A program made the position numbers and the translations under genes. 64,000 nt of DNA from assembly GCA_963965975.1 (NCBI GenBank), contig OZ014412.1, forward strand, positions 7,750,708 to 7,814,707. Reading direction: 5' to 3'. Shown in pieces: positions 1-64,000 of the stretch (within the stretch, counting starts at the first letter, position 1; each line of letters starts with the position of its first letter). Source of the stretch: Xestospongia bergquistia (lineage: Eukaryota; Porifera; Demospongiae; Haplosclerida; Petrosiidae). The notes beneath the pieces are model-generated. The model worked only from the letters and a program-made list of their open reading frames with translations. It did not search any database and was not told the origin of the DNA.

Positions 1-403
1 AGTTATCATCATCATCTAGCATGAATTCCATATCCTCATCTTCATTATTAGGTATATTGCGTTTTCTGTTAGTTTTACAACTTTGGCAGAACATCCACAT
101 TTTTTAATTGTCCAGCATGGAAAGTATTTAGAAATTATTATACCAAAACTCATTAAGAAAAATGTATAATTTATAGTTTGAGGAACACAACCTCTCCTGA
201 ATTGACATTAACAAATTTAATGATATTAGTACTAAGATAAATAATAAAGAAACTATTAATCTTTTGATTATATTTTGATTGAATACAACAATTGTACCAC
301 CAAATGTAGCAAACAATATACAAATATGACTTGCATCTTGTAGTGTGAAATATAAATATAAACCAATGATCCTTAAAAAGATAAAATAAATCAGATTAAT
401 CAT
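1..403 (-). pseudogene. Decayed 3' part of a beta-helix/multipass receptor gene
   Basis: Bases 1-120 match the tail-coding region of the intact paralogues, for example 60345-60470, including the DNA for the acidic cytoplasmic tail. Bases 128-403, read on the minus strand, give a 91-residue open stretch that aligns with the paralogues' late membrane segments: FLRIIGLYLYF corresponds to FLRIIVLFLYF, and FATFGGTIVVF to the segment before the FRPYK motif, which is lost here. The frame is interrupted between the two parts, and nothing recognisable lies upstream where the ectodomain should be. The C-terminal end runs off the left edge of the window. It is a relic of the family that is intact at 1183-3891. 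Confidence 0.75.
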
Positions 404-1182
404 ATCAATTAAATTAATTAAAACCTATATAACCATAGATTGGTTAAATCAACCAATTAATTTTTACAGTACTTTATACCTGTTTACTAATCCTAACCAA
501 CATTACGTGAAACAGAAAATAACAACTGACATTAAACTTAAATAGTAAATTGATATACTAAAATAACTCATCACTATTACAGTGCATATATTCAGTGTTT
601 TCAACAATCCAGTTACTGTCATAGAAACTATATGAGGCTTGTGTGAATTGACATTCACGTTGTGTAATAGCATATAATAATATTAACAACAACTTAAATT
701 TTTCTCTATCCACCAGTACTAGTAGCATTGGAAGCAAACATCATTGTGTCTTCAATATAGAGCCTATTCTATGATTACTATATAGAAAGAGAGAGACAAA
801 AAGACAGAGACAGAGCATGCAAATAATGATAATGATCGTGAGAGAACCATCCAAGAATAGATAGAGCATGTGATTTATAATAGCTTTGGAAAATATATTA
901 AATGTCATAACAATTGAATTTACTTCACATATCAGCAATTTTATATAATAATAACTAAATAAAAAGTCACCAAAACATTAATAGCAATTGTTATAATTAT
1001 AACAAAATAAGAAATCAAACTAAAATTAAACACAATAATGAAGTTAATACAGAACAATGAAATCAAGTTTGTCAAAAATTAATCAACTACAATCTACATG
1101 AAAAGTATGTGATACAAGTTTCACACTTACAATTATATACTAAGTTTTTAAACTACACTAAATAATGTTAATACAATTTAGT
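404..1182. other. AT-rich intergenic region
   Basis: About 780 bases between a receptor relic and the 3' end of an intact receptor gene. The short open frames here are low-complexity and resemble nothing. No gene or RNA is seen. Confidence 0.5.
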
Positions 1183-3891
1183 TTAAACTTCATCTTCGTC
1201 ATAAGCTTCTGTACTGTTAGTACCCTCATTTGTAGCACTTGCTATTGGATGTAGTGGTATTGTTGATCCTTCAGAGCAAGTCTTAGTTCCAATGATATTT
1301 GGATTGTCATGAACATTATCTTCTGTAGTTGTTTGAGTTTGGGCAACAGGTAGATCATATGTCACATATTCTACATGATGTTCATCATAGTTGTCAGGAT
1401 TTTCCATACGATCAGCAATCCAGTCTTCATCATTGACTAGTAATAGTTCAATGTCTTGATGTTCGTCATTATGAAGTGAATTGTATCGTCTGTTAATTAC
1501 TCCACAATATTGATAACAATTCTCACTTCTTTTGATTATCCAGTAAAAAAAGTTAGCAGACAATATAATACCAAAAATAAAAACAGAAGAAAAAATACAA
1601 ATTCCTATATAAGAATAATATGATCCTGCAATTAAAGTTAAAGAATTCATTGATACTAGGAAAACGAAAATTAACAAATCACAAAAATTGTGCCTATTTT
1701 TTTTATATGGACGAAACACTGCAATCATTCCCTCAAACAATAAAAATAATGATAATTGAGAAAGAAGAAAAATTTGTCCATTATATCCATAAGGTATATA
1801 ATGTAAACATAAAACAATGACCCTTAAGAAAAGATAATATCCAGCGAAGTAACGATAATCACGTGTGTTTTTAGAACCATCTTTATAGGCTCCAGTAAAT
1901 GCATCACCTAATGATATTAGTATTTCTTTTCTTAGATGTAAAAAGCTCAATAATTGTTGGAATAGTTTAAATGGATAAAGTTGTATGTAGAACATTGGTA
2001 AGAATATAATGAACACTAACACAATGATGGCAAAGATACCAGCTAGACAGTGAGGCCAACCAAAATAATCTAGTGTTCCATCATAGAAGAATGCTATGGC
2101 ACTGACATTTGCATTATTCCAAGCAGACCATTTTGTAGGATGTAATAGTTGAAGAGAAGTAGCAGTAAACTGAGTGAAACATAACAGATATATTGAGGCT
2201 ATAGAATGAATCAAGGAAGGCTCAATATTAATCATATGCCAGAAACGTGCTAGTAGACGATGAAGAGGTCTAGTAATAGTGACCACACACCTAAATCCTT
2301 TATCATACATTATAATCCAGGTATAGATCAAGAGTAGAAGGACCAGTGGATAGGTTGGTATAATATACCAGAATGATATAGCTTGTAATGGTGTCATGCG
2401 TGGTGTTATACAGAGAGGGTAGTTAAATAAGAAGGGTAAAAAATTAATATTAAAAATACTAGAAGGTAGCATTAAATAATAATTATCATTCTGTAGTGAT
2501 GGTATCATCATAGTAAGACCAGGATACACTACACTTATCATTTGACAGTAGAATACTATTCCATTCATAAAGCCATTGGTCAATTGTATGTTGAAGACTA
2601 TTATAATAAACACCATTATTGTTACTGGTAAGAATTGTATTAAGAAAAACAGCATCCAACCTAATGATTGATACTGATCACACTTGACACATCTATTGAG
2701 TTGGTTAATAGGAACTCCATAATTAGAATCACATGCCCCACACAATCTTCCTGTTCTACCTTCTGCACAGAAGGATGAAGAACAGATATGTGAGCAATTA
2801 TTACCACAATTATAAAATAGGGGACAAAGACCATTCACAAATTTTTCTAATTTTTTAACGTGAGAAAAGCATGTATCAAAAAGATTACTACTACAAATGT
2901 TGTAATAGTGATCATTTTTATAATAGCGTGAACAAGAAAAAAATTTAGTATTAAAAAATCTGTGTTGATGATCAAAAAATTGCAAGAGACAACTCTGTAC
3001 AGTCACTGATATGTTAGATTGAAGGGTTTGTACTGTTGGTACTTCTGCTTTGATCGAAAGTATAACATCAGTGGAATTTATTGAAGTATTAGTAAAATAG
3101 AGAGTTATACTGAATTGGAAATATCCAATTGATAAGTTAGTGCATTGTTGGAAAGTACTTTGATAAAATGATACTGGTCCTGAGATGATACAAGCTCTTA
3201 AATCATTTTTCCAATTGTATCTTCTATTGTTACAGTCATAGATGAATGCATTTAAATATAATGACTCTCCAGGAAAGGTTGTGTTTTTACCATTGACCAT
3301 ATCTATTGCCAAGTATGGACACTCTATAATCTCATTGATAATGCTGTCATTCTCATTATGACTATATTCTTTGAGTCCAGTACTATTATTACCAGACTCT
3401 ATGATTATATCTATTAACTGGACATTGTAACACATTGATATATACACTGCTGACACTTGGAAGTCAAACTCCCTATTAGGATTGATTTGAATATCACCAC
3501 AACTATCAAGAACCAGAGACTTGAGGATAATGTTTGTAGATGATAGAAATAACAGTCCACTGTGTGAACTACACTTTATAGTTACTGTCTTACCTCCATC
3601 TTTAGTAGTAAGACCTACAATAGCAACATTAGATTTGTCTATCACCTTATTGGTGTTGTCCAATATATAGGTACCAGGATACAGGTAGATGACAGTGGAG
3701 TTGTGTTGTAGTCCTTGTAGAGCTAGATTGAGAGTAACACAAGGTGTCTGGTCTCCTCCATTCCAACAAGAGGTACTGTTCACACCAAATGATGAACTGA
3801 CATAGATCTCATACTGCCAGTTAGTAGCAAATGTAAGTGAAGTAAAAAGTAGGACAAGGATAGCCCTCAACAACATGTCCAATTTTCTCAA
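1183..3891 (-). CDS. Beta-helix ectodomain, multipass membrane receptor-like protein (copy 1)
   Basis: Intronless, 902 residues. The start conserved in paralogues is the Met of MLLRA (residue 6, base 3876); the first Met adds MRKLD. Residues 6-23 form a signal peptide. Residues 24-180 are rich in short beta strands (VIYLYPGTYIL, VTIKCSSH) like a right-handed beta-helix or pectin-lyase-type fold. Residues 300-405 are Cys-rich and contain CAEGRTGRLCGAC and PINQLNRCVKCD. About nine hydrophobic segments lie in 409-795, with a conserved loop motif TGAYKDGS then DYRYFAGYYLFLR, and FRPYK between later segments. The last 110 residues form an acidic cytoplasmic tail ending in DEDEV. Many N-glycosylation sites lie in the ectodomain. 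The domain pattern suggests a cell-surface receptor or channel. Function is unknown and I know no named family for it. Confidence 0.85.
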   Translation of the reverse strand: MRKLDMLLRAILVLLFTSLTFATNWQYEIYVSSSFGVNSTSCWNGGDQTPCVTLNLALQGLQHNSTVIYLYPGTYILDNTNKVIDKSNVAIVGLTTKDGGKTVTIKCSSHSGLLFLSSTNIILKSLVLDSCGDIQINPNREFDFQVSAVYISMCYNVQLIDIIIESGNNSTGLKEYSHNENDSIINEIIECPYLAIDMVNGKNTTFPGESLYLNAFIYDCNNRRYNWKNDLRACIISGPVSFYQSTFQQCTNLSIGYFQFSITLYFTNTSINSTDVILSIKAEVPTVQTLQSNISVTVQSCLLQFFDHQHRFFNTKFFSCSRYYKNDHYYNICSSNLFDTCFSHVKKLEKFVNGLCPLFYNCGNNCSHICSSSFCAEGRTGRLCGACDSNYGVPINQLNRCVKCDQYQSLGWMLFFLIQFLPVTIMVFIIIVFNIQLTNGFMNGIVFYCQMISVVYPGLTMMIPSLQNDNYYLMLPSSIFNINFLPFLFNYPLCITPRMTPLQAISFWYIIPTYPLVLLLLIYTWIIMYDKGFRCVVTITRPLHRLLARFWHMINIEPSLIHSIASIYLLCFTQFTATSLQLLHPTKWSAWNNANVSAIAFFYDGTLDYFGWPHCLAGIFAIIVLVFIIFLPMFYIQLYPFKLFQQLLSFLHLRKEILISLGDAFTGAYKDGSKNTRDYRYFAGYYLFLRVIVLCLHYIPYGYNGQIFLLSQLSLFLLFEGMIAVFRPYKKNRHNFCDLLIFVFLVSMNSLTLIAGSYYSYIGICIFSSVFIFGIILSANFFYWIIKRSENCYQYCGVINRRYNSLHNDEHQDIELLLVNDEDWIADRMENPDNYDEHHVEYVTYDLPVAQTQTTTEDNVHDNPNIIGTKTCSEGSTIPLHPIASATNEGTNSTEAYDEDEV

Positions 3892-4970
3892 GGATATGAA
3901 GATGAGTAACTAGCAGAATACAAGGTATAAACTATGTTTTTTAACAGTTAATGTTTTACTTAATACAAAGATCACTGTATGTAATTTTATATTATTATAT
4001 GTAAAAGGTAACTTCATAATTAATACTATACTAAAGTTGTGTATATTACTGTTCATGTGATGAACAAAGGTTAGTCCATTCTGACCTCATTGGTTGTGCA
4101 TCATTACAAGTGTACAAATAACAAATAATGTCAATGTAGGAGTTATTTTGTGGTAAGCAAAGTAAACATTCTCATTACATAATATTACTATATACAATTA
4201 TATTGTAATGTATGTACAAGGTAACTTTATAAATAATACTATTACTGTAGTTGTGTATAATACTATTCATGTAATGAACATGTGTTCAAAGGTCAGTCCA
4301 TGTTTTGACCTCATTGGGTGTGGATCATTATAAGGACATATGTTAACATTATTCATCATAATGAATGAATGTTAAAGACTCTTTTTACCAATATTTAAAT
4401 TAACCATCTTAGGTTTTCACTATCTTTCTGAAGTAAGACAATGAATTATGAACATTGACCTAAATTGTCAAGTGATATACTGTTAAAAGAGGTTTGATAT
4501 TCTGACCTCATTGTGTATGAATCAGTACAAAGACATATGTAATTACTATCCAATAAATGTTAAAAAAACTCTTTACCAGTATTTAAATTCATCATCTTTT
4601 TTTCACTATCTTTCTGAAGTATGACAATCAGTTACTAATATAGAACTAAACTGTCAAGTTATATACTGTTAAGAGAGATTGGATATATTAACTAATTTTA
4701 TGGTCATTTTAAATTTCACACACGAGTACAATTAAAAAAGCATTCTGTCAGTTTAACTGAGCTTTGGTTACTATCGTTTCATCAATACAATGAAAAGTCC
4801 AATAGTTGTTACCAAAAATTCAACTCCCTATGTAAAGCGAACGAGAAATTGTAGTTTATTACTGTATATTTTAATAATACTTTACAATATATTTAATAGG
4901 AATGCAAGTGACCATGACAATAATTTAAACATTCATAACCAACATCATAATTATATATTAACTTCAAGGC
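3892..4970. other. Upstream region of receptor copy 1, partly duplicated at 63.1-63.5 kb
   Basis: Bases 4125-4720 closely match 63146-63540 upstream of the recombinant receptor gene, beginning with GTAGGAGTTATTTTGTGGTA. A local repeat is also present: the stretch around 4370-4500 recurs at about 4550-4690 (CACTATCTTTCTGAAGTA in both). No gene is supported. An open frame at 4790-4978 has no family resemblance. Confidence 0.6.
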
Positions 4971-5108
4971 ATGGCTGAATCAAGACAAAGTAGAAAAACG
5001 AAGGTTCTGTTTTTTATCTCGTTGTATTTTGTTACTTGCAACGGTCTGGTATATCCTAAGGATTCTTCTAGTAAAAAACTAGATGGAATTTTAATTAAGG
5101 AAATGTAA
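4971..5108 (+). CDS. Possible small secreted peptide (45 residues)
   Basis: ATG at 4971, TAA at 5106-5108. The peptide starts with a basic stretch (MAESRQSRKTK), then a hydrophobic segment VLFFISLYFVTC, then a short polar tail. It looks like a signal peptide plus a short mature peptide, or a first exon. No family is recognised and the length is within chance range, so this is weak. Confidence 0.2.
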   Translation: MAESRQSRKTKVLFFISLYFVTCNGLVYPKDSSSKKLDGILIKEM

Positions 5109-5889
5109 ATCCTGTCGGGGATGAAAACAGTTGCTTCATTCTCCCAAGAAATCTAGTATTAATATTAAGACCCAAACAGAGTGAGGTGTGAAGTGTCTAT
5201 GCTATCAAAAATTGTTCATCTAGACACACCCACACCTACCCACCCACTCACCCACGCTGTATTATTTTGAATACTTCTATCTGATAGATGAGAGGTTCAA
5301 TTAAAACCAAATGTAATTGTATTGACTGTCTCTTCATTATTTAAAAGTTTTTTTTATTTACTTGTACAATAATAATATGGGGAAGTTTCAATACATACAA
5401 TGCACATTCTATACATACTTGATTATCACAACCTGAGCTGTCAATATGATGATTGCTGTGAACTGTCTCGTGTATTGTCTATTCTTTTTGCTATCTCCTG
5501 AACGTGTAAATGGTTAGTTAATTATCTTTGAATAGTTATTAACAAGTAAGATATTAGTACTTTCCTATTTTCAACATGTATATATAATTATATAAAATAC
5601 TTAAGAAATTATCTGCTCTGAATACCATTTCTCAAAGCAACAAATAATCTTATTCCAGTTAGATAATATTAAATTGTTTATGCATATTGTCTACATATAT
5701 AAAGGCATGCTAATTTTAAAGAAAAACACTATTTAAAAAGTTGTTTCAGTTTTCTGTACATTTTTACAATAAATCTCTACATTTAAGTCAGTGTGATAAG
5801 AAGGAAATAAAAGAAGTAGTAGACTACTATGACATACAATATTCAATACCAAATTTTTTAAGGTAAAGAGTTATTGATGAGGAGTCTTC
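5109..5889. other. Intergenic, with a 23-codon signal-like frame
   Basis: Mostly non-coding. At 5446-5517 there is a short frame (MMIAVNCLVYCLFFLLSPER, then VNG and stop) that looks like a signal peptide and ends at a possible donor (AATG then GTTAGT). No matching downstream exon was found. Confidence 0.3.
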
Positions 5890-6300
5890 TTTTAAATACA
5901 ATGGCTAATAAGTACAGGTAGTATAGGTCACTAATTGTATTGTTTTATTAGATGTTCCAAGCTATTCAAATCATTCACATGTATATTTTTTCAATAGACT
6001 GCTGTTAAAACTAAATAGTAGAGGTCACAAACCTTAGAGTCTTATCAGGTGTTCCAAACCATTCAAATCATTCATGCATGTACTTGATCAAAAGACAACT
6101 GTTAAATCTAAGTAGTATAGGTCACCAACTTTACAATCTTAACAGATGTTTCAAGCCATTCACATGTATATTTTGTCAAAAGACAGCTGTAAAAACTAAG
6201 TAGTATAGGTCACCAACCTTAGAATCTTATCAGGTGTTCCAAACCATTCAAATCATTCATGTGTGTACTTGATTGAAAGACTACTGTTAAAACTAAGTAT
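5890..6300 (+). repeat. Degenerate ~100-bp tandem repeats (block A)
   Basis: Four to five units of about 85-105 bp. Each holds AAACTAAGTAGTATAGGTCA followed by an ACC(A/T)TTAGAGTCTTATCAGGTGTTCC-type stretch and CATTCAAATCATTCA. The same units recur at 7165-7690 and 11400-11740, in each case directly upstream of a fibrinogen-like gene or pseudogene. Confidence 0.8.
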
Positions 6301-6374
6301 TACCTTATTGTAAAGTTCACTATTAGGTAAATACCTTCACATGCTTGGTTTAAATGTAATTATTAAAGGAATCG

Positions 6375-6382
6375 TATAAATA
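6375..6382 (+). promoter_or_regulatory. TATA box of the broken fibrinogen-like copy
   Basis: TATAAATA, 130 bp upstream of the ATG at 6505. It lies inside a ~210-bp upstream block that is nearly identical to the one in front of the intact gene at 7898. Confidence 0.5.
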
Positions 6383-6504
6383 CTGAGAAGGATCTTTATT
6401 TTTATGTATTCATTACCACAAGTCATACCTTAATCCTTGGCTAACTTAAGGTAAAACCAGAACAGGTGTATTGTGGAAGTTGTTTTGTACTTCAATCAGT
6501 TAGT

Positions 6505-7158
6505 ATGGAGCTTTCCACTTGTTTATTGCTTACATTTGTTATTGATATCCTCGTTGTTGATGCTCAAGAGTTAAGTTTACTGCTTCTTGTGGTAACTCTC
6601 AATTAACAACATCTACTGATAACAAGAGTTGTCAAGCTATCAACGACAAATTTGACAAACTGCTTTTGTTTTTAGCTAATGATGACAAATCTTCTATCTC
6701 TGTGAGTAATTGTACACGATATGTGTTAAAAGATTATCTACTAGCACAGAAGATTGAGTCTCTTTCTCGAAGACCTCCTCCATCATATATTCCTGGATAG
6801 TCCATCAGGTTACTATACCATAGCTACCAGTAATGGAGACACAACTACTGTCTATTGTCATATGGAGGAGTTATGTAAGAGTGGAGGAGCTTGGACTAGG
6901 GTTGCTTACCTCAGTATGTCTTTTCCAACACACCAGTACCCTCCTGGGTTTAGATTATATACATCTAATGGTGTAAGAGCTTGTGGTAGATCTTCTGGTA
7001 CTACTGGTGGATGTCAGGCTCAGGTTTACTTCTCTCCTCCTATCAAAGGATATAAGGAAGTGTGTGGTAAAGTTATTGGTTACCAATATTACAGTACTGA
7101 TGCTTTTTTTAGCCAAGCAGGACGTACAATTGATAGTTATTATGTGGATAGTGTTAGT
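6505..7158 (+). pseudogene. Broken fibrinogen-like secreted protein
   Basis: Starts at the conserved MELSTC signal peptide. A one-base deletion near 6571 (GAGTTAAGT where intact copies have GAGTTTAAGT) shifts the frame. A second lesion near 6797 removes about 36 bases between SYIPG and SPSGYYT and brings a TAG into the N-terminal frame. The fibrinogen-like part stays open (frame 6754-7173) through GYQYYSTDAF and YYVDS. Homology then stops at about 7158, where the ~100-bp repeat begins, so the last third of the domain is missing. It is a clear pseudogene, although the downstream open frame could still be transcribed. Confidence 0.88.
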
Positions 7159-7164
7159 CGTTCG

Positions 7165-7690
7165 CAAAACTAAGTAGTACAGGTCACTAACTTTAGAGTT
7201 TAATCAATTAAAAAGACTGGTGTTCAAATTAAGTAGTATACATTAACAACCTTAAGAGTTCAATCTGGTGTTCCAAGGCAAAAATAACAACCAAGCTATA
7301 CAAATGACCAGCTGTTCCATGCCATTCACATGTATACATATAGGTACATGTACTACAAAAATACTATGACCTCTCTATTTAAATCATTTAACAAATATTC
7401 CATGCCAGTCTGATTCAAGTGTGTACTTGTATTGTTTTATCAGATGTTTCAAGCTATTCAAATCATTCACATGTATATTTTGTCAATAGACTGCTGTTAA
7501 AACTAAGTAATATAGGTCACCAACCTTACAATCTTATCAGATGTTTCAAGCCATTAAATTGTTCATGTGTGAAATTTGGTCAATAGACTACTGTCAAAAC
7601 TAAGTAGTATAGGTCACCAACTTTAGAGTCTTATCAGGTGTTCTAAATCATTCATGTGTACTTGATTGAAAGACTACTATTAAAACTAAG
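7165..7690 (+). repeat. Degenerate ~100-bp tandem repeats (block B)
   Basis: Same family as block A (TAAGTAGTATAGGTCACCAA, TTATCAGGTGTTC, ATTCACATGTATATTTTGTC). Bases 7270-7440 also match 11230-11450. The block directly replaces the 3' end of the preceding pseudogene. Confidence 0.8.
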
Positions 7691-7767
7691 TATTACCTTA
7701 TTGTAAAGTTCACTATTAGGTAAATACCTTCACATGCTTGGTTTAAATGTAATTATTAAAGGAATCG

Positions 7768-7775
7768 TATAAATA
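7768..7775 (+). promoter_or_regulatory. TATA box of fibrinogen-like gene 1
   Basis: TATAAATA, 130 bp upstream of ATG 7898, with the same sequence and spacing as 6375-6382. The block 7689-7898 repeats 6296-6505 with only a few differences (offset 1393). Confidence 0.55.
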
Positions 7776-7897
7776 CTGAGAAGGATCTTTATTTTTATGT
7801 ATTCATTACCACAAGTCATACCTTAATCCTTGGCTAACTTAAGGTGAAACCAGAACAGGTGCATTGGGGAAGTTGTTTTGTACTTCAATCAGTTAGT

Positions 7898-8911
7898 ATG
7901 GAACTTTCAACTTGTCTGTTGCTTGCATTCATTATTGATATCTTCGTTGTTGATGCTCAAGAGTTTAAGTTTACTGCTTCTTGTGGTAACTCTCAATTAA
8001 CAACATCTACTGATAACAAGAGTTGTCAAGCTCTCAATAATAAGATCGACAAGCTGCTTTTGTCTCTAGCTAAGGATGACAAGTCTTCTCTCTCTCTGAG
8101 TAATTGTACACAACCTGCTCCTTCATATATTCCTGGGTGTTGTGCAGATATTATATATTATTGGCCTCATAGTCCATCAGGTTACTATACCATAGCTACC
8201 AGTAATGGAGACACAACTACTGTCTATTGTCATATGGAGGAGTTATGTAAGAGTAAAGGACCTTGGACTAGGATTGCTTACCTCAATATGTCTGATCCAA
8301 CTCACCAATGTCCTCCTAGGTTCGGGTTGTATACCTCTAATGGTGTAAGAGCTTGTGGTAGACCTTCTGGTACTACTGGTGGATGTCAGGCTCAGATTTA
8401 TTTCTCTCCTCCTAGTAAAGGGTATAAGGAAGTGTGTGGTAAAGTGATTGGTTACCAATATTACACTACAGATGCTTTTTACCATTCAGGACATACAATT
8501 GATAGTTATTATGTTGATGGTGTTAGTCTAACATATGGTACATCTCCTCGTAAACATATCTGGACATTTGCTGCTGGTTTATTTGATAATGTTCCTTCTC
8601 CATATAACTGTCCATGTTCTTCTGGCAGTCCTCAGCATGTTCCTTCATTTGTTGGTAATGACTACTTCTGTGAATCTGGTAACTCTGACTCAACCTGGAC
8701 AAAGAAACTTTACACTAGTGATCCATTATGGGATGGAAATGGATGTGGATCTCTTGAACAAGATTGTTGTAGCACTTCTGGTCTACCTTGGTTTCATAAA
8801 GTTCTCACATCATCAAGTACTGAGGCTTTGGAGATGCGTATTTGTGCTACTAATGGTAATAATGATAATGAAGATATTTCAATTGCGTTTTATGAGATTT
8901 TTGTCAAATGA
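7898..8911 (+). CDS. Secreted fibrinogen-like protein 1 (short-linker class)
   Basis: Intronless, 337 residues. An in-frame Met lies 18 codons upstream (7844), but 7898 is chosen because MELST with a signal peptide is shared by the paralogues. After the signal comes a conserved N-terminal block (FTASCGNSQLTTSTDNKSCQ, then a helical LNNKIDKLLLSLAKDD), a short linker, and a fibrinogen/intelectin-like region from SYIPGCCADI: SGYYTIATSNGD, VYCHMEELC, GPWTRIAYLNM, VCGKVIGYQY, YYVDGVSLTYG, HIWTFAAG, DYFCESG, DPLWDGNGC, LPWFHKVL, MRICATNG. Many Cys are conserved. It lacks the SVLKDYLLAQKIESL segment of the long class. Likely an extracellular lectin-like or recognition protein. The fold is inferred from the YCxM and WTR motifs; the ligand is unknown. 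Confidence 0.9.
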   Translation: MELSTCLLLAFIIDIFVVDAQEFKFTASCGNSQLTTSTDNKSCQALNNKIDKLLLSLAKDDKSSLSLSNCTQPAPSYIPGCCADIIYYWPHSPSGYYTIATSNGDTTTVYCHMEELCKSKGPWTRIAYLNMSDPTHQCPPRFGLYTSNGVRACGRPSGTTGGCQAQIYFSPPSKGYKEVCGKVIGYQYYTTDAFYHSGHTIDSYYVDGVSLTYGTSPRKHIWTFAAGLFDNVPSPYNCPCSSGSPQHVPSFVGNDYFCESGNSDSTWTKKLYTSDPLWDGNGCGSLEQDCCSTSGLPWFHKVLTSSSTEALEMRICATNGNNDNEDISIAFYEIFVK

Positions 8912-9395
8912 ATACCTCTACTGTATGAGTGATGAATGAATTATTACAATGTATTTTCACACTTGATCATAGTGGACAGAGTGAAGCTTTATATAATTAA
9001 ATAATTTTTGTCCTGTATTTCCCAACTTTAATTTTATAATTTGTGTGTAAACTTTAAACATATTAAAATTTGATTGTGGCACTCACAAGTGTTTTTCAAA
9101 TATAATATCATAATACATATCTTGTTAAGTAATTGTATGCATATGTATACTATGCAGATACAGATGTTCAATGACGTAGTTTAGTTATATACACTTTATA
9201 AATTTGGTTAGCAATACACTTTAGTGAACTTTCTAGTATTGACAATAATTTTACTAAAGAAGCTTGTTGTGGTCATAGAAAAGGAATTACTATAATTTGC
9301 TTATTAAGCTGTCTAGCTTTATTGTCATTAAATGAATGATCAACTAGCCATATTAATTAAAAGACAATCGAGTTCATTAACACTTCAGTTCATTA
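8912..9395. other. Intergenic, fibrinogen-like array
   Basis: AT-rich spacer between gene 1 and the next pseudogene. No coding signal is seen. Confidence 0.5.
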
Positions 9396-9775
9396 ATGGA
9401 ACTCTCTGGTTGTCTATTTCTAGCAAACCTATTCATTAGCTTGTTTTTGTTGATGCTCAATAGTTTGGGTATACTGTAACATAAATTAATAACATGTACT
9501 GACAACGAGAGTTGTCAAGGTCTTAATAACAAGTTTGATAATTTGTTTATTTCACTAGCTTAGGATTACAAGCCATCTTTCTTTATCTGTGTTCAAAGAT
9601 TATCTTCTAGCACAAGGACTGAGTCTCTCTCTTGATGATCTGGATATTGTGGGTCATGTGCAGACATTAAGCTAGTGATCTCTTGAACAAGATTGTTGCA
9701 GTGCTTCTGGTCTATTGTGGTTTCATAAAGTTCTCACATCATCAATGTGTCTTTGTGATAATATATAGTGATCTT
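9396..9775 (+). pseudogene. Internally deleted fibrinogen-like copy
   Basis: The ATG and MELSGCLFLA-like signal are recognisable, followed by decayed N-terminal sequence (TGTACTGACAACGAGAGTTG, GTGTTCAAAGATTATCTTCT) with stops and frameshifts. At about 9670 the sequence jumps from GCAGACATTAAG straight to CTAGTGATCTCTTGAACAAG. This removes most of the fibrinogen-like domain and keeps only LEQDCCSASG and the following WFHKVLTSS-like stretch. Clearly non-functional. Confidence 0.85.
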
Positions 9776-10012
9776 ATCAGTTGTTGTTAAGTAAAGATTT
9801 TTGTTTATGAGTGACGATTTACATATATTAATTATTTAGTCATAGCTTAAGAGTTAGACTTAAAATTCTTGTCTTGTTTTTCCTAACTTTTGAGTATACT
9901 TTGTTTATGAAATATTTAATTTTGATGTCCTTCAACACAAAAACATAACTTATTAGCAGATGTCAAAATATTATTTTACATAACACTTCTTAATAGATAA
10001 ATATAGTAACTA

Positions 10013-10096
10013 TGTACACATTGCTGGCAGCTATGTCTCTTTCTGTTCATCTACTAGTCTTGACAATCTTCATTGGTAACTTCGTTGTTGAATTAT
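10013..10096 (+). pseudogene. Signal-peptide fragment of a fibrinogen-like copy
   Basis: Bases 10013-10096 match the 5' end of the gene at 17516, including the leader ACACATTGCTGGCAGCT and the start ATGTCTCTTTCTGTTCATCT. Homology stops just after the signal peptide. It is a relic of a second founder type (MSLS start). Confidence 0.8.
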
Positions 10097-11229
10097 GGTA
10101 ATAATCAAGGGTATACCTGCAATCTGGTCTAGTCATTTTATTAGCAATAATATCATTGCCTAAAAAGAAGGTTTGATCATAAGAAACAAGTCATGGCCCC
10201 ATACCTCTCTTAATGGATATAAAAGATTGATTCATCACAGCTGTTAATATTTTAGGGAACAGAGCTGTGATATTGATGACCACACCCCTTTAATTAAACA
10301 CATCTATACCTTCTGTTAGCTACTGAGTTTGCCTCAATAAAATAATCAGCTAAATTAATCAGGGTCATCCCCATAAGATTATCAACCTAATATACTACTA
10401 ATATTCAACAATAAGCAAGTCAGATAATAATTGACCAATAAGTTCTTTAGATTTCTATTACAAAGCTGATTATTATAACAATAATACTGTCTAATTACTT
10501 ACCGAGTTAATCAATCTGTCACTGTTAAGAAAAATAGAAAAACTTCCTTTCGAATGTCATCTTGATCTTGTGAGGCAGCTGTAGGAAACGTTATAATTAT
10601 TTCACATCTTTTGACATCAATTCTTTGCCAACCTGTCAAGATTTCTCTTGCAAGTTTGACTACATCATCTCTCTCATTTACAACAGTAGTCAATTGTTGT
10701 TTAACCTACAAAATAATATACAATTAATCAAATTAGTTAGCATGTACCTTAGCTGTAACAATAAACATATATGGTTTATATAATGAATGTACCTACATGC
10801 TGAATATTATGAATAGAGTGAGCAGAGTGGCACATCCCTTACATGTAGATATACATGTACTATATACATATAGTTTAGTATGTTAGTAAAGATAAATAAA
10901 GTACACTATATTACTTTTAGATAGTCCATAATAGATACATATAGTTTTGTTAATGACTGTTTCTTTATAGAGCTATGAGGTTGTAGTAGTGGAAGAAAAA
11001 GTCAAAGAAATCAACTACTCTGCCCATCAAATTAATAAATAAACATAGAGAAAGTTATTATCTTCAATGACAAATTTAATCTTGTAAACCTCCATCACCA
11101 TTTGATACCTCTAATACTTCACCTATTTTTTACCAGGTAAGCAATATTGAATGTACATGTACATGTATGTGTTTTACTAGATATAAATCTGTGTATGTAC
11201 ATGTAAGTACATGTACATATATACTGCAG
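10097..11229. other. Intergenic, no gene seen
   Basis: About 1.1 kb without convincing coding sequence. The 60-codon minus-strand frame at 10511-10693 has no resemblance to a known family. The stretch 11145-11225 is rich in overlapping ACATGT/GTACAT motifs. Confidence 0.5.
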
Positions 11230-11745
11230 AATATATCACATTTATAAAGCAAATAACAAGCAGGTTATACAAATGACCAACTGTTCCATGCTATTCAAAT
11301 CATTCACATGTGTATATGTCATTACATGTACTATATACAATATTATAAGGCAACAATAACAACCTTATTGTACACCTGACCTCTTTTGTAAATCAATCAT
11401 GGTCTTATCAAATATTCCGTGCCATACAAATCACTGATTCAAGTGTGTACTTGGTCAAAGACTGCTAAGTAGTATAGGTCACCAAATGATTCACATGTAT
11501 ATTTGGTTGAAAGACTGGTTTCAAAACTAAGTAGCAACCTTACTACCTTATCAGATGTTCCAAGCTATTCAAATCATTCACATGTGTTTTTTGTCAATAT
11601 ACTGCTGTTAAAAGTAAATAGTATAGGTCACCAACCTTAGAGTATAATCAGGTGTTCCAAGCTATCCAAATCATTCACACATATATTTGGTCAATAGACT
11701 GCTATTAAAACTGAATAGTAAAGGTTACCAACCTTATTTTAAGGT
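11230..11745 (+). repeat. Degenerate repeats upstream of a pseudogene (block C)
   Basis: Bases 11230-11450 match 7270-7440 (ATACAAATGACCA, TGTTCCATGC). Bases 11460-11740 hold three further ~100-bp units with AGTATAGGTCACCAA and CAGGTGTTCCAAGCTATCCA. Same family as blocks A and B. Confidence 0.75.
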
Positions 11746-11933
11746 TCACTATCAGGGTAAATTCATTCACACACTTCTTTTAAATATAGTCATTAAAAGA
11801 ATCATATAAATACTGAGCAGGATCTTTATTCTTATATTCATTGCCATAACTCATAACTTCATTATTGGTTAATTTGAGGTGAAAGCAAAACAGAGGCATT
11901 GAGGAATTTGTTTTTGTATTTCAATAAGTTGGT

Positions 11934-12779
11934 TTGGAGCTTTCCACTTATTTATTGCTTGCAGTCGTTGTTGATATATTTGTTGTTGATGCTCAAGAGT
12001 TTATGTTTAGTGCTTCTGTGGTAACTCTCAGTTAACAACATCTACTGATAAAAAAAGTTGTCAAACTCTCATTAAGAAGTTTGACAAACTGCTTTTTTCT
12101 CTAGCTAAAGATGATAATTCATCTTTTTCTTTAAGCAACTCTTCACGATGCATGCTAAAGGATTGTCACTAGCACAGAAGATTGAGTCTCTCTTGACGAC
12201 CTCCTCCTTCATATATTCCTGGGTGTTGTGCAGATATTAAATATTATTGGCCTCATTGTCCATCAGGTTACTATACCATAGCTGCAAGTAATGGAGACAC
12301 AACTACTGTCTATTGTCATATGGAGGAGTTATGTAAGAGTAAAGGACCTCGGACTAGGATTGCTTACCTCAATATGTCTGATCCAACTCACCAGTGTCCT
12401 CCTGGTTTAGGTTGTATACTCTATTGGTGTAAGAGCTTGTGGTAGACTTTCTGGTAGTTCTGGTGGATGTCAGGCTCTGGTTTATTTCTCTCCTCCTAGT
12501 AAAGGGTATAAGGAAGTATGTGGTAAAGTGATTGGTTACCAATACTATAGTACAGATGCTTTTTATCACTGTTCAGGACATACAATTGACAGTTATTATG
12601 TTGATGGTGTTAGTCTAACATATGGTACATGTCCTCGTAAACATATCTGGACATTAGCTGTTGGTTCACTTGATAATGTTCCTTCCAAATACAATTGTCC
12701 ATGTTCTTCTGGTAGTCCTCAGCATGTACCTTCATTTGTTGGTAATAACTACTTCTGTTCTGATTATGTTCGTGTTTAG
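11934..12779 (+). pseudogene. Broken fibrinogen-like copy with lost start and truncated end
   Basis: The expected ATG is TTG (11934-11936). The upstream block with TATAAATA at 11805-11812 is conserved. Frameshifts occur in the N-terminal part (GCTTCTGTGGTAACTC lacks one base of the intact copies) and around 12408-12425. The middle is well preserved (GYQYYSTDAFYH, YYVDGVSLTYG, HIWTLAVG). The open frame 12528-12779 ends shortly after NNYFC, so the last ~65 residues are absent. The sequence following the stop (TCATAGCTTAGGAGTTAAAC) resembles that at 9838-9860 after another pseudogene, showing shared 3' flanks. Confidence 0.87.
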
Positions 12780-13757
12780 TCATAGCTTAGGAGTTAAACT
12801 TAATATTAATAAAAACGTTTCTCCTGTTTTTTAACTTTTTGATTATAATATTTTTTAAAAATTTTCAATTTGATGTCCAGCTATACAAATAATAATATGA
12901 CTTATTAGCATATTTCAAATATATTATCACTTGTCAAGTTAATAGATAATTATAGTTAAGTAGTTGTGCATATAGTTATGCTATATAACAAAGCTATTGT
13001 CCAAACAGATGTTTAATGATGTAGTATAATTATGTACACCTCATATATTTAGTTGTCAATTTATTGCTATGAATATTGCAATAAATTATTAAAGGTCATA
13101 ACACTTGTTCTAAACTATGTAATATCAACATTTATGTTGTATTAACTACAGAAAGAAACTTGTTTAACAGTGTTGTAGTTATTAAAAAGAATTTGAGAAT
13201 TTGGTCATTAAATGGACTGTTATATCTGTTGTATTTGTTATAATAGCCTGTTTAAAAAGTTGCACATAGATCATTACCTTTTGTTGTGATTACTATTGTT
13301 AAAAATGTTTTATCCAAAACCAATTCATGGACATTTTCGTTTGCATGTGTCGTTATAAAATTTATTGGATTGTATGAATTCCATAGTAACTACATTAGAC
13401 CAGTATCTTATTTTCCTAAGAATAAACAAAATTGATCATCACAGTTCTAACAATAACTGTAGTACATTAGTTATCAAAACAGTATTATGTTTACTTTTAC
13501 GCAACAAATAATTTTCCTACATGCAATCTGTATATATAACCATATATTTGTAAAATCAACTAATCAATTTTTACTATATATATATATTTAACAATGACAT
13601 AAGATTTATAATCTTAATAATACATTTGTTTTTGTTGTAAAGATTTGTATATATACTGACTGTGTTATTATTCTTACAACACTAAGCATTCTAGCTTCAT
13701 CATACCTTATTGTATGTTGCTAGAATGCAGAACAAGTGAATTAAAGAAGGTGTCAGT
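12780..13757. other. Intergenic region upstream of fibrinogen-like gene 2
   Basis: AT-rich, no gene seen. A TATATATA tract at about 13648 could serve as a TATA element about 110 bp upstream of the next ATG, but this is weak. Confidence 0.45.
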
Positions 13758-14825
13758 ATGGAACTCTCCACTTGTCTAATGGTTACTGTCATTATGAGTA
13801 AATTCTTTGTTGATGCTCAAGAGTTTAAGTTTACTGCTTCTTGTGGTAACTCTCAGTTAACAACATCTACTGATAACAAGAGTTGTCAAGATCTCAATAA
13901 CAAGTTTGACAAACTGCTTTTGTCTCTAGCTAAGGATGATAACTCATCTATCTCTGTAAGCAATGGTACAAGATCTGTGTTAAAAGATTATTTGTTCGCA
14001 CAGAAGATAGAGTCTCTCTGTCAACAACCTCCTCCTTCATATATTCCTGGGTCATGTGCTGATATTCAAGATCACTGGCCTCATAGTCCATCAGGTTACT
14101 ATACCATAGCTACCAGTAATGGAGACACAACTAATGTCTATTGTCATATGGAGGAGTTATGTAAGAGTAAAGGACCTTGGACTAGGATTGCTTACCTCAA
14201 TATGTCTGATCCAACTCACCAGTGTCCTCTTGGGTTTAGGTTGTATATTTCCAATGGCATAAGAGCTTGTGGTAGTCCTTCTGGTAGTTCTGGTGGATGT
14301 CATGCTCATGTTTATTTCTCTCCTCCTAGTAAAGGTTATAAGGAAGTATGTGGTACAATGATTGGTTACCTATATGCCGGTGCAGATGCTTTTTATCACC
14401 ATTCAGGACATACAATTGACAGTTATTATGTTGATGGTGTTAGTTTAACATATGGTTCATGTCCTCGTAAACATATTTGGACATTTGCTGCTGGTATGTA
14501 CGATAATATTGCTGATGACTCCAACTGTCCTTGTTCTTCTGGTAATCCTCAGTCTGTGCCTTCATTTGTTGGTAATGATTACTTCTGTGAGGCTGGTTGT
14601 TCTGAGGCATCCTGGACATATAAACTCTACACTAGTGATCCATTATGGGATGGAGATGGATGTGGATCTCTTGAACAAGATTGTTGTAATGTTTCTGGTC
14701 TACCTTGGTTTCATAAAGTTCTTACATCATCAACTACTGAGGCTTTGGAGATCCGTATTTGTGTTGATGAGGGAGCTAATGCTGAAGATAGTCCAATAGC
14801 CTATTATGAGATTTTTGTGACATGA
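13758..14825 (+). CDS. Secreted fibrinogen-like protein 2 (long-linker class)
   Basis: Intronless, 355 residues, MELSTCLMV signal peptide start. Has the same N-terminal block as gene 1, then the long-class linker SVLKDYLFAQKIESLCQ before PPPSYIPGSCADI. The fibrinogen-like region is intact, with VYCHMEELC, GPWTRIAYLNM, YYVDGVSLTYG, HIWTFAAG, DPLWDGDGC and LPWFHKVL. It is the most divergent intact copy in the variable patches: GYLYAGADAFYHH, MYDNIADDSNCPC, CEAGCSEASWTYK and a RICVDEGANAEDS tail. It ends in EIFVT where the others end in EIFVK. Predicted secreted, lectin-like; ligand unknown. Confidence 0.9.
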   Translation: MELSTCLMVTVIMSKFFVDAQEFKFTASCGNSQLTTSTDNKSCQDLNNKFDKLLLSLAKDDNSSISVSNGTRSVLKDYLFAQKIESLCQQPPPSYIPGSCADIQDHWPHSPSGYYTIATSNGDTTNVYCHMEELCKSKGPWTRIAYLNMSDPTHQCPLGFRLYISNGIRACGSPSGSSGGCHAHVYFSPPSKGYKEVCGTMIGYLYAGADAFYHHSGHTIDSYYVDGVSLTYGSCPRKHIWTFAAGMYDNIADDSNCPCSSGNPQSVPSFVGNDYFCEAGCSEASWTYKLYTSDPLWDGDGCGSLEQDCCNVSGLPWFHKVLTSSTTEALEIRICVDEGANAEDSPIAYYEIFVT

Positions 14826-15203
14826 ATATTTTTTTACTTATTAAATAAATAGATTAGTAATAATTTTATAGTGTGTTGCCCGATAAACACTCTTTTAACA
14901 AGTTTAATTTGTGAACTTTCTGATTTCATAACTTTCACAATATAATATGACTTAAAATACATTTTGTGTATTGTATTTTAGCATATTATGTTGTACATCT
15001 ATTCAAAGGACAGTTTGTTTTGTAATGGTGTGCATGAATATACTTATAGAGATCATAATGTTTTATTAAGCAAACTTATTATAGACTAAATATATATTTC
15101 ACGATGTGATTTAAATTATGTGCAAAAAAATGCACTTCGTATACATTTATATGGTCATTAGTTTAAATCCCTAAAAGTCGCTTCATTTGTAATGAAGTTT
15201 ATA
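14826..15203. other. Intergenic spacer
   Basis: AT-rich with no coding signal. Confidence 0.45.
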
Positions 15204-15347
15204 GCACCTCTAATGTGTGCTTGTGGTAGAGTTTCTGGTACTATAAAGTTCAACTACTGAGGCTTTGGAGATGCATATTTGCCCTAGTGGTGGTCCTAAT
15301 AATGATGAAGATAGTCCAATAGCTATTTATAAGATTTCCGGCAAATA
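15204..15347 (+). pseudogene. 3' fragment of a fibrinogen-like copy
   Basis: A short relic joins a CACCTCTAATG...GCTTGTGGTAGA stretch (the RACGR region) directly to ACTACTGAGGCTTTGGAGAT (TEALE) and the last 30 codons, ending in a TAA. The middle of the domain is deleted. Confidence 0.8.
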
Positions 15348-15536
15348 AAAATTTTAGTTTTAAGTGTACAGACTGAAGTATAAATAAAATTGTTAATAAA
15401 TTTGCCCTCAAGTAACACTTTTTCTTATGGATTTATTTGGTTTTGCAGATTGTTCACAATGATATAATTTGATCTTCAAATACAACATTTTTTGAATCAT
15501 TTTTGTCTATAATGTTAATACAAACAAAGTTATAGA

Positions 15537-15664
15537 GATGCACTCTGGGATGGAATGTTCTCAAATCAACTACTGTGGCATTAAAAATACACATTTGTGT
15601 TAGTCTATTGGTGGTTGTTGATGGAGACATTCCGATAATCTCTTATGAGATTATTGTGAAATGA
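15537..15664 (+). pseudogene. Second 3' fragment of a fibrinogen-like copy
   Basis: Starts at CACTCTGGGATGGA (LWDG region), then jumps to TCAACTACTGTGGCATT and a decayed terminal region ending TCTTATGAGATTATTGTGAA TGA, equivalent to SYEIFVK stop. A relic only. Confidence 0.75.
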
Positions 15665-16198
15665 ATAATTTGAAATGATGTTTTGTGTTTCTTTTAACAT
15701 ACAATACAGTGTGAATACTGTTATAACTTTATACTACCTTTCTATTTGTATATATAGTTATAATTAATTAGCAGCAAATAGGAGGTGCTTATTTGATACA
15801 AGTATCACCAGTATATGTGTATAGTATTTTAAATTTAGTATGAACTCAATGTTTATGCAAGAACACTCATGAAGACACCTTCTTACTTATGCCTCAACTT
15901 CGCTTTAAATTATTATTTGTTGTGTACAAAAAGTTACTTTTGCGCAAGAAGTTAACTAAAATTTGACTAAATATATATCATGTTATTATATTGAATTATG
16001 CCCTGTCAAGTGAATTTGTAAAATTGTGTAAGCTTAGACAAAATTTAATTATACATTACTAACTAACAACAATAGCACACTATATGTTTGTTTGAATGTC
16101 AGTTAGTTATGGCACTCTCAACACAATGATGAGGCACTTTGTCATTACTGACTTGATGCCACTTTAGAACAGAACAAACACATTTCAGTTCTTATAGT

Positions 16199-16459
16199 AT
16201 GGAGCTCTCCTCTTATCTAATGTTGATTTTTATCAGTAGCTTCTTTGTTGATGCTCAAGAATTTGAATTTACTGCTTCTTGTGGTAAGTCTCAGTTAACA
16301 ACATGTGCTGATAACAAGATTAGCCAAGGTCTCAATGACAAGATTGAAAAATTACTTCCTCATTATCCAAGAATGACAACTCATATCTCTGTAAGCAATG
16401 GTACACAATCTGTGTTAAAAGATTATCTACTAGCACAGAAGATTAAGTCTCTCTGTTGA
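16199..16459 (+). CDS. Truncated fibrinogen-like paralogue (N-terminal part only)
   Basis: Intact 86-codon frame: signal peptide MELSSYLMLIF, the conserved N-terminal block with changes (SCGKSQLTTCADNKISQ, losing one conserved Cys of the NKSCQ motif), an altered helical stretch, and SVLKDYLLAQKIKSLC. A TGA comes exactly where the linker would enter PPPSYIPG, and no fibrinogen-like domain follows. It is most simply a truncated pseudogene. A short secreted product cannot be excluded because the frame is clean. Confidence 0.6.
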   Translation: MELSSYLMLIFISSFFVDAQEFEFTASCGKSQLTTCADNKISQGLNDKIEKLLPHYPRMTTHISVSNGTQSVLKDYLLAQKIKSLC

Positions 16460-17515
16460 CATCAACGATCTTTTTACAATAATTAGTCTATGTTAATGTA
16501 TTTGTATATTCTTACAGTTGTATCTGCATGACTCAATAACTCGCATAATGAATAGTGATTTGTTAACTAAACACTTTTTCAAAGCATGAGCCTGTATTGT
16601 ACATTATGAGTAGTAGAAATGAAGATACATACATAAAGACAAAAAATGTTATTAAACACTCATTATTCAAGACTATTTACAAGAGACAAGGAGTATAGTG
16701 TGTTTTAAGACTAGTCTGCATAATATACGTCATCACTCTTCATCAATTGTGTTTAACTCGTTTGCTTCAAATTTATACATTTTTTGAAATTTATATCAAT
16801 CTTTAATAAAGACTTTTCAAAACAATTTTACTCTTCCTCATAATCAATAAAATATTGCTTTATATGTACATACATGAGGAAAGATTAATAAATACCAAGT
16901 AGTTGTATCCCAGGGTATATTGACAATTAAGAAATTATTATGTTTCAATCACCTTATTTTAATCAGTTATTGCAAACAGTAGTTTTAATACTAAGTTTCT
17001 ATAAATACATTACTTCTTTGTGTCTCATGCAGATATAAATTCATACTTAAATATTTGTTTAGACTGTTACAATTATTTGTTGTTATATATCAGAAATAAT
17101 AGATACAATGTTATGATGACACATCTGAACTAGTCAAGGTTCTCATGTGAACATGTTACAATGGTGCTACAGTTTTGTGCATATGTACTGCATCCATGAC
17201 ACAGTAGATAGTTTTGAACATATCAATTAGTGTGTCCTTAGTGATAAGAGGCACTACTGCATAATATTCTTATTTATTGTGCTTTGCAAGTAGAACAGGC
17301 TCCATCAATTTAGATATTATTAATAGTATGTTATTTAAGTATGTGGTAGGATCACAAATATCAGGAACATCATTTGTATGGACTCTTGTTTAACTTTTCC
17401 CCTCCTTTTTCATAACTGTAAGGCACTATTGTCCTAGCTCATTGTCTTAGCTTGACATTGACTGGGCTATAACAACTTTAGAAGAGAGCAAACAAAGAAC
17501 ACATTACTGGCAGCT
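16460..17515. other. Intergenic region upstream of fibrinogen-like gene 3
   Basis: AT-rich, no gene or repeat recognised. The last ~20 bases (ACACATTACTGGCAGCT) match the leader at 10013. Confidence 0.45.
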
Positions 17516-18589
17516 ATGTCTCTTTCCATTCATCTACTAGTCTTGACAATCTTCATTAGTAGTTTTGTTGTTGATGGTCAAGAGTTTACATTTACTGCTT
17601 CTTGTGGTAACTCTCAATTAACAACATCTACTGATAACAAGAGTTGTCAAGATCTCAATAATAAGATCGACAAGCTGCTTTTGTCTCTAGCTAAGGATGA
17701 TAAGTCTTCTATCTCTGTAAGCAATGGTACACGATCTGTGTTAAAAGATTATCTACTAGCCCAGAAGATTGAGTCCCTCTCTCAAAAACTTCATCATTCA
17801 TATATTCCTGGGTCATGTGCAGATATTAAAGATCATTGGCCTCATAGTCCATCAGGTTACTATACCATAGCTACCAGTAATGGAGACACAACTACTGTCT
17901 ATTGTCATATGGAGGAGTTATGTAAGAGTAAAGGACCTTGGACTAGGATTGCTTACCTCAATATGTCTGATCCAACTCACCAGTGTCCTCCTGGGTTTAG
18001 GTTATATATGTCTAATTGTATAAGAGCTTGTGGTAGACCTTCTGGTACTTCTGGTGGATGTCAGGCTCAGGTTTATTTCTCTCCTCCTAGTAAAGGGTAT
18101 AAGGAAGTGTGTGGTAAAGTGATTGGTTACCAATATTGGGCCCCTGATGCTTTTCTTACCCAATCAGAACGTACAATTGACAGTTATTATGTTGATGGTG
18201 TTAGTTTAACATATGGTTCATGTCCTCGTAAACATATCTGGACATTTGCTGCTGGCCAGTTAGATAATATTGCTTCTATTGCCAACTGTCCATGTTCTTC
18301 TGGTAATCCTCAGTCTGTACCTTCATTTGTTGGTAATGACTATTTCTGTGAGTCTGGTTGTTCTGACTCAAGTGCATCACAGAAACTCTACACTAGTGAT
18401 CCATTATGGGATGGAGATGGATGTGGATCTCTTGAACAAGATTGTTGTAATGCTTCTGGTCTACCTTGGTTTCATAAAGTTCTCACATCATCAACTACTG
18501 AGGCTTTGGAGATACGTATTTGTGCTGATGGTGGTCCTAACAATGATGAAGATATTGCAATAGCTTCTTATGAAATTTTTGTTAAATGA
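17516..18589 (+). CDS. Secreted fibrinogen-like protein 3 (long-linker class)
   Basis: Intronless, 357 residues. It has a different signal peptide from genes 1 and 2 (MSLSIHLLVLTIF), shared only with the relic at 10033. The standard N-terminal block and long linker SVLKDYLLAQKIESL follow, with KLHHSYIPG in place of PPPSYIPG. The fibrinogen-like region is complete. Variable patches read GYQYWAPDAFLTQSERT, QLDNIASIANCPC, CESGCSDSSASQK and RICADGGPNNDED. Predicted extracellular. The 3' half is nearly identical in DNA to gene 5 at 29673, suggesting recent duplication or gene conversion. Confidence 0.9.
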   Translation: MSLSIHLLVLTIFISSFVVDGQEFTFTASCGNSQLTTSTDNKSCQDLNNKIDKLLLSLAKDDKSSISVSNGTRSVLKDYLLAQKIESLSQKLHHSYIPGSCADIKDHWPHSPSGYYTIATSNGDTTTVYCHMEELCKSKGPWTRIAYLNMSDPTHQCPPGFRLYMSNCIRACGRPSGTSGGCQAQVYFSPPSKGYKEVCGKVIGYQYWAPDAFLTQSERTIDSYYVDGVSLTYGSCPRKHIWTFAAGQLDNIASIANCPCSSGNPQSVPSFVGNDYFCESGCSDSSASQKLYTSDPLWDGDGCGSLEQDCCNASGLPWFHKVLTSSTTEALEIRICADGGPNNDEDIAIASYEIFVK

Positions 18590-19571
18590 GCAATTACTTT
18601 ATTAATTGATTAGTGATCTTAGTTATCAATTTTCCTTCAATACAGGCTCTAAAATTAATTTTGTTAATAACAATAATAACACTGATTGGACATAACTCAT
18701 AAAATTGCATGTACACTTTTCTACAAGTGAATTTTGTGTACATTATATTCAGTTATGGAGGACACATATGTGTATAGTAGAAAAGAAATTTTTCATACTA
18801 TTGCTTATAATTTGTTATATTTTAGAGCTCTACATATTTATGCCTATCTGACATTGCATATTGTAATTCAACAAAAATATCTTTAAAATTTCAATAAAGT
18901 GAACAAAAGATGGAAATGACTTAATTCATAATAACATGAAATTTGATAGTAATGTCATTTGTATCATTACTTATGATATCTGCAGCAACAGGAGCAAATA
19001 GATTAGCAGTTCTTCAATTAATTTTCTATCATGCTTGTAGTGAACTGACCAATGAAATTGCTTGATTTCAAGTTTATAAATAAAATAGCAAGTATTCTAA
19101 GTAGCCTGGGAGGTATTTAAGTGTTTGCAAGCACTTATTAAATTATTTGTATGTGAGAAATAAAATATACAGCAAGTTCATCTGTGCTTTGCAAACAAAT
19201 GAAGATACTAACATCATGTTATTGAAATAGAAGTTGCCCTTAAAATGTTGTAAATAGTTAATTCATTAATAAAGAATTATTCAATCCATTAAAATTAAGA
19301 GGTTTTTGAGTTTATTGATCAGTTTTTCTTATCATAAGAAAGTACAATAAAAATACAAGGTAATCCAAGTCCATTGTTTTTTTATTCAAAGGATGAGAAA
19401 GAGCTGGATGAGAACAAAGTTGTTGTCCATGAGTAGACTCTACTTGTCTGATTACTAGAATGATCATTAAAGGAATTGTACTGGAGTATAAAGGATAAAA
19501 ACAATAAGGCCAGATACTGGTGCTGCAAACCTTTTGTGAAAACAGATATTTCTTTGTATACAATAGTAAAC

Positions 19572-19609
<38 letters not shown>

Positions 19610-20027
19610 CAGCATCCATTTCCAGTGTTACTATTTTTGCTGATACACCTTTAATATATTAATTTATTAATTAAACTGTTGATGATGAGTTATCTTAAAT
19701 AATACCACACTCAAATAGCAGCCACTCTCAAATAGTAGCCTCGAATCACATGGATCACAAAACAATGGTAGCCACCGCTACTACTTGAGGAAAAACAGTA
19801 ATACTCCTTTGATTACTAATGTACTATGGAATTCATTGTTCATGTAGCTAATTGTTATCACTATGATGATTTTTGTTATTCTTAGACTAAATAAAATGAC
19901 AGCTGTTACTATGGAATTCATCCATAGTCTTCAATGTCTTTTATAGGAATGCATGCAACCAAACATCAGTTAAAACAACCAATTTATTTTAACAGCACGT
20001 GTATTAGAAAAATCACTGTATTTCAAT
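18590..20027. other. Intergenic with a microsatellite
   Basis: About 1.4 kb without a supported gene. The minus-strand frames at 19312-19615 are open only because of the (AAT)n tract and show no family signal. Bases 19700-19790 contain an imperfect repeat around CACTCTCAAATAGTAGCC. Confidence 0.5.
19572..19609. repeat. (AAT)n microsatellite
   Basis: About twelve uninterrupted ATA/AAT trinucleotides. Confidence 0.95.
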
Positions 20028-21044
20028 ATGGGGCTCTCCACATGTCTACTGTTCAGTCTCTTTATTGGTAGCTTCTTTGTTAAAGCTCAAGAGTTTAAGT
20101 TTACTGCTTCTTGTGGTAACTCTCAGTTAACAACATCTACTGATAACAAGAGTTGTCAAGATCTCAATAATAAGATTGACAAGCTGATTTTGTCTCTAGC
20201 TAAGGATGACAAGTCATTTCTCTCTGTGAGTAATAGTACACGACCTCCTCCTTCATATATTCCTGGGTGTTGTGCAGATATTAAATATTATTGGCCTAAT
20301 AGTCCATCAGGTTACTATACCATAGCTACCAGTAATGGAGACACAACTACTGTCTATTGTCATATGGAGGAGTTATGTAAGAGTAAAGGACCTTGGACTA
20401 GGATTGCTTACCTCAACATGTCTGATCCAACACACCATTGTCCTCCTGGGTTTAGATTGTATACCTCTAATTGTGTAAGAGCTTGTGGTAGACCTTCTGG
20501 TACTACTGGTGGATGTCAGGCTCAGGTATATTTCTCTCCTCCTAGCAATGGGTATAAGGAAGTGTGTGGTAAAGTTATTGGTTACCAATATTGGTCCACT
20601 GATGCTTTTTATCATCAATCAGGACATACAATTGACAGTTATTATGTTGATGGTGTTAGTTTAACATATGGTTCATGTCCTCATAAACATATCTGGACAT
20701 TTGCTGCTGGTTTATATGATAATGTTCCTACTCCATATAATTGTCCATGTTCTTCTGGTAGTCCTCAGTCTCTACCGTCATTTGTTGGTAATGACTACTT
20801 CTGTGAATCTGGTAACTCTGACTCAACCTGGACAAAGAAACTTTACACTAGTGATCCATTATGGGATGGAGATGGATGTGGATCTCTTGAACAAGATTGT
20901 TGTAATGCTTCTGGTCTACCTTGGTTTCATAAAGTTCTCACATCATCAACTACTGAGGCTTTGGAGATGCGTATTTGTGGTGCTCAGGGTACTAATGATA
21001 ATGAAGATATTACAATAGCTTCTTATGAAATTTTTGTTAAATGA
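20028..21044 (+). CDS. Secreted fibrinogen-like protein 4 (short-linker class)
   Basis: Intronless, 338 residues, start MGLSTCLLFSLF with a signal peptide. It belongs with gene 1: the LKDYLLAQKIESL segment is absent, the linker reads TRPPPSYIPGCCADI with the doubled Cys, and the patches LYDNVPTPYNCPC and CESGNSDSTWTKK match gene 1. The remaining domain landmarks are intact (VYCHMEELC, GPWTRIAYLNM, HIWTFAAG, DPLWDGDGC, LPWFHKVL, EIFVK end). The doubled Cys could pair differently from the GSC of the long class. Predicted secreted; ligand unknown. Confidence 0.9.
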   Translation: MGLSTCLLFSLFIGSFFVKAQEFKFTASCGNSQLTTSTDNKSCQDLNNKIDKLILSLAKDDKSFLSVSNSTRPPPSYIPGCCADIKYYWPNSPSGYYTIATSNGDTTTVYCHMEELCKSKGPWTRIAYLNMSDPTHHCPPGFRLYTSNCVRACGRPSGTTGGCQAQVYFSPPSNGYKEVCGKVIGYQYWSTDAFYHQSGHTIDSYYVDGVSLTYGSCPHKHIWTFAAGLYDNVPTPYNCPCSSGSPQSLPSFVGNDYFCESGNSDSTWTKKLYTSDPLWDGDGCGSLEQDCCNASGLPWFHKVLTSSTTEALEMRICGAQGTNDNEDITIASYEIFVK

Positions 21045-21287
21045 GTGTAATGAGTTTCTTGTTCTTTTGAGAACATACACTACAAAGTGAACTTGTTTGT
21101 GTTGTAGTTTAGAAATATTTTTGTCTTTTGTTAAATTTTAGATTAGTTTTAAATCCCATGCTCGTATTAACAAAAATTGGTTCTTAAATTAAAGCAATGG
21201 CACAGAGTTTACAAGTACATAAGAACATTCTCTGAAGATTGATGTGACATAGATAGAGATGATATAATAAAATGAGGAACTGTTTAT

Positions 21288-21335
21288 ATTCCTCTAGTAA
21301 TCCTCAGTTTGTACTCCCACTTGTTAGTAATGACT
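21288..21335 (+). pseudogene. Tiny fibrinogen-like relic
   Basis: TCCTCTAGTAATCCTCAGT and the following CTTGTTAGTAATGACT match the SSGNPQSVPSFVGNDY region of the paralogues. No flanking homology. Confidence 0.55.
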
Positions 21336-21378
21336 CCATTATGAGTGAGTACTTTTGTTTATTCCCTTTACTCTATAG

Positions 21379-22145
21379 AACATTTCATTCAGTGATGCTC
21401 TCCCATCTACATACTCATCTCTACAAACACTTCTTATGTTACCACTGACAGAGAATGGAGTAGTAGACTTGGATACCCTTGATCTTCCAAGCAATAACCT
21501 TGATCATAATACTATACAACTGTTACACATACCTCTACTCACATGGATGATAAATCTAACTAAGGATCAAAGAGAGGAGAAAGAACTGAGCACAGTTAAT
21601 ACTCTGTGGAGGCCATTTTCTATCACTTGTCTTCAACAGACTATAGTAGATGGATTGGCTTATGTTATAGCTGGTATAGCTAACACAGGTATGGTATAAT
21701 ACACTGACATACATCACGTTTATGCTATAGTTTTGAGGCCAGACATTCCTTTTCCTTTTCAGAGTGTTCGGCCTCAAGACTTACCCATGAAGTAAAGACA
21801 TTCTTTTAATTATGTCATAGAATACTAAATGTGTACAACTAACAGTATATGCATATTAACTGACTAGATCAGCAATACATTTGATTTTCACCATTCATTT
21901 AAATAGACTAACTAATCAATTCCAATAACATTCTGATCAACTTTTTTCCATTCATTTTTGTTTGTATAGATTCACTTAGTACTAAGGCACAAGTTATTGA
22001 GTTATTAAAGAACTCTACACTAGACAAAATAACTGCCCCAATTCTGACATTAATCACAGTCCAAGATGACACATCTCTACTTAAAACTCCAATCTTACAT
22101 CATAATGATGCAATTACTACTATTGCAAATTTGCAACCACAATAA
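21379..22145 (+). CDS. Two-exon gene remnant or 3' end of an unrecognised gene
   Basis: Exon 21379-21688 follows an acceptor (TTTACTCTATAG). It is open for 103 codons, including LPLTENGVVDLDTLDLPSNN and HIPLLTWMINLTKDQREEK. It ends ACAG/GTATGG in phase 1. Exon 21970-22145 follows TTTGTATAG and continues in frame (DSLSTKAQVIELLKNSTLDK, LITVQDDTSLLKT) to TAA at 22143. Correct phase and clean frames on both sides argue for real coding descent. No start Met or upstream exon is seen, and fibrinogen-like relic sequence lies just before. Product not recognised; it could be the tail of a gene displaced by the array. Confidence 0.45.
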
Positions 22146-22432
22146 ACAGGTTCATAATTTATTAGTATCAATTACTATAATAATACATATCATATCACAT
22201 ATATATATATTATATTATGGTTGTTTGATTAGCTAAATAATTGCAATATCTAGTTAATAGATATACTCTGATTGTATGTGAAGACAACAATTAATGTATG
22301 CTTTTTAATTTAACATTTAACTAATTTGATTTAAACATCAATTGCCATGAATTACAAAGTAAATTAACTTCAAAATCATACAGAAATTACATATACGAAT
22401 AATTAAATTCATACGAAGTATATACATTGGTC

Positions 22433-25400
22433 TTATAAAGGATTGTCCAGACCATTACACACAAATGCTCCCCAGTAAAACATTGATTTTCCTGCTGCCT
22501 TCATTACTTGCTTGGCATAGTTAATAGCTTCAGAAGGTCGACAATGAGGAGTATTTACAAAATGATCATAGAAATAAGAAACAAATTCAGCTGTTTCACT
22601 ATCAGTTACTGTCCATAATGTAGCAATAACAGTGTCAGCACCAGCTGCTCGGACTGCTTGTGTAAAACTGCTGGGCATCTCTTGAGTGGGTCTGGAGCCA
22701 ACTGAAGAATTACAGGTTGAAATGAAGACGAGCCGAGTGTTATCAAGTTGCATACCACAGGCAGCTACAGCATTCATGTGACCAGTTCCAGCTTTTGGAT
22801 CCATCTTACTATAGTGTTTATTTCTAAATGTGCTAGCACCAGCTAGGAGTATCCCACTTGAGTTGTCAGTCCAAAAGTTTCCCTTGTATCGAACACTAAC
22901 TTGCTTTCCTGAATATCCATGAGTAGCTATATGAAGAACAAATGGAGATTGAAGATCAAGCAATTTTGATATTGTTGCTTCTGAGCCCACAATTGGTTCT
23001 TCAACTTCAAGCTTATCATTCATTGATAATAAAAGATGTACATTTTCAGCTTCTTTCTGTGATGCAACTAAGTCAGTGATCACATCATCAGCTGGTGTAC
23101 TGAGGCCAAGAAGAGAATCAAGAGAATTCAATAACGATTTGAAACTAAAAGAAAAACCTGTTTCTGACTCTAATGGTAGCTCGAGCTTGAAGTTAGGGTT
23201 TGCAATTATATAACACTTAAGTTTGTCACAAATAGATTCTGCCTCCTTGTCATTTTGAGGCAAATCAGATTCTTGTATTTGTTGGTCTTTTGGTGAAGAG
23301 TGGTCACTACTGCCTTCAGTGCCAGTTCCAGAGGAATATAGTATCTTTTGTAAATGCATAACAGTTGACTTGCGAAGAAGTTCACGAGGTGAGGACAAAA
23401 ATGTAACACTGAAACACTCATGCAATGGTTTTGTAGTCCCATGAGAATCAGTTATCGGTAGTTGATCAATAGGAAAGCAAAGCAGATCAACGTCTGGGCA
23501 GATAAAGAGCCTTTTTACATTTGGTTTAAAAAGATACTCACAGACATTAGGAGGAAAAAGAGCATCAGCTAGATCTTTCATGATTGGATGAACTATGTAA
23601 CTATTCCACAGTTCGTAAATAGCTTTTGGTAACTGTATGAGAAGTTTGTATACTCTTTGATTGTCGATGTGAAACAGGAATGGATCATCTTGTGGTCTGA
23701 TAACTATGCCACAGGCTTGACTCTCTGGAGGATCACGATATTCAGGATTGTAAATGTTGAATGTGTAATCTAAGACAATGTCACTCTCATTCAAGACAGT
23801 TTGGATACCTTCAGATTTCTGTTGATACAAGGCATTGATAACTGGAACAATACATTTCTGCAACAGCTTACTTTCAATTGCTTTAAATTCTTTTATGGGT
23901 GGCTCATTTTTAAGAGTAGGATCTTGAGTTGCATGCTTTTCAAGTGAAAGAAATGCAGATCGGTAAGCGTTTCTCAGACCTACTTGGATGAGGACTGCTC
24001 TTAGTTCAGTAAAGAGACTCTTCCAACGAATGAATGCATCTACAGAATCAACAGGAAATTCATCTTTTAGACAAATTGCTCCACTCAAGACAAATTCCCG
24101 ACTATTAGTAACAGTACCTGGAAGTTCGTCAAGTGAAAGAACACCATTACTCACTACAGTAGCAATCAATGAGAGAAGCATATTTTCTCCATTCTTGAAC
24201 ACTTTCTTGGCATAATCAAATTCTTTAAGCTTTGAAAAGATACCTAACAAAAAGAAATCATACATGTAATAAAAGGATTCTGAAGCTACATTGGTTAAAA
24301 AATGTATATATACATAGATTTCGGTAAGATTTGTTTAGATTCTTTAACTATGTCTTACACAATATGTATATGACATGGTCTCCTTGTCCCTTTGTCTCTT
24401 GCTATATGTTTTGGCTGTGGTATATAATTCTATAAAAGCTCTAACTCTTTGGTTTTCAAAATATTAATATAAACTAAAGTATCACTGGCTATAGTTGGAC
24501 ATATTCTTGTGTAAGTGACTTTTTGGAACAAAATAAATTTTGATTAACATTACATATATAGTTGTTAGTGATCATTAAGAACAAAGTTTTTATCTTAATT
24601 TAAATACCTGTAAGGTAGAGCATATTTTCTGCATCAATAAAGTTGATATTATTTTCTTTCTTTGCGATATCTGTTAAATATTTAGTTGCCATGTCCAATG
24701 CTGCCTCTGGATTGTTATCAATATCCAAAAAAACTAACTCCAGCTCTGACAGACTCCCTTTGAGGTCATAAGATCCAGTAAACTCACTAACAACTTTAGC
24801 ACATATTTCTCGTGAAACTTTCACTGCATGCTGGTAATGTTCTTTAATAATGTCATAGTTCTTGTATGTGGTCGGAAGTTTTATGAGCAGAGAGTCCATT
24901 TTATGGCAGATGACCCTCGTTAGTTCTACTTCTTTCTCTGTCAATGGGGTACCTCTCATGCGATAAATGCTTGGTAATACATTCAGGACAGCTAGGTGTA
25001 AGGCTGTGTAGACAGGATCATCAAAGCACTCACTATCAAACAAACCAAGACAGGCATGTCCTAGGTATTCACCTGTGACGTGACCAGTATAAGCCTGGCA
25101 GAGTACGTTGCAATGAACTAAAATTGTAGTTATAGCCAAGACAATAACAGGATAGATAACTTGTCTTAGAGCAGGATGGAGTTCTTGTTTTAGCCATATT
25201 GTAAGGGCTTTTGTTCTCTGAGAAAGAGTTTCCAGCCCACTATCAAGATCAGTAAATGGAAGAGAATCAAACTGAATAACTGCCGCATCTACCCACTCTT
25301 GAAACAGATTTGATAAAGGTTGTTGGAACTGAGTTAAGACTTCATTAGTAATTTTGGCAGCTCCATTAACAGATGACACCATTTTCTCATGGGACATACT

Positions 25401-25889
25401 GTTTGCATCAGATAAACGTAATACGACAGCATCTATTAAAATATCACAATACTCAGGACAGAAAAGCACACTGTAGTCTGGAATAGCTTCACCAAGTTTC
25501 TCAAGTACCAGTGAATACTTTGATTGCATGAGGGCTTTTCCCGCCTCAAGCCATTGCTTCACTATCTCAACAGCCAAATGCTGATCACAGTGAATAAACC
25601 CAAACAGAGCTACCTCTCTTGCTTCATCATACCTTTGCAGAAGGTTGAGAGCATTTACTTTTCTAAGATAGCCCTTTCCCCATTTTGAGTTCAATTTCAC
25701 ACACTTTTCACCATCACTCAGAGCCAGTTCATACTTACCCAGTCGACAGTATGAAACACTTCTATTACTGTAAGTAATATGGCTTGTTGGCTCGAGTTCT
25801 AGCACCTTACCATACAATTCAACTGCCTCCTCATAATGACCAGCTTTAAACTTTTCGTTCCCCTCTTTTCTCAATAGTTCGCTATCCAT
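22433..25889 (-). CDS. TPR-CHAT protein (caspase-like CHAT protease domain)
   Basis: Two exons: 25889-24608 and 24243-22433, with GT-AG intron 24244-24607 splitting a Gly codon (phase 1), giving 1030 residues. Residues 1-120 are TPR repeats like those of TTC or Hsp-organising co-chaperones (EGNEKFKAGHYEEAVELYGK, YSNRSVSYCRLGKYELAL). A helical middle of ~600 residues follows. The C-terminal ~280 residues are a CHAT domain: catalytic His in FVLHIATHGYSG (about residue 869), Cys in RLVFISTCNSSVG (about 938), then RAAGADTVIATLWTVTD and a final helix WGAFVCNG. CHAT proteins are caspase/separase-like Cys peptidases, often partnered with TPRs in bacteria. Both catalytic residues are present, so it is probably active. 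It is likely cytosolic, as no signal peptide is seen. Substrate unknown. Confidence 0.88.
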
Positions 25890-26235
25890 GAAAATAGGTT
25901 GGGAGTTAGCCTGTCTAACTCACATAAACGCCTCCAAACATCACATGATTCCCCATACTATTAATTCTTAATATTAATATTACTAGTAATATTTATTGCT
26001 TTGTTTTTACAAAGGACAATATCTATGCTGTAAAATGATCACGCTATTGTAGTTTTTCATTGCATTATAATATAGCTAGCAATGTAGTTAGCTTTGCTGA
26101 GTGTCATAGTATGAGTATGGATCAAGTGGAGAGTACTATAATATCTATATCATCAGTAAGGTAATGTTACGGTCAAATAAAAACATTAAATACATAATAG
26201 AAACAAAAACACTCATATTATACATAATAAAACAT
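25890..26235. other. Promoter region of the TPR-CHAT gene and 3' flank of TM2D3
   Basis: About 350 bases. A plus-strand 16-codon frame at 26111 ending at a GTAATG donor was noted but has no partner exon. No clear TATA box. Confidence 0.4.
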
Positions 26236-28169
26236 TTAATATATGTATGCTGATCCATTCTCTGGAGTCAAATAACCAGTAGCTATTAAAATAACGTCCA
26301 ATATTGACCACACCCCTAATCCACCAAATGAGAAAAGTTTTCCAAGACCAGATCGCCAATGACCCAAGTAAAATCTATCAATACCAAATCCACCCAGAGT
26401 AATACTACATGGAAAAGACAAAAACAGATACACATAAATAAAATGGTTCAAAATATATCACATGATACTCACATGACTACTACTACATGTAATACCAACA
26501 TAGTGTACATTAGCAAAATATATCACATGATACTCACATGACTACTACTATATGTAATACCAACATAGTGTACATTAGCAAACCACATCCTAAAAATCTC
26601 ATATACCAGAGAGATATCATGTGACTGTCATGTGATTGTTACATTCCATAATCTTAACATACCTTAATAAAAAAGCGGTCGACCATCTTATACCAGTAGT
26701 ATAATTACAAGGAAGTTTCTTTTGAAATGACCTAGAACCTATAGATAATATAAGTTAAAATTAATATTGTGTAACAGACAAATAAAAGCCTTAAACAGAG
26801 GATACTGTGAATATTCTTAAAAAATGGAAACTTTACTTATTTGATTTATTAAAAGTTTTAACACAATTATAGTTTAATTTGGTCAATATAGTTTTAAGTT
26901 AAAACTATACTGACCAAATTAAAGTACAATTGTGTTCTTATCTCAGTTAATATAATGTTTAATTTGTCTTCAATATGACATGTATACATTCTTATAAAAA
27001 TTGTATATCCTGACAACTATATGAAATAAAATATATGGCAACATGCACATATGTTCAAATTTTATCCTAATAATTCAAAATGAGTCAAAATTTAATATTG
27101 GAATATTCAAAATCAACACAATTTTTATTTTTGCTTCAAAATTTTTTAGAGTGCTTACAAATTAAAACTAATAGAGTCTATAATCAACTTTCTGGGGTCT
27201 AATTTTGTCTAAAAGTTATATTTATAATTTACCTATGCACAATTCAGTGTTCAAAGCTGAACAATTGGACGTGTATTCTGGTCTAGGTGTCCCTCGTACC
27301 TGAAATAAAGTGATGTTGCTATGGTAGTTATCAATAAAATATATTAACTTACGCTACAAGTGGTACTAGGAGCACAACAGGTTAATTCATCAGGTAACTG
27401 ATAACAATAACGACAAATAAATGTGCGCTCAATTGTAGAGTTTCCCTAAGGAAATAAATAAGTTGTATTAATATTATAATAAAACTATTAATTAAGTAGG
27501 AGTATATACTATTTAATTATGACATGTTCCAAGAAGGATCATACTATTATTATCATTATATAACAAGAAAATTTGATGAGATTTTAGCAATTTAACAGTT
27601 TATGTAACTTCTACAAATTAATCCCCACAATATTCATAATAGATATGGCTAAATTTTAACCCTCCAAACACTTTAGAAGCAATTCACCAGATGTTATTAT
27701 TCTTGCCAAATTTAGTCATTATGAATTAAGATCATACAATGTCATAATTTGCTAATAAACAAAAATGGAAAACATAATTAGGGCATTAATGAAGGGTTAA
27801 AACAGACTTCGACAATATTATCATCGTACAGCTTGTGGCTAAATCCTTCCACTTAAAAAGAGGTAGTAACACATATGTTTAGCTACACAAGATCATCTGT
27901 CCCCTTACCTCACACACAACCTGGTCCAGTGGTGTACAAGTAACATTAGTGAGTTGTCCATACGTACAATTGTCATTAAACTGACATTTTAAACAGTTAG
28001 CAGGAAGATCTTGACATTTTATATTCACAGGACAGCTTTCATTCAACATCATATCTCCTGAACCACTCATCATTTCTTGGGCAATAGACTCTCGAGTTAG
28101 AGTGTTGAAGAGACATGACATCAAGAATAGAGAGAGCAATCGAGTCCCAACCATCTTCCAGAAGGACAT
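26236..28169 (-). CDS. TM2D3: TM2 domain protein, TM2D3/almondex orthologue
   Basis: Five coding exons on the minus strand: 28169-27909, 27445-27353, 27299-27233, 26738-26663 and 26404-26236. All have GT-AG junctions and consistent phases; total 221 residues. Start taken at MSFWKM before a signal peptide; an in-frame Met exists at 28244. The ectodomain holds Cys pairs typical of TM2D3 (CPVNIKCQDLPANC, CTYGQLTNVTC, CRYCYQLPDELTC). The TM2 domain is very conserved: ITLGGFGIDRFYLGHW, GLGKLFSFGGLG, then SILDVILIATGYLTP and NGSAYIY, including the DRF motif between the two membrane segments. In flies almondex supports Notch signalling at the gamma-secretase step; the same role here is inference. 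The protein is slightly shorter than human TM2D3. Confidence 0.93.
26450..26579. repeat. Two-copy 65-bp tandem repeat in the last TM2D3 intron
   Basis: 26450-26514 and 26515-26579 are nearly identical (one clear difference, CTACATGT versus CTATATGT). Each contains TATCACATGATACTCACATG. Confidence 0.9.
26861..26935. repeat. Near-perfect 37-bp inverted repeat (hairpin or MITE-like)
   Basis: Arms 26861-26897 and 26899-26935 are reverse complements at 34 of 37 positions around a single central base (outer end ACACAATT, inner end AGTTTTAA). It lies in TM2D3 intron 3. Confidence 0.85.
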
Positions 28170-28426
28170 TTTGTTGATTAGCAAAGGAAGTGGGCGTTCC
28201 TTCTCTAGTATTGGGCGTGGTCCGACTACTACACGTGTTATCATGCTTGTATCATGCTTGTATCTTACTTGTACTTTGTCCTCAGTCCAGGCAGGGCTAG
28301 GACTACGTGTTGAATTATAACCATTTTTCGACTTTTATCATGTTGTCTTTAATTAAATGTTTCTGGAGTTAGGAGGTCAACCTTCTGCTGTACATTTCGT
28401 AGTGTTTTTTGATTAAAAGTGATTAT

Positions 28427-28435
28427 GTATATATA

Positions 28436-28483
<48 letters not shown>

Positions 28484-28484
28484 T
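28427..28484. repeat. (TA)n microsatellite
   Basis: Long alternating TA tract, flanked on both sides by TATAATTATATA or TATAATTATGC. Confidence 0.95.
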
Positions 28485-28689
28485 GCATGATTTTGTTTTC
28501 AATGCCAAACTTCATTTTATCGCCAGGCGAATCAAGTTCTATCTGTTATAGTAGATGTTCTGTCTTGGTCTGTTCCAAGTATGTCAGTACAATGTAATAT
28601 TATTGGTTGCCTTTTTGATGATGTCATGCATACAAGTAAAAACATTATATCAGACATTTTGGTGCTAAAACGTATTGTACAACACTGAC

Positions 28690-28845
28690 TCATGGATGTA
28701 CAAGTTTACTGAGTCATCACAAGTTGACTTGAGTCATTACAAGTTTACTGACTTATTGCAAGTTTGTTGAGTTATCACAAGTTGAGTTAAGTCATTATAA
28801 GTTAATCATTACAAGTTTACTGAGTCATTACAAAGTTATTGAGGT
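28690..28845 (+). repeat. Degenerate short tandem repeat
   Basis: About eight units of 15-22 bp with the core GAGTCATTACAAGTTTACT or GAGTTATCACAAGTTGA. Confidence 0.8.
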
Positions 28846-28935
28846 CACGTGTTATGTGTACATATATGCATAATTTAGATGAGTTATTCTTGGGTTGTTC
28901 CTTCAATTAGGTTTGTCATGGGGCCAATATATATC

Positions 28936-28992
28936 CATAAAACCCTCCAATAGACTAAAATTATTAGTACTAGTATATTGGAGGGTTTTATG
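28936..28992. repeat. Perfect 17-bp inverted repeat
   Basis: CATAAAACCCTCCAATA at 28936-28952 is the exact reverse complement of 28976-28992, with a 23-base loop. It could form a hairpin or be the ends of a small non-autonomous element. Confidence 0.9.
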
Positions 28993-29229
28993 TACTAATT
29001 AGTACACGCACACCAGACTGAACTTGTAATATACAGAAAAAATATTCTTTATCACTACACACAAATTTATATTTCAATGCTATGATGTTTAAAGTTTATT
29101 AATATTAAATGGCTCTTGATTTAAGTCAGTGCTGAATGTGAACAAAGCTTTATGTAATTGCATTATTACAGATCGTTTGATAGTTGTCAAGGCCAGAATA
29201 GTACTAGTTTACATTGAAAAATTGGCAAA

Positions 29230-29625
29230 TCTGTTTATAGTTTTGCACTCATTTTCACGATGAGGCTTTTTGTCCTCATTGATTTGGTGAGATATCTTAT
29301 CAAGCATTATTTTAAATAAGCTATGACTATGTAAGAGTGTGGATGTACTATTGTATGGTCATAGACAGTTATTTTAATAGTACTTCCTCTTTTGTAAGGA
29401 AAATTATTCAAACTAATGTCACTCTTGTGTACTTTTGTCACAACTATGAGGCTCCTTTGTCCTCACTGACTTTATAGTCAATGGGATTTTGATAAGCCTA
29501 TTAATGTAACTTCTTTATAAGGACAATTATTCAAACTATAACGTTGTTAGTCTTGCGCACTTATTTACAATTATGAGACTCTTTTGTCCTCAATGACTTT
29601 ATAGTCATCAATGGATTTTGCTGCA
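29230..29625 (+). repeat. Degenerate ~125-bp tandem repeat upstream of fibrinogen-like gene 5
   Basis: Three diverged units built on CAACTATGAGGCTCCTTTGT, CCTCACTGACTTTATAGTCA and AATTATTCAAACTA. The clearest pair is 29395-29490 and 29520-29615. Confidence 0.75.
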
Positions 29626-29672
29626 GGGTGATGCAAGGTAAAGAGCACTATTTTTTACTTTAACCTTTCGTT

Positions 29673-30740
29673 ATGGTTGTCTTCATTTGTCTTCTATTTA
29701 TCTTGATTAGCAGCTTCTTTATTGATGCTCAAGAGTTTAAGTTTATTGCTACTTGTGGTAACTCTCAATTAACAACATCTACTGATAACAAGAGTTGTCA
29801 AGCTATCAACGACAAATTTGACAAACTGCTTTTGTCTCTAGCTAAAGATGATAAGTCATCTATCTCTGTAAGCAATGGTACACGATCTGTGTTAAAAGAC
29901 TATCTACTAGCCCAGAAGATTGAGTCTCTCTCTCAACAACCTCCTCCTTCATATATTCCTGGGTCATGTGCTGATATTAAAGATCATTGGCCTCATAGTC
30001 CATCAGGTTACTATACCGTAGCTACCAGTAATGGAGACACAACTACTGTCTATTGTCATATGGAGGAGTTATGTAAGAGTAAAGGACCTTGGACTAGGAT
30101 TGCTTACCTCAATATGTCTGATCCAACACACCATTGTCCTCCTGGGTTTAGGTTATATATGTCTAATTGTGTAAGAGCTTGTGGTAGACCTTCTGGTACT
30201 ACTGGTGGATGTCAGGCTCAGGTTTACTTCTCTCCTCCTAGTAAAGGTTATAAGGAAGTATGTGGTAAAGTTATTGGTTACCAATATTGGACCACTGATG
30301 CTTTTCATCACCAATCAGGACATACAATTGACAGTTATTATGTTGATGGTGTTAGTTTAACATATGGTTCATGTCCTCGTAAACATATCTGGACATTTTC
30401 GTCTGGTCATTTTGATAATGTTGCTAGTTCTTCCAACTGTCCATGTTCTTCTGGTAGTCCTCAATCTGTACCTTCATTTGTTGGTAATGACTACTTCTGT
30501 GAATCTGGTTGTTCTGATTCAAGTCTGTCACAGAAACTCTACACTAGTGATCCATTATGGGATGGAGATGGATGTGGATCTCTTGAACAAGATTGTTGTA
30601 ATGCTTCTGGTCTACCTTGGTTTCATAAAGTTCTCACATCATCAACTACTGAGGCTTTGGAGATACGTATTTGCGCTGATGGTGGTACTAACAATGACGA
30701 GGACATTCCGATAGCCTCTTATGAGATTTTTGTTAAGTGA
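29673..30740 (+). CDS. Secreted fibrinogen-like protein 5 (long-linker class)
   Basis: Intronless, 355 residues, start MVVFICLLFILISSFF (a third type of signal peptide in the array). It stands apart from the other copies, beyond TM2D3 and the TPR-CHAT gene, but in the same orientation. The N-terminal block reads FIATCGNSQLTT and NKSCQAINDKFDKLL, the latter exactly as in the pseudogene at 6505. It has the long linker SVLKDYLLAQKIESLSQQ and a complete fibrinogen-like region. Variable patches are GYQYWTTDAFHHQSGHT, SSGHFDNVASSSNCPC and CESGCSDSSLSQK. The 3' half matches gene 3 closely. Predicted secreted, lectin-like. Confidence 0.9.
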   Translation: MVVFICLLFILISSFFIDAQEFKFIATCGNSQLTTSTDNKSCQAINDKFDKLLLSLAKDDKSSISVSNGTRSVLKDYLLAQKIESLSQQPPPSYIPGSCADIKDHWPHSPSGYYTVATSNGDTTTVYCHMEELCKSKGPWTRIAYLNMSDPTHHCPPGFRLYMSNCVRACGRPSGTTGGCQAQVYFSPPSKGYKEVCGKVIGYQYWTTDAFHHQSGHTIDSYYVDGVSLTYGSCPRKHIWTFSSGHFDNVASSSNCPCSSGSPQSVPSFVGNDYFCESGCSDSSLSQKLYTSDPLWDGDGCGSLEQDCCNASGLPWFHKVLTSSTTEALEIRICADGGTNNDEDIPIASYEIFVK

Positions 30741-30897
30741 TAACGTTCCTTTATGAATGATGACTGAATTATTGCACATAATTGAATTATTGCACATAAC
30801 TTAATGTTAGTGTAAGTAATTATGTTTACATTTAGTCATAGCCCTTTGTGATATTTTTGTTATGTGAATGAATTATTACTTGTATATTTACATTGAG

Positions 30898-30934
<37 letters not shown>

Positions 30935-32227
30935 GCATGGATTGAAACTTAATGTTAGTGTAAGTAATTTTGTCCTGTGTTTCCCAACTTGTTTGATTAG
31001 TCTATATCAAACCTTTAATTTACATTTGATTAGATTTTAAATTGATTTAATTTAAGAGATTGAGAAGATGGTATTTGCTTTCATGCTCCTTTTAATTTCT
31101 AACACAGCAAAAATTACCTGATGTCTTTACATAAATTAAATTGACTGGAGAATTACATGCTAATTAATGGCACTCTGCCAGCTCACATCAATGCTGGAAC
31201 ACTCACTACCTAAGCTTTCAAAAAGGTTGTTCTTCAAAAGTGTTACTTAAATAATTTAGATATAACCTTAGCGAATAGGACTATTATCTGTGGAAGTAGT
31301 GTATCTATAAAATGTCAGTATCAAGATAAGAGTAGTTGTTAACACTTGTTGCTCAGTACTATCATTTGAAAAGGTGATGACATAGCAGCTCCAATGTTAT
31401 GTTAACAAAAACATACAATAATATTCTCAAAAAACTATTAAATAGAACTGCATTCTTAGAAGTTGAATGTATGTAATATATGGATGCATATATATACTTA
31501 ATCCTCAAACAAATTTTCTGTACTAAGTATTCTGTCGGGGGCAGTTGGAAGGGTGGGTGGGTGGGTAGGGGCAATACCCACGTATGTATGTTCATTAATT
31601 TAGACATTTTCTGTAACTAATATCAAGTTTTGTTTTCCTTCATTAGGTAAAAATCCACCCACAGGATGTCTGTTTGATAATACACGGACAGAGGACTTGA
31701 AATCTTAATATGTTTATAAGAACTACCATAAATTTAGAAAAAAGGGTGGGTTTAAAGAGAAGAACTAGCCAAACTTTAAGTCAAGTATAAATACTACCCT
31801 AGCAAAAAAAATAATGTAAGGTTGTATGTTTTTTGTGAGATCAGAGTATATAAAATTTGGTAAATTGCTTGAAAGATGTCTTTAAAATTTGGACTAGGTC
31901 AGAATATAACTATAATGTTCATGTAAATACAACAAAATGCAAACACTAAAAGTAAAATAATTATTATGATTAGTTGCATATGATCTACTTGACTAGCACT
32001 ACATAATACCAACAAACAAGAATAAAGTTGAAAGTTTAACCATGCACAATTAAAAGATGGTTGCTTAATGAATATTGATACTCAAACTTTCAATCTACAA
32101 ATTAAAAACCCTTAAAGCATAGATGGTTGGTAATACATTGGTCATTTTTTATTAAATATTAACACCAACTGCATAACATTAGACTGGTGGTGGTGAATTT
32201 GAAAATTGTTTTTTTAAGAAGTGTTTA
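30741..32227. other. Intergenic, no gene seen
   Basis: About 1.5 kb. CTTAATGTTAGTGTAAGTAATT occurs at about 30800 and again at about 30948 on either side of a TA microsatellite, a small local duplication. Minus-strand frame 31362-31607 has no family resemblance. A C/G-run stretch lies at 31535-31575. Confidence 0.5.
30901..30931. repeat. (TA)n microsatellite
   Basis: Uninterrupted TA tract of about 31 bases. Confidence 0.95.
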
Positions 32228-33091
32228 TTATTTTGCAGCACTGAAATGTTCAGTGGAGACAAACTGTAAGTTAGATCCAAAGCCTGCTGGACAATCATAA
32301 GTCCTTTCATAGCTTTTCTGTTCCATCACAGATTCACTTATATGCTCTGATGAGAGTGATACAGTACGATCTCTAAGGTGGAAAAGATAATAACACCATA
32401 TAGCATAGCTACGATATAAAAGTTCCACCAAACCAAGCACAAGAGGATAAATGATATAGCTTATTGCTGTGTTCCAGTTCTCAAAAATATCCCCGAAACC
32501 ATAGATGGCAGTGACTACCATGTATATGAGTATTATGATATTGAAATTGCCACTTAAGTAGACACGTAACAAAAAGGTGTTTGAATGTTTGTTGCGGTAG
32601 GCATTTAATTCCATCAAAAACACCATCTGATACACGGACTGAGTTACCAAAGCACAGAAACGCATAGTAACAGCAACGAGTTGAATTATTCTGATCATGT
32701 GTGGCACAAAGATGGATGCAAAGATCAATGCCTCATTGGTCATACAGTCCAAAATGCAAAAGAAGGAAAAGATATAACCAATCACTGATAAAAGACTTGC
32801 TTTTCTAATTGGAGTCTCTCTCTTTAAGAATGAAAAGAATATTGGAATCATTAGTATCCATATTATGATGTTACAAATTAGCCACAACAGCATCACAAAG
32901 TTATGTATCAGCTCTCTTTGGATACTGATTTTGTGGTGAACGTTAACATCAACAAAAAAGATACTTAAGGTTGCACGAAGGAGTATTGTTGAGAATATAC
33001 AACCCAGGATAGCTCTAAAAAGTAAAGAAAACATTCTAATAATTATAATAATTTGTTTGTAAAACATGTTTTGAATATAGTAGTAATTCAT
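32228..33091 (-). CDS. Multipass membrane protein, family not recognised
   Basis: Open frame of 287 residues. The likeliest first residue is the Met of MFSLLFRAILGCIF (residue 20, about base 33034), because TTATTAG just before it would make a good acceptor and a donor ATAAG/GTAAGT lies at 33118/33117. About six hydrophobic segments follow (WLICNIIIWILMIPIFFSF, LLSVIGYIFSFFCIL, FNIIILIYMVVTAIYGF, ISYIIYPLVLGLVELLY), then a polar tail with QKSYERTYDCPAG. Upstream exons may add a segment and make it a seven-helix receptor. I do not recognise the family and see no conserved motif of class A or B GPCRs. Confidence 0.6.
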   Translation of the reverse strand: MNYYYIQNMFYKQIIIIIRMFSLLFRAILGCIFSTILLRATLSIFFVDVNVHHKISIQRELIHNFVMLLWLICNIIIWILMIPIFFSFLKRETPIRKASLLSVIGYIFSFFCILDCMTNEALIFASIFVPHMIRIIQLVAVTMRFCALVTQSVYQMVFLMELNAYRNKHSNTFLLRVYLSGNFNIIILIYMVVTAIYGFGDIFENWNTAISYIIYPLVLGLVELLYRSYAIWCYYLFHLRDRTVSLSSEHISESVMEQKSYERTYDCPAGFGSNLQFVSTEHFSAAK

Positions 33092-33295
33092 CTGCTGAAA
33101 CTTTATGAAATCACTTACCTTATATCAAAGTATAGAATTTAATCCTTTATAAAGGATAGATGTAAAAAGTCATGTACTCAATTGCACACTAATATGATAG
33201 ACTTATTTTTACTTCCAACAAATTTGTGTTCTTCCCTAGAACTCTTATAGCCAGCTGACTCAAATTTTATACTAAACAAACTATAGGGTATAGTA

Positions 33296-33739
33296 CTATA
33301 AAATAAACAGCCAACAGTTATTTCTTGGTAGTAGTGAGCCGAGCACCTCTTTGAAGATGATGGATTCCAAGTTATTTTTCTGATCATCGTACGTTCTAGC
33401 AACTTGTAAAGACCTGTTTAGCTTCTATAAGAGTATAATTTAACTCTTATAATGATCAGAAGTTGTTATACAATAAAACATACAAGTATAAACGCTAAAT
33501 TCTAACAAACATGCTTACCTCAAGCGTTCGTGAAAGGTTCTTGAAATCCCCAGTCTATTTTTAAAAGCCAAAATACTCTTACAAGACAAGTACAAAGACA
33601 AGACAGGTAGAAAGCTTAGCAAAAGAGCAAAAGTTCTTATCAACAGCAGGCTAACTAAAAGACACACCTCCTGCAGACACACCTTGTCTGCATTATTATT
33701 AACAATTACAAGGGAGTGTGGTTGAAGAGGTGTGAGCAA
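33296..33739 (-). CDS. Possible two-exon small membrane protein, or 5' exons of the downstream gene
   Basis: Exon 33739-33519 codes for a hydrophobic segment (LVSLLLIRTFALLLSFLPVL) and ends at a donor TTGAG/GTAAGC. A compatible acceptor CTAAACAG lies before 33413. The spliced frame then reads RSLQVARTYDDQKNNLESII to a TAG at 33296, giving about 112 residues. A different frame of the same second exon (33402-33178) is also open, so the true structure is unresolved. The ATG at 33739 is only 21 bases from the GRAMD1 ATG on the other strand, an uncomfortably tight divergent arrangement. Confidence 0.3.
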
Positions 33740-33760
33740 TTACATAACATGCATGTATAA

Positions 33761-36700
33761 ATGGCAGAGAAGGCAATCGACGACATAAATGTAGAGACTA
33801 AGTCTCCGTCGCATTCTCTGGCCGCCAATTCAGGTGGAGGCGGAGGAAGAGAATCACTTGATAGTACCACATCCACTGGTAGTAGTGCTAGCCCTAAGTT
33901 ATCAATATCAAGTAGAATACAACTGTTTGGGTGAGTTCTCTGTCATTAAAACTAACATAGCAATTGTTAGTTGTCTATCACTAGGTTATTAAGTCATTCA
34001 TCAAACTATTGTTTCAATTTTATTAATCTACTGTTCATTTGTTTATACTTAGATATCATGATGTAGTTATTGTTGTCCCTCTTTTACTTGACCACTGTCT
34101 ATTTTTTATTTGTATATTCATTCAAAAAATATTTCTATTAGTTGATTTCTCTCATTATCCATTTATTCATCTTATGTCATTTGTATATGTACTTACCTTA
34201 TATAGACGTTCACGTTCCAATTCTCAACAAAATAAAGAAGACTCAGATGAGCAACAAGAAACTAGTCTTAGGTAGAGTAACCATGACAATAATTTTGAAA
34301 GTTGGTTAATTTTAATTATGATTGGAATCATCACTTTGTCCTTATATATACTATATTGTATGTTTAATATGATTAAATAACTACTCTCTCTCGTATACAC
34401 ACACGCACATTTTTGCACACCAGTCATTCTGAATCTGATAGAGAAAAAGAGAAGGGAAAAAAAGAAAAGGGTTGGGTAAGTAAGCCTATACCCCTGTAAT
34501 TATAATCTAATTATACATTATCCATACATTGTATATTGTGTATTCATATATAATATATATATTCATAATATATGAATTTATTAATGTGAACCATGAGCTA
34601 ACCATGGGGAACAGGTGTACCAGTAATATTGGATACCTTAATAGTGTATTATGACCATACTAAAACTTTTACAGTCTTCAGTTTGTTATTACACTTTACT
34701 CTAGTTATAGCAGCTGTTCCTAATACTTTATTGTCAGTTCAAATCTCTTTGTCTTCTTTTTCATGAATTACAGCAATTCTTTGCTCCTAAAGCCAAACCT
34801 AGTACTGGGTGGATCCCTTTGCCATTTTCTTTCACAATGTCACACAGAGAGAAGAACGATGAAATTCACAAGATATTTAGTCAACTACCATCACAAGAAA
34901 AACTCATTGACGGTACACAATAGTGGTCTACATGATTTTAATAATATTAATATAAAATATTGTAAATAGCTCTATGATCTGATTAGATTGTTGGAAACTA
35001 CATTGTGAATCAACTAACACAAGAAGACATTATATTCAGGAATTATTGTAGTGATGAATTATCTTTTTCTTGTTCTAGATTACTCATGTGCTTTACAGAG
35101 AGATATTCTTATTCATGGTCGACTTTATTTAACACAAAACTGGTTGTGTTTCTATGCTAATATATTCTCTTGGGAAACACTAGTAAGATAAAGAACCAAA
35201 ATATTCATTTTATGTGACTGTAATTAATAAATGTGGTTTTTCTAAAATGTTTTGTGTTTCGGTTAATACTTTAATTTTCTTTTATTAGTTGACTATTCCA
35301 TTACGAACTGTAACTTCTATTACTAAAGAAAGAACAGCACTTTTAATACCTAATGCTATCCTTATTACAACAACAGTAGAGAAGGTAATATTATGACTGG
35401 TTTATTTGAGACACAACACACACACACACTCTCTCTCTCTCCCTCCCTCCCCCTCCCTCCCTCCCTCCCTTTCCTCTCTCTCTCTGTCTCTCTGTCTGTC
35501 TCTCTCTCTCTAGTATGGATTTACTTCTCTTATTCAAAGAGATATCACTTATAATGTTATCTTTAAAGTATGGCAAAATAGTCTTCTTGACCAACCACTT
35601 CTTCCTATTGAATTAGTGAAGGCAGCAAGGTAAGTATACAAAGATGGACAGACAGATGTGTACCATTTGGACAGTAGACATATAATGGATGGACTATTAA
35701 AAAGGACATATGTATAAATAAATGGATAATAGTCCAAACAATAGGATGGTATTATTAATAGTCCAAACAATAGGATGGTATTATTGCACATTAATTTTAT
35801 AGGAAGGCATGGGGGGACTCTACTGACGTGGGTACAGTAGAGGAGCTATGGGGACCTAATGACAACAAAGTCACTACTACTACTTCAGCTAGTTCTTTAG
35901 TAAGTCTACTGGTCATCCATATATCTTTCCATTTGTCCATTTATTCAGACCATCAATCCATACCTATTCATCCATTCTTCCATCTCTCCATCCATTCATC
36001 TGTGTTATCTCTCTCCCTTCTTTTATTTCAGCCTCGTCAACATTCAATGCCCACACATTTAGAAATAGGTCAAGTACCGGCTACAACAACACGAGAAATG
36101 ATTACACCTGTTCCTACTTCTAAATATGTCACCAGTAAGACAAGCAGCCGCCAAAAAAAGGAAGCGTCATCCTTGACAATACCACGTGAGCTCAGATTAC
36201 AACAGTAATCATTATGTATTGGATATTCATGTACCAGTTAGCTCTTGAAATGGGTGTGGCAACTAGAACTTGTTGTTGAACCAGACACAAAGGCAACAAC
36301 CTGTAAACAGTAATAATGTTCTTCTGTGTGGCCATAAAATGAGACAGCTGTATCTAACTATAATGGCCTACCTGATTCAGCATTATGACAGTTATTTATT
36401 TGTCTATTCCAAGAAGTGTTTACTGTCAGCATGAGTGCTAGTTTTTATCACCTGGTACATGTCAATCTTGGCTATTAAAGAGTGTACTCTGCCAGACTAC
36501 ATTATTTACGTCAACACACATTTCTAAAGCAATTAAGTTTAATTCACTGCCTTTCATTTCTGGCCAAGTTTTACATCACCTGATATTGTGTATAAACCAT
36601 GTGATGTCATATTGTCAACCCACATCAAAGTGTCTCTGATAACACATCTAAGGATGTGATTATTGTAAACTGCTTACATACAATTGCGTTTATTGAGCTT

Positions 36701-39700
36701 TAAATAGAATTAGTCTATCAGTCTGCATCTGTTAGTGATGCTAGCCCTAGATTTACTTGCTAGCTAGTAGTAGCTGCTACACCTATTTCTGTAAGTAGCG
36801 CTCTGTCAGTTGATCTGTAGCTTTGACTTATCATAGGACTGACTTCCTCCAATGTAAGCAGTAAGTGTATTGTTTATAAGTTCTGTTTGCAATAACTTTG
36901 ATAATACATATACATCTTACATGTACATGTTATCATCCTCCATCCTTGCCCTCTCTCTCTCCCTCTCATTCCCTTTCTTCATCTCTCCTTCTGCCTCCTG
37001 ACCTATCTTTTTCCCTACCTCTCTTTTCTCTTTCTTTGTCAATTTCACTCCTTCACTCTAGGTGCTGACGTAGAAGCTCTTAAAAAAACTTCCTCCACTG
37101 CTACAACTATGGCAACTGCTACAACAACTGACACCGTTCCTTCTCTCAATACTACAATTTCTCCCTCCCACCCTCGTCAAGGACACATACCTGCATCAAC
37201 AATGAGCGAGACAAGTACCGAAACAGGATCAACTGAAATCGCACAGAATACACAAAATGTATATTTCAATATTACTTAATATACTCATAATTAGAATACA
37301 CAGGTTGCTAGTACAGAAGAAGTACAGCCAAAAGTAGAACAAAAGAAATTGGGAGAAGATATGGCAGATAAGATCTCTCGCACAGATAGCAGGAACAGTA
37401 GAAGTTCAGGAGAATTTGAAGCATTTTCCTTTCCTGATGATCAAGGTACATATATACATTTGTATCTCTGATAATTTATACTGATTTGTTGATAATATCC
37501 TTGTGTTGTTATTATTGCTAATGTGTAGTAATGATATTTGTTTTCATTGTAATTCTCAAAGTAAATGATACTGTTGTAATTTTTATCAAGTTATCGGATT
37601 TTGGTATAGAAATATTGTAAATTTGTGTAAATTATAACCATATTAGGATAACAAGTAGACCACAATGCTTTACAACATATTTTTATACATAGGTGAAGTA
37701 TCTTGTGGTTGTACTGAGCATGTAGGACGAACCATTATCAATGAGGTATACAATGCTGAGGTGGAGACAATATTTCAACTCATATTCACTGATTCTGACT
37801 TTATTAGAAGTTTTCTTAAATCCAGAAAAACAACAAGTAAATTTACGCATTTATAAAATATCATGTGACTATCACATGACTAACATGTACTGTCACATGA
37901 CTTTTATATTTAAATATGTACATACATTATATACTTATAGCTTCAGCTTTTCCTACTGACAAAAGCTAGACAAGGAAAAGTAGTATATATACACACTCAC
38001 ACTGCTACCTAGTATCTCAAGTCTTAGTGTACTCGTACTCATATTACAAACTTCTCAAAAAATCTTTAAATATTGTTTGGTTTTCTATACAGATATTGAA
38101 ATTGGTGACTGGTTGACACAACCTGATGGTACCAGACTGCGTGACTTCACTTATACTTTATTTCTTAATTATTCTTTTGGTCCTAAATACTCTCCATGTG
38201 TTGAACGTCAAATCTATTATAAGAATGGACAGCCTGGTGTAAAACATGTGGTTAAAAGTGAAGTGAGTGTGATGTAATGTTTGTTGTGGTGATTCTCTCT
38301 GTCTCTCTCTCTTTCTCTCTCTCCCCCACTCCCCCTCCCTCTTTCTCTCTCCTCTCTCCACACTCAGGTTATCAATAGTAATGTTCCTTATGGAGACACC
38401 TTCTATGTGTCCTGTTTGTCTTGTATGACTCGAGTAGCTCACAATAGGACAAGATTAAGAGTCACTAGCAACATATGCTTCAAGAAAAACTGTTGGGGTG
38501 TTGTTAAAAGTAAGAGAGTAAGGAGACACTCATGACTAAACTTAATAGTATTTCATATTATGTCAACTAGTGTAGACAGAATACTAATATACCAGCTGTC
38601 ATTAAGATGACATGTGGTTTTCCTTTGATAGTATAACATCCTTTTTGATGTTTTCTGTCTTACTATGTTTGAAGCAATCTGTAATGTCTAAAGAGTCACT
38701 TGCTTATTACCATATATGGAATTTGAGCGTGCCTAATGTGTGTCCACTCTAATTACTTGACTAGTATATTGTTTATCTCCTAGATCTTATTGAACGTAAT
38801 GCTGGTGATGGATTAAGATCATATTATAATCACTTAGGTAAGACTGTTGGTACAAGCTATACACTAGTATCACTAGTATTACAAGTACTAATTTGTTGTA
38901 AGACTATATCTTAAAGTAATTTATATCATCAAAGTATGCTGGTTATTGTTGATTGCCTTATCATGAGACAACTAATTCAAAATCTCACCTTAATTTCTAT
39001 ATAAATTTATATATGTAAGGTTTAGTTACAATTAAGAATGCGGCAATTGCTTTACTAGAAGCTAGAACTGAATGTATGCAAGTGAACATATTAGTCATGT
39101 CCACAGAGACTACTAAATGTTTTGTGATGTAAGGAACTTGAAAGAAGCAAAGAGGAAATAAAACAATTAAAAGTAGCAAGAAACATAAAGGCATCAAGAG
39201 CAATATGAAAGTGAATATAATCAGACATTAAACTAGAAGCTTGGTATACAGAAATTATGCTACTAATGACAAAGTGTCCTGTTATTCTGGACAGACTATA
39301 AAAATTAAAACGTTGAAGTTACTATTATTCTGACTAGATTAGAAGATCAAAGCCACAATTAGCAATATATCCTTTTACTGTCTGAGGCAAACCCTGTGTA
39401 TATCCTAATAATCTATGTCCATAATAATTTGAATAATTTAGTACAAATAAAATTTGCTTTTTACTCTCTTAAATAATTTGTAAATTACTTATAATTAGTA
39501 GATACAAATCATACAATTAATGGTATGCAGTCTTTAATGGACTAAGATACATCCCATAATTGTTATATTGCCTAATATGGTATGTTCTATACACTCTATT
39601 ACAAAAACAGTTGTAGGTATTATTACTGCCATTGTTTAATATACCTGTCTGTCAGTAATTAAACTTGTGAACTGAACTTGTGAAGTTGACCTCAAGGGAA

Positions 39701-41435
39701 CTGATCTGATCTAATATACTGATAACAGAGTCACTTTGAGTAATAAGTTTCATGTTATAACATGATGACTGTCTGTTACTAATAACATTGTTACTATTAC
39801 TAATACTAGTGTTATAACATAATGACTGTCTGTTACTAGTAACATTGCTAATACTAGTGATACTGACAGTTACTAGTGCATAATATTATTTTAGCTACTT
39901 GTTAAACTTATTTTTAAGGTAATTTTGAATGCAATTTAGATTTTTGGGTTCCTGAATCATATCATGTGACTATTTCATGCACTGTGTTCACGATGCTTTA
40001 ACAGTTCCTCAATATTGTTAACAATAGTACATGTACAGAGCATGTAAATGTCAGTTTGTATTTCCTTCTATCACCTCTTTACTAACTCATCTGACAGCTT
40101 CTATACATGTTATTGTCACTAGTAGTATTAATATTTTGTGACTCTCACTCTCTCTCTCTCTCTAGACACAGCTCTTAAGGAATATCTGGTTACCTTACCT
40201 GCTAAAAGATTACAAAAAAATTCAAGAAGATCATCTCGGAGGAGACATCGTAGACAGCCATCACTTACTAAAGTGAGTTATTACACGAGTCATTAAATTT
40301 TTGATTGCTTCTAAATTTTAGGGACCACAATAAAATTTGTACAGTATATACACTAAGGAGTTGTGGCTTTAAAATTACAATGATTAGTTCTTGTTAATCT
40401 GAGCATTTTAAGTTAGTAGATGCTATAATGGGGTACCATACAACTGGTTTTATTTGTAGATATGAAATTTTAAATTGTAAATTTAAATTAAAATCTAAAA
40501 TTTATTTAATAACCTGTCCTCCATGTTTAATTTAAGAAACTTAATTTTCATATATCAGAGAGCTCACAAAATTAAATTCTAATAAGCTATACATTATTAT
40601 GAATATTCATGAGGCAATATTGTCTCTTCCTTTAGCTAACTCCAGTTCCCAGTACACGTGGTAATTATGATGAGGATAGTGCGGCATCATTAAAAAAGAG
40701 GCGTGGCAGTATGTCTAGTCGTCAGAGTCTTCGATTGTCAGATCAGAAGGTATCAGAAGAAGGTACTGCTATTAATGACTACTGCCCCTATTAATTAGCA
40801 TGTGTATTTTCATAGTCCATTTCTTAAAAGAAATGTCATACTTTCATTTAATATTAATGGTTAATTCACTAATATTATTGGTTAATTAACTAATATTAAT
40901 GATTAATACACTAATATTAATCATTAAAGTACTAATATTAATAGTTAATTCACAATAATAATGATTAAGGTTAATTTATTAATATTAATAGTTAATACTT
41001 CTCTGATTAAGTTGTTGTTTTGTTATTGATAGATGCTCAGTCTTCTTCTAGTGGAGAAAGAAGAAACCAATCAAGGTAATGGATGAATAAATAGATTGAT
41101 ACATTGATAAATGGATGAATACATTGATAAATGGATGAATACATTGATAAATGGATGTATAAATTAATGGGATACATTGATAAATGGATGAATGGAAAGC
41201 AACAAACGTCACTTTGCTATGTTATTTTTTGTTTTGTATTTCATTTTATTAGATCAATACCTAAAGTTAACGTTGCTCTTATTATTCTGTGAGTGAAATG
41301 TTTTTCTTTCGCTATGTATGTACTGATATTAATAAGTATCATTGCAATGAAAGTTGAATGTTTGCTGAGAGATTAACTTGTATTGATTTCGTATTCATTT
41401 GTAATTTATAATGAATGCTCTCTCTCTCCCTCTCC

Positions 41436-41471
<36 letters not shown>

Positions 41472-42208
41472 CTCTCTAGTTTGGGTCTACTTATCATATC
41501 TAATTTGGCATTATATCATCAACTTATGGGGTATCAAGCTCCTCCTTCCTCATCTATCCCTCCTCCTAAATCATACCCATCCTCTCCTCCTCAATACTCT
41601 CAAGCTTTTCCCACCTTGCCACCTCCATCATCAATGTTCGTAATATAAAAAAGTTATTGTTAAGTGTTATTACTTTTTTGTACAGTAGAAACTGGCCAAC
41701 TAAACAAGAAGAATGGATTAATTTGATACAAAGATACTGGGAACAACAAGACATGGAGAGACAAAATCTCCAAAAAATATTGAAAGATATATTAGATGCT
41801 ATGCAGCAGGTACAACATGTAATATGACTAGCAAAAGTCTCTTTGCTAGATAATTTCATGTAGATTATAATATGTAACATCTATATATGGTAGCATGATA
41901 ACATTAAAGTTTAAAGTGGCATACCATCAGCGTTGTTCCCATAGCCAGCCTAATATTCATGTCATGCTGTAATGCAGGTTCAGCATGCTGTGATATAGAG
42001 ACTATTAGCTTTTGTTATTCACATAACAACACCAAATATCTGTAATGTAGTTCTCGTGTTTGCCTATAACCTATCCATAATGTTGTATTTAAGTGAATTT
42101 TGTTCTTATTTTCCTGTATTTTTACAGGTTGAAATGACAATACACAAGACACGAAAACAATTGGAGACTCATCTTCAACTAAATAATTTCACTAGTTCTA
42201 GTGAATAA
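33761..42208 (+). CDS. GRAMD1: GRAM and VASt domain protein, GRAMD1/Aster orthologue
   Basis: I resolve 22 coding exons with consistent phases: 33761-33930, 34206-34271, 34424-34475, 34774-34912, 35079-35182, 35289-35384, 35514-35629, 35803-35899, 36032-36134 (or to 36185), 37062-37258, 37304-37445, 37693-37836, 38093-38262, 38368-38509, 38784-38837, 40166-40272, 40636-40762, 41033-41075, 41253-41288, 41480-41635, 41686-41809, 42128-42208; about 821 residues. GRAM domain ~125-255 (FSQLPSQEKLIDDYSCALQR, QNWLCFYANIFSWET, ITKERTALLIPNAI). VASt domain ~428-620 (VETIFQLIFTDSDFIRSFL, RDFTYTLFLNYSFGPK, NVPYGDTFYV, RTRLRVTSNICF). Membrane anchor ~694-715 (VALIILLGLLIISNLALYHQ), then a coiled tail. 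Aster proteins sit in the ER, bind the plasma membrane through GRAM and carry sterol through VASt. The exon 20/21 junction uses a weak donor (AT/GTTCGT). Confidence 0.92.
35411..35512. repeat. Pyrimidine microsatellite in GRAMD1 intron 6
   Basis: (CA)n then (CT)n/(CCCT)n running straight into the TAG acceptor of exon 7. Similar CT-rich acceptor tracts occur before exons 14, 16 and 20 (38290-38360, 40141-40163, 41418-41478). Confidence 0.9.
39752..39870 (+). repeat. Two-copy ~65-bp repeat in GRAMD1 intron 15
   Basis: GTTATAACATGATGACTGTCTGTTACTA at about 39753 recurs as GTTATAACATAATGACTGTC at about 39811, each followed by AACATTG(T/C)TA and ACTAGT. The intron also holds 38838-40165 with no other feature. 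Confidence 0.75.
40858..41195 (+). repeat. Short tandem repeats in GRAMD1 introns 17 and 18
   Basis: 40858-40996: five to six ~24-bp units of GTTAATTCACTAATATTAAT, degenerate. 41085-41195: four units of GATACATTGATAAATGGATG plus AAT, 23-bp period. Exon 18 (41033-41075) lies between the two arrays. Confidence 0.85.
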
Positions 42209-42680
42209 TAATTGTTTTATAATCTTCCTCTATTATTCTATTCATATCATCTATTATTGTATTCATATATCATTTACACAAGTAATTTGATAAGTTGTGA
42301 TTGATTATTTATAATTTTGTAAACATTCTTTTTATGGTATTAAATTAATTGTGATTGAAAATGAATCATTATTTCAAATGAACTTATTATAATTTATTGA
42401 TCAGAGACTACTACTAGGAAAGCTCTAGAAATTGTTATTAAAAGAGTTATTAATGTTTTTTGTGCATGGTGAGTTTATCAGATGTGTTTTGAAGTTTGTA
42501 AAGTGATGAGTATGAAATTCCTTTAAAGATATAATTCTTGGCAACTTAAATTTAACTTGGACAACAACACCACATCATGAAATTTTAAGATGATTTTAGT
42601 GAGGACACTGAATATAAACAAAAGCTGCTATCTTTATAAAAGCGTTTTGAAGTAAAAAGTTACTTTACCATGTGACTACT
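42209..42680. other. 3' flank of GRAMD1
   Basis: AT-rich 3' untranslated and intergenic sequence. No gene seen. Confidence 0.45.
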
Positions 42681-42786
42681 CTCAATTTAGCTCTACAAGG
42701 ACTACAACACAACTCCACTGTCCTACCTGTATCTACCTGTATCCTGGTACCTATATATTGGACAACACCAGTAAGGTGATAGACAA
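42681..42786 (+). pseudogene. Orphan fragment of the beta-helix receptor gene, opposite strand
   Basis: Read on the plus strand, CTCTACAAGGACTACAACAC and CCTGGTACCTATATATTGGA match the DNA for LALQGLQHNSTVIYLYPGTYILDNT...KVIDK of the receptors, with an 8-base duplication (CTGTATCTACCTGTATC). Only this ~105-bp ectodomain piece is left, with no signal peptide or membrane part. Its orientation is opposite to all the intact receptor genes. Confidence 0.85.
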
Positions 42787-43602
42787 ACTATTTTAAAATA
42801 ATTGATAATAATGCTTCTGAAACCAAGATTCAAGTGTCTAGAGACTCGTACAGGACAGTAACCCACTTCATTTGATTACAAAATATGATCCAGTCTTTAA
42901 ATAAACAGGATGTTTATGACATTACTCAGTAGTTATTACAGTTGTATTTTAGATTAATTTAACCTTTCTACCTATTGTTTTAAAAACACTAAAATTCATA
43001 CATGTTAAATTTAATAATAGTATGTTCAAAGAACATATAAATACTTGTTTGTGGTTATAATTCAGTGGGTACAACTTTAAATGATATATATATATCAATA
43101 TTCTTCCTAATTGATACTAATAAATATATGTATGTGATCATAATTTTTTTATAAAAAAACAACAAGGAAGCCACCATTTTACTTGACAAACTATATCATC
43201 TCTCTCAATGAAAAAGACAATATTATTATGCTAGAATATAAACTTATTTCACAAATAACTATAAATGAAGTCAACACATGTTTTGATCACATTATTCACT
43301 AGAATATCTTAACAATCTAAACAAGCCAAATAGTCCTAGACGTTTTGAATAATTAACTCACATTTTCAACTGAAAGAGCAATGTTTTTTAAAGATTATTC
43401 ATGCTGTTAATCGTGACCTTAGTCAACAAATTCAAAATACATACCAGTGTAGTAGTGTACTGGTTATACACGTGGTCATTCTTTTTGCTTGCGTGTAGTT
43501 AAACTTCCTGTTGATTAATCATCAAGGGTTAGTTATAAAAGGCTTCCTCTAGGTCATTTTTGATTCTGGTTTCTCCTTAAGCTACTCTGTTCTCATTTCG
43601 AA
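42787..43602. other. Upstream region of NmrA-like gene 1
   Basis: No gene seen. The stretch just upstream of the ATG (from about 43480) is shared with the second NmrA-like gene. Confidence 0.45.
43534..43540 (+). promoter_or_regulatory. TATA box, NmrA-like gene 1
   Basis: TATAAAA, 69 bp upstream of ATG 43603 and followed by GGCTTCCTCT. The same arrangement is found before gene 2 (TATAAAA at 46486). Confidence 0.55.
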
Positions 43603-44484
43603 ATGGCCAAACCTATTATCTTTGTCATTGGAGCATCAGGCAATATTGGAAGTGCTACAATACAAGCCCTCTCCACCAAATATGCTGACAAGCTAGAAAT
43701 CCGTGCAGGTGTCCGAAATCCAGACAAAGCTGACAAAATTAAATTGCCTGGAGTCACAATTGTCCAGGCAGAAATGGGGGCAAAGGAGAAACTCAAGGAA
43801 ACATTGAAGGGAGTCGATGCTCTCTTTATTGTCACTGCAGGAGGAGTAGAAAATAGAGTAGCTTTGGCCCTCACAACAGCAGAAGCAGCTAAAGAAGCTG
43901 ATGTCAAGTTTATTCTTGTTATTAGCGCACCCAGTCTCGAAGATACTATTATTGGTCAACAGTTTGCTAACTTTGAAAGAAAGGTCTCTTCACTTGGAGT
44001 GAACTGTGCATTCATTCAGCTTTCATTTTTTGTTGACAACAACTGGGGATTGAAAGATACCATTCAGGGCCAGTCTGCCATTTACTCTCCTGTTAACCCA
44101 GACAAACCTTTCACTGCAGTTGTAGTTGAAGATGCTGGCAATGCAATAGCAGCCATTCTCTCTGACTACACTAAACACACCGATAAAACCTACCATATTG
44201 CTAGTGATCGATACACTTACAATGATCTTGCTAAAGCTTTCTCTGAGACTCTAGGAAGAGAGATCAAGTATATCCAAGTACCTTATGATGCTGCAAGACA
44301 GGGAATGTTAGGAAAAGGCTTGCCACAGTGGCAAGTTGATGGTCTCTTAGAAATGTTTAAACTAATAGATAATGATTCTCCTGTAACTAACCAAGCAGAT
44401 TTAAGTGTCTACAAGACTCTTACAGGAGAGGAACCTACACCAATGAAGGCTTGGGTTGCAAAATATGGTCCTGCCTTCAAATAG
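43603..44484 (+). CDS. NmrA-like NAD(P)-binding protein 1
   Basis: Intronless, 293 residues. An N-terminal Rossmann fold has the dinucleotide loop IFVIGASGNIGSATIQAL (GxxGxxG at residues 10-16) and the second-strand motif AGVRNPDKADKI. Then come GVDALFIVTAGGVEN, a substrate region FFVDNNWGLKDTIQG and the VVEDAGNAIAAIL segment typical of NmrA-like, azoreductase-type atypical short-chain dehydrogenases. The C-terminal helices include VPYDAARQGMLGKGLPQWQ. There is no signal peptide, so it is cytosolic. Such proteins act as NAD(P)H-dependent reductases or redox sensors. No YxxxK catalytic pair is evident, so enzymatic activity is uncertain. Confidence 0.88.
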   Translation: MAKPIIFVIGASGNIGSATIQALSTKYADKLEIRAGVRNPDKADKIKLPGVTIVQAEMGAKEKLKETLKGVDALFIVTAGGVENRVALALTTAEAAKEADVKFILVISAPSLEDTIIGQQFANFERKVSSLGVNCAFIQLSFFVDNNWGLKDTIQGQSAIYSPVNPDKPFTAVVVEDAGNAIAAILSDYTKHTDKTYHIASDRYTYNDLAKAFSETLGREIKYIQVPYDAARQGMLGKGLPQWQVDGLLEMFKLIDNDSPVTNQADLSVYKTLTGEEPTPMKAWVAKYGPAFK

Positions 44485-45620
44485 ACAGGACTATCAATGG
44501 CATTTTATTAAATATACCATAATTACTATGATTAGATTTTATTAGTTTAGTTTTACCTTGACAATATTTTCAATGTTTATTCTCAATTTAGATTTAATAT
44601 TAACATTTGTTCACAATTAAACCAATACAATCATACTAATACTATAACAGGTTGGTATTAAGGTACATTTTAAACAAGACGTGAGTAATGAAAAATATTA
44701 TGTACAATTATTTATTATCATAAATATATACAAAGTACCCTTGCTACATGTATTTGTATAATCCTATGCCACAATTTACTAATCAGCTTGCTTCATTTCA
44801 GGTCAATAAATAATGTATACACCTCCTGGAGAGGTAATATCTCTTCTTGTCATAGCAACAACAATACATCACATGAGGGGTGTACTGATATAGGTCTCTC
44901 AAATTAATGTAACTTTTGGAAATGGTGTGTCAGTATGTCCAAAACATTTATTTTTTGCCTTGGTTTCTTTTGTATACCAGATTCATGCTCTCAATGAAAC
45001 AAATAGTGACTATAAATTGTGAATAATGAGAATAACACATTACACAGAGAGATACATATAGAGATATAACTAAAGAGGTGAATAATACTATTATATCATT
45101 ATATGTAAAGTAGTGAGAAAGACTTAAAACTTAGCATTAGAATGGTGATGGAGTCACATTGTATGATCAATTTTCAACATATACCTAACATATACCTAAT
45201 ACTAATTAAATACCTCCAAGTGGCTGCACTAATCACATTCCATAGTATGTTACACTGACAAAGACATCAGCAGTTGTCTATTCACTCTTTCATCTTTGAC
45301 AGTTAGATTGACTGATATTTCAAGGATAAGATTAGATGTCTCTCTCTCTCTCCCTCTGTAGTGGTAGCATTCTATATATACATATGTACGATATGTACAA
45401 GACTGAGAAATTAATCCAATATATGAATACAAGAGCATGAATATTTGCCAAAAACATGGCTTTCCTTGTTTTTAATTTTTTGGTGTCATCTCCATCTTGC
45501 TATATACACATTTCATCTCTCTTCAGTCATTTTGGTATTGTTTCCTTGTTGATAAGTATATTAAAAAATTAAGATAATAGTACACATTAGTATGACAGTA
45601 TTAGACTCTTATCACAAAGT
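44485..45620. other. Intergenic between NmrA-like gene 1 and an ectopic exon copy
   Basis: The first ~170 bases (to about 44660) match the 3' flank of NmrA-like gene 2. Otherwise AT-rich with no gene; the minus-strand frame 45250-45438 is not supported. Confidence 0.5.
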
Positions 45621-45697
45621 TCTCTCTCTCTCTCTCTCTCCCCCTCTCTCTCTAGTATGGATTTACTTCTCTTATTCAAAGAGATATCACTTATAAT
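45621..45697 (+). pseudogene. Ectopic copy of the start of GRAMD1 exon 7 with its acceptor tract
   Basis: A CT-rich tract followed by CTCTCTAG and 42 bases identical to 35514-35555 (TATGGATTTACTTCTCTTAT onward to ACTTATAAT), after which similarity stops. It codes for YGFTSLIQRDITYN but has no neighbouring exons. It is about 10 kb downstream of the source, on the same strand. Confidence 0.85.
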
Positions 45698-46560
45698 ATT
45701 AATATAATCACACACATTTATGCTCAAACTTAAAGTGGCTGAATAACACCACAAAAAAAGTGTCAATTTAACATTTCATTCTAACTGTGTACTTTCTTTA
45801 TCCTGTCAATATTACATCTATATTGGATTTTATTAATTTAATAGTAGAACTCAATTATTTTCTATTTGTTGACACTATCATTATGTACATGTATTTTTAA
45901 GTGTCAGATGTATACATGATATGTTACATATTTTTTATAACAATTGCAACATTGTTATGCAAGTGCTTTGATATATATGTTGTTAATACCACTGTCGTCT
46001 ATATTATGTATATATTACAATGTCTTTTTGTCACAATTGTAAAATTATTTTGATATTTCATACATAATATCACTGCCTTTATATGATTGTATTAACATTG
46101 TAAATTTTCACATCGTGTATTTGTAATTTTTTTGATAAAAATCCAACATTTTTAGTAATAATATGACTGCAATATTGTAAAAAAGACTTGCAAATGATAA
46201 CAAATTATATAATATATTATAACACATACTTTAAAATTTTGACAGCATCCTCTGGGGTTAATTTAGGGTGTGGTCAATGAATGAATAAATGTATTCTCTG
46301 GGAGAGAGAGAATTGGTGAAACAATTTCAAATCAGGGGGCTAGCCCTCCTGATTTGAAGTTGGGGGCTCAGCCCCCCTCTCCCCCCTTTCCTACCGCTAT
46401 GCATACCTTTCTTTTTGCTTACGTGTAGCAGATTGAGTTTAAATTTCCTGTTGCAGCGTGTACAATAGTCATCAAGGGCTGGGTTTATAAAAAAGCTTCC
46501 TCTTGCTCTCATTTTCATTCCAAATAGATTTTCCTTAAGCTACTCTGTTCTCATTTCGAA
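45698..46560. other. Upstream region of NmrA-like gene 2
   Basis: AT-rich except for a GC-rich hairpin segment (46326-46385). TATAAAA at 46486-46492 is 75 bp upstream of the ATG. Confidence 0.5.
46326..46385. repeat. GC-rich double hairpin
   Basis: TTCAAATCAGGGGG pairs with CCCTCCTGATTTGAA (46344-46358), followed by a perfect palindrome-like GGGGGCTCAGCCCCC (46362-46376) and a C-rich tail. It stands out sharply from the AT-rich surroundings and is absent from the otherwise similar promoter of NmrA-like gene 1, so it is probably an insertion. Confidence 0.75.
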
Positions 46561-47445
46561 ATGGCCAAACCTATTATCTTTGTCATTGGAGCATCAGGCA
46601 ATGTCGGAAGTGCTACCATACAAGCCCTCTCCGCCAAATATGCTGACAAGCTGGAAATCCGTGCAGGTGTCCGAAATCCGGACAAAGCTGACAAAATTAA
46701 ATTGCCTGGAGTCACAATTGTCCAGGCAGAAATGGGGGCAAAGGAGAAACTCAAGGAAACATTGAAGGGAGTCGATGCTCTCTTTATTGTTACTCCAGGA
46801 GTTGAGAATAGAGGACCTTTGGCCATTGCAACAGCAGAAGCAGCTAAAGAAGCTGATGTCAAGTTTATTCTTGTTGTTAGTGTTCTTACCAACAGTCTCA
46901 CAGATACTATTTTTGGTCGACAGTTTACTGAACTTGAAGGAAAGGTCTCTTCACTCGGAGTACCTTATGCATTCCTTCGTCTTCCACTTTTTGTTGACAA
47001 CAACTGGGGATCCAAAGATACCATTCAGGGCCAGTCTACCTTTTATGGTCCCGTTAGTCCAGACAAACCTTTCACTCCAGTTGTAGTTGAAGATGCTGGT
47101 AACGCAGCAGCCGTCATTCTCTCTGACTACACTAAACACACCAATAAAACCTACTCTGTTGTTAGTGATCGATACACTCATAGCGATCTTGCTAAAGCTT
47201 TCACTGAGGCTCTAGGAAGAGAGATTAAGTATGTCCAAGTACCTTATGATGCTGCAAAACAGGCGTTTTTAGGAAAAGGCTATCCAGAGTGGCAAGTCGA
47301 TGGTATCTTAGAGATATTTAAACTAATTGATAATGATTCTCCTGTAACTAACCAAGCAGATTTAAGTGTCTACAAGACTCTTACAGGAGAGGAACCTACA
47401 TCAATAAAGGCTTGGGTTGCAAAATATGGTGCTGCCTTCAAATAG
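46561..47445 (+). CDS. NmrA-like NAD(P)-binding protein 2
   Basis: Intronless, 294 residues, a tandem paralogue of the gene at 43603. The first 75 residues are almost the same (GASGNVGSATIQALSAKYAD), including the GxxGxxG dinucleotide loop. Differences cluster in the middle: FIVTPGVENRGPLAIATAEA, VSVLTNSLTDTIFGRQF, FLRLPLFVDNNWGSKDTI. This is the region expected to line the substrate pocket. The C-terminus is again conserved (VTNQADLSVYKTLTGEEPT). FIVTPGVEN is probably the ancestral form, because the broken third copy also has FIVSPGVVN. Cytosolic reductase or redox sensor by family; substrate unknown. Confidence 0.88.
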   Translation: MAKPIIFVIGASGNVGSATIQALSAKYADKLEIRAGVRNPDKADKIKLPGVTIVQAEMGAKEKLKETLKGVDALFIVTPGVENRGPLAIATAEAAKEADVKFILVVSVLTNSLTDTIFGRQFTELEGKVSSLGVPYAFLRLPLFVDNNWGSKDTIQGQSTFYGPVSPDKPFTPVVVEDAGNAAAVILSDYTKHTNKTYSVVSDRYTHSDLAKAFTEALGREIKYVQVPYDAAKQAFLGKGYPEWQVDGILEIFKLIDNDSPVTNQADLSVYKTLTGEEPTSIKAWVAKYGAAFK

Positions 47446-47796
47446 ACAAGACTATCAATGGCATTTTATTAAATATATCATAATTACTATGATTAGATTT
47501 TATTAGTTTAGCTGACAATATTTTCAATTTTTATTCTCACTTTAGATTAAATATTAATACTTGTTTACAAGTTAAAACAATACAATCATACTAATAGTAG
47601 ATCAGGTTGATATTAAGGTACATTTATAAGATTAAATGGCTGCATATATTGTAGTCTGGTATTGAAAAAATGTACATAATTTCTAGAACTATGAATGACC
47701 ATTTGGCTTCTTACTACACATATGTGTATTTTTCGAAAGATGGGAGACTTACAATTCTCATTATGTTTATCATTGCTAAGTGTACAATAAACATCT

Positions 47797-48010
47797 TAAA
47801 GTCAGAAATGGAGACAAAGGACAAATTCAAGGAAAGATTCAAGGAGTAGATGCTCTCTTTATTGTTTCACCAGGAGTTGTGAATAGAGCACCTTTGCCAA
47901 TTATACAACAGCAGAAGCATCTAAAGAATCAAAGCTGGTGTCACATTTATTCTTGTCAATATTATTCTCATCGTCAGTCTCACAGATACTATTTTTCAAT
48001 CATACCTGTA
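47797..48010 (+). pseudogene. Broken third NmrA-like copy
   Basis: Begins inside the gene (GTCAGAAATGGAGACAAAGG, equivalent to AEMGAKE), runs through GVDALFIVSPGVVNRAPL, then shifts frame and ends around the SLTDTIF motif. It jumps directly to 3'-flank sequence (CAGGCTGGCATTAAAGTACA) shared with the intact genes. Both the dinucleotide loop and the C-terminal half are missing. Confidence 0.85.
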
Positions 48011-48183
48011 GTATATCAGGCTGGCATTAAAGTACATTTGATGCTGAATAGCAATGGCCAGAGCAGAAATTATTTAAGTAATTATAAATTATTTAAAAAG
48101 AGTGAATTCACACAGATACAATAAGTAATAGATCTAAAATATGAAGTAATATAATTATTGTTCAATCATAACTAGTCCTGGAA

Positions 48184-49793
48184 CTACTTGTAAAATAATT
48201 TGGAAGAATTCTCTTCATAATAATTTTGATATCCTTGGACATTTTGTGATAACAAGTGTGTATGTTCCTTTGTGGTTTTCTTAAATTGGCACTTCTTACA
48301 AGGAAACATTTTCTCTCGAACTTTCTTTGTAAGCATAACAAACAGCAAAGCATTGACAAACCCTTGACCAGAATCACCAAAACCCTACAGTAATGACATT
48401 TTAGATAGAAGTTAAAAATTGTAATGATAGTCTTTAAGTGACCACATTTCGTCCCTTCTGTTATAGAAAAGTTAATAATAAGATAAAAACAAAGGAGAAC
48501 ATAAAAGATGAAGTTGTTATACTTACTGAAAGGCACAATAGGAAAGTATGTATAGAGTTTGACAATTCCATGTTCATATAAATGTAAATAGTCGAATCAA
48601 TTATTGACCATAACCTCAACAGAATGAAGGCTACAGGGATTAGCAAAAGTTTATAGTCAAGATTGCGTACTGCTGTCCAATAGCTCTTTTGTGAAATTAG
48701 TAATTCTCTTTGAGATCGTCTCAACTAATGAGGAAATAAAAATAAATTTGTGAAAATTAACTACAAAATTAATAACAACCGACATCATGTGATATTTACA
48801 CATTTATGTTAACTAAATGATATGACATTCATAGTATATCACATGTCTTGCAATAACAACAGTTTATTTAGTGTAAAAGATGTAAGACAATCTCTGCATC
48901 ACAGGAATTGGAACATTATTATTTTCCCTGCATGATCTTTTTCTTGTATGAAGAAATAAAGATACAAAAAGCTATGGTCAAAAATAAAACATTGCTATGC
49001 TAGGTGTTTGGACAAAACCTTTACAATTTAGCATTTACTTCATATTGACATACATTCACTAAAATAGAGATATACCTACCTCTCGAAAGATGTAACAAAG
49101 TACTGATATATACAAAATAGGTACAAGAACAAATGTCAGGTAGAGCCACATTTTATAACTTATAATATCGAGTAGAATTTGTCGCTCTCCAGTAGTGAGA
49201 TCAATTAACTTATCACCACACCAACCTTCAGATGAAAATGGTGAGTATCCCAATCGATGAGTTAAAAGTTTCCATAATACAAACAGTACAGGTAGGACAT
49301 AACAAAGTATTCCAATCAAATAGAAACTACATCTGGCAGCTCTGGGTCTTGGGTAATGAACTATTCTTAAATACAGATACACTGCCATATTTAGAGTCCA
49401 TAAAAATGAACCATTTGTAAAATACACTGCAAAGACAGCTTGAGTAATACAAGCATTATTAACTGTTGTTCCTGGATCTTTGAGGATTGGGAGTCCAAAC
49501 TTGTAACTGCTATTTGTGTTATCAAAGTAATACTTATTGAAATTAACACTGATCCCTACTAAATTAGCAACAGCAACTCCTAAATCCATTATTGATAAAT
49601 GGACCAAAATGAGTCGAGGTGTTGTACGTAAACTCTTGAAACCAATATAAGAGACAATTATCATAAGAGATCCAAGAATAGATAGAGAGCACGTGATTCC
49701 CACTAAAATCCTCAGTTCTATATGTGGCAGAACAGGTACTATCTTAGTAGTAGGAGATATCGAGTTACTGACTTGAGAATCAATGGAAGCCAT
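48184..49793 (-). CDS. GPR157: GPR157-like G-protein-coupled receptor, copy 1
   Basis: Three exons: 49793-49080, 48724-48527 and 48384-48184, all phase 0 with GT-AG junctions; 370 residues. Seven membrane segments: ILVGITCSLSILGSLMIIV, LILVHLSIMDLGVAVANLV, FTNGSFLWTLNMAVYLYL (with the WTxxxAxYLYL pattern of GPR157/cAMP-receptor-like GPCRs), SFYLIGILCYVLPVLFVL, MWLYLTFVLVPILYISVLCY, LLLIPVAFILLRLWSII (exon 2) and GDSGQGFVNALLFVMLTKKV (exon 3). EGWCGD lies in the second outer loop, as in GPR157. Human GPR157 is of similar size and has the same LIPxxFIxLRxWS and QGxxN motifs. It starts about 140 bp after the upstream receptor gene. Ligand unknown; G-protein coupling is by family. Confidence 0.85.
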
Positions 49794-49935
49794 CTTTAGT
49801 TTTGATTACAGCTAAATTGACGACAGTGCATTTTTAATAATCAAAATTAAGCACTTATATAAACAATTACATACACACACTCAAAGCAAATATACAACAA
49901 ACAAACTAGTTTAAAGTGTAAGTTTATTAATGCAT

Positions 49936-52479
49936 CTAGTTAAAAACATCTTCATTAACAGTTATACTGGTAGCATCATCGGTCTCACTTGCTATTGGAT
50001 GTAGTGGTATATATAACTTTTCTGAAACAGCAACAGTAGATCGAGTGTCTCTTGTTGACAGGGAAACAATGTCTGAGTTGCAAGTTTCAGTTAATTCAGG
50101 ATTACTAACACTTCCATAAGTAGCACGTCCAGTGATATCTTGTGGTTGAGATATATGAAAATCATAAGGATCACATTGTACATGTTGTTCATCATAGTTG
50201 TCTGGATGTTCTATACGATCAGCAGTCCAGTTATCATCATCAACTAGTATGAATTCCATATCTTCATCTTCTTCATTATTAGGTGTATTGTGTTTTCTGT
50301 TAGCTTTACAACTTTGGCAACATATCCTAATCTTTTTAATCATCCAGTATGGAAAGTATCCAAAAAGTATTACTCCAAAAATTAATATTAGAAATAACGA
50401 ATTTATGATGTAAACATATCCGTAATAATATTTATCTAAAGTGGCGACAGTATAAATACTTAATGATGCTAAGAAAAGCATAAATAATAAATTAAAGAAA
50501 CTGTGAATATTTCGTTTGTATGGACGGAATATCGTGATCGTACCTGCAAACGTAGCAAACAATGCAATTTGAGAGAAAAGAATATAACTTGTATCTTTAG
50601 ATTTAAAGTATAAAAATAAAACAATGATTCTTAAGAAAAGATAAAATCCAGCAAAATAGCGATAATCACGTGTGTTATTAGAACCATCTTTATAGGGTCC
50701 AGTAAAAATATCACCTAATGATATCAATATTTCCTTCCTCAGGTGTAAAGCGCTCAGTAATTTGTGGAATGTTTTGAATGGATAAAGTTGTATGTAGAGC
50801 GCTGGTAAGAATATAATGAACATTAACACAATGATAGCAAAGGTACCAGCAAAACTATGAGGCCAACCAAAGTATTTAACTTGTGTCTCTGTGTAATACA
50901 ATTTTGAATGATATAATAGTTGAAGAGAAGTAGCAGCAAACTGAGTGAAACATAACAGATATATTGAGGCTATAGAATGAACCAAGCAAGGCTCAATGTT
51001 AGTCATACGCCAGAAACGTGCTAGTAGACGATGAAGAGGTCTAGTGATAGTGACTACACACCTAAATCCTTTATCATACATTGTAATCCAAGTATAGATC
51101 AAGAGTAGAAGGAGGAATGGATAGGTTTGTATGATATACCAGAATGATATAGCTTGTAATAATGTCATATTTGATGTTATACATAGTGGCTTTAAAAAAA
51201 GAAAAGTTTGGAAATTCAGGTTAAATATATTGCCAAGTATAACAGGAAAATATGGATAATATTGTCCACACTCCATATTATATCCAAAATCATTCTCAAA
51301 CATAACATTAAAACTTAAATTTGGATATACTATACTAATCATTTGACAGTAGAAGACAAGACCAATCATAAAACCACTGGTCAATTGTATGTTGAAGACT
51401 ATTATTATCAACACAACTACTGTTACTGGTAAGAGTTGTATTAAGATAAATATCACCAAACCTGGTAATTTATCCTGGTCACATTTAACACATCTATTGA
51501 GTTGGTTAATAGGAACTCCATAGTTAGAACTACATGCTTCATATCTACTATCTTTGCAAGAGGAACTGTACATGTATCTTGTTTGAGGATTCAACATCAC
51601 TGATATGTTAGATTGAAGTGTTTCTATTATTGGCCATTGTGTTTGAATCAAAAGTATAACTTCACTAGAAATTGTTACATTATTTAATGTAGTATTATAA
51701 TAGAGAGTTATATAATAATGATGATCATATGTTATTGTTGTACATTGTTGATAGATGTTACTATCAAAAGATGCTGGACCAGAAATAATACAAGCTTGTA
51801 AATCATTCTTCCACTCATAACTCACATTATAACAATCATAGACTGAAGCATTCACATAAAATGGACCTCCAGAGTAAGCAGTAATCCCATAACTGGTCTT
51901 TTCTATCATTAAGTAAGGACACTCCAATGATTCTTTACAATCAATACCATTGCTATGCTCATTATAACTACAATCATTGAGTTCAGTACTATTACCAGAC
52001 TCTATGACTATATCAATTAACTGGACATTATAACACAATGATATATACACTGCTGACACTTGGAAGTCAAACTCCCTATTAGGATTGATTTGAATATCAC
52101 CACAACTATCAAGAACCAGAGACTTGAGGGTAATGTTTGTAGATGATAGAAATAATGGTCCACTGTGTGAACTACACTTTATAGTTACTGTCTTACCCCC
52201 ATCTTTAGTAGTAACACCTACAATAGCGATATTATACTTGTCTATCACCTTACTGGTGTTGTCCAATATATAGGTACCAGGATACAGGTAGATAACAGTG
52301 GAGTTGTGTTGTAGTCCTTGTAGAGCTAGATTGAGAGTAACACAATGTTTCTGGTCTCTTCCATTCCAACAAGATGTACTGTTCTCACCAAATGATGCAT
52401 TGACATAGATCTTATACTTCCATTTAGTAGCAAATGTAAGGGAAGCAAAGAGAAAGATGAAGATAGCCCTCAACAACAT
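49936..52479 (-). CDS. Beta-helix ectodomain, multipass receptor-like protein (copy 2)
   Basis: Intronless, 847 residues, starting directly at the conserved MLLRAI. Signal peptide 1-18, then the beta-helix-like part (VIYLYPGTYILDNTSKVIDK). The Cys-rich neck is shortened: CAEGRTGRLCGAC is missing, and the sequence goes from SSSCKDSRYEACSSNYG straight to the conserved PINQLNRCVKCD. The membrane core is conserved (FWYIIQTYPFLLLLLIYTW, TGPYKDGSNNTRDYRYFAG, IFRPYKRN), with about nine hydrophobic segments. The tail is longer than in copy 1 and very like copy 3 (RDTRSTVAVSEKL, ending VNEDVFN). An AATAAA signal follows the stop on the minus strand (49922-49927), so it probably has its own transcript end. 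Confidence 0.85.
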   Translation of the reverse strand: MLLRAIFIFLFASLTFATKWKYKIYVNASFGENSTSCWNGRDQKHCVTLNLALQGLQHNSTVIYLYPGTYILDNTSKVIDKYNIAIVGVTTKDGGKTVTIKCSSHSGPLFLSSTNITLKSLVLDSCGDIQINPNREFDFQVSAVYISLCYNVQLIDIVIESGNSTELNDCSYNEHSNGIDCKESLECPYLMIEKTSYGITAYSGGPFYVNASVYDCYNVSYEWKNDLQACIISGPASFDSNIYQQCTTITYDHHYYITLYYNTTLNNVTISSEVILLIQTQWPIIETLQSNISVMLNPQTRYMYSSSCKDSRYEACSSNYGVPINQLNRCVKCDQDKLPGLVIFILIQLLPVTVVVLIIIVFNIQLTSGFMIGLVFYCQMISIVYPNLSFNVMFENDFGYNMECGQYYPYFPVILGNIFNLNFQTFLFLKPLCITSNMTLLQAISFWYIIQTYPFLLLLLIYTWITMYDKGFRCVVTITRPLHRLLARFWRMTNIEPCLVHSIASIYLLCFTQFAATSLQLLYHSKLYYTETQVKYFGWPHSFAGTFAIIVLMFIIFLPALYIQLYPFKTFHKLLSALHLRKEILISLGDIFTGPYKDGSNNTRDYRYFAGFYLFLRIIVLFLYFKSKDTSYILFSQIALFATFAGTITIFRPYKRNIHSFFNLLFMLFLASLSIYTVATLDKYYYGYVYIINSLFLILIFGVILFGYFPYWMIKKIRICCQSCKANRKHNTPNNEEDEDMEFILVDDDNWTADRIEHPDNYDEQHVQCDPYDFHISQPQDITGRATYGSVSNPELTETCNSDIVSLSTRDTRSTVAVSEKLYIPLHPIASETDDATSITVNEDVFN

Positions 52480-53481
52480 GTCTAGTCAAATACAGTGAGA
52501 ATGCAATAACTCCTACACTAACATAGTTCAGTTATTAAACCTATTTTATAGTATTATGATATAGTGGGTGAAATAGTTTATTCTATATTTGATTATATAA
52601 TACTAATTTTGTTATTATAATATACTACAATACATATTAACTATTACAATACTGTAATAATTATAGTAAGAGAAAATACAATTTTAACAATGTATTATGG
52701 CAATAACAGCAAAAATAGTACAGCAATGTTATCACTATATACCTATTGGATTTACTGAAAGTTACATGAATATGGCAATGTGTGGTATGATTATACACAA
52801 TGTACAGGTTAATGGTCATATTATTTAAAGTCTAGTCAACAGTAACATTATAAAACTAATTCTGTGAAGCTCACACATAGTTTCCATTAGTATTACATCA
52901 ACATCAATTTTATCTAAATAAGCAAAACAAACTATTTCATTGTACCATAAATACAATGTATATAACCTCTTTAGAAGGACTCTTGAACAATTACATAGGA
53001 TTTAAATAACCTCTGTATTGAAGATTCACCTTTTACTATGCAATAATTCAAAGGCAATGCAAAATATCTCATACATATTATTACAATACAGTGTATATAA
53101 TCTCTTTTAAACTGAGTACACTATATAAACTTGTAATCACTATGTAACACTTAAGATTCATTAAGCTACAACTTTAAACCAAAGGAATACCTAAAATACT
53201 TATGTTAAGACTGTCTAGTTTGTAAGAAATAACTGGCAATAACACAAGTTCTACTTATGAATCCTGGATGACAGACACTCAATATGACTGATCATCTTTC
53301 TCTTATTTATCTTCCAGTATTTTTTTGGTAAACGTTGTCTTGGCAGACTTGGCATCTATTTTTGGTTCTATCTTCATATACTTTCTTGAGCTGTCTCAGT
53401 AACACTCTCACCAACTTGCTTGGTAGAAGGAAAATTATAGGCAAACTACCTGTTGTACCATGGACTGGTTTTTTGAGTTTA
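52480..53481. other. Intergenic between the two receptor cassettes
   Basis: About 1 kb, AT-rich. A minus-strand stretch 53307-53470 is open and contains RTKNRCQVCQDNVYQKN before a stop. The CxxC pattern could be a relic of a zinc-ribbon end, but this is too short to assign. Confidence 0.4.
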
Positions 53482-55167
53482 TTAAAAAATGTGGAAGATG
53501 AGAGTTGATTGAAGTCTTTGCCTGTAGCACCATAGAACGATCACTTCCTTACTTCTTTGGAATGAAGACAATGCATTATAAAAATTTGTGGTTTTCTTAA
53601 ATTGGCACTTCTTACAAGGAAACATCTTCTCTCGAACTTTCTTTGTAAGCATAACAAACAGCAAAGCATTGACAAACCCTTGGCCAGAATCACCAAAACC
53701 CTACAGTAATGACATTTTAGATAGAAGTTAAAAATTGTAATGATAGTCTTTGAGTGACCACATTTCGTCCCTTCTGTTATAGAAAAGTTAATAATAAGAT
53801 AAAAACAAAGGAGAACATAAAAGATGAAGTTGTTGTACTTACTGAAAGGCACAATAGGAAAGTATGTATAGAGTTTGACAGTTCCATGTTCATATAAATG
53901 TAAATAGTCGAATCAATTATTGACCATAACCTCAACAGAATGAAGGCTACAGGGATTAGCAAAAGTTTATAATCAAGATTGCGTACTGCTGTCCAAATGC
54001 TCTCTTGTGAAATTAGTAATTCTCTTTGAGATCGTCTCAACTAATGAAGAAATATAAATAAAATCATGAAAATTAACTACAAAATTAATAATAACGACAG
54101 ATATCATGTGATTTCTACACATTTCTGTTGGCATAACTAAATGATATGACATTCATAGTATATCACTAAATGATATGACATTCATAGTATATCACATGTG
54201 TCTTGCAATAACAACAGTTTGTTTAGTGTAAAAGAGTCATTTGATGTAAGACAATACTTAAACTCTGCATCACAGGAATTGGAACATTATTATCTTCCCT
54301 GCATGATGATTTTTTTCTTGTATGAAGATATGAAGATATATATATATATATATACAAATAGCTATGGTCAAAAATAAAATATAGCCATGCTAGGTGTTTG
54401 AACACAACCTTTACAGTTTAGTTCATATTGAAATGTGTTCAATAAAATAGAGACACACCTACCTCTCGAAAGATGTAACAAAGTACTGACATATACAAAA
54501 TGGGTACAAGAACAAATGCTAGGTAGAGCCACATTTTATAACTTATAATATCGAGTAGAATTTGTCGCTCTCCAGTAGTGAGATCAATTAACTTATCACC
54601 ACACCATCCTTCAGATGAAAATGGTGAGTATCCCAATTGATGAGTTAAGAGTTTCCATAATACAAAAAGTACAGGTAGGACATAACAAAGCATTCCAATC
54701 AAATAGAAACTACATCTGGCAGCTCTGGGTCTTCGGTAATGAACTATTTTTAAATACAGATATACTGCCATATTTAGAGTCCATAAAAATGACCCATTTG
54801 TGAAATACACTGCAAAGACAGCTTGTGCAATGCAAGCATTATTAACTGCTGCTCCTGGATCTTTAAGGATTGGGAGTCCAAACTTGTAACTGGTATTTGT
54901 GTTATCAAAGTAATACTTATTGAAGTTAACACTGATCCCTACTAAATTAGCAACAGCAACTCCTAAATCCATTATTGATAAATGGACCAAAATGAGTCGA
55001 GGTGTTGTACGTAAACTCTTGAAACCAATATAAGAGATAATTATCATAAGAGATCCAAGAATAGATAGAGAGCACGTGATTCCCACCAAAATCCTCAGTT
55101 CTATATGTGGCAGAACAGGTACTATCTTAGTAGCAAGAGATATCGAGTTACTGACTTGAGAAGCCAT
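53482..55167 (-). CDS. GPR157: GPR157-like G-protein-coupled receptor, copy 2
   Basis: Three exons: 55167-54463, 54040-53843 and 53700-53482, all phase 0; 373 residues. It is almost the same as copy 1 through the seven membrane segments (start MASQVSNSIS; copy 1 has three extra residues there). The C-terminal tail differs completely after KKCQFKKTT: here NFYNALSSFQRSKEVIVL and on to HIF, in copy 1 KEHTHLLSQNVQGYQN. The point of divergence marks one end of the duplicated block at about 53590 (48290 in copy 1). The cytoplasmic tail governs desensitisation and trafficking in GPCRs generally, so the copies may be regulated differently. Confidence 0.85.
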
Positions 55168-55306
55168 CTTTAGTTTTGATTACAGCTAAATTGATGACAG
55201 TGTATTTTTAATATTCAACACTTATATAAACAATTATACACACACACACACTCAAAGCAAATATACTGAAAACAAACTAGCGTAAAATGTAAGTTTATTA
55301 ATGCAT

Positions 55307-58243
55307 CTAGTTAAAAACATCTTCATTAACAGTTATACTGGTAGCATCATCAGTCTCACTTGCTATTGGATGTAGTGGTATTGATAACTTGTCTGAAACA
55401 GCAACAGTAGATCGAGTGTCTCTTGTTGACAGGGGAACAATGTCTGAGTTGCAAGTTCCAGTTAATTCAGGATTACTAACACTTCCATAAGTAGCACTTC
55501 CAGTGATATCTTGTGGTTGAGATACATGTAAATCATAGGGAGCACATTGTACATGTTGTTCATCATAGTCGTCTGGGTGTTCTATACGATCAGCAATCCA
55601 GTCATCATTATCAACAAGTATATACGAGGTCTGAATGTCTTCAGATTGTTCATTTAACATTGAATTGTCTTGATTGTCAGCTCTACAGTATTGGACATTA
55701 TTCCAGATTTTTCTGATTATTGAGTATAAATAGTATCCACATATTATTACTCCAAAAACAAAGAGAGAAAAACCAAGTATTGTTTTTTGAGTATACCTGG
55801 CAGGAAGATACAGCATTAAAATATTCATTAAAGCTAAAAATATAATAATAAAAAAATCACCAAAGTTATGAGAGTTCTTTCGATACGGACGAAAGATCAT
55901 AATCATACCACCAAATGTAACAAATAGTGCCTCTTGAGACAAAAGAAAAATAACTCCATTTTCATATGGTATAAAATGTAAACATAAAACAATGATCCTT
56001 AAGAAAAGATAAAATCCAGCAAAATATCGATAATCAAAGGTTTCATCAGACCCATTTTTATAGGATCCAGTGAACACATCACCTAATGATATCAATATTT
56101 CCTTTCTTAGATGTAAACAGCTCAGTAATTTGTGGAATAACTTAAATGGATAAAGTTGTATGTAGAGCATTGGTAAGAATATAATGAAAACTAACACAAT
56201 GATAGCAAAGATACCAGCAAAACTATGAGGCCAACCAAAATAATCTAGTGTTCCATCATAGAAGAATGCTATGCCATTGTCATTTGCATTATTCCATACA
56301 GACCATTTTGTAGAATGTAATAGTTGAAGAGAAGTAGCAGCAAACTGAGTGAAACATAACAGATATATTGAGGCTATAGAATGAATCAAGGAAGGCTCAA
56401 TCTTAGTCTTATGCCAGAAACGTGCTAGTAGACGATGAAGTGGTATAGTGATAGTGACTACACACCTAAATCCTTTATCATACATTGTAATCCATGTATA
56501 GATCAAGAGTAGAAGGACCAGTGGATAGGTTGGTATGATATACCAGAATAATATAGCTTGTAATGGTGTCATGTGTGATGTGATACAGAGAGCATGTCCA
56601 AGCAGGAATGGCAGAAAATTCCAATTAAAGATATTACAAGGTAGGATTATGTAATAATATTTATAATAATTGCAATTATCAGCAGGATCGTTTTCACAAT
56701 ATGATTCAAATAGATTAAAAGTTAGACCTGGATACACTACACTTACTATTTGACAGTAGAAGACCAATCCATTCATAAAACCATTGGTCAATTGTATGTT
56801 GAAGACTGTTATAATAAACACCATTATTGTTACTGGTATGAGTTGTATTAAGAAAAACAGCATCCAACCTAGTAATACATGCTGATCACACTTGACGCAT
56901 CTATTGAGCTGGTTAATAGGAACTCCATAATCAGGAGCACATGCTCCACACAATCTTCCTGTTCTACCTTCTGCACAAAATGTTAATGATGAAAAATCTG
57001 AAGCATTGAAGTTTCTAAAACTGTCACTGCAATTATCTTGGAAAGGAGGACATCCTCCACAATTATAAAAAAGGGGGGAGTTTCCATAAAAAAATTCCCT
57101 TGAGCTGGTATCAGAAGATAACCAATGATTGGATAAGCACTGATTAGGTTTTATATAGAGGCTATCATCATTGCAGCTGCTACATTGATAATCATATTTT
57201 GACAAGGAACAACAAAACCAATCTTGAAATAGAAACATACATTGTTTACTATCATTCATTACAAAAGGCCATACACAAGGCTGTAGTGTTACTGATATGT
57301 TAGATTCTAGTGATTGTATTAGCGGGCCTTGTGTTTGAATTAAAAGTATAATTTCAGAAGAATTAATTGCCTCCACTGATGTAAAATTGTAATAAAGTAT
57401 TACACCAAATCCAAAATTTTGATGATGATCACATTCGATTTTAGATACATTTGAGCATTTTTCGTAATACAGATTATTCATTGATGCTGGACCAGAAAGG
57501 ACACAAGCTATTAAGTCATTTTTCCAGTCATACTTTCTATTAGCACAATCATAGACTGATGCAATTATGTAAAATGGCATTCCAGGGAAAGTTGTATTCA
57601 TACCATTTTGTGTTTCTATTATCAAGTATGGGCAGCTGACTGTTTTATTAGAAGACATACAAAACAAATTGTCACAAGTATATTCATTGAACCTGATACT
57701 ATTGGAATCTATTATTATATCTATTAACTGGACATTGTAACACATTGACATATACACTACTGATACTTGGAAGTCAAACTCCCTATTAGGATTGATTTGA
57801 ATATCACCACAACTATCAAGAACTAGAGACTTGAGGATAATGTTTGTAGATGATAGAAATAACAGTCCACTGTGTGAACTACACTTTATAGTTACTGTCT
57901 TACCTCCATCTTTAGTAGTAAGACCTACAATAGCAACATTAGACTTATCTATAACTTTACTGATGTTGTCCAATATATAGGTACCAGGATACAGGTAGAT
58001 GACAGTGGAGTTGTGTTGTAGTCCTTGTAGAGCTAGATTGAGAGTAACACAAGGTGTCTGGTCTCTTCCATTCCAACAAGAGGTAGTATTCACACCAAAT
58101 GATGAACTGACATAGATCTCATACTTCCAGTTAGCAGCAAATGTAAGAGAAGCAAAAAGTAAGACAAGAATAGCCCTCAGCAACATGTCCAATATTCTTA
58201 AAGGATGTATGAAGATGAATAACAGGCAGAATACAAGGTACAA
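55307..58243 (-). CDS. Beta-helix ectodomain, multipass receptor-like protein (copy 3)
   Basis: Intronless. The frame opens at 58243, but the conserved start MLLRAI is at 58186, which gives 959 residues and a normal signal peptide; the longer form would have two hydrophobic stretches in a row. It has the longest ectodomain of the family, with an added Cys-rich insert (CSSCNDDSLYIKPNQC, FYNCGGCPPFQDNCSDSF) before CAEGRTGRLCGAC and PINQLNRCVKCD. About nine membrane segments, including TGSYKNGSDETFDYRYFAG (TGPYKDGS in copy 2) and FRPYRKN. The tail ends VNEDVFN, nearly as in copy 2. It is followed 139 bp later by GPR157-like copy 2. Confidence 0.85.
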   Translation of the reverse strand: MYLVFCLLFIFIHPLRILDMLLRAILVLLFASLTFAANWKYEIYVSSSFGVNTTSCWNGRDQTPCVTLNLALQGLQHNSTVIYLYPGTYILDNISKVIDKSNVAIVGLTTKDGGKTVTIKCSSHSGLLFLSSTNIILKSLVLDSCGDIQINPNREFDFQVSVVYMSMCYNVQLIDIIIDSNSIRFNEYTCDNLFCMSSNKTVSCPYLIIETQNGMNTTFPGMPFYIIASVYDCANRKYDWKNDLIACVLSGPASMNNLYYEKCSNVSKIECDHHQNFGFGVILYYNFTSVEAINSSEIILLIQTQGPLIQSLESNISVTLQPCVWPFVMNDSKQCMFLFQDWFCCSLSKYDYQCSSCNDDSLYIKPNQCLSNHWLSSDTSSREFFYGNSPLFYNCGGCPPFQDNCSDSFRNFNASDFSSLTFCAEGRTGRLCGACAPDYGVPINQLNRCVKCDQHVLLGWMLFFLIQLIPVTIMVFIITVFNIQLTNGFMNGLVFYCQIVSVVYPGLTFNLFESYCENDPADNCNYYKYYYIILPCNIFNWNFLPFLLGHALCITSHMTPLQAILFWYIIPTYPLVLLLLIYTWITMYDKGFRCVVTITIPLHRLLARFWHKTKIEPSLIHSIASIYLLCFTQFAATSLQLLHSTKWSVWNNANDNGIAFFYDGTLDYFGWPHSFAGIFAIIVLVFIIFLPMLYIQLYPFKLFHKLLSCLHLRKEILISLGDVFTGSYKNGSDETFDYRYFAGFYLFLRIIVLCLHFIPYENGVIFLLSQEALFVTFGGMIMIFRPYRKNSHNFGDFFIIIFLALMNILMLYLPARYTQKTILGFSLFVFGVIICGYYLYSIIRKIWNNVQYCRADNQDNSMLNEQSEDIQTSYILVDNDDWIADRIEHPDDYDEQHVQCAPYDLHVSQPQDITGSATYGSVSNPELTGTCNSDIVPLSTRDTRSTVAVSDKLSIPLHPIASETDDATSITVNEDVFN

Positions 58244-60060
58244 ACTGTTATTGTAGTAATTACTATAATAAACATTTTACTATGTATATTTCCATATATG
58301 GTTGTAGTTGGTATTGTGTATGTAAGAATGGATTTTAAGACGCTACTAAACATATACTACAACTGTGTATAAAACTACTCATGTATTAATGATCATGTTA
58401 CTGGTTTAATCAATTCTGTAGTAAACACATACACATGTCTACAAAGGACAGACAGAGTACAGACTACAAACTAATCTTATTTATATGAGTTAATAGTAAA
58501 CATAACAAACATTTTTACTACAACATAAATTAAAGGCAACTCTAACTATGTATCTCACTGTATAATAGTAAAACATGTAGCCCCTTTAGTTAGGCAATAT
58601 AAAGTATTCTACAATATTACATAATACTATGTAGTGAACACTTTTAGAAATGGAGGGTAGATGTTTGTTCTATAGTAATTCTTAAGTATATATTATCTTA
58701 GTGTTTATATTGAGAATAGGGCAATCTAAAGTCCATATAAACATGTGCCAGACTTGGTTTACATTCAATTTGAATACATTTACACATATCAATTTAATAT
58801 ACAAACTATTTCACAATATCACAATAATGATTATGTTAAGTTTCCTATAGTTATGTATGTATACAATGATATTATATTGATGTGAAGAGGGTTCTCCTCT
58901 GAATAGTTAGAACTATATCAGTTTTTGTTATCTAAATGAATTATGAAAGGAACTCAAAATATGTCAGCAACACGTACAACATGCACATGTAATTTCTATC
59001 TTCATAAATAATATATACATAGACTCTGCATTTTTATTTCCCTATACAATTAACTTAGAAGTAAAGATGTGTTATCTGAATTAAACATTTTATGGAGTTC
59101 ATGCATTGACCACATCATTCTGCACTGGCCCAGTATCCAGAAAAATCCTAACTAAAGAGATATTAAACAGAATCATTTATAGTTCAAAAAGAACTACAAG
59201 TGTCAATCAGTATGAAACAGTGTGATGTTTACTACATTCTCAGTGTCTTGTCCTGTATTATATACAATATGAATGACCATGGATTAACCAATCTTCTCCA
59301 GTCTAACGTATATATCATGTAAGTATGAATATGTCTTCCTTTAGTAGCTCTAAGATTGGTATGTACGTACACTGCCTGTTGAGATTCTTGAACATTTTCA
59401 TAACATGCAGTGCAAAAACCTCTTCTCACAACACAACTTATTACTATATAAGGAAAGAACTGATCTGGGGTTTATATATATATATATATATATATGTCAT
59501 TAGTTTTAAAACTACTCACATAACAATAATATAAATCATTCAAAATGGACATACAAGTATAGTGATTACACCTATTGACCTGGTTAATAAGAGCTTTATA
59601 TAATCGGGAGCACATGCTTTAAAAATATATATTTCAACTACAAATCGTACTAGTTAGTAAAATTATATGAGATATGAGAGCTCTTTAATGTGACTATTTT
59701 GGCACTAATCACCTCTCATAAAATTAGTAGATCACAGTAGACAAACCATATAAGGTATACAAGTATAAATTGTGTATATAGTGTTCATTACTATAAGTTA
59801 GCTATGCATTCCAAAATATGTATTAAGAGATACAATCCAACAAACTATAAACTGATAATAAAGATGTAGAATTATTAATAGCTATCATGTATAGCATACT
59901 GGTATAAGATATCAATTTATAACTTAAAAAATTAACAACTAAAAATAACTAAAAAATTAAATTGTCTATATTATTGTAAACAAAATACATACGACATGTA
60001 CATGACAAACTTGTTAAAGTGTAGTTCACAAACTATAGTAACTGAATTAAATGTATTTGA
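58244..60060. other. Intergenic with relics
   Basis: About 1.8 kb without an intact gene. Bases 59205-59360 match 63830-64000 (TCTCAGTGTCTTGTCCTGTA in both). A TA tract lies at 59473-59495. A receptor-gene relic is listed separately. Confidence 0.5.
59566..59620 (-). pseudogene. Tiny relic of a beta-helix receptor gene
   Basis: CACCTATTGACCTGGTTAAT and TCGGGAGCACATGCTT match the PINQLNRC and GAPDYG-coding DNA of copy 3 (56895-56950). About 55 bases only. Confidence 0.6.
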
Positions 60061-63000
60061 TTAAACTTCATCTTCATCATCGACATTACTTATATTACCC
60101 TCTTGTGTAGTACTTACTATTGAATGTAGTGGTATTGTATTACTAGACCCAAGAATTGACCAAGTATCACTTTCTGATGGTGAACCAATCTCAAAGTTAT
60201 TAATTTCAGCTGATCTTGTATTATCATAAGTAGCATGTACATTGTTTTCTTCAGGTTGTGAGACAGTTAAGTCATACGGTACATATTGTACATGATGTTC
60301 ATCATAGTCATCTGGATGTTCCATACGATCAACATTCCAGTTATCATCATCAACTAGTATGTATTCCATATCCTCATGTTCTTCATTATTAGGTGTATTG
60401 TGTTTTCTGTTATCCTTACAACTTTGGTAATATATCCAAAACTTTTTAATTGTCCAATATGGAAGGTATCCAAACACTATTATTCCAAAAATTATTGTTA
60501 GAAATGATAAGTTTACAGTGTGTGCATATCCATCATGATATTTAAAAATAGTGAAAACAGCATCAATACTTAATGATGTTAATAAATGTATAAATAACAA
60601 ATCAAAGAAACTATGAATATTTCGTTTGTATGGACGGAATATCATGATTATGCCACCAAACACAGCAAACAATGCAATTTGAGAAAAAAGAATATGACTT
60701 GCATTTATGAATATAAAGTATAAAAATAAAACAATGATTCTTAAGAAAAGATAAAATCCAGCAAAATAGCGATAATCACGTGTGTTCTTAGAACCATCTT
60801 TATAGGGCCCAGTAAATATATCACCTAATGATATCAGTATTTCCTTCCTTAGATGTAAACAGCTCAGTAATTTGTGGAATAGCTTAAATGGATAAAGTTG
60901 TATGTAGAGCATTGGTAAGAATATAATGAATACTAACACAATGATAGCAAAGATACCAGCAAAACTATGAGGCCAACCAAAATATTTAACATTGTAGAAC
61001 ATAACATGTGTCATGTTATTTTCATTTTTATAGTACAGTTTTTTATGATATAGTAGTTGAAAAAAAGTAGCAGCAAACTGAGTGAAACATAACAGATATA
61101 TTGAGGCTATAGAATGAATCAAACAAGGCTCAACCTTAGTCATACACCAGAAATGTGCTAGTAGACAATGAAGAGGTCTAGTGATAGTGACTACACACCT
61201 AAATCCTTTATCATACATTGTAATCCAGGTATAGATCAAGAGTAGAAGGACCAGCGGATAGGTTGGTATGATATACCAGAATGATATAGCTTGTAATAAT
61301 GTCATATTTGAAGTTATACACAATGGCTTAACAACAAACATTACAAAATTCAAGTTGAACAAATTGCCAGGTATAATAAAAAGATTTGGACTATATAGTG
61401 AGCACTCCATATTATATCCGAAATCTACTTCAAACACAACATTAAAACTTAAATTTGGATACACTATACTAATCATTTGACAATAGAAGACAAAACCAAT
61501 CATAAAGCCATTGGTTAATTGTATGTTGAAGACTATTATTATCAACACAACTACTGTTACTGGTAAGAGTTGTATTAAGATAAATATCACCCAAACTGGT
61601 AATGATGGATGCTGGTTACAATGGACACATCTATTGAGTTGGTTAATTGGAACTCTATAACCAGGAGCACATGGCTCATTTCTACTATCATTGCAACAGA
61701 AGTATTGATACATGTGTTGTGTTCGAAGATTCAACATCACTGATATGTTAGATTGAAGTGTCTCTATTATTGGCCATTGTGTTTGAATCAAAAGCATAAC
61801 TTCACTAGAATTTGCGACATCATTTGATGCAGTTGGATAAAGTTGTATGTAGAGCATTGGTAAGAATATAATGAACACTAACACAATGATAGCAAAGATA
61901 CCAGCAAAGCTATGAGGCCAACCAAAGTACTTTAATGTTCCATTATAGAATGCAATGCCACTTTCATTTTTGTAATACTGTGTTGTAGGATATAATAGTT
62001 GAAGAGAAGTAGCAGCAAACTGAGTGAAACATAACAGATATATTGAGGCTATAGAATGAATCAAGGAAGGCTCAATCTTAGTCATACGCCAGAAACGTGC
62101 TAGTAGACGATGAAGTGGTCTAGTAATAGTGACTACACACCTAAATCCTTTATCATACATTGTAATCCAGGTATAGATCAAAAGTAGAAGGACCAGTGGA
62201 TAGGTTGGTATAATATACCAGAATGATATAGCTTGTAATAATGTCATATTTGAAGTTATACACAATGGCTTAACAAAAAACATTAAAAAATTCAAGTTGA
62301 ACAAATTGCCAGGTATAACAAAAGCGCTTGGATAATATGGTGAGCAGTGTATATTATAATAATATCCAAAATATATATAAAAAGCAATGTTAAGACTAAG
62401 ATTTGGATACACTATACTAATCATTTCACTGTAGAAAATTAGACCATTCATAAAACCATTGGTCAGTTGTATGCTGAAGACTATTATTATCAACACAACT
62501 ACTGTTACTGGTAAGAGTTGTATTAAGATAAATATAATCCAACCTGGTAATAGATACTGGTCACATTGAACACATTTATTGAGTTGGTTAATAGGAACTC
62601 TATAACCAGGATGACATAGTCTTTTTCTACTATCATTGTAGCAAAAATGTTGATGCATGAGTTGTGTTGGAGGATTCAACATCACTGATATGTTTGATTG
62701 AAGTGTTTCTATCATTGGCCATTGCGTTTGAATCAAAAGTATAACTTCACTGGAATTTGCTATATTACCTGATGCCGTATTATAATAGAGAGTTATATAA
62801 TAATAATGATCATATTTTAATGTTGTACATTGTTGGTACACATTACTATTAAAAGATGCTGGACCATAAATAATACAAGCTTGTAAATCATACCTCGACT
62901 CATAACTCACATTACTACAATCATAGACTGAAGCACTTAGGATCTCCAGAGTAAGCAGTATTCCCATAACTGGTCATTCTTATCATTAAGTATGGACATT

Positions 63001-63085
63001 CCAATGTCTCTTTACATTCAATACTATTACCAGCACCAAATGTAAGTGTTGGAACAAGTAAGACAAGGAGAGACCACAGCATCAT
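60061..63085 (-). pseudogene. Recombinant beta-helix-family receptor with two membrane domains and a damaged 5' end
   Basis: The 968-codon open frame (62967-60061) begins within the ectodomain. It contains one membrane core to FLPMLYIQLYP, then jumps at about 61835 (DNA TATGTAGAGCATTGG/TAAAGTTG) back to ectodomain sequence (NSSEVMLLIQTQWPIIETLQ) and a second, complete membrane core with tail ending DEDEV. This is what unequal crossing-over between two tandem paralogues, within the shared IQLYP/tyrosine-rich DNA, would make. Upstream, an ATG at 63085 starts a signal peptide (MMLWSLLVLLVPTLTFGA), but the whole beta-helix part is deleted and an 8-base loss near 62945 puts that frame into a TGA. 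It is most likely a pseudogene, unless splicing removes the lesion. Confidence 0.7.
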
Positions 63086-64000
63086 GACTAATTTTCTAAA
63101 AGGTTATACAAATAGAACAGTCACAGTACAGTGTACAGATGATGTCATTGTAGGAGTTATTTTGTGGTAAGCAAAGTAAACATTCTCATTACATAATATT
63201 ACTATATACAATTATATTGTAATGTATGTACAAGGTAACTTTATAAATAATACTATTACTGTAGTTGTGTATAATACTGTTCATGTAATGAACATATGTT
63301 TAGAGGTCAGTCTATTTTTTGACCTCATTGGGTGTGCATCTATAAGGACATATATGTTAACATTATTCATCATAATGAATGAATATTAAAATCTCTCTTT
63401 ATAAATATTTAAATTTACCCTCTTTTGTTTTCACTATCTTTCTGAAGTTAGACAATGAACATTGACCTAAATTGTCAAGTCATATACTGTTAAAAGAGAT
63501 TTGATATATTAACTAATTTTATGATCACTTAGATTTTACACATGACTACACTTCTAATGCAGCTCAAAAGGATGATGTGATGACAAGCTTCTAAATACTG
63601 CTTTTTGTTCATTCTCTTTGTTTCAATGTTAAACATTTTCATAACTAGTTACTATATAATTGATAGTTGAAGTCCTTCAATAAATCATTTCTAAAGAAGA
63701 GACACATGTGTAGTATGGCTGTTTTATTATAAATTTCACAGCGACAGCACTCATATAATTCTAACTAAATAAGACATACGTTTAACAGAATTTGTATAAC
63801 TTCAACAATTAACTACATGACAGGCAAGTATCAATCAGTATGAAACAACATGATGTTAATTACTTTCTCAGTGTCTTGTCCTGTATTATATTCAACGTGA
63901 ATCATCATGGATTTGTTAAATTAACTAACCTCCTCCAGTCTAACTATATATATAATGTTACTATGGAATATGCCTTCCTTTTCAGTAGTTTTAAAACTGG
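63086..64000. other. Upstream region of the recombinant receptor, duplicated elsewhere
   Basis: 63146-63540 matches 4125-4720 upstream of receptor copy 1, and 63830-64000 matches 59205-59360. No gene is seen to the window end. Confidence 0.6.

Follow-up and report, generated by a model that had tools for sequence, protein, structure and literature searches.

A diversified array of secreted, intelectin-related genes in the sponge Xestospongia bergquistia, with a probable role in recognition

The window, the whole stretch of 64,000 nucleotides analysed here, holds part of a gene array that probably encodes a germline-diversified set of secreted lectin-like recognition proteins. Two features are new here, judging from sequence: coding sequence appears to be exchanged among genes that differ in their upstream regions, and a few sites appear to be under positive selection in three gene groups, mostly in the same three loops. 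The second of these supports a recognition role indirectly. Repeated copying, breakage and partial overwriting of genes by one another, with the same few loops continuing to change, is what would be expected of proteins for recognising other organisms. It is an open question how animals that lack antibodies distinguish partners from enemies, especially so for sponges, which house dense microbial communities. In this family the loops and the gene arrays are defined and diversification can be seen at work, making binding, variation among individuals and response to microbes directly testable.

The window contains five intact intronless open reading frames, all on the plus strand, as follows:

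7898..8911, plus strand: gene A', intact, 337 amino acids; stalk about 19 residues shorter in the alignment
13758..14825, plus strand: gene B', intact, 355 amino acids
17516..18589, plus strand: gene C', intact, 357 amino acids; reference for residue numbering
20028..21044, plus strand: gene D', intact, 338 amino acids; short stalk as in A' (alignment)
29673..30740, plus strand: gene E, intact, 355 amino acids

All five proteins begin with a hydrophobic stretch (best 19-residue hydropathy of 1.29 to 2.64 within the first 30 residues), whereas the highest hydropathy elsewhere is 0.60, and no membrane anchor is revealed by hydropathy in these five proteins. The reading frames and the hydropathy bear out the claim of an earlier note, made from the same DNA, that five intact, intronless copies with signal peptides lie on the plus strand. 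Its further count of at least eight broken, truncated or fragmentary copies on that strand also holds, as eight pieces were found:

6505..7159, plus strand: broken copy with one frameshift; last third absent
9396..9745, plus strand: broken copy, its 5' part with stops adjoining a piece of residues ~286-307; most of the middle absent
10033..10092, plus strand: fragment, 5' (signal-peptide) end only
11934..12761, plus strand: broken copy Bx, with two frameshifts and two stops relative to the nearest intact protein; 3' end absent
15206..15345, plus strand: fragment(s) of the middle and 3' end
15554..15661, plus strand: fragment of the 3' end
16199..16454, plus strand: fragment, 5' quarter
21278..21335, plus strand: short fragment, residues ~256-277

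A single decayed copy may account for the pieces at both 15206 and 15554. The short fragments are unlikely to be chance matches, because even the weakest (15206-15243) has a blastn E value of 8.5e-6 against the window alone, and the others reach 7.4e-7 or better. The span of 6505..30740 first given to the array is too short on its left side: the array begins 12.6 kb before the window, and this added part holds two further intact copies, starting at -12,642 and -10,095, a copy with one frameshift at -8600, and further fragments. The family extends well beyond this array. Its motif, DPLWDGxxC, was found at 301 sites in the genome against none in the control, and nearly all of these sites probably represent family members (the listings covered roughly the first 100 motif sites, both of 309 and of 301). 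One relative, L072, carries a long repetitive N terminus that looks mucin-like by eye. Pattern scans for relatives gave nine candidates in bacterial and archaeal genomes and four in viral contigs, none of which was confirmed by tblastn.

The C-terminal domain is fibrinogen-like in part only, with its best match to intelectins. None of 15 family proteins (the five of the window and 10 relatives) reached the Pfam cut-off for Fibrinogen_C (PF00147), with subthreshold matches of 47 to 62 residues in 5 of the 15, and hhalign against eight canonical fibrinogen domains of the same genome aligned 15 columns only (probability 40%, E value of 0.00029); these eight domains begin at VYCDM, without the first ~28 positions, so that the stretch preceding them lies outside the comparison. 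Membership of the fibrinogen family over the whole length is ruled out by these two results. In contrast, the NCBIfam GGGWT module NF040941 (YCxM...GGWT) matched all 10 proteins compared with it at E values of 4.2e-5 or lower, seven of them above its cut-off. The best match in the PDB is an intelectin, with an E value of 8.3e-8 over profile positions 118-197, or 8.8e-5 with a domain-only profile. Only the domain's initial ~70 residues match, about residues 97-171; past residue ~171, the ~190 remaining residues show no sequence match to the C-terminal part of intelectins, which holds their calcium and glycan site. The earlier description of the proteins as fibrinogen-like is right in part: it suits this initial stretch and not a full fibrinogen domain. 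In the reference protein C', the parts are as follows:

17516..17578, plus strand: signal peptide, residues 1-21 (sequence and hydropathy; cleavage site by eye)
17579..17806, plus strand: stalk, residues 22-97, with two cysteines and two of the protein's four NxS/T sites
17807..18028, plus strand: fibrinogen-related/intelectin-like part, residues 98-171
18131..18175, plus strand: loop 1, residues 206-220; selected sites 208 (window group) and 214 (C5 group)
18248..18286, plus strand: loop 2, residues 245-257; selected sites between 252 and 255
18359..18385, plus strand: loop 3, residues 282-290; selected sites between 285 and 289

AlphaFold2 models of the five window proteins have mean pLDDT values of 31.2 for the whole proteins and 32.6 for the C-terminal part only, and in the low-confidence model of C' the stalk forms two helices.

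Coding sequences in the array are 88 to 94% alike, including those of pairs whose 500-bp flanks share nothing detectable. The flanks sort into separate classes, with the following upstream regions in the window, while those of gene E have no match to other copies at an E value of 1e-6:

7398..7897, plus strand: class I upstream region of A', with ~97-bp repeats; resembles those of the copies at 6505, 11934 and -12642
13258..13757, plus strand: class II upstream region of B'; resembles that of the copy at -10095
17016..17515, plus strand: class III upstream region of C'; resembles that of the copy at -8600

Like coding sequences beside unlike flanks indicate that coding sequence was exchanged between genes with different upstream regions. 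Recombination is also detected by a PHI-type test (p values of 0.002, 0.004, and 0.001), which, like the codon models below, was our own implementation, with FastTree topologies fixed. Retroposition of mRNA, a rival to the exchange step only and compatible with any function, would likewise give similarity confined to coding sequence, and it suits both the intronless genes and the several pairs that share coding but no detectable flanking sequence. However, the upstream block and the window block carry the three flank classes, I, II, and III, in one and the same order of genes, which shows duplication at the DNA level and makes retroposition unlikely. The birth-and-death turnover proposed earlier finds support in this block duplication, in the broken copies, and in a sister array on contig C1, where none of five copies or pieces is intact in the 10 kb examined. 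A higher synonymous divergence in the loops would suggest that exchange spares them, but this sign is not relied on here: at fourfold sites, pair comparisons gave 46 of 260 for the loops versus 176 of 2265, whereas counts by columns gave 3 of 6 versus 15 of 85 (Fisher p of 0.09).

Codon models favor positive selection (M2a) over its absence (M1a) in three gene groups, with likelihood ratio statistics of 34.7 for the window group (seven genes), 64.3 for the C9/C2-3 Mb group (16 genes), and 37.2 for the C5 group (11 genes). Domain sites with a posterior above 0.8 fall inside loops 1 to 3 in 3 of 3, 6 of 6, and 3 of 4 cases, respectively (12 of 13 in total); outside the loops are site 182 in the C5 group and, in the signal peptide, site 16 in the window group. 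Only the C9 and C5 groups test the loops independently, because it was the alignment of the window group itself that served to define the loops. Variability per site correlates between groups (rho of 0.37 to 0.43). Selection is otherwise mostly purifying: overall dN/dS is 0.29 to 0.51, pooled pN/pS in the loops is 0.70, and thus only single sites exceed 1, while the alignment shows 14 conserved cysteines and a framework that is mostly conserved. The C9/C2-3 Mb group leaves out L022, which does not differ from L021, L027, which stops early, and L034, whose frame is partial, as well as some further listed C9 members. In the C5 group, 11 of 21 loci (L042 to L062) passed the filter on length and ending; L051, L052, L053, and L058 look intact but have different last residues or a start chosen elsewhere, and the remaining six excluded loci are broken or partial.

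The large copy number, the predominance of purifying selection with the pooled loop value of 0.70, the glycosylation sites, and the mucin-like N terminus of L072 would all suit proteins of mucus, matrix, or feeding whose many copies serve dosage and whose loops drift freely. Loop drift does not account for single loop sites above the neutral rate in three groups, and this function is considered improbable. Fast loop change and germline exchange would serve self/non-self or gamete recognition equally well, the loops then matching kin or gametes rather than microbes. Known allorecognition systems generally rely on few, highly polymorphic loci, whereas this is a very large secreted family (301 motif sites) with no anchor in the five window proteins by hydropathy, so that such a role appears quite improbable. 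Finally, it is very improbable that neutral birth-and-death with gene conversion produced the array and that recombination, multibase mutation, or alignment created a false signal of selection: recombination is clear and codons differ by several bases at sites 208 and 287, recombination and such multibase changes can inflate site tests, and the C9 and C5 groups have gaps close to the loops, but the window-group signal persists on all seven alternative trees (a star tree and six random trees, with lnL of -2316.2 to -2346.2 versus -2252.9 on the FastTree tree for the same columns), exceeds all 42 null simulations (run without recombination and with approximate M1a parameters near the fitted values), includes a loop 3 free of indels, and is accompanied by variability at like positions across groups.

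The array is therefore best regarded, with the probability stated at the outset, as a set of secreted recognition proteins. Each has a signal peptide, a short stalk that possibly joins chains, and a C-terminal domain in which, from the profile matches, an intelectin/fibrinogen-type module comes first and ~190 residues of its own follow. Variety appears to arise in the germline: genes and gene blocks duplicate, many copies break, and coding sequence is overwritten or recombined between copies whose upstream regions stay distinct, presumably through gene conversion, crossing-over, or both. According to the codon models and the alignment, selection repeatedly changes a few loop sites and preserves the 14 cysteines and the greater part of the framework. 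The loops may form the ligand-binding face, the ligand may be a surface glycan of microbes or of other non-self, and binding could lead to agglutination or opsonisation. More tentatively, it is possible that several hundred such lectins form an antibody-like, pre-adaptive germline repertoire on an intelectin-type module, in which coding exons moving among genes with distinct promoters would reshuffle binding loops against expression programmes, the same three loops being the variable face in separate clusters.

Among known systems, the vertebrate intelectins (X-type lectins) provide the best PDB match, over residues ~97-171, and differ in the remaining ~190 residues. The collagen-like stalk of ficolins was not found here: by eye the aligned stalks contain no collagen repeat, and Pfam reported none. 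The genome's canonical fibrinogen-C (PF00147) genes are also clustered (at least 151 matches), with none inside the array among the matches listed. The sea urchin Sp185/333 protein is unrelated to those of the Xestospongia family. Its genes resemble the present ones, in the part of the account available, in being clustered immune genes with segmental duplication and proposed gene conversion, but pseudogenes are reported to be absent there (PMC5103432), whereas broken copies abound here. Gastropod FREPs are a diversified fibrinogen-related family for which, in the available part of the source, somatic gene conversion is invoked, whereas the changes here are seen in one germline assembly (PMC3313920); the IgSF domain and full fibrinogen domain of FREPs had no match in the 15 proteins. 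The closest precedent in print, as far as the accessible text goes, appears to be the placozoan "intelectin" clusters, compared here by description only. The Trichoplax proteins are mostly secreted and genomically clustered, with conserved cysteines, a conserved C-terminal part of their own, and one short FReD of up to 70 residues, the sole part aligning with vertebrate intelectins (PMC6321704). The Xestospongia proteins share the signal peptide, the single short FReD, the C terminus of their own, the conserved cysteines, and the clustering. The earlier statement that no described sponge family has this exact architecture is thereby qualified, since these clusters are a precedent in outline (PMC6321704). 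The stalk sets the Xestospongia family apart, as do coding-sequence exchange and loop selection, of which the available part of the placozoan account makes no mention, and its size of 301 motif sites compares with up to 31 genes in the placozoan clusters (PMC6321704).

The window carries five intact open reading frames (ORFs) of the lectin-like family, 337 to 357 amino acids in size, which were retrieved by ORF search. In alignment, four of them are 81 to 88% identical to the ORF at 17516, which served as the identity reference. Broken pieces were located by tblastn and blastn with the five intact ORFs as queries and were then inspected frame by frame. Taken together, these searches confirm the observation of the earlier note, which described five intact and at least eight broken copies.

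Copies of the family in the window and the two ORFs that break up the array (coordinates, strand, feature)
6505-7159, plus: broken copy, one frameshift, without the last third
7898-8911, plus: intact ORF
9396-9745, plus: fragment
10033-10092, plus: fragment
11934-12761, plus: broken copy, two frameshifts, stops, without the 3' end
13758-14825, plus: intact ORF
15206-15345, plus: fragment
15554-15661, plus: fragment
16199-16454, plus: fragment
17516-18589, plus: intact ORF, identity reference
20028-21044, plus: intact ORF
21278-21335, plus: fragment
22433-24265, minus: CHAT protein ORF (ORF search and Pfam)
24600-25889, minus: TPR protein ORF (ORF search and Pfam)
29673-30740, plus: intact ORF

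The array extends upstream of the window (negative coordinates), with two further intact copies starting at -12642 and -10095, a copy with a single frameshift at -8600 to -7580, and, at -6226, a 3' fragment. The CHAT and TPR ORFs adjoin each other within the array (22433-25889, minus strand). A stretch at the 3' end of the CHAT ORF (22091-22530) is found again at -1541 to -1109 with 84% identity, so part of the CHAT/TPR region was probably duplicated with the array.

The window also holds a second clustered family on the minus strand (1183-3876, 49936-52479, 55307-58186, and 60061-62967), with proteins of approximately 850 to 970 amino acids that by eye contain many hydrophobic stretches. These gave no Pfam match above the cut-off and a weak DUF7630 match in two members, and the member at 60061-62967 looks internally duplicated by eye. 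Two minus-strand ORFs resembling secretin-family seven-transmembrane proteins (PF00002; 49059-49793 and 54439-55167), closely similar by eye, each directly adjoin one member of this large membrane-protein family, as if co-duplicated. NmrA-like NAD-binding proteins form a tandem pair on the plus strand (43603-44484 and 46561-47445).

The proteins of the array start with a signal peptide (hydropathy; cleavage site placed by eye), followed by a stalk (about 76 residues; short form, 57) and a C-terminal domain of 257 residues, in which 14 cysteines show at least 90% conservation across 21 family sequences. Hydropathy revealed no second hydrophobic stretch in the five window proteins. The description of the family as fibrinogen-like holds in part: the 46-residue GGGWT fibrinogen-like module of NCBIfam matches all ten proteins given (above the cut-off in seven), whereas none of 15 family proteins has any Pfam match above the cut-off, and the best matches of a family profile among solved structures are intelectins (E 8.3e-8), followed by a serum lectin (E 1.9e-6). 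Weak matches to fibrinogen, angiopoietin-related, and collagen chains fall, like these, in the first part of the domain, or in the preceding stalk. Within its first 62 to 71 positions, a domain-only profile retrieved intelectin and lectin chains (E 8.8e-5 to 0.0048), and the sole other structure (E 1.6) looks like chance. Eight canonical fibrinogen domains encoded in this genome, which begin at VYCDM and were thus compared from there on, aligned with the family profile over 15 columns. Since the module matches are confined to the first part of the domain, the sequence points to an intelectin-type fibrinogen-related module joined to a C-terminal part of its own. The canonical fibrinogen-C genes (PF00147) are themselves heavily clustered, with at least 151 matches (contigs C8 and C15 among others; loci L001 to L008), and by eye they have a length-variable stretch directly before an FSxKDxDN motif.

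Comparison of the upstream 500-bp flanks (threshold, E 1e-6) sorts the copies into class I (-12642, 6505, 7898, and 11934), class II (-10095 and 13758), and class III (-8600 and 17516), with imperfect boundaries (a weak 74-base match between -12642 and -10095, and another match between -8600 and fragment 9396); the upstream flanks of 20028 and 29673 match those of no other copy at this threshold. Tandem repeats of approximately 97 bp in class I upstream regions (5945-6299, 7437-7671, and 11550-11736) are possible promoter repeats or recombination sites. Downstream flanks are more mixed, for example, -10095 with 7898 and 11934, and 13758 with -8600, and the 3' flanks of 20028 and fragment -6226 are 90% identical. 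Related genes thus follow one another in matching order in the upstream and window blocks, the signature of a block duplication.

Coding similarity does not follow the flank classes. From codon 22 onward, any two of the nine copies compared, seven of them intact and two broken, are 88 to 94% alike. Copy 7898 is nearest to 20028 (94%; short stalk in both), and for 17516 the similarity to 29673 (93%, dS 0.173) is on a par with that to its flank partner -8600 (92%), although neither flank matches in the pairs 7898/20028 and 17516/29673. Flanks at a dS of ~0.2 should still align, as they do within classes, and this suggests transfer of coding sequence from gene to gene through gene conversion or crossing-over. 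A PHI-type test detected recombination in the array (P = 0.002), the C5 relatives (P = 0.004), and the C9 relatives (P = 0.001). Retroposition could explain single pairs that are similar in coding sequence only, but it does not account for the flanks common to members of one class.

In the whole genome (146.46 Mb, 21 contigs; the window is C2:7750708-7814707), two protein searches retrieved at least 115 and at least 119 family matches. The motif DPLWDG is present at 309 sites (reversed-pattern control, 0), 301 of which have the family cysteine in place (DPLWDGxxC; control, 0); two further motifs gave 84 sites (control, 0) and 105 sites (control, 1). About the first 100 motif positions were listed, and part of the sites were compared with protein; the counts suggest that the genome holds some 300 or more family copies or pieces. 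The nearest other array (C1, 23.185-23.192 Mb) has three near-full copies and two fragments, none intact, in the 10 kb fetched. Relatives with 42 to 60% identity to copy 17516 over the matched part cluster on C2, C4, C5, C9, and C11. Two C9 relatives 10.9 kb apart, L021 (961887-965867) and L022 (972791-976771), are identical over all 3,981 fetched bases, which points to a duplication of very recent date or to an assembly duplicate. One relative on C2 (7316800-7319800; L072:51-2675) has an 874-amino-acid ORF with a long N terminus of repeated SSQTDSDTxEN-type units before the lectin-like domain.

Pairwise dN/dS values of 0.29 to 0.51 indicate that the genes are kept. The pooled pN/pS is 0.70 for the loops, four segments hand-drawn from the array alignment itself, and 0.34 for the rest of the domain; the loops taken together are thus not above 1, and single sites do exceed it. 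In our own implementation of the codon models, M2a was favored over M1a in the array (seven genes; likelihood ratio test [LRT], 34.7 for the domain only and 28.5 at full length), in the C9 and C2-3 Mb relatives (n = 16; 64.3), and in the C5 relatives (n = 11; 37.2), and M8 over M7 in the array (30.8). Sites with a posterior above 0.8 (numbered as in copy 17516) are 208, 254, and 287 in the array (16, 208, and 287 at full length, with 16 in the signal peptide); 252 with an adjoining insert, 285, 287, 288, and 289 in the C9 group; and 182, 214, 253, and 255 in the C5 group. Loop 2 (245-257) contains selected sites in all three groups, and loops 1 (206-220) and 3 (282-290) in two each; no group has one in the fourth variable segment (337-351). 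The loop boundaries come from the array alignment; an independent test is therefore provided by the C9 and C5 groups, in which nine of ten selected sites lie within loops 1 to 3. Per-site variability correlates between groups (rho, 0.37 to 0.43). The array signal carries the caveat of multi-base changes at sites 208 and 287, and that of the C9 and C5 groups the caveat of alignment gaps near the loops, of which the array's loop 3 has none. The array signal persists when the tree is replaced by a star tree or by any of six random trees, and none of 42 M1a simulations, run without recombination, reached its LRT (largest, 8.6). The better fit of the FastTree tree than of random trees slightly weakens an artefactual reading.

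From the sequence, the chains are predicted to be secreted and to display a conserved disulfide-rich frame with three changing loops; they may also be linked via the stalk. Different copies may bind different surface sugars, and a bound target would then be clumped or marked. For a filter feeder, microbes seem the likeliest targets. This agrees with the available text of two studies of sponges given microbial molecules, in which fibrinogen-domain genes shift expression up or down (PF00147 genes in PMC6208332; family unnamed in PMC8242945).

None of the literature matches listed (titles and abstract openings; few subscription journals) describes such a family in sponges, which is weak evidence of novelty; the words "sponge" and "Porifera" are absent from the main text of a 2026 review of immune diversification (PMC13428168). 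In the available text of PMC6321704, placozoans have up to 31 mostly secreted "intelectins" in five clusters; their FReD, at most 70 residues long, is the sole part aligning well with vertebrate intelectins, their C-terminal parts resemble one another, and ten cysteines are common to most; PMC11452194 places their expression in secretory epithelial cells. As this architecture matches in outline, that of the window family is of a known kind. Unlike the placozoan proteins, the window family has a stalk, and its motif sites are about ten times as numerous as their genes. Gastropod FREPs (PMC3313920) and sea urchin Sp185/333 (PMC5103432), as far as these sources extend, are analogues in process. 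The array is real and ordinary in outline, and it stands out for its scale, coding exchange, and loop selection.
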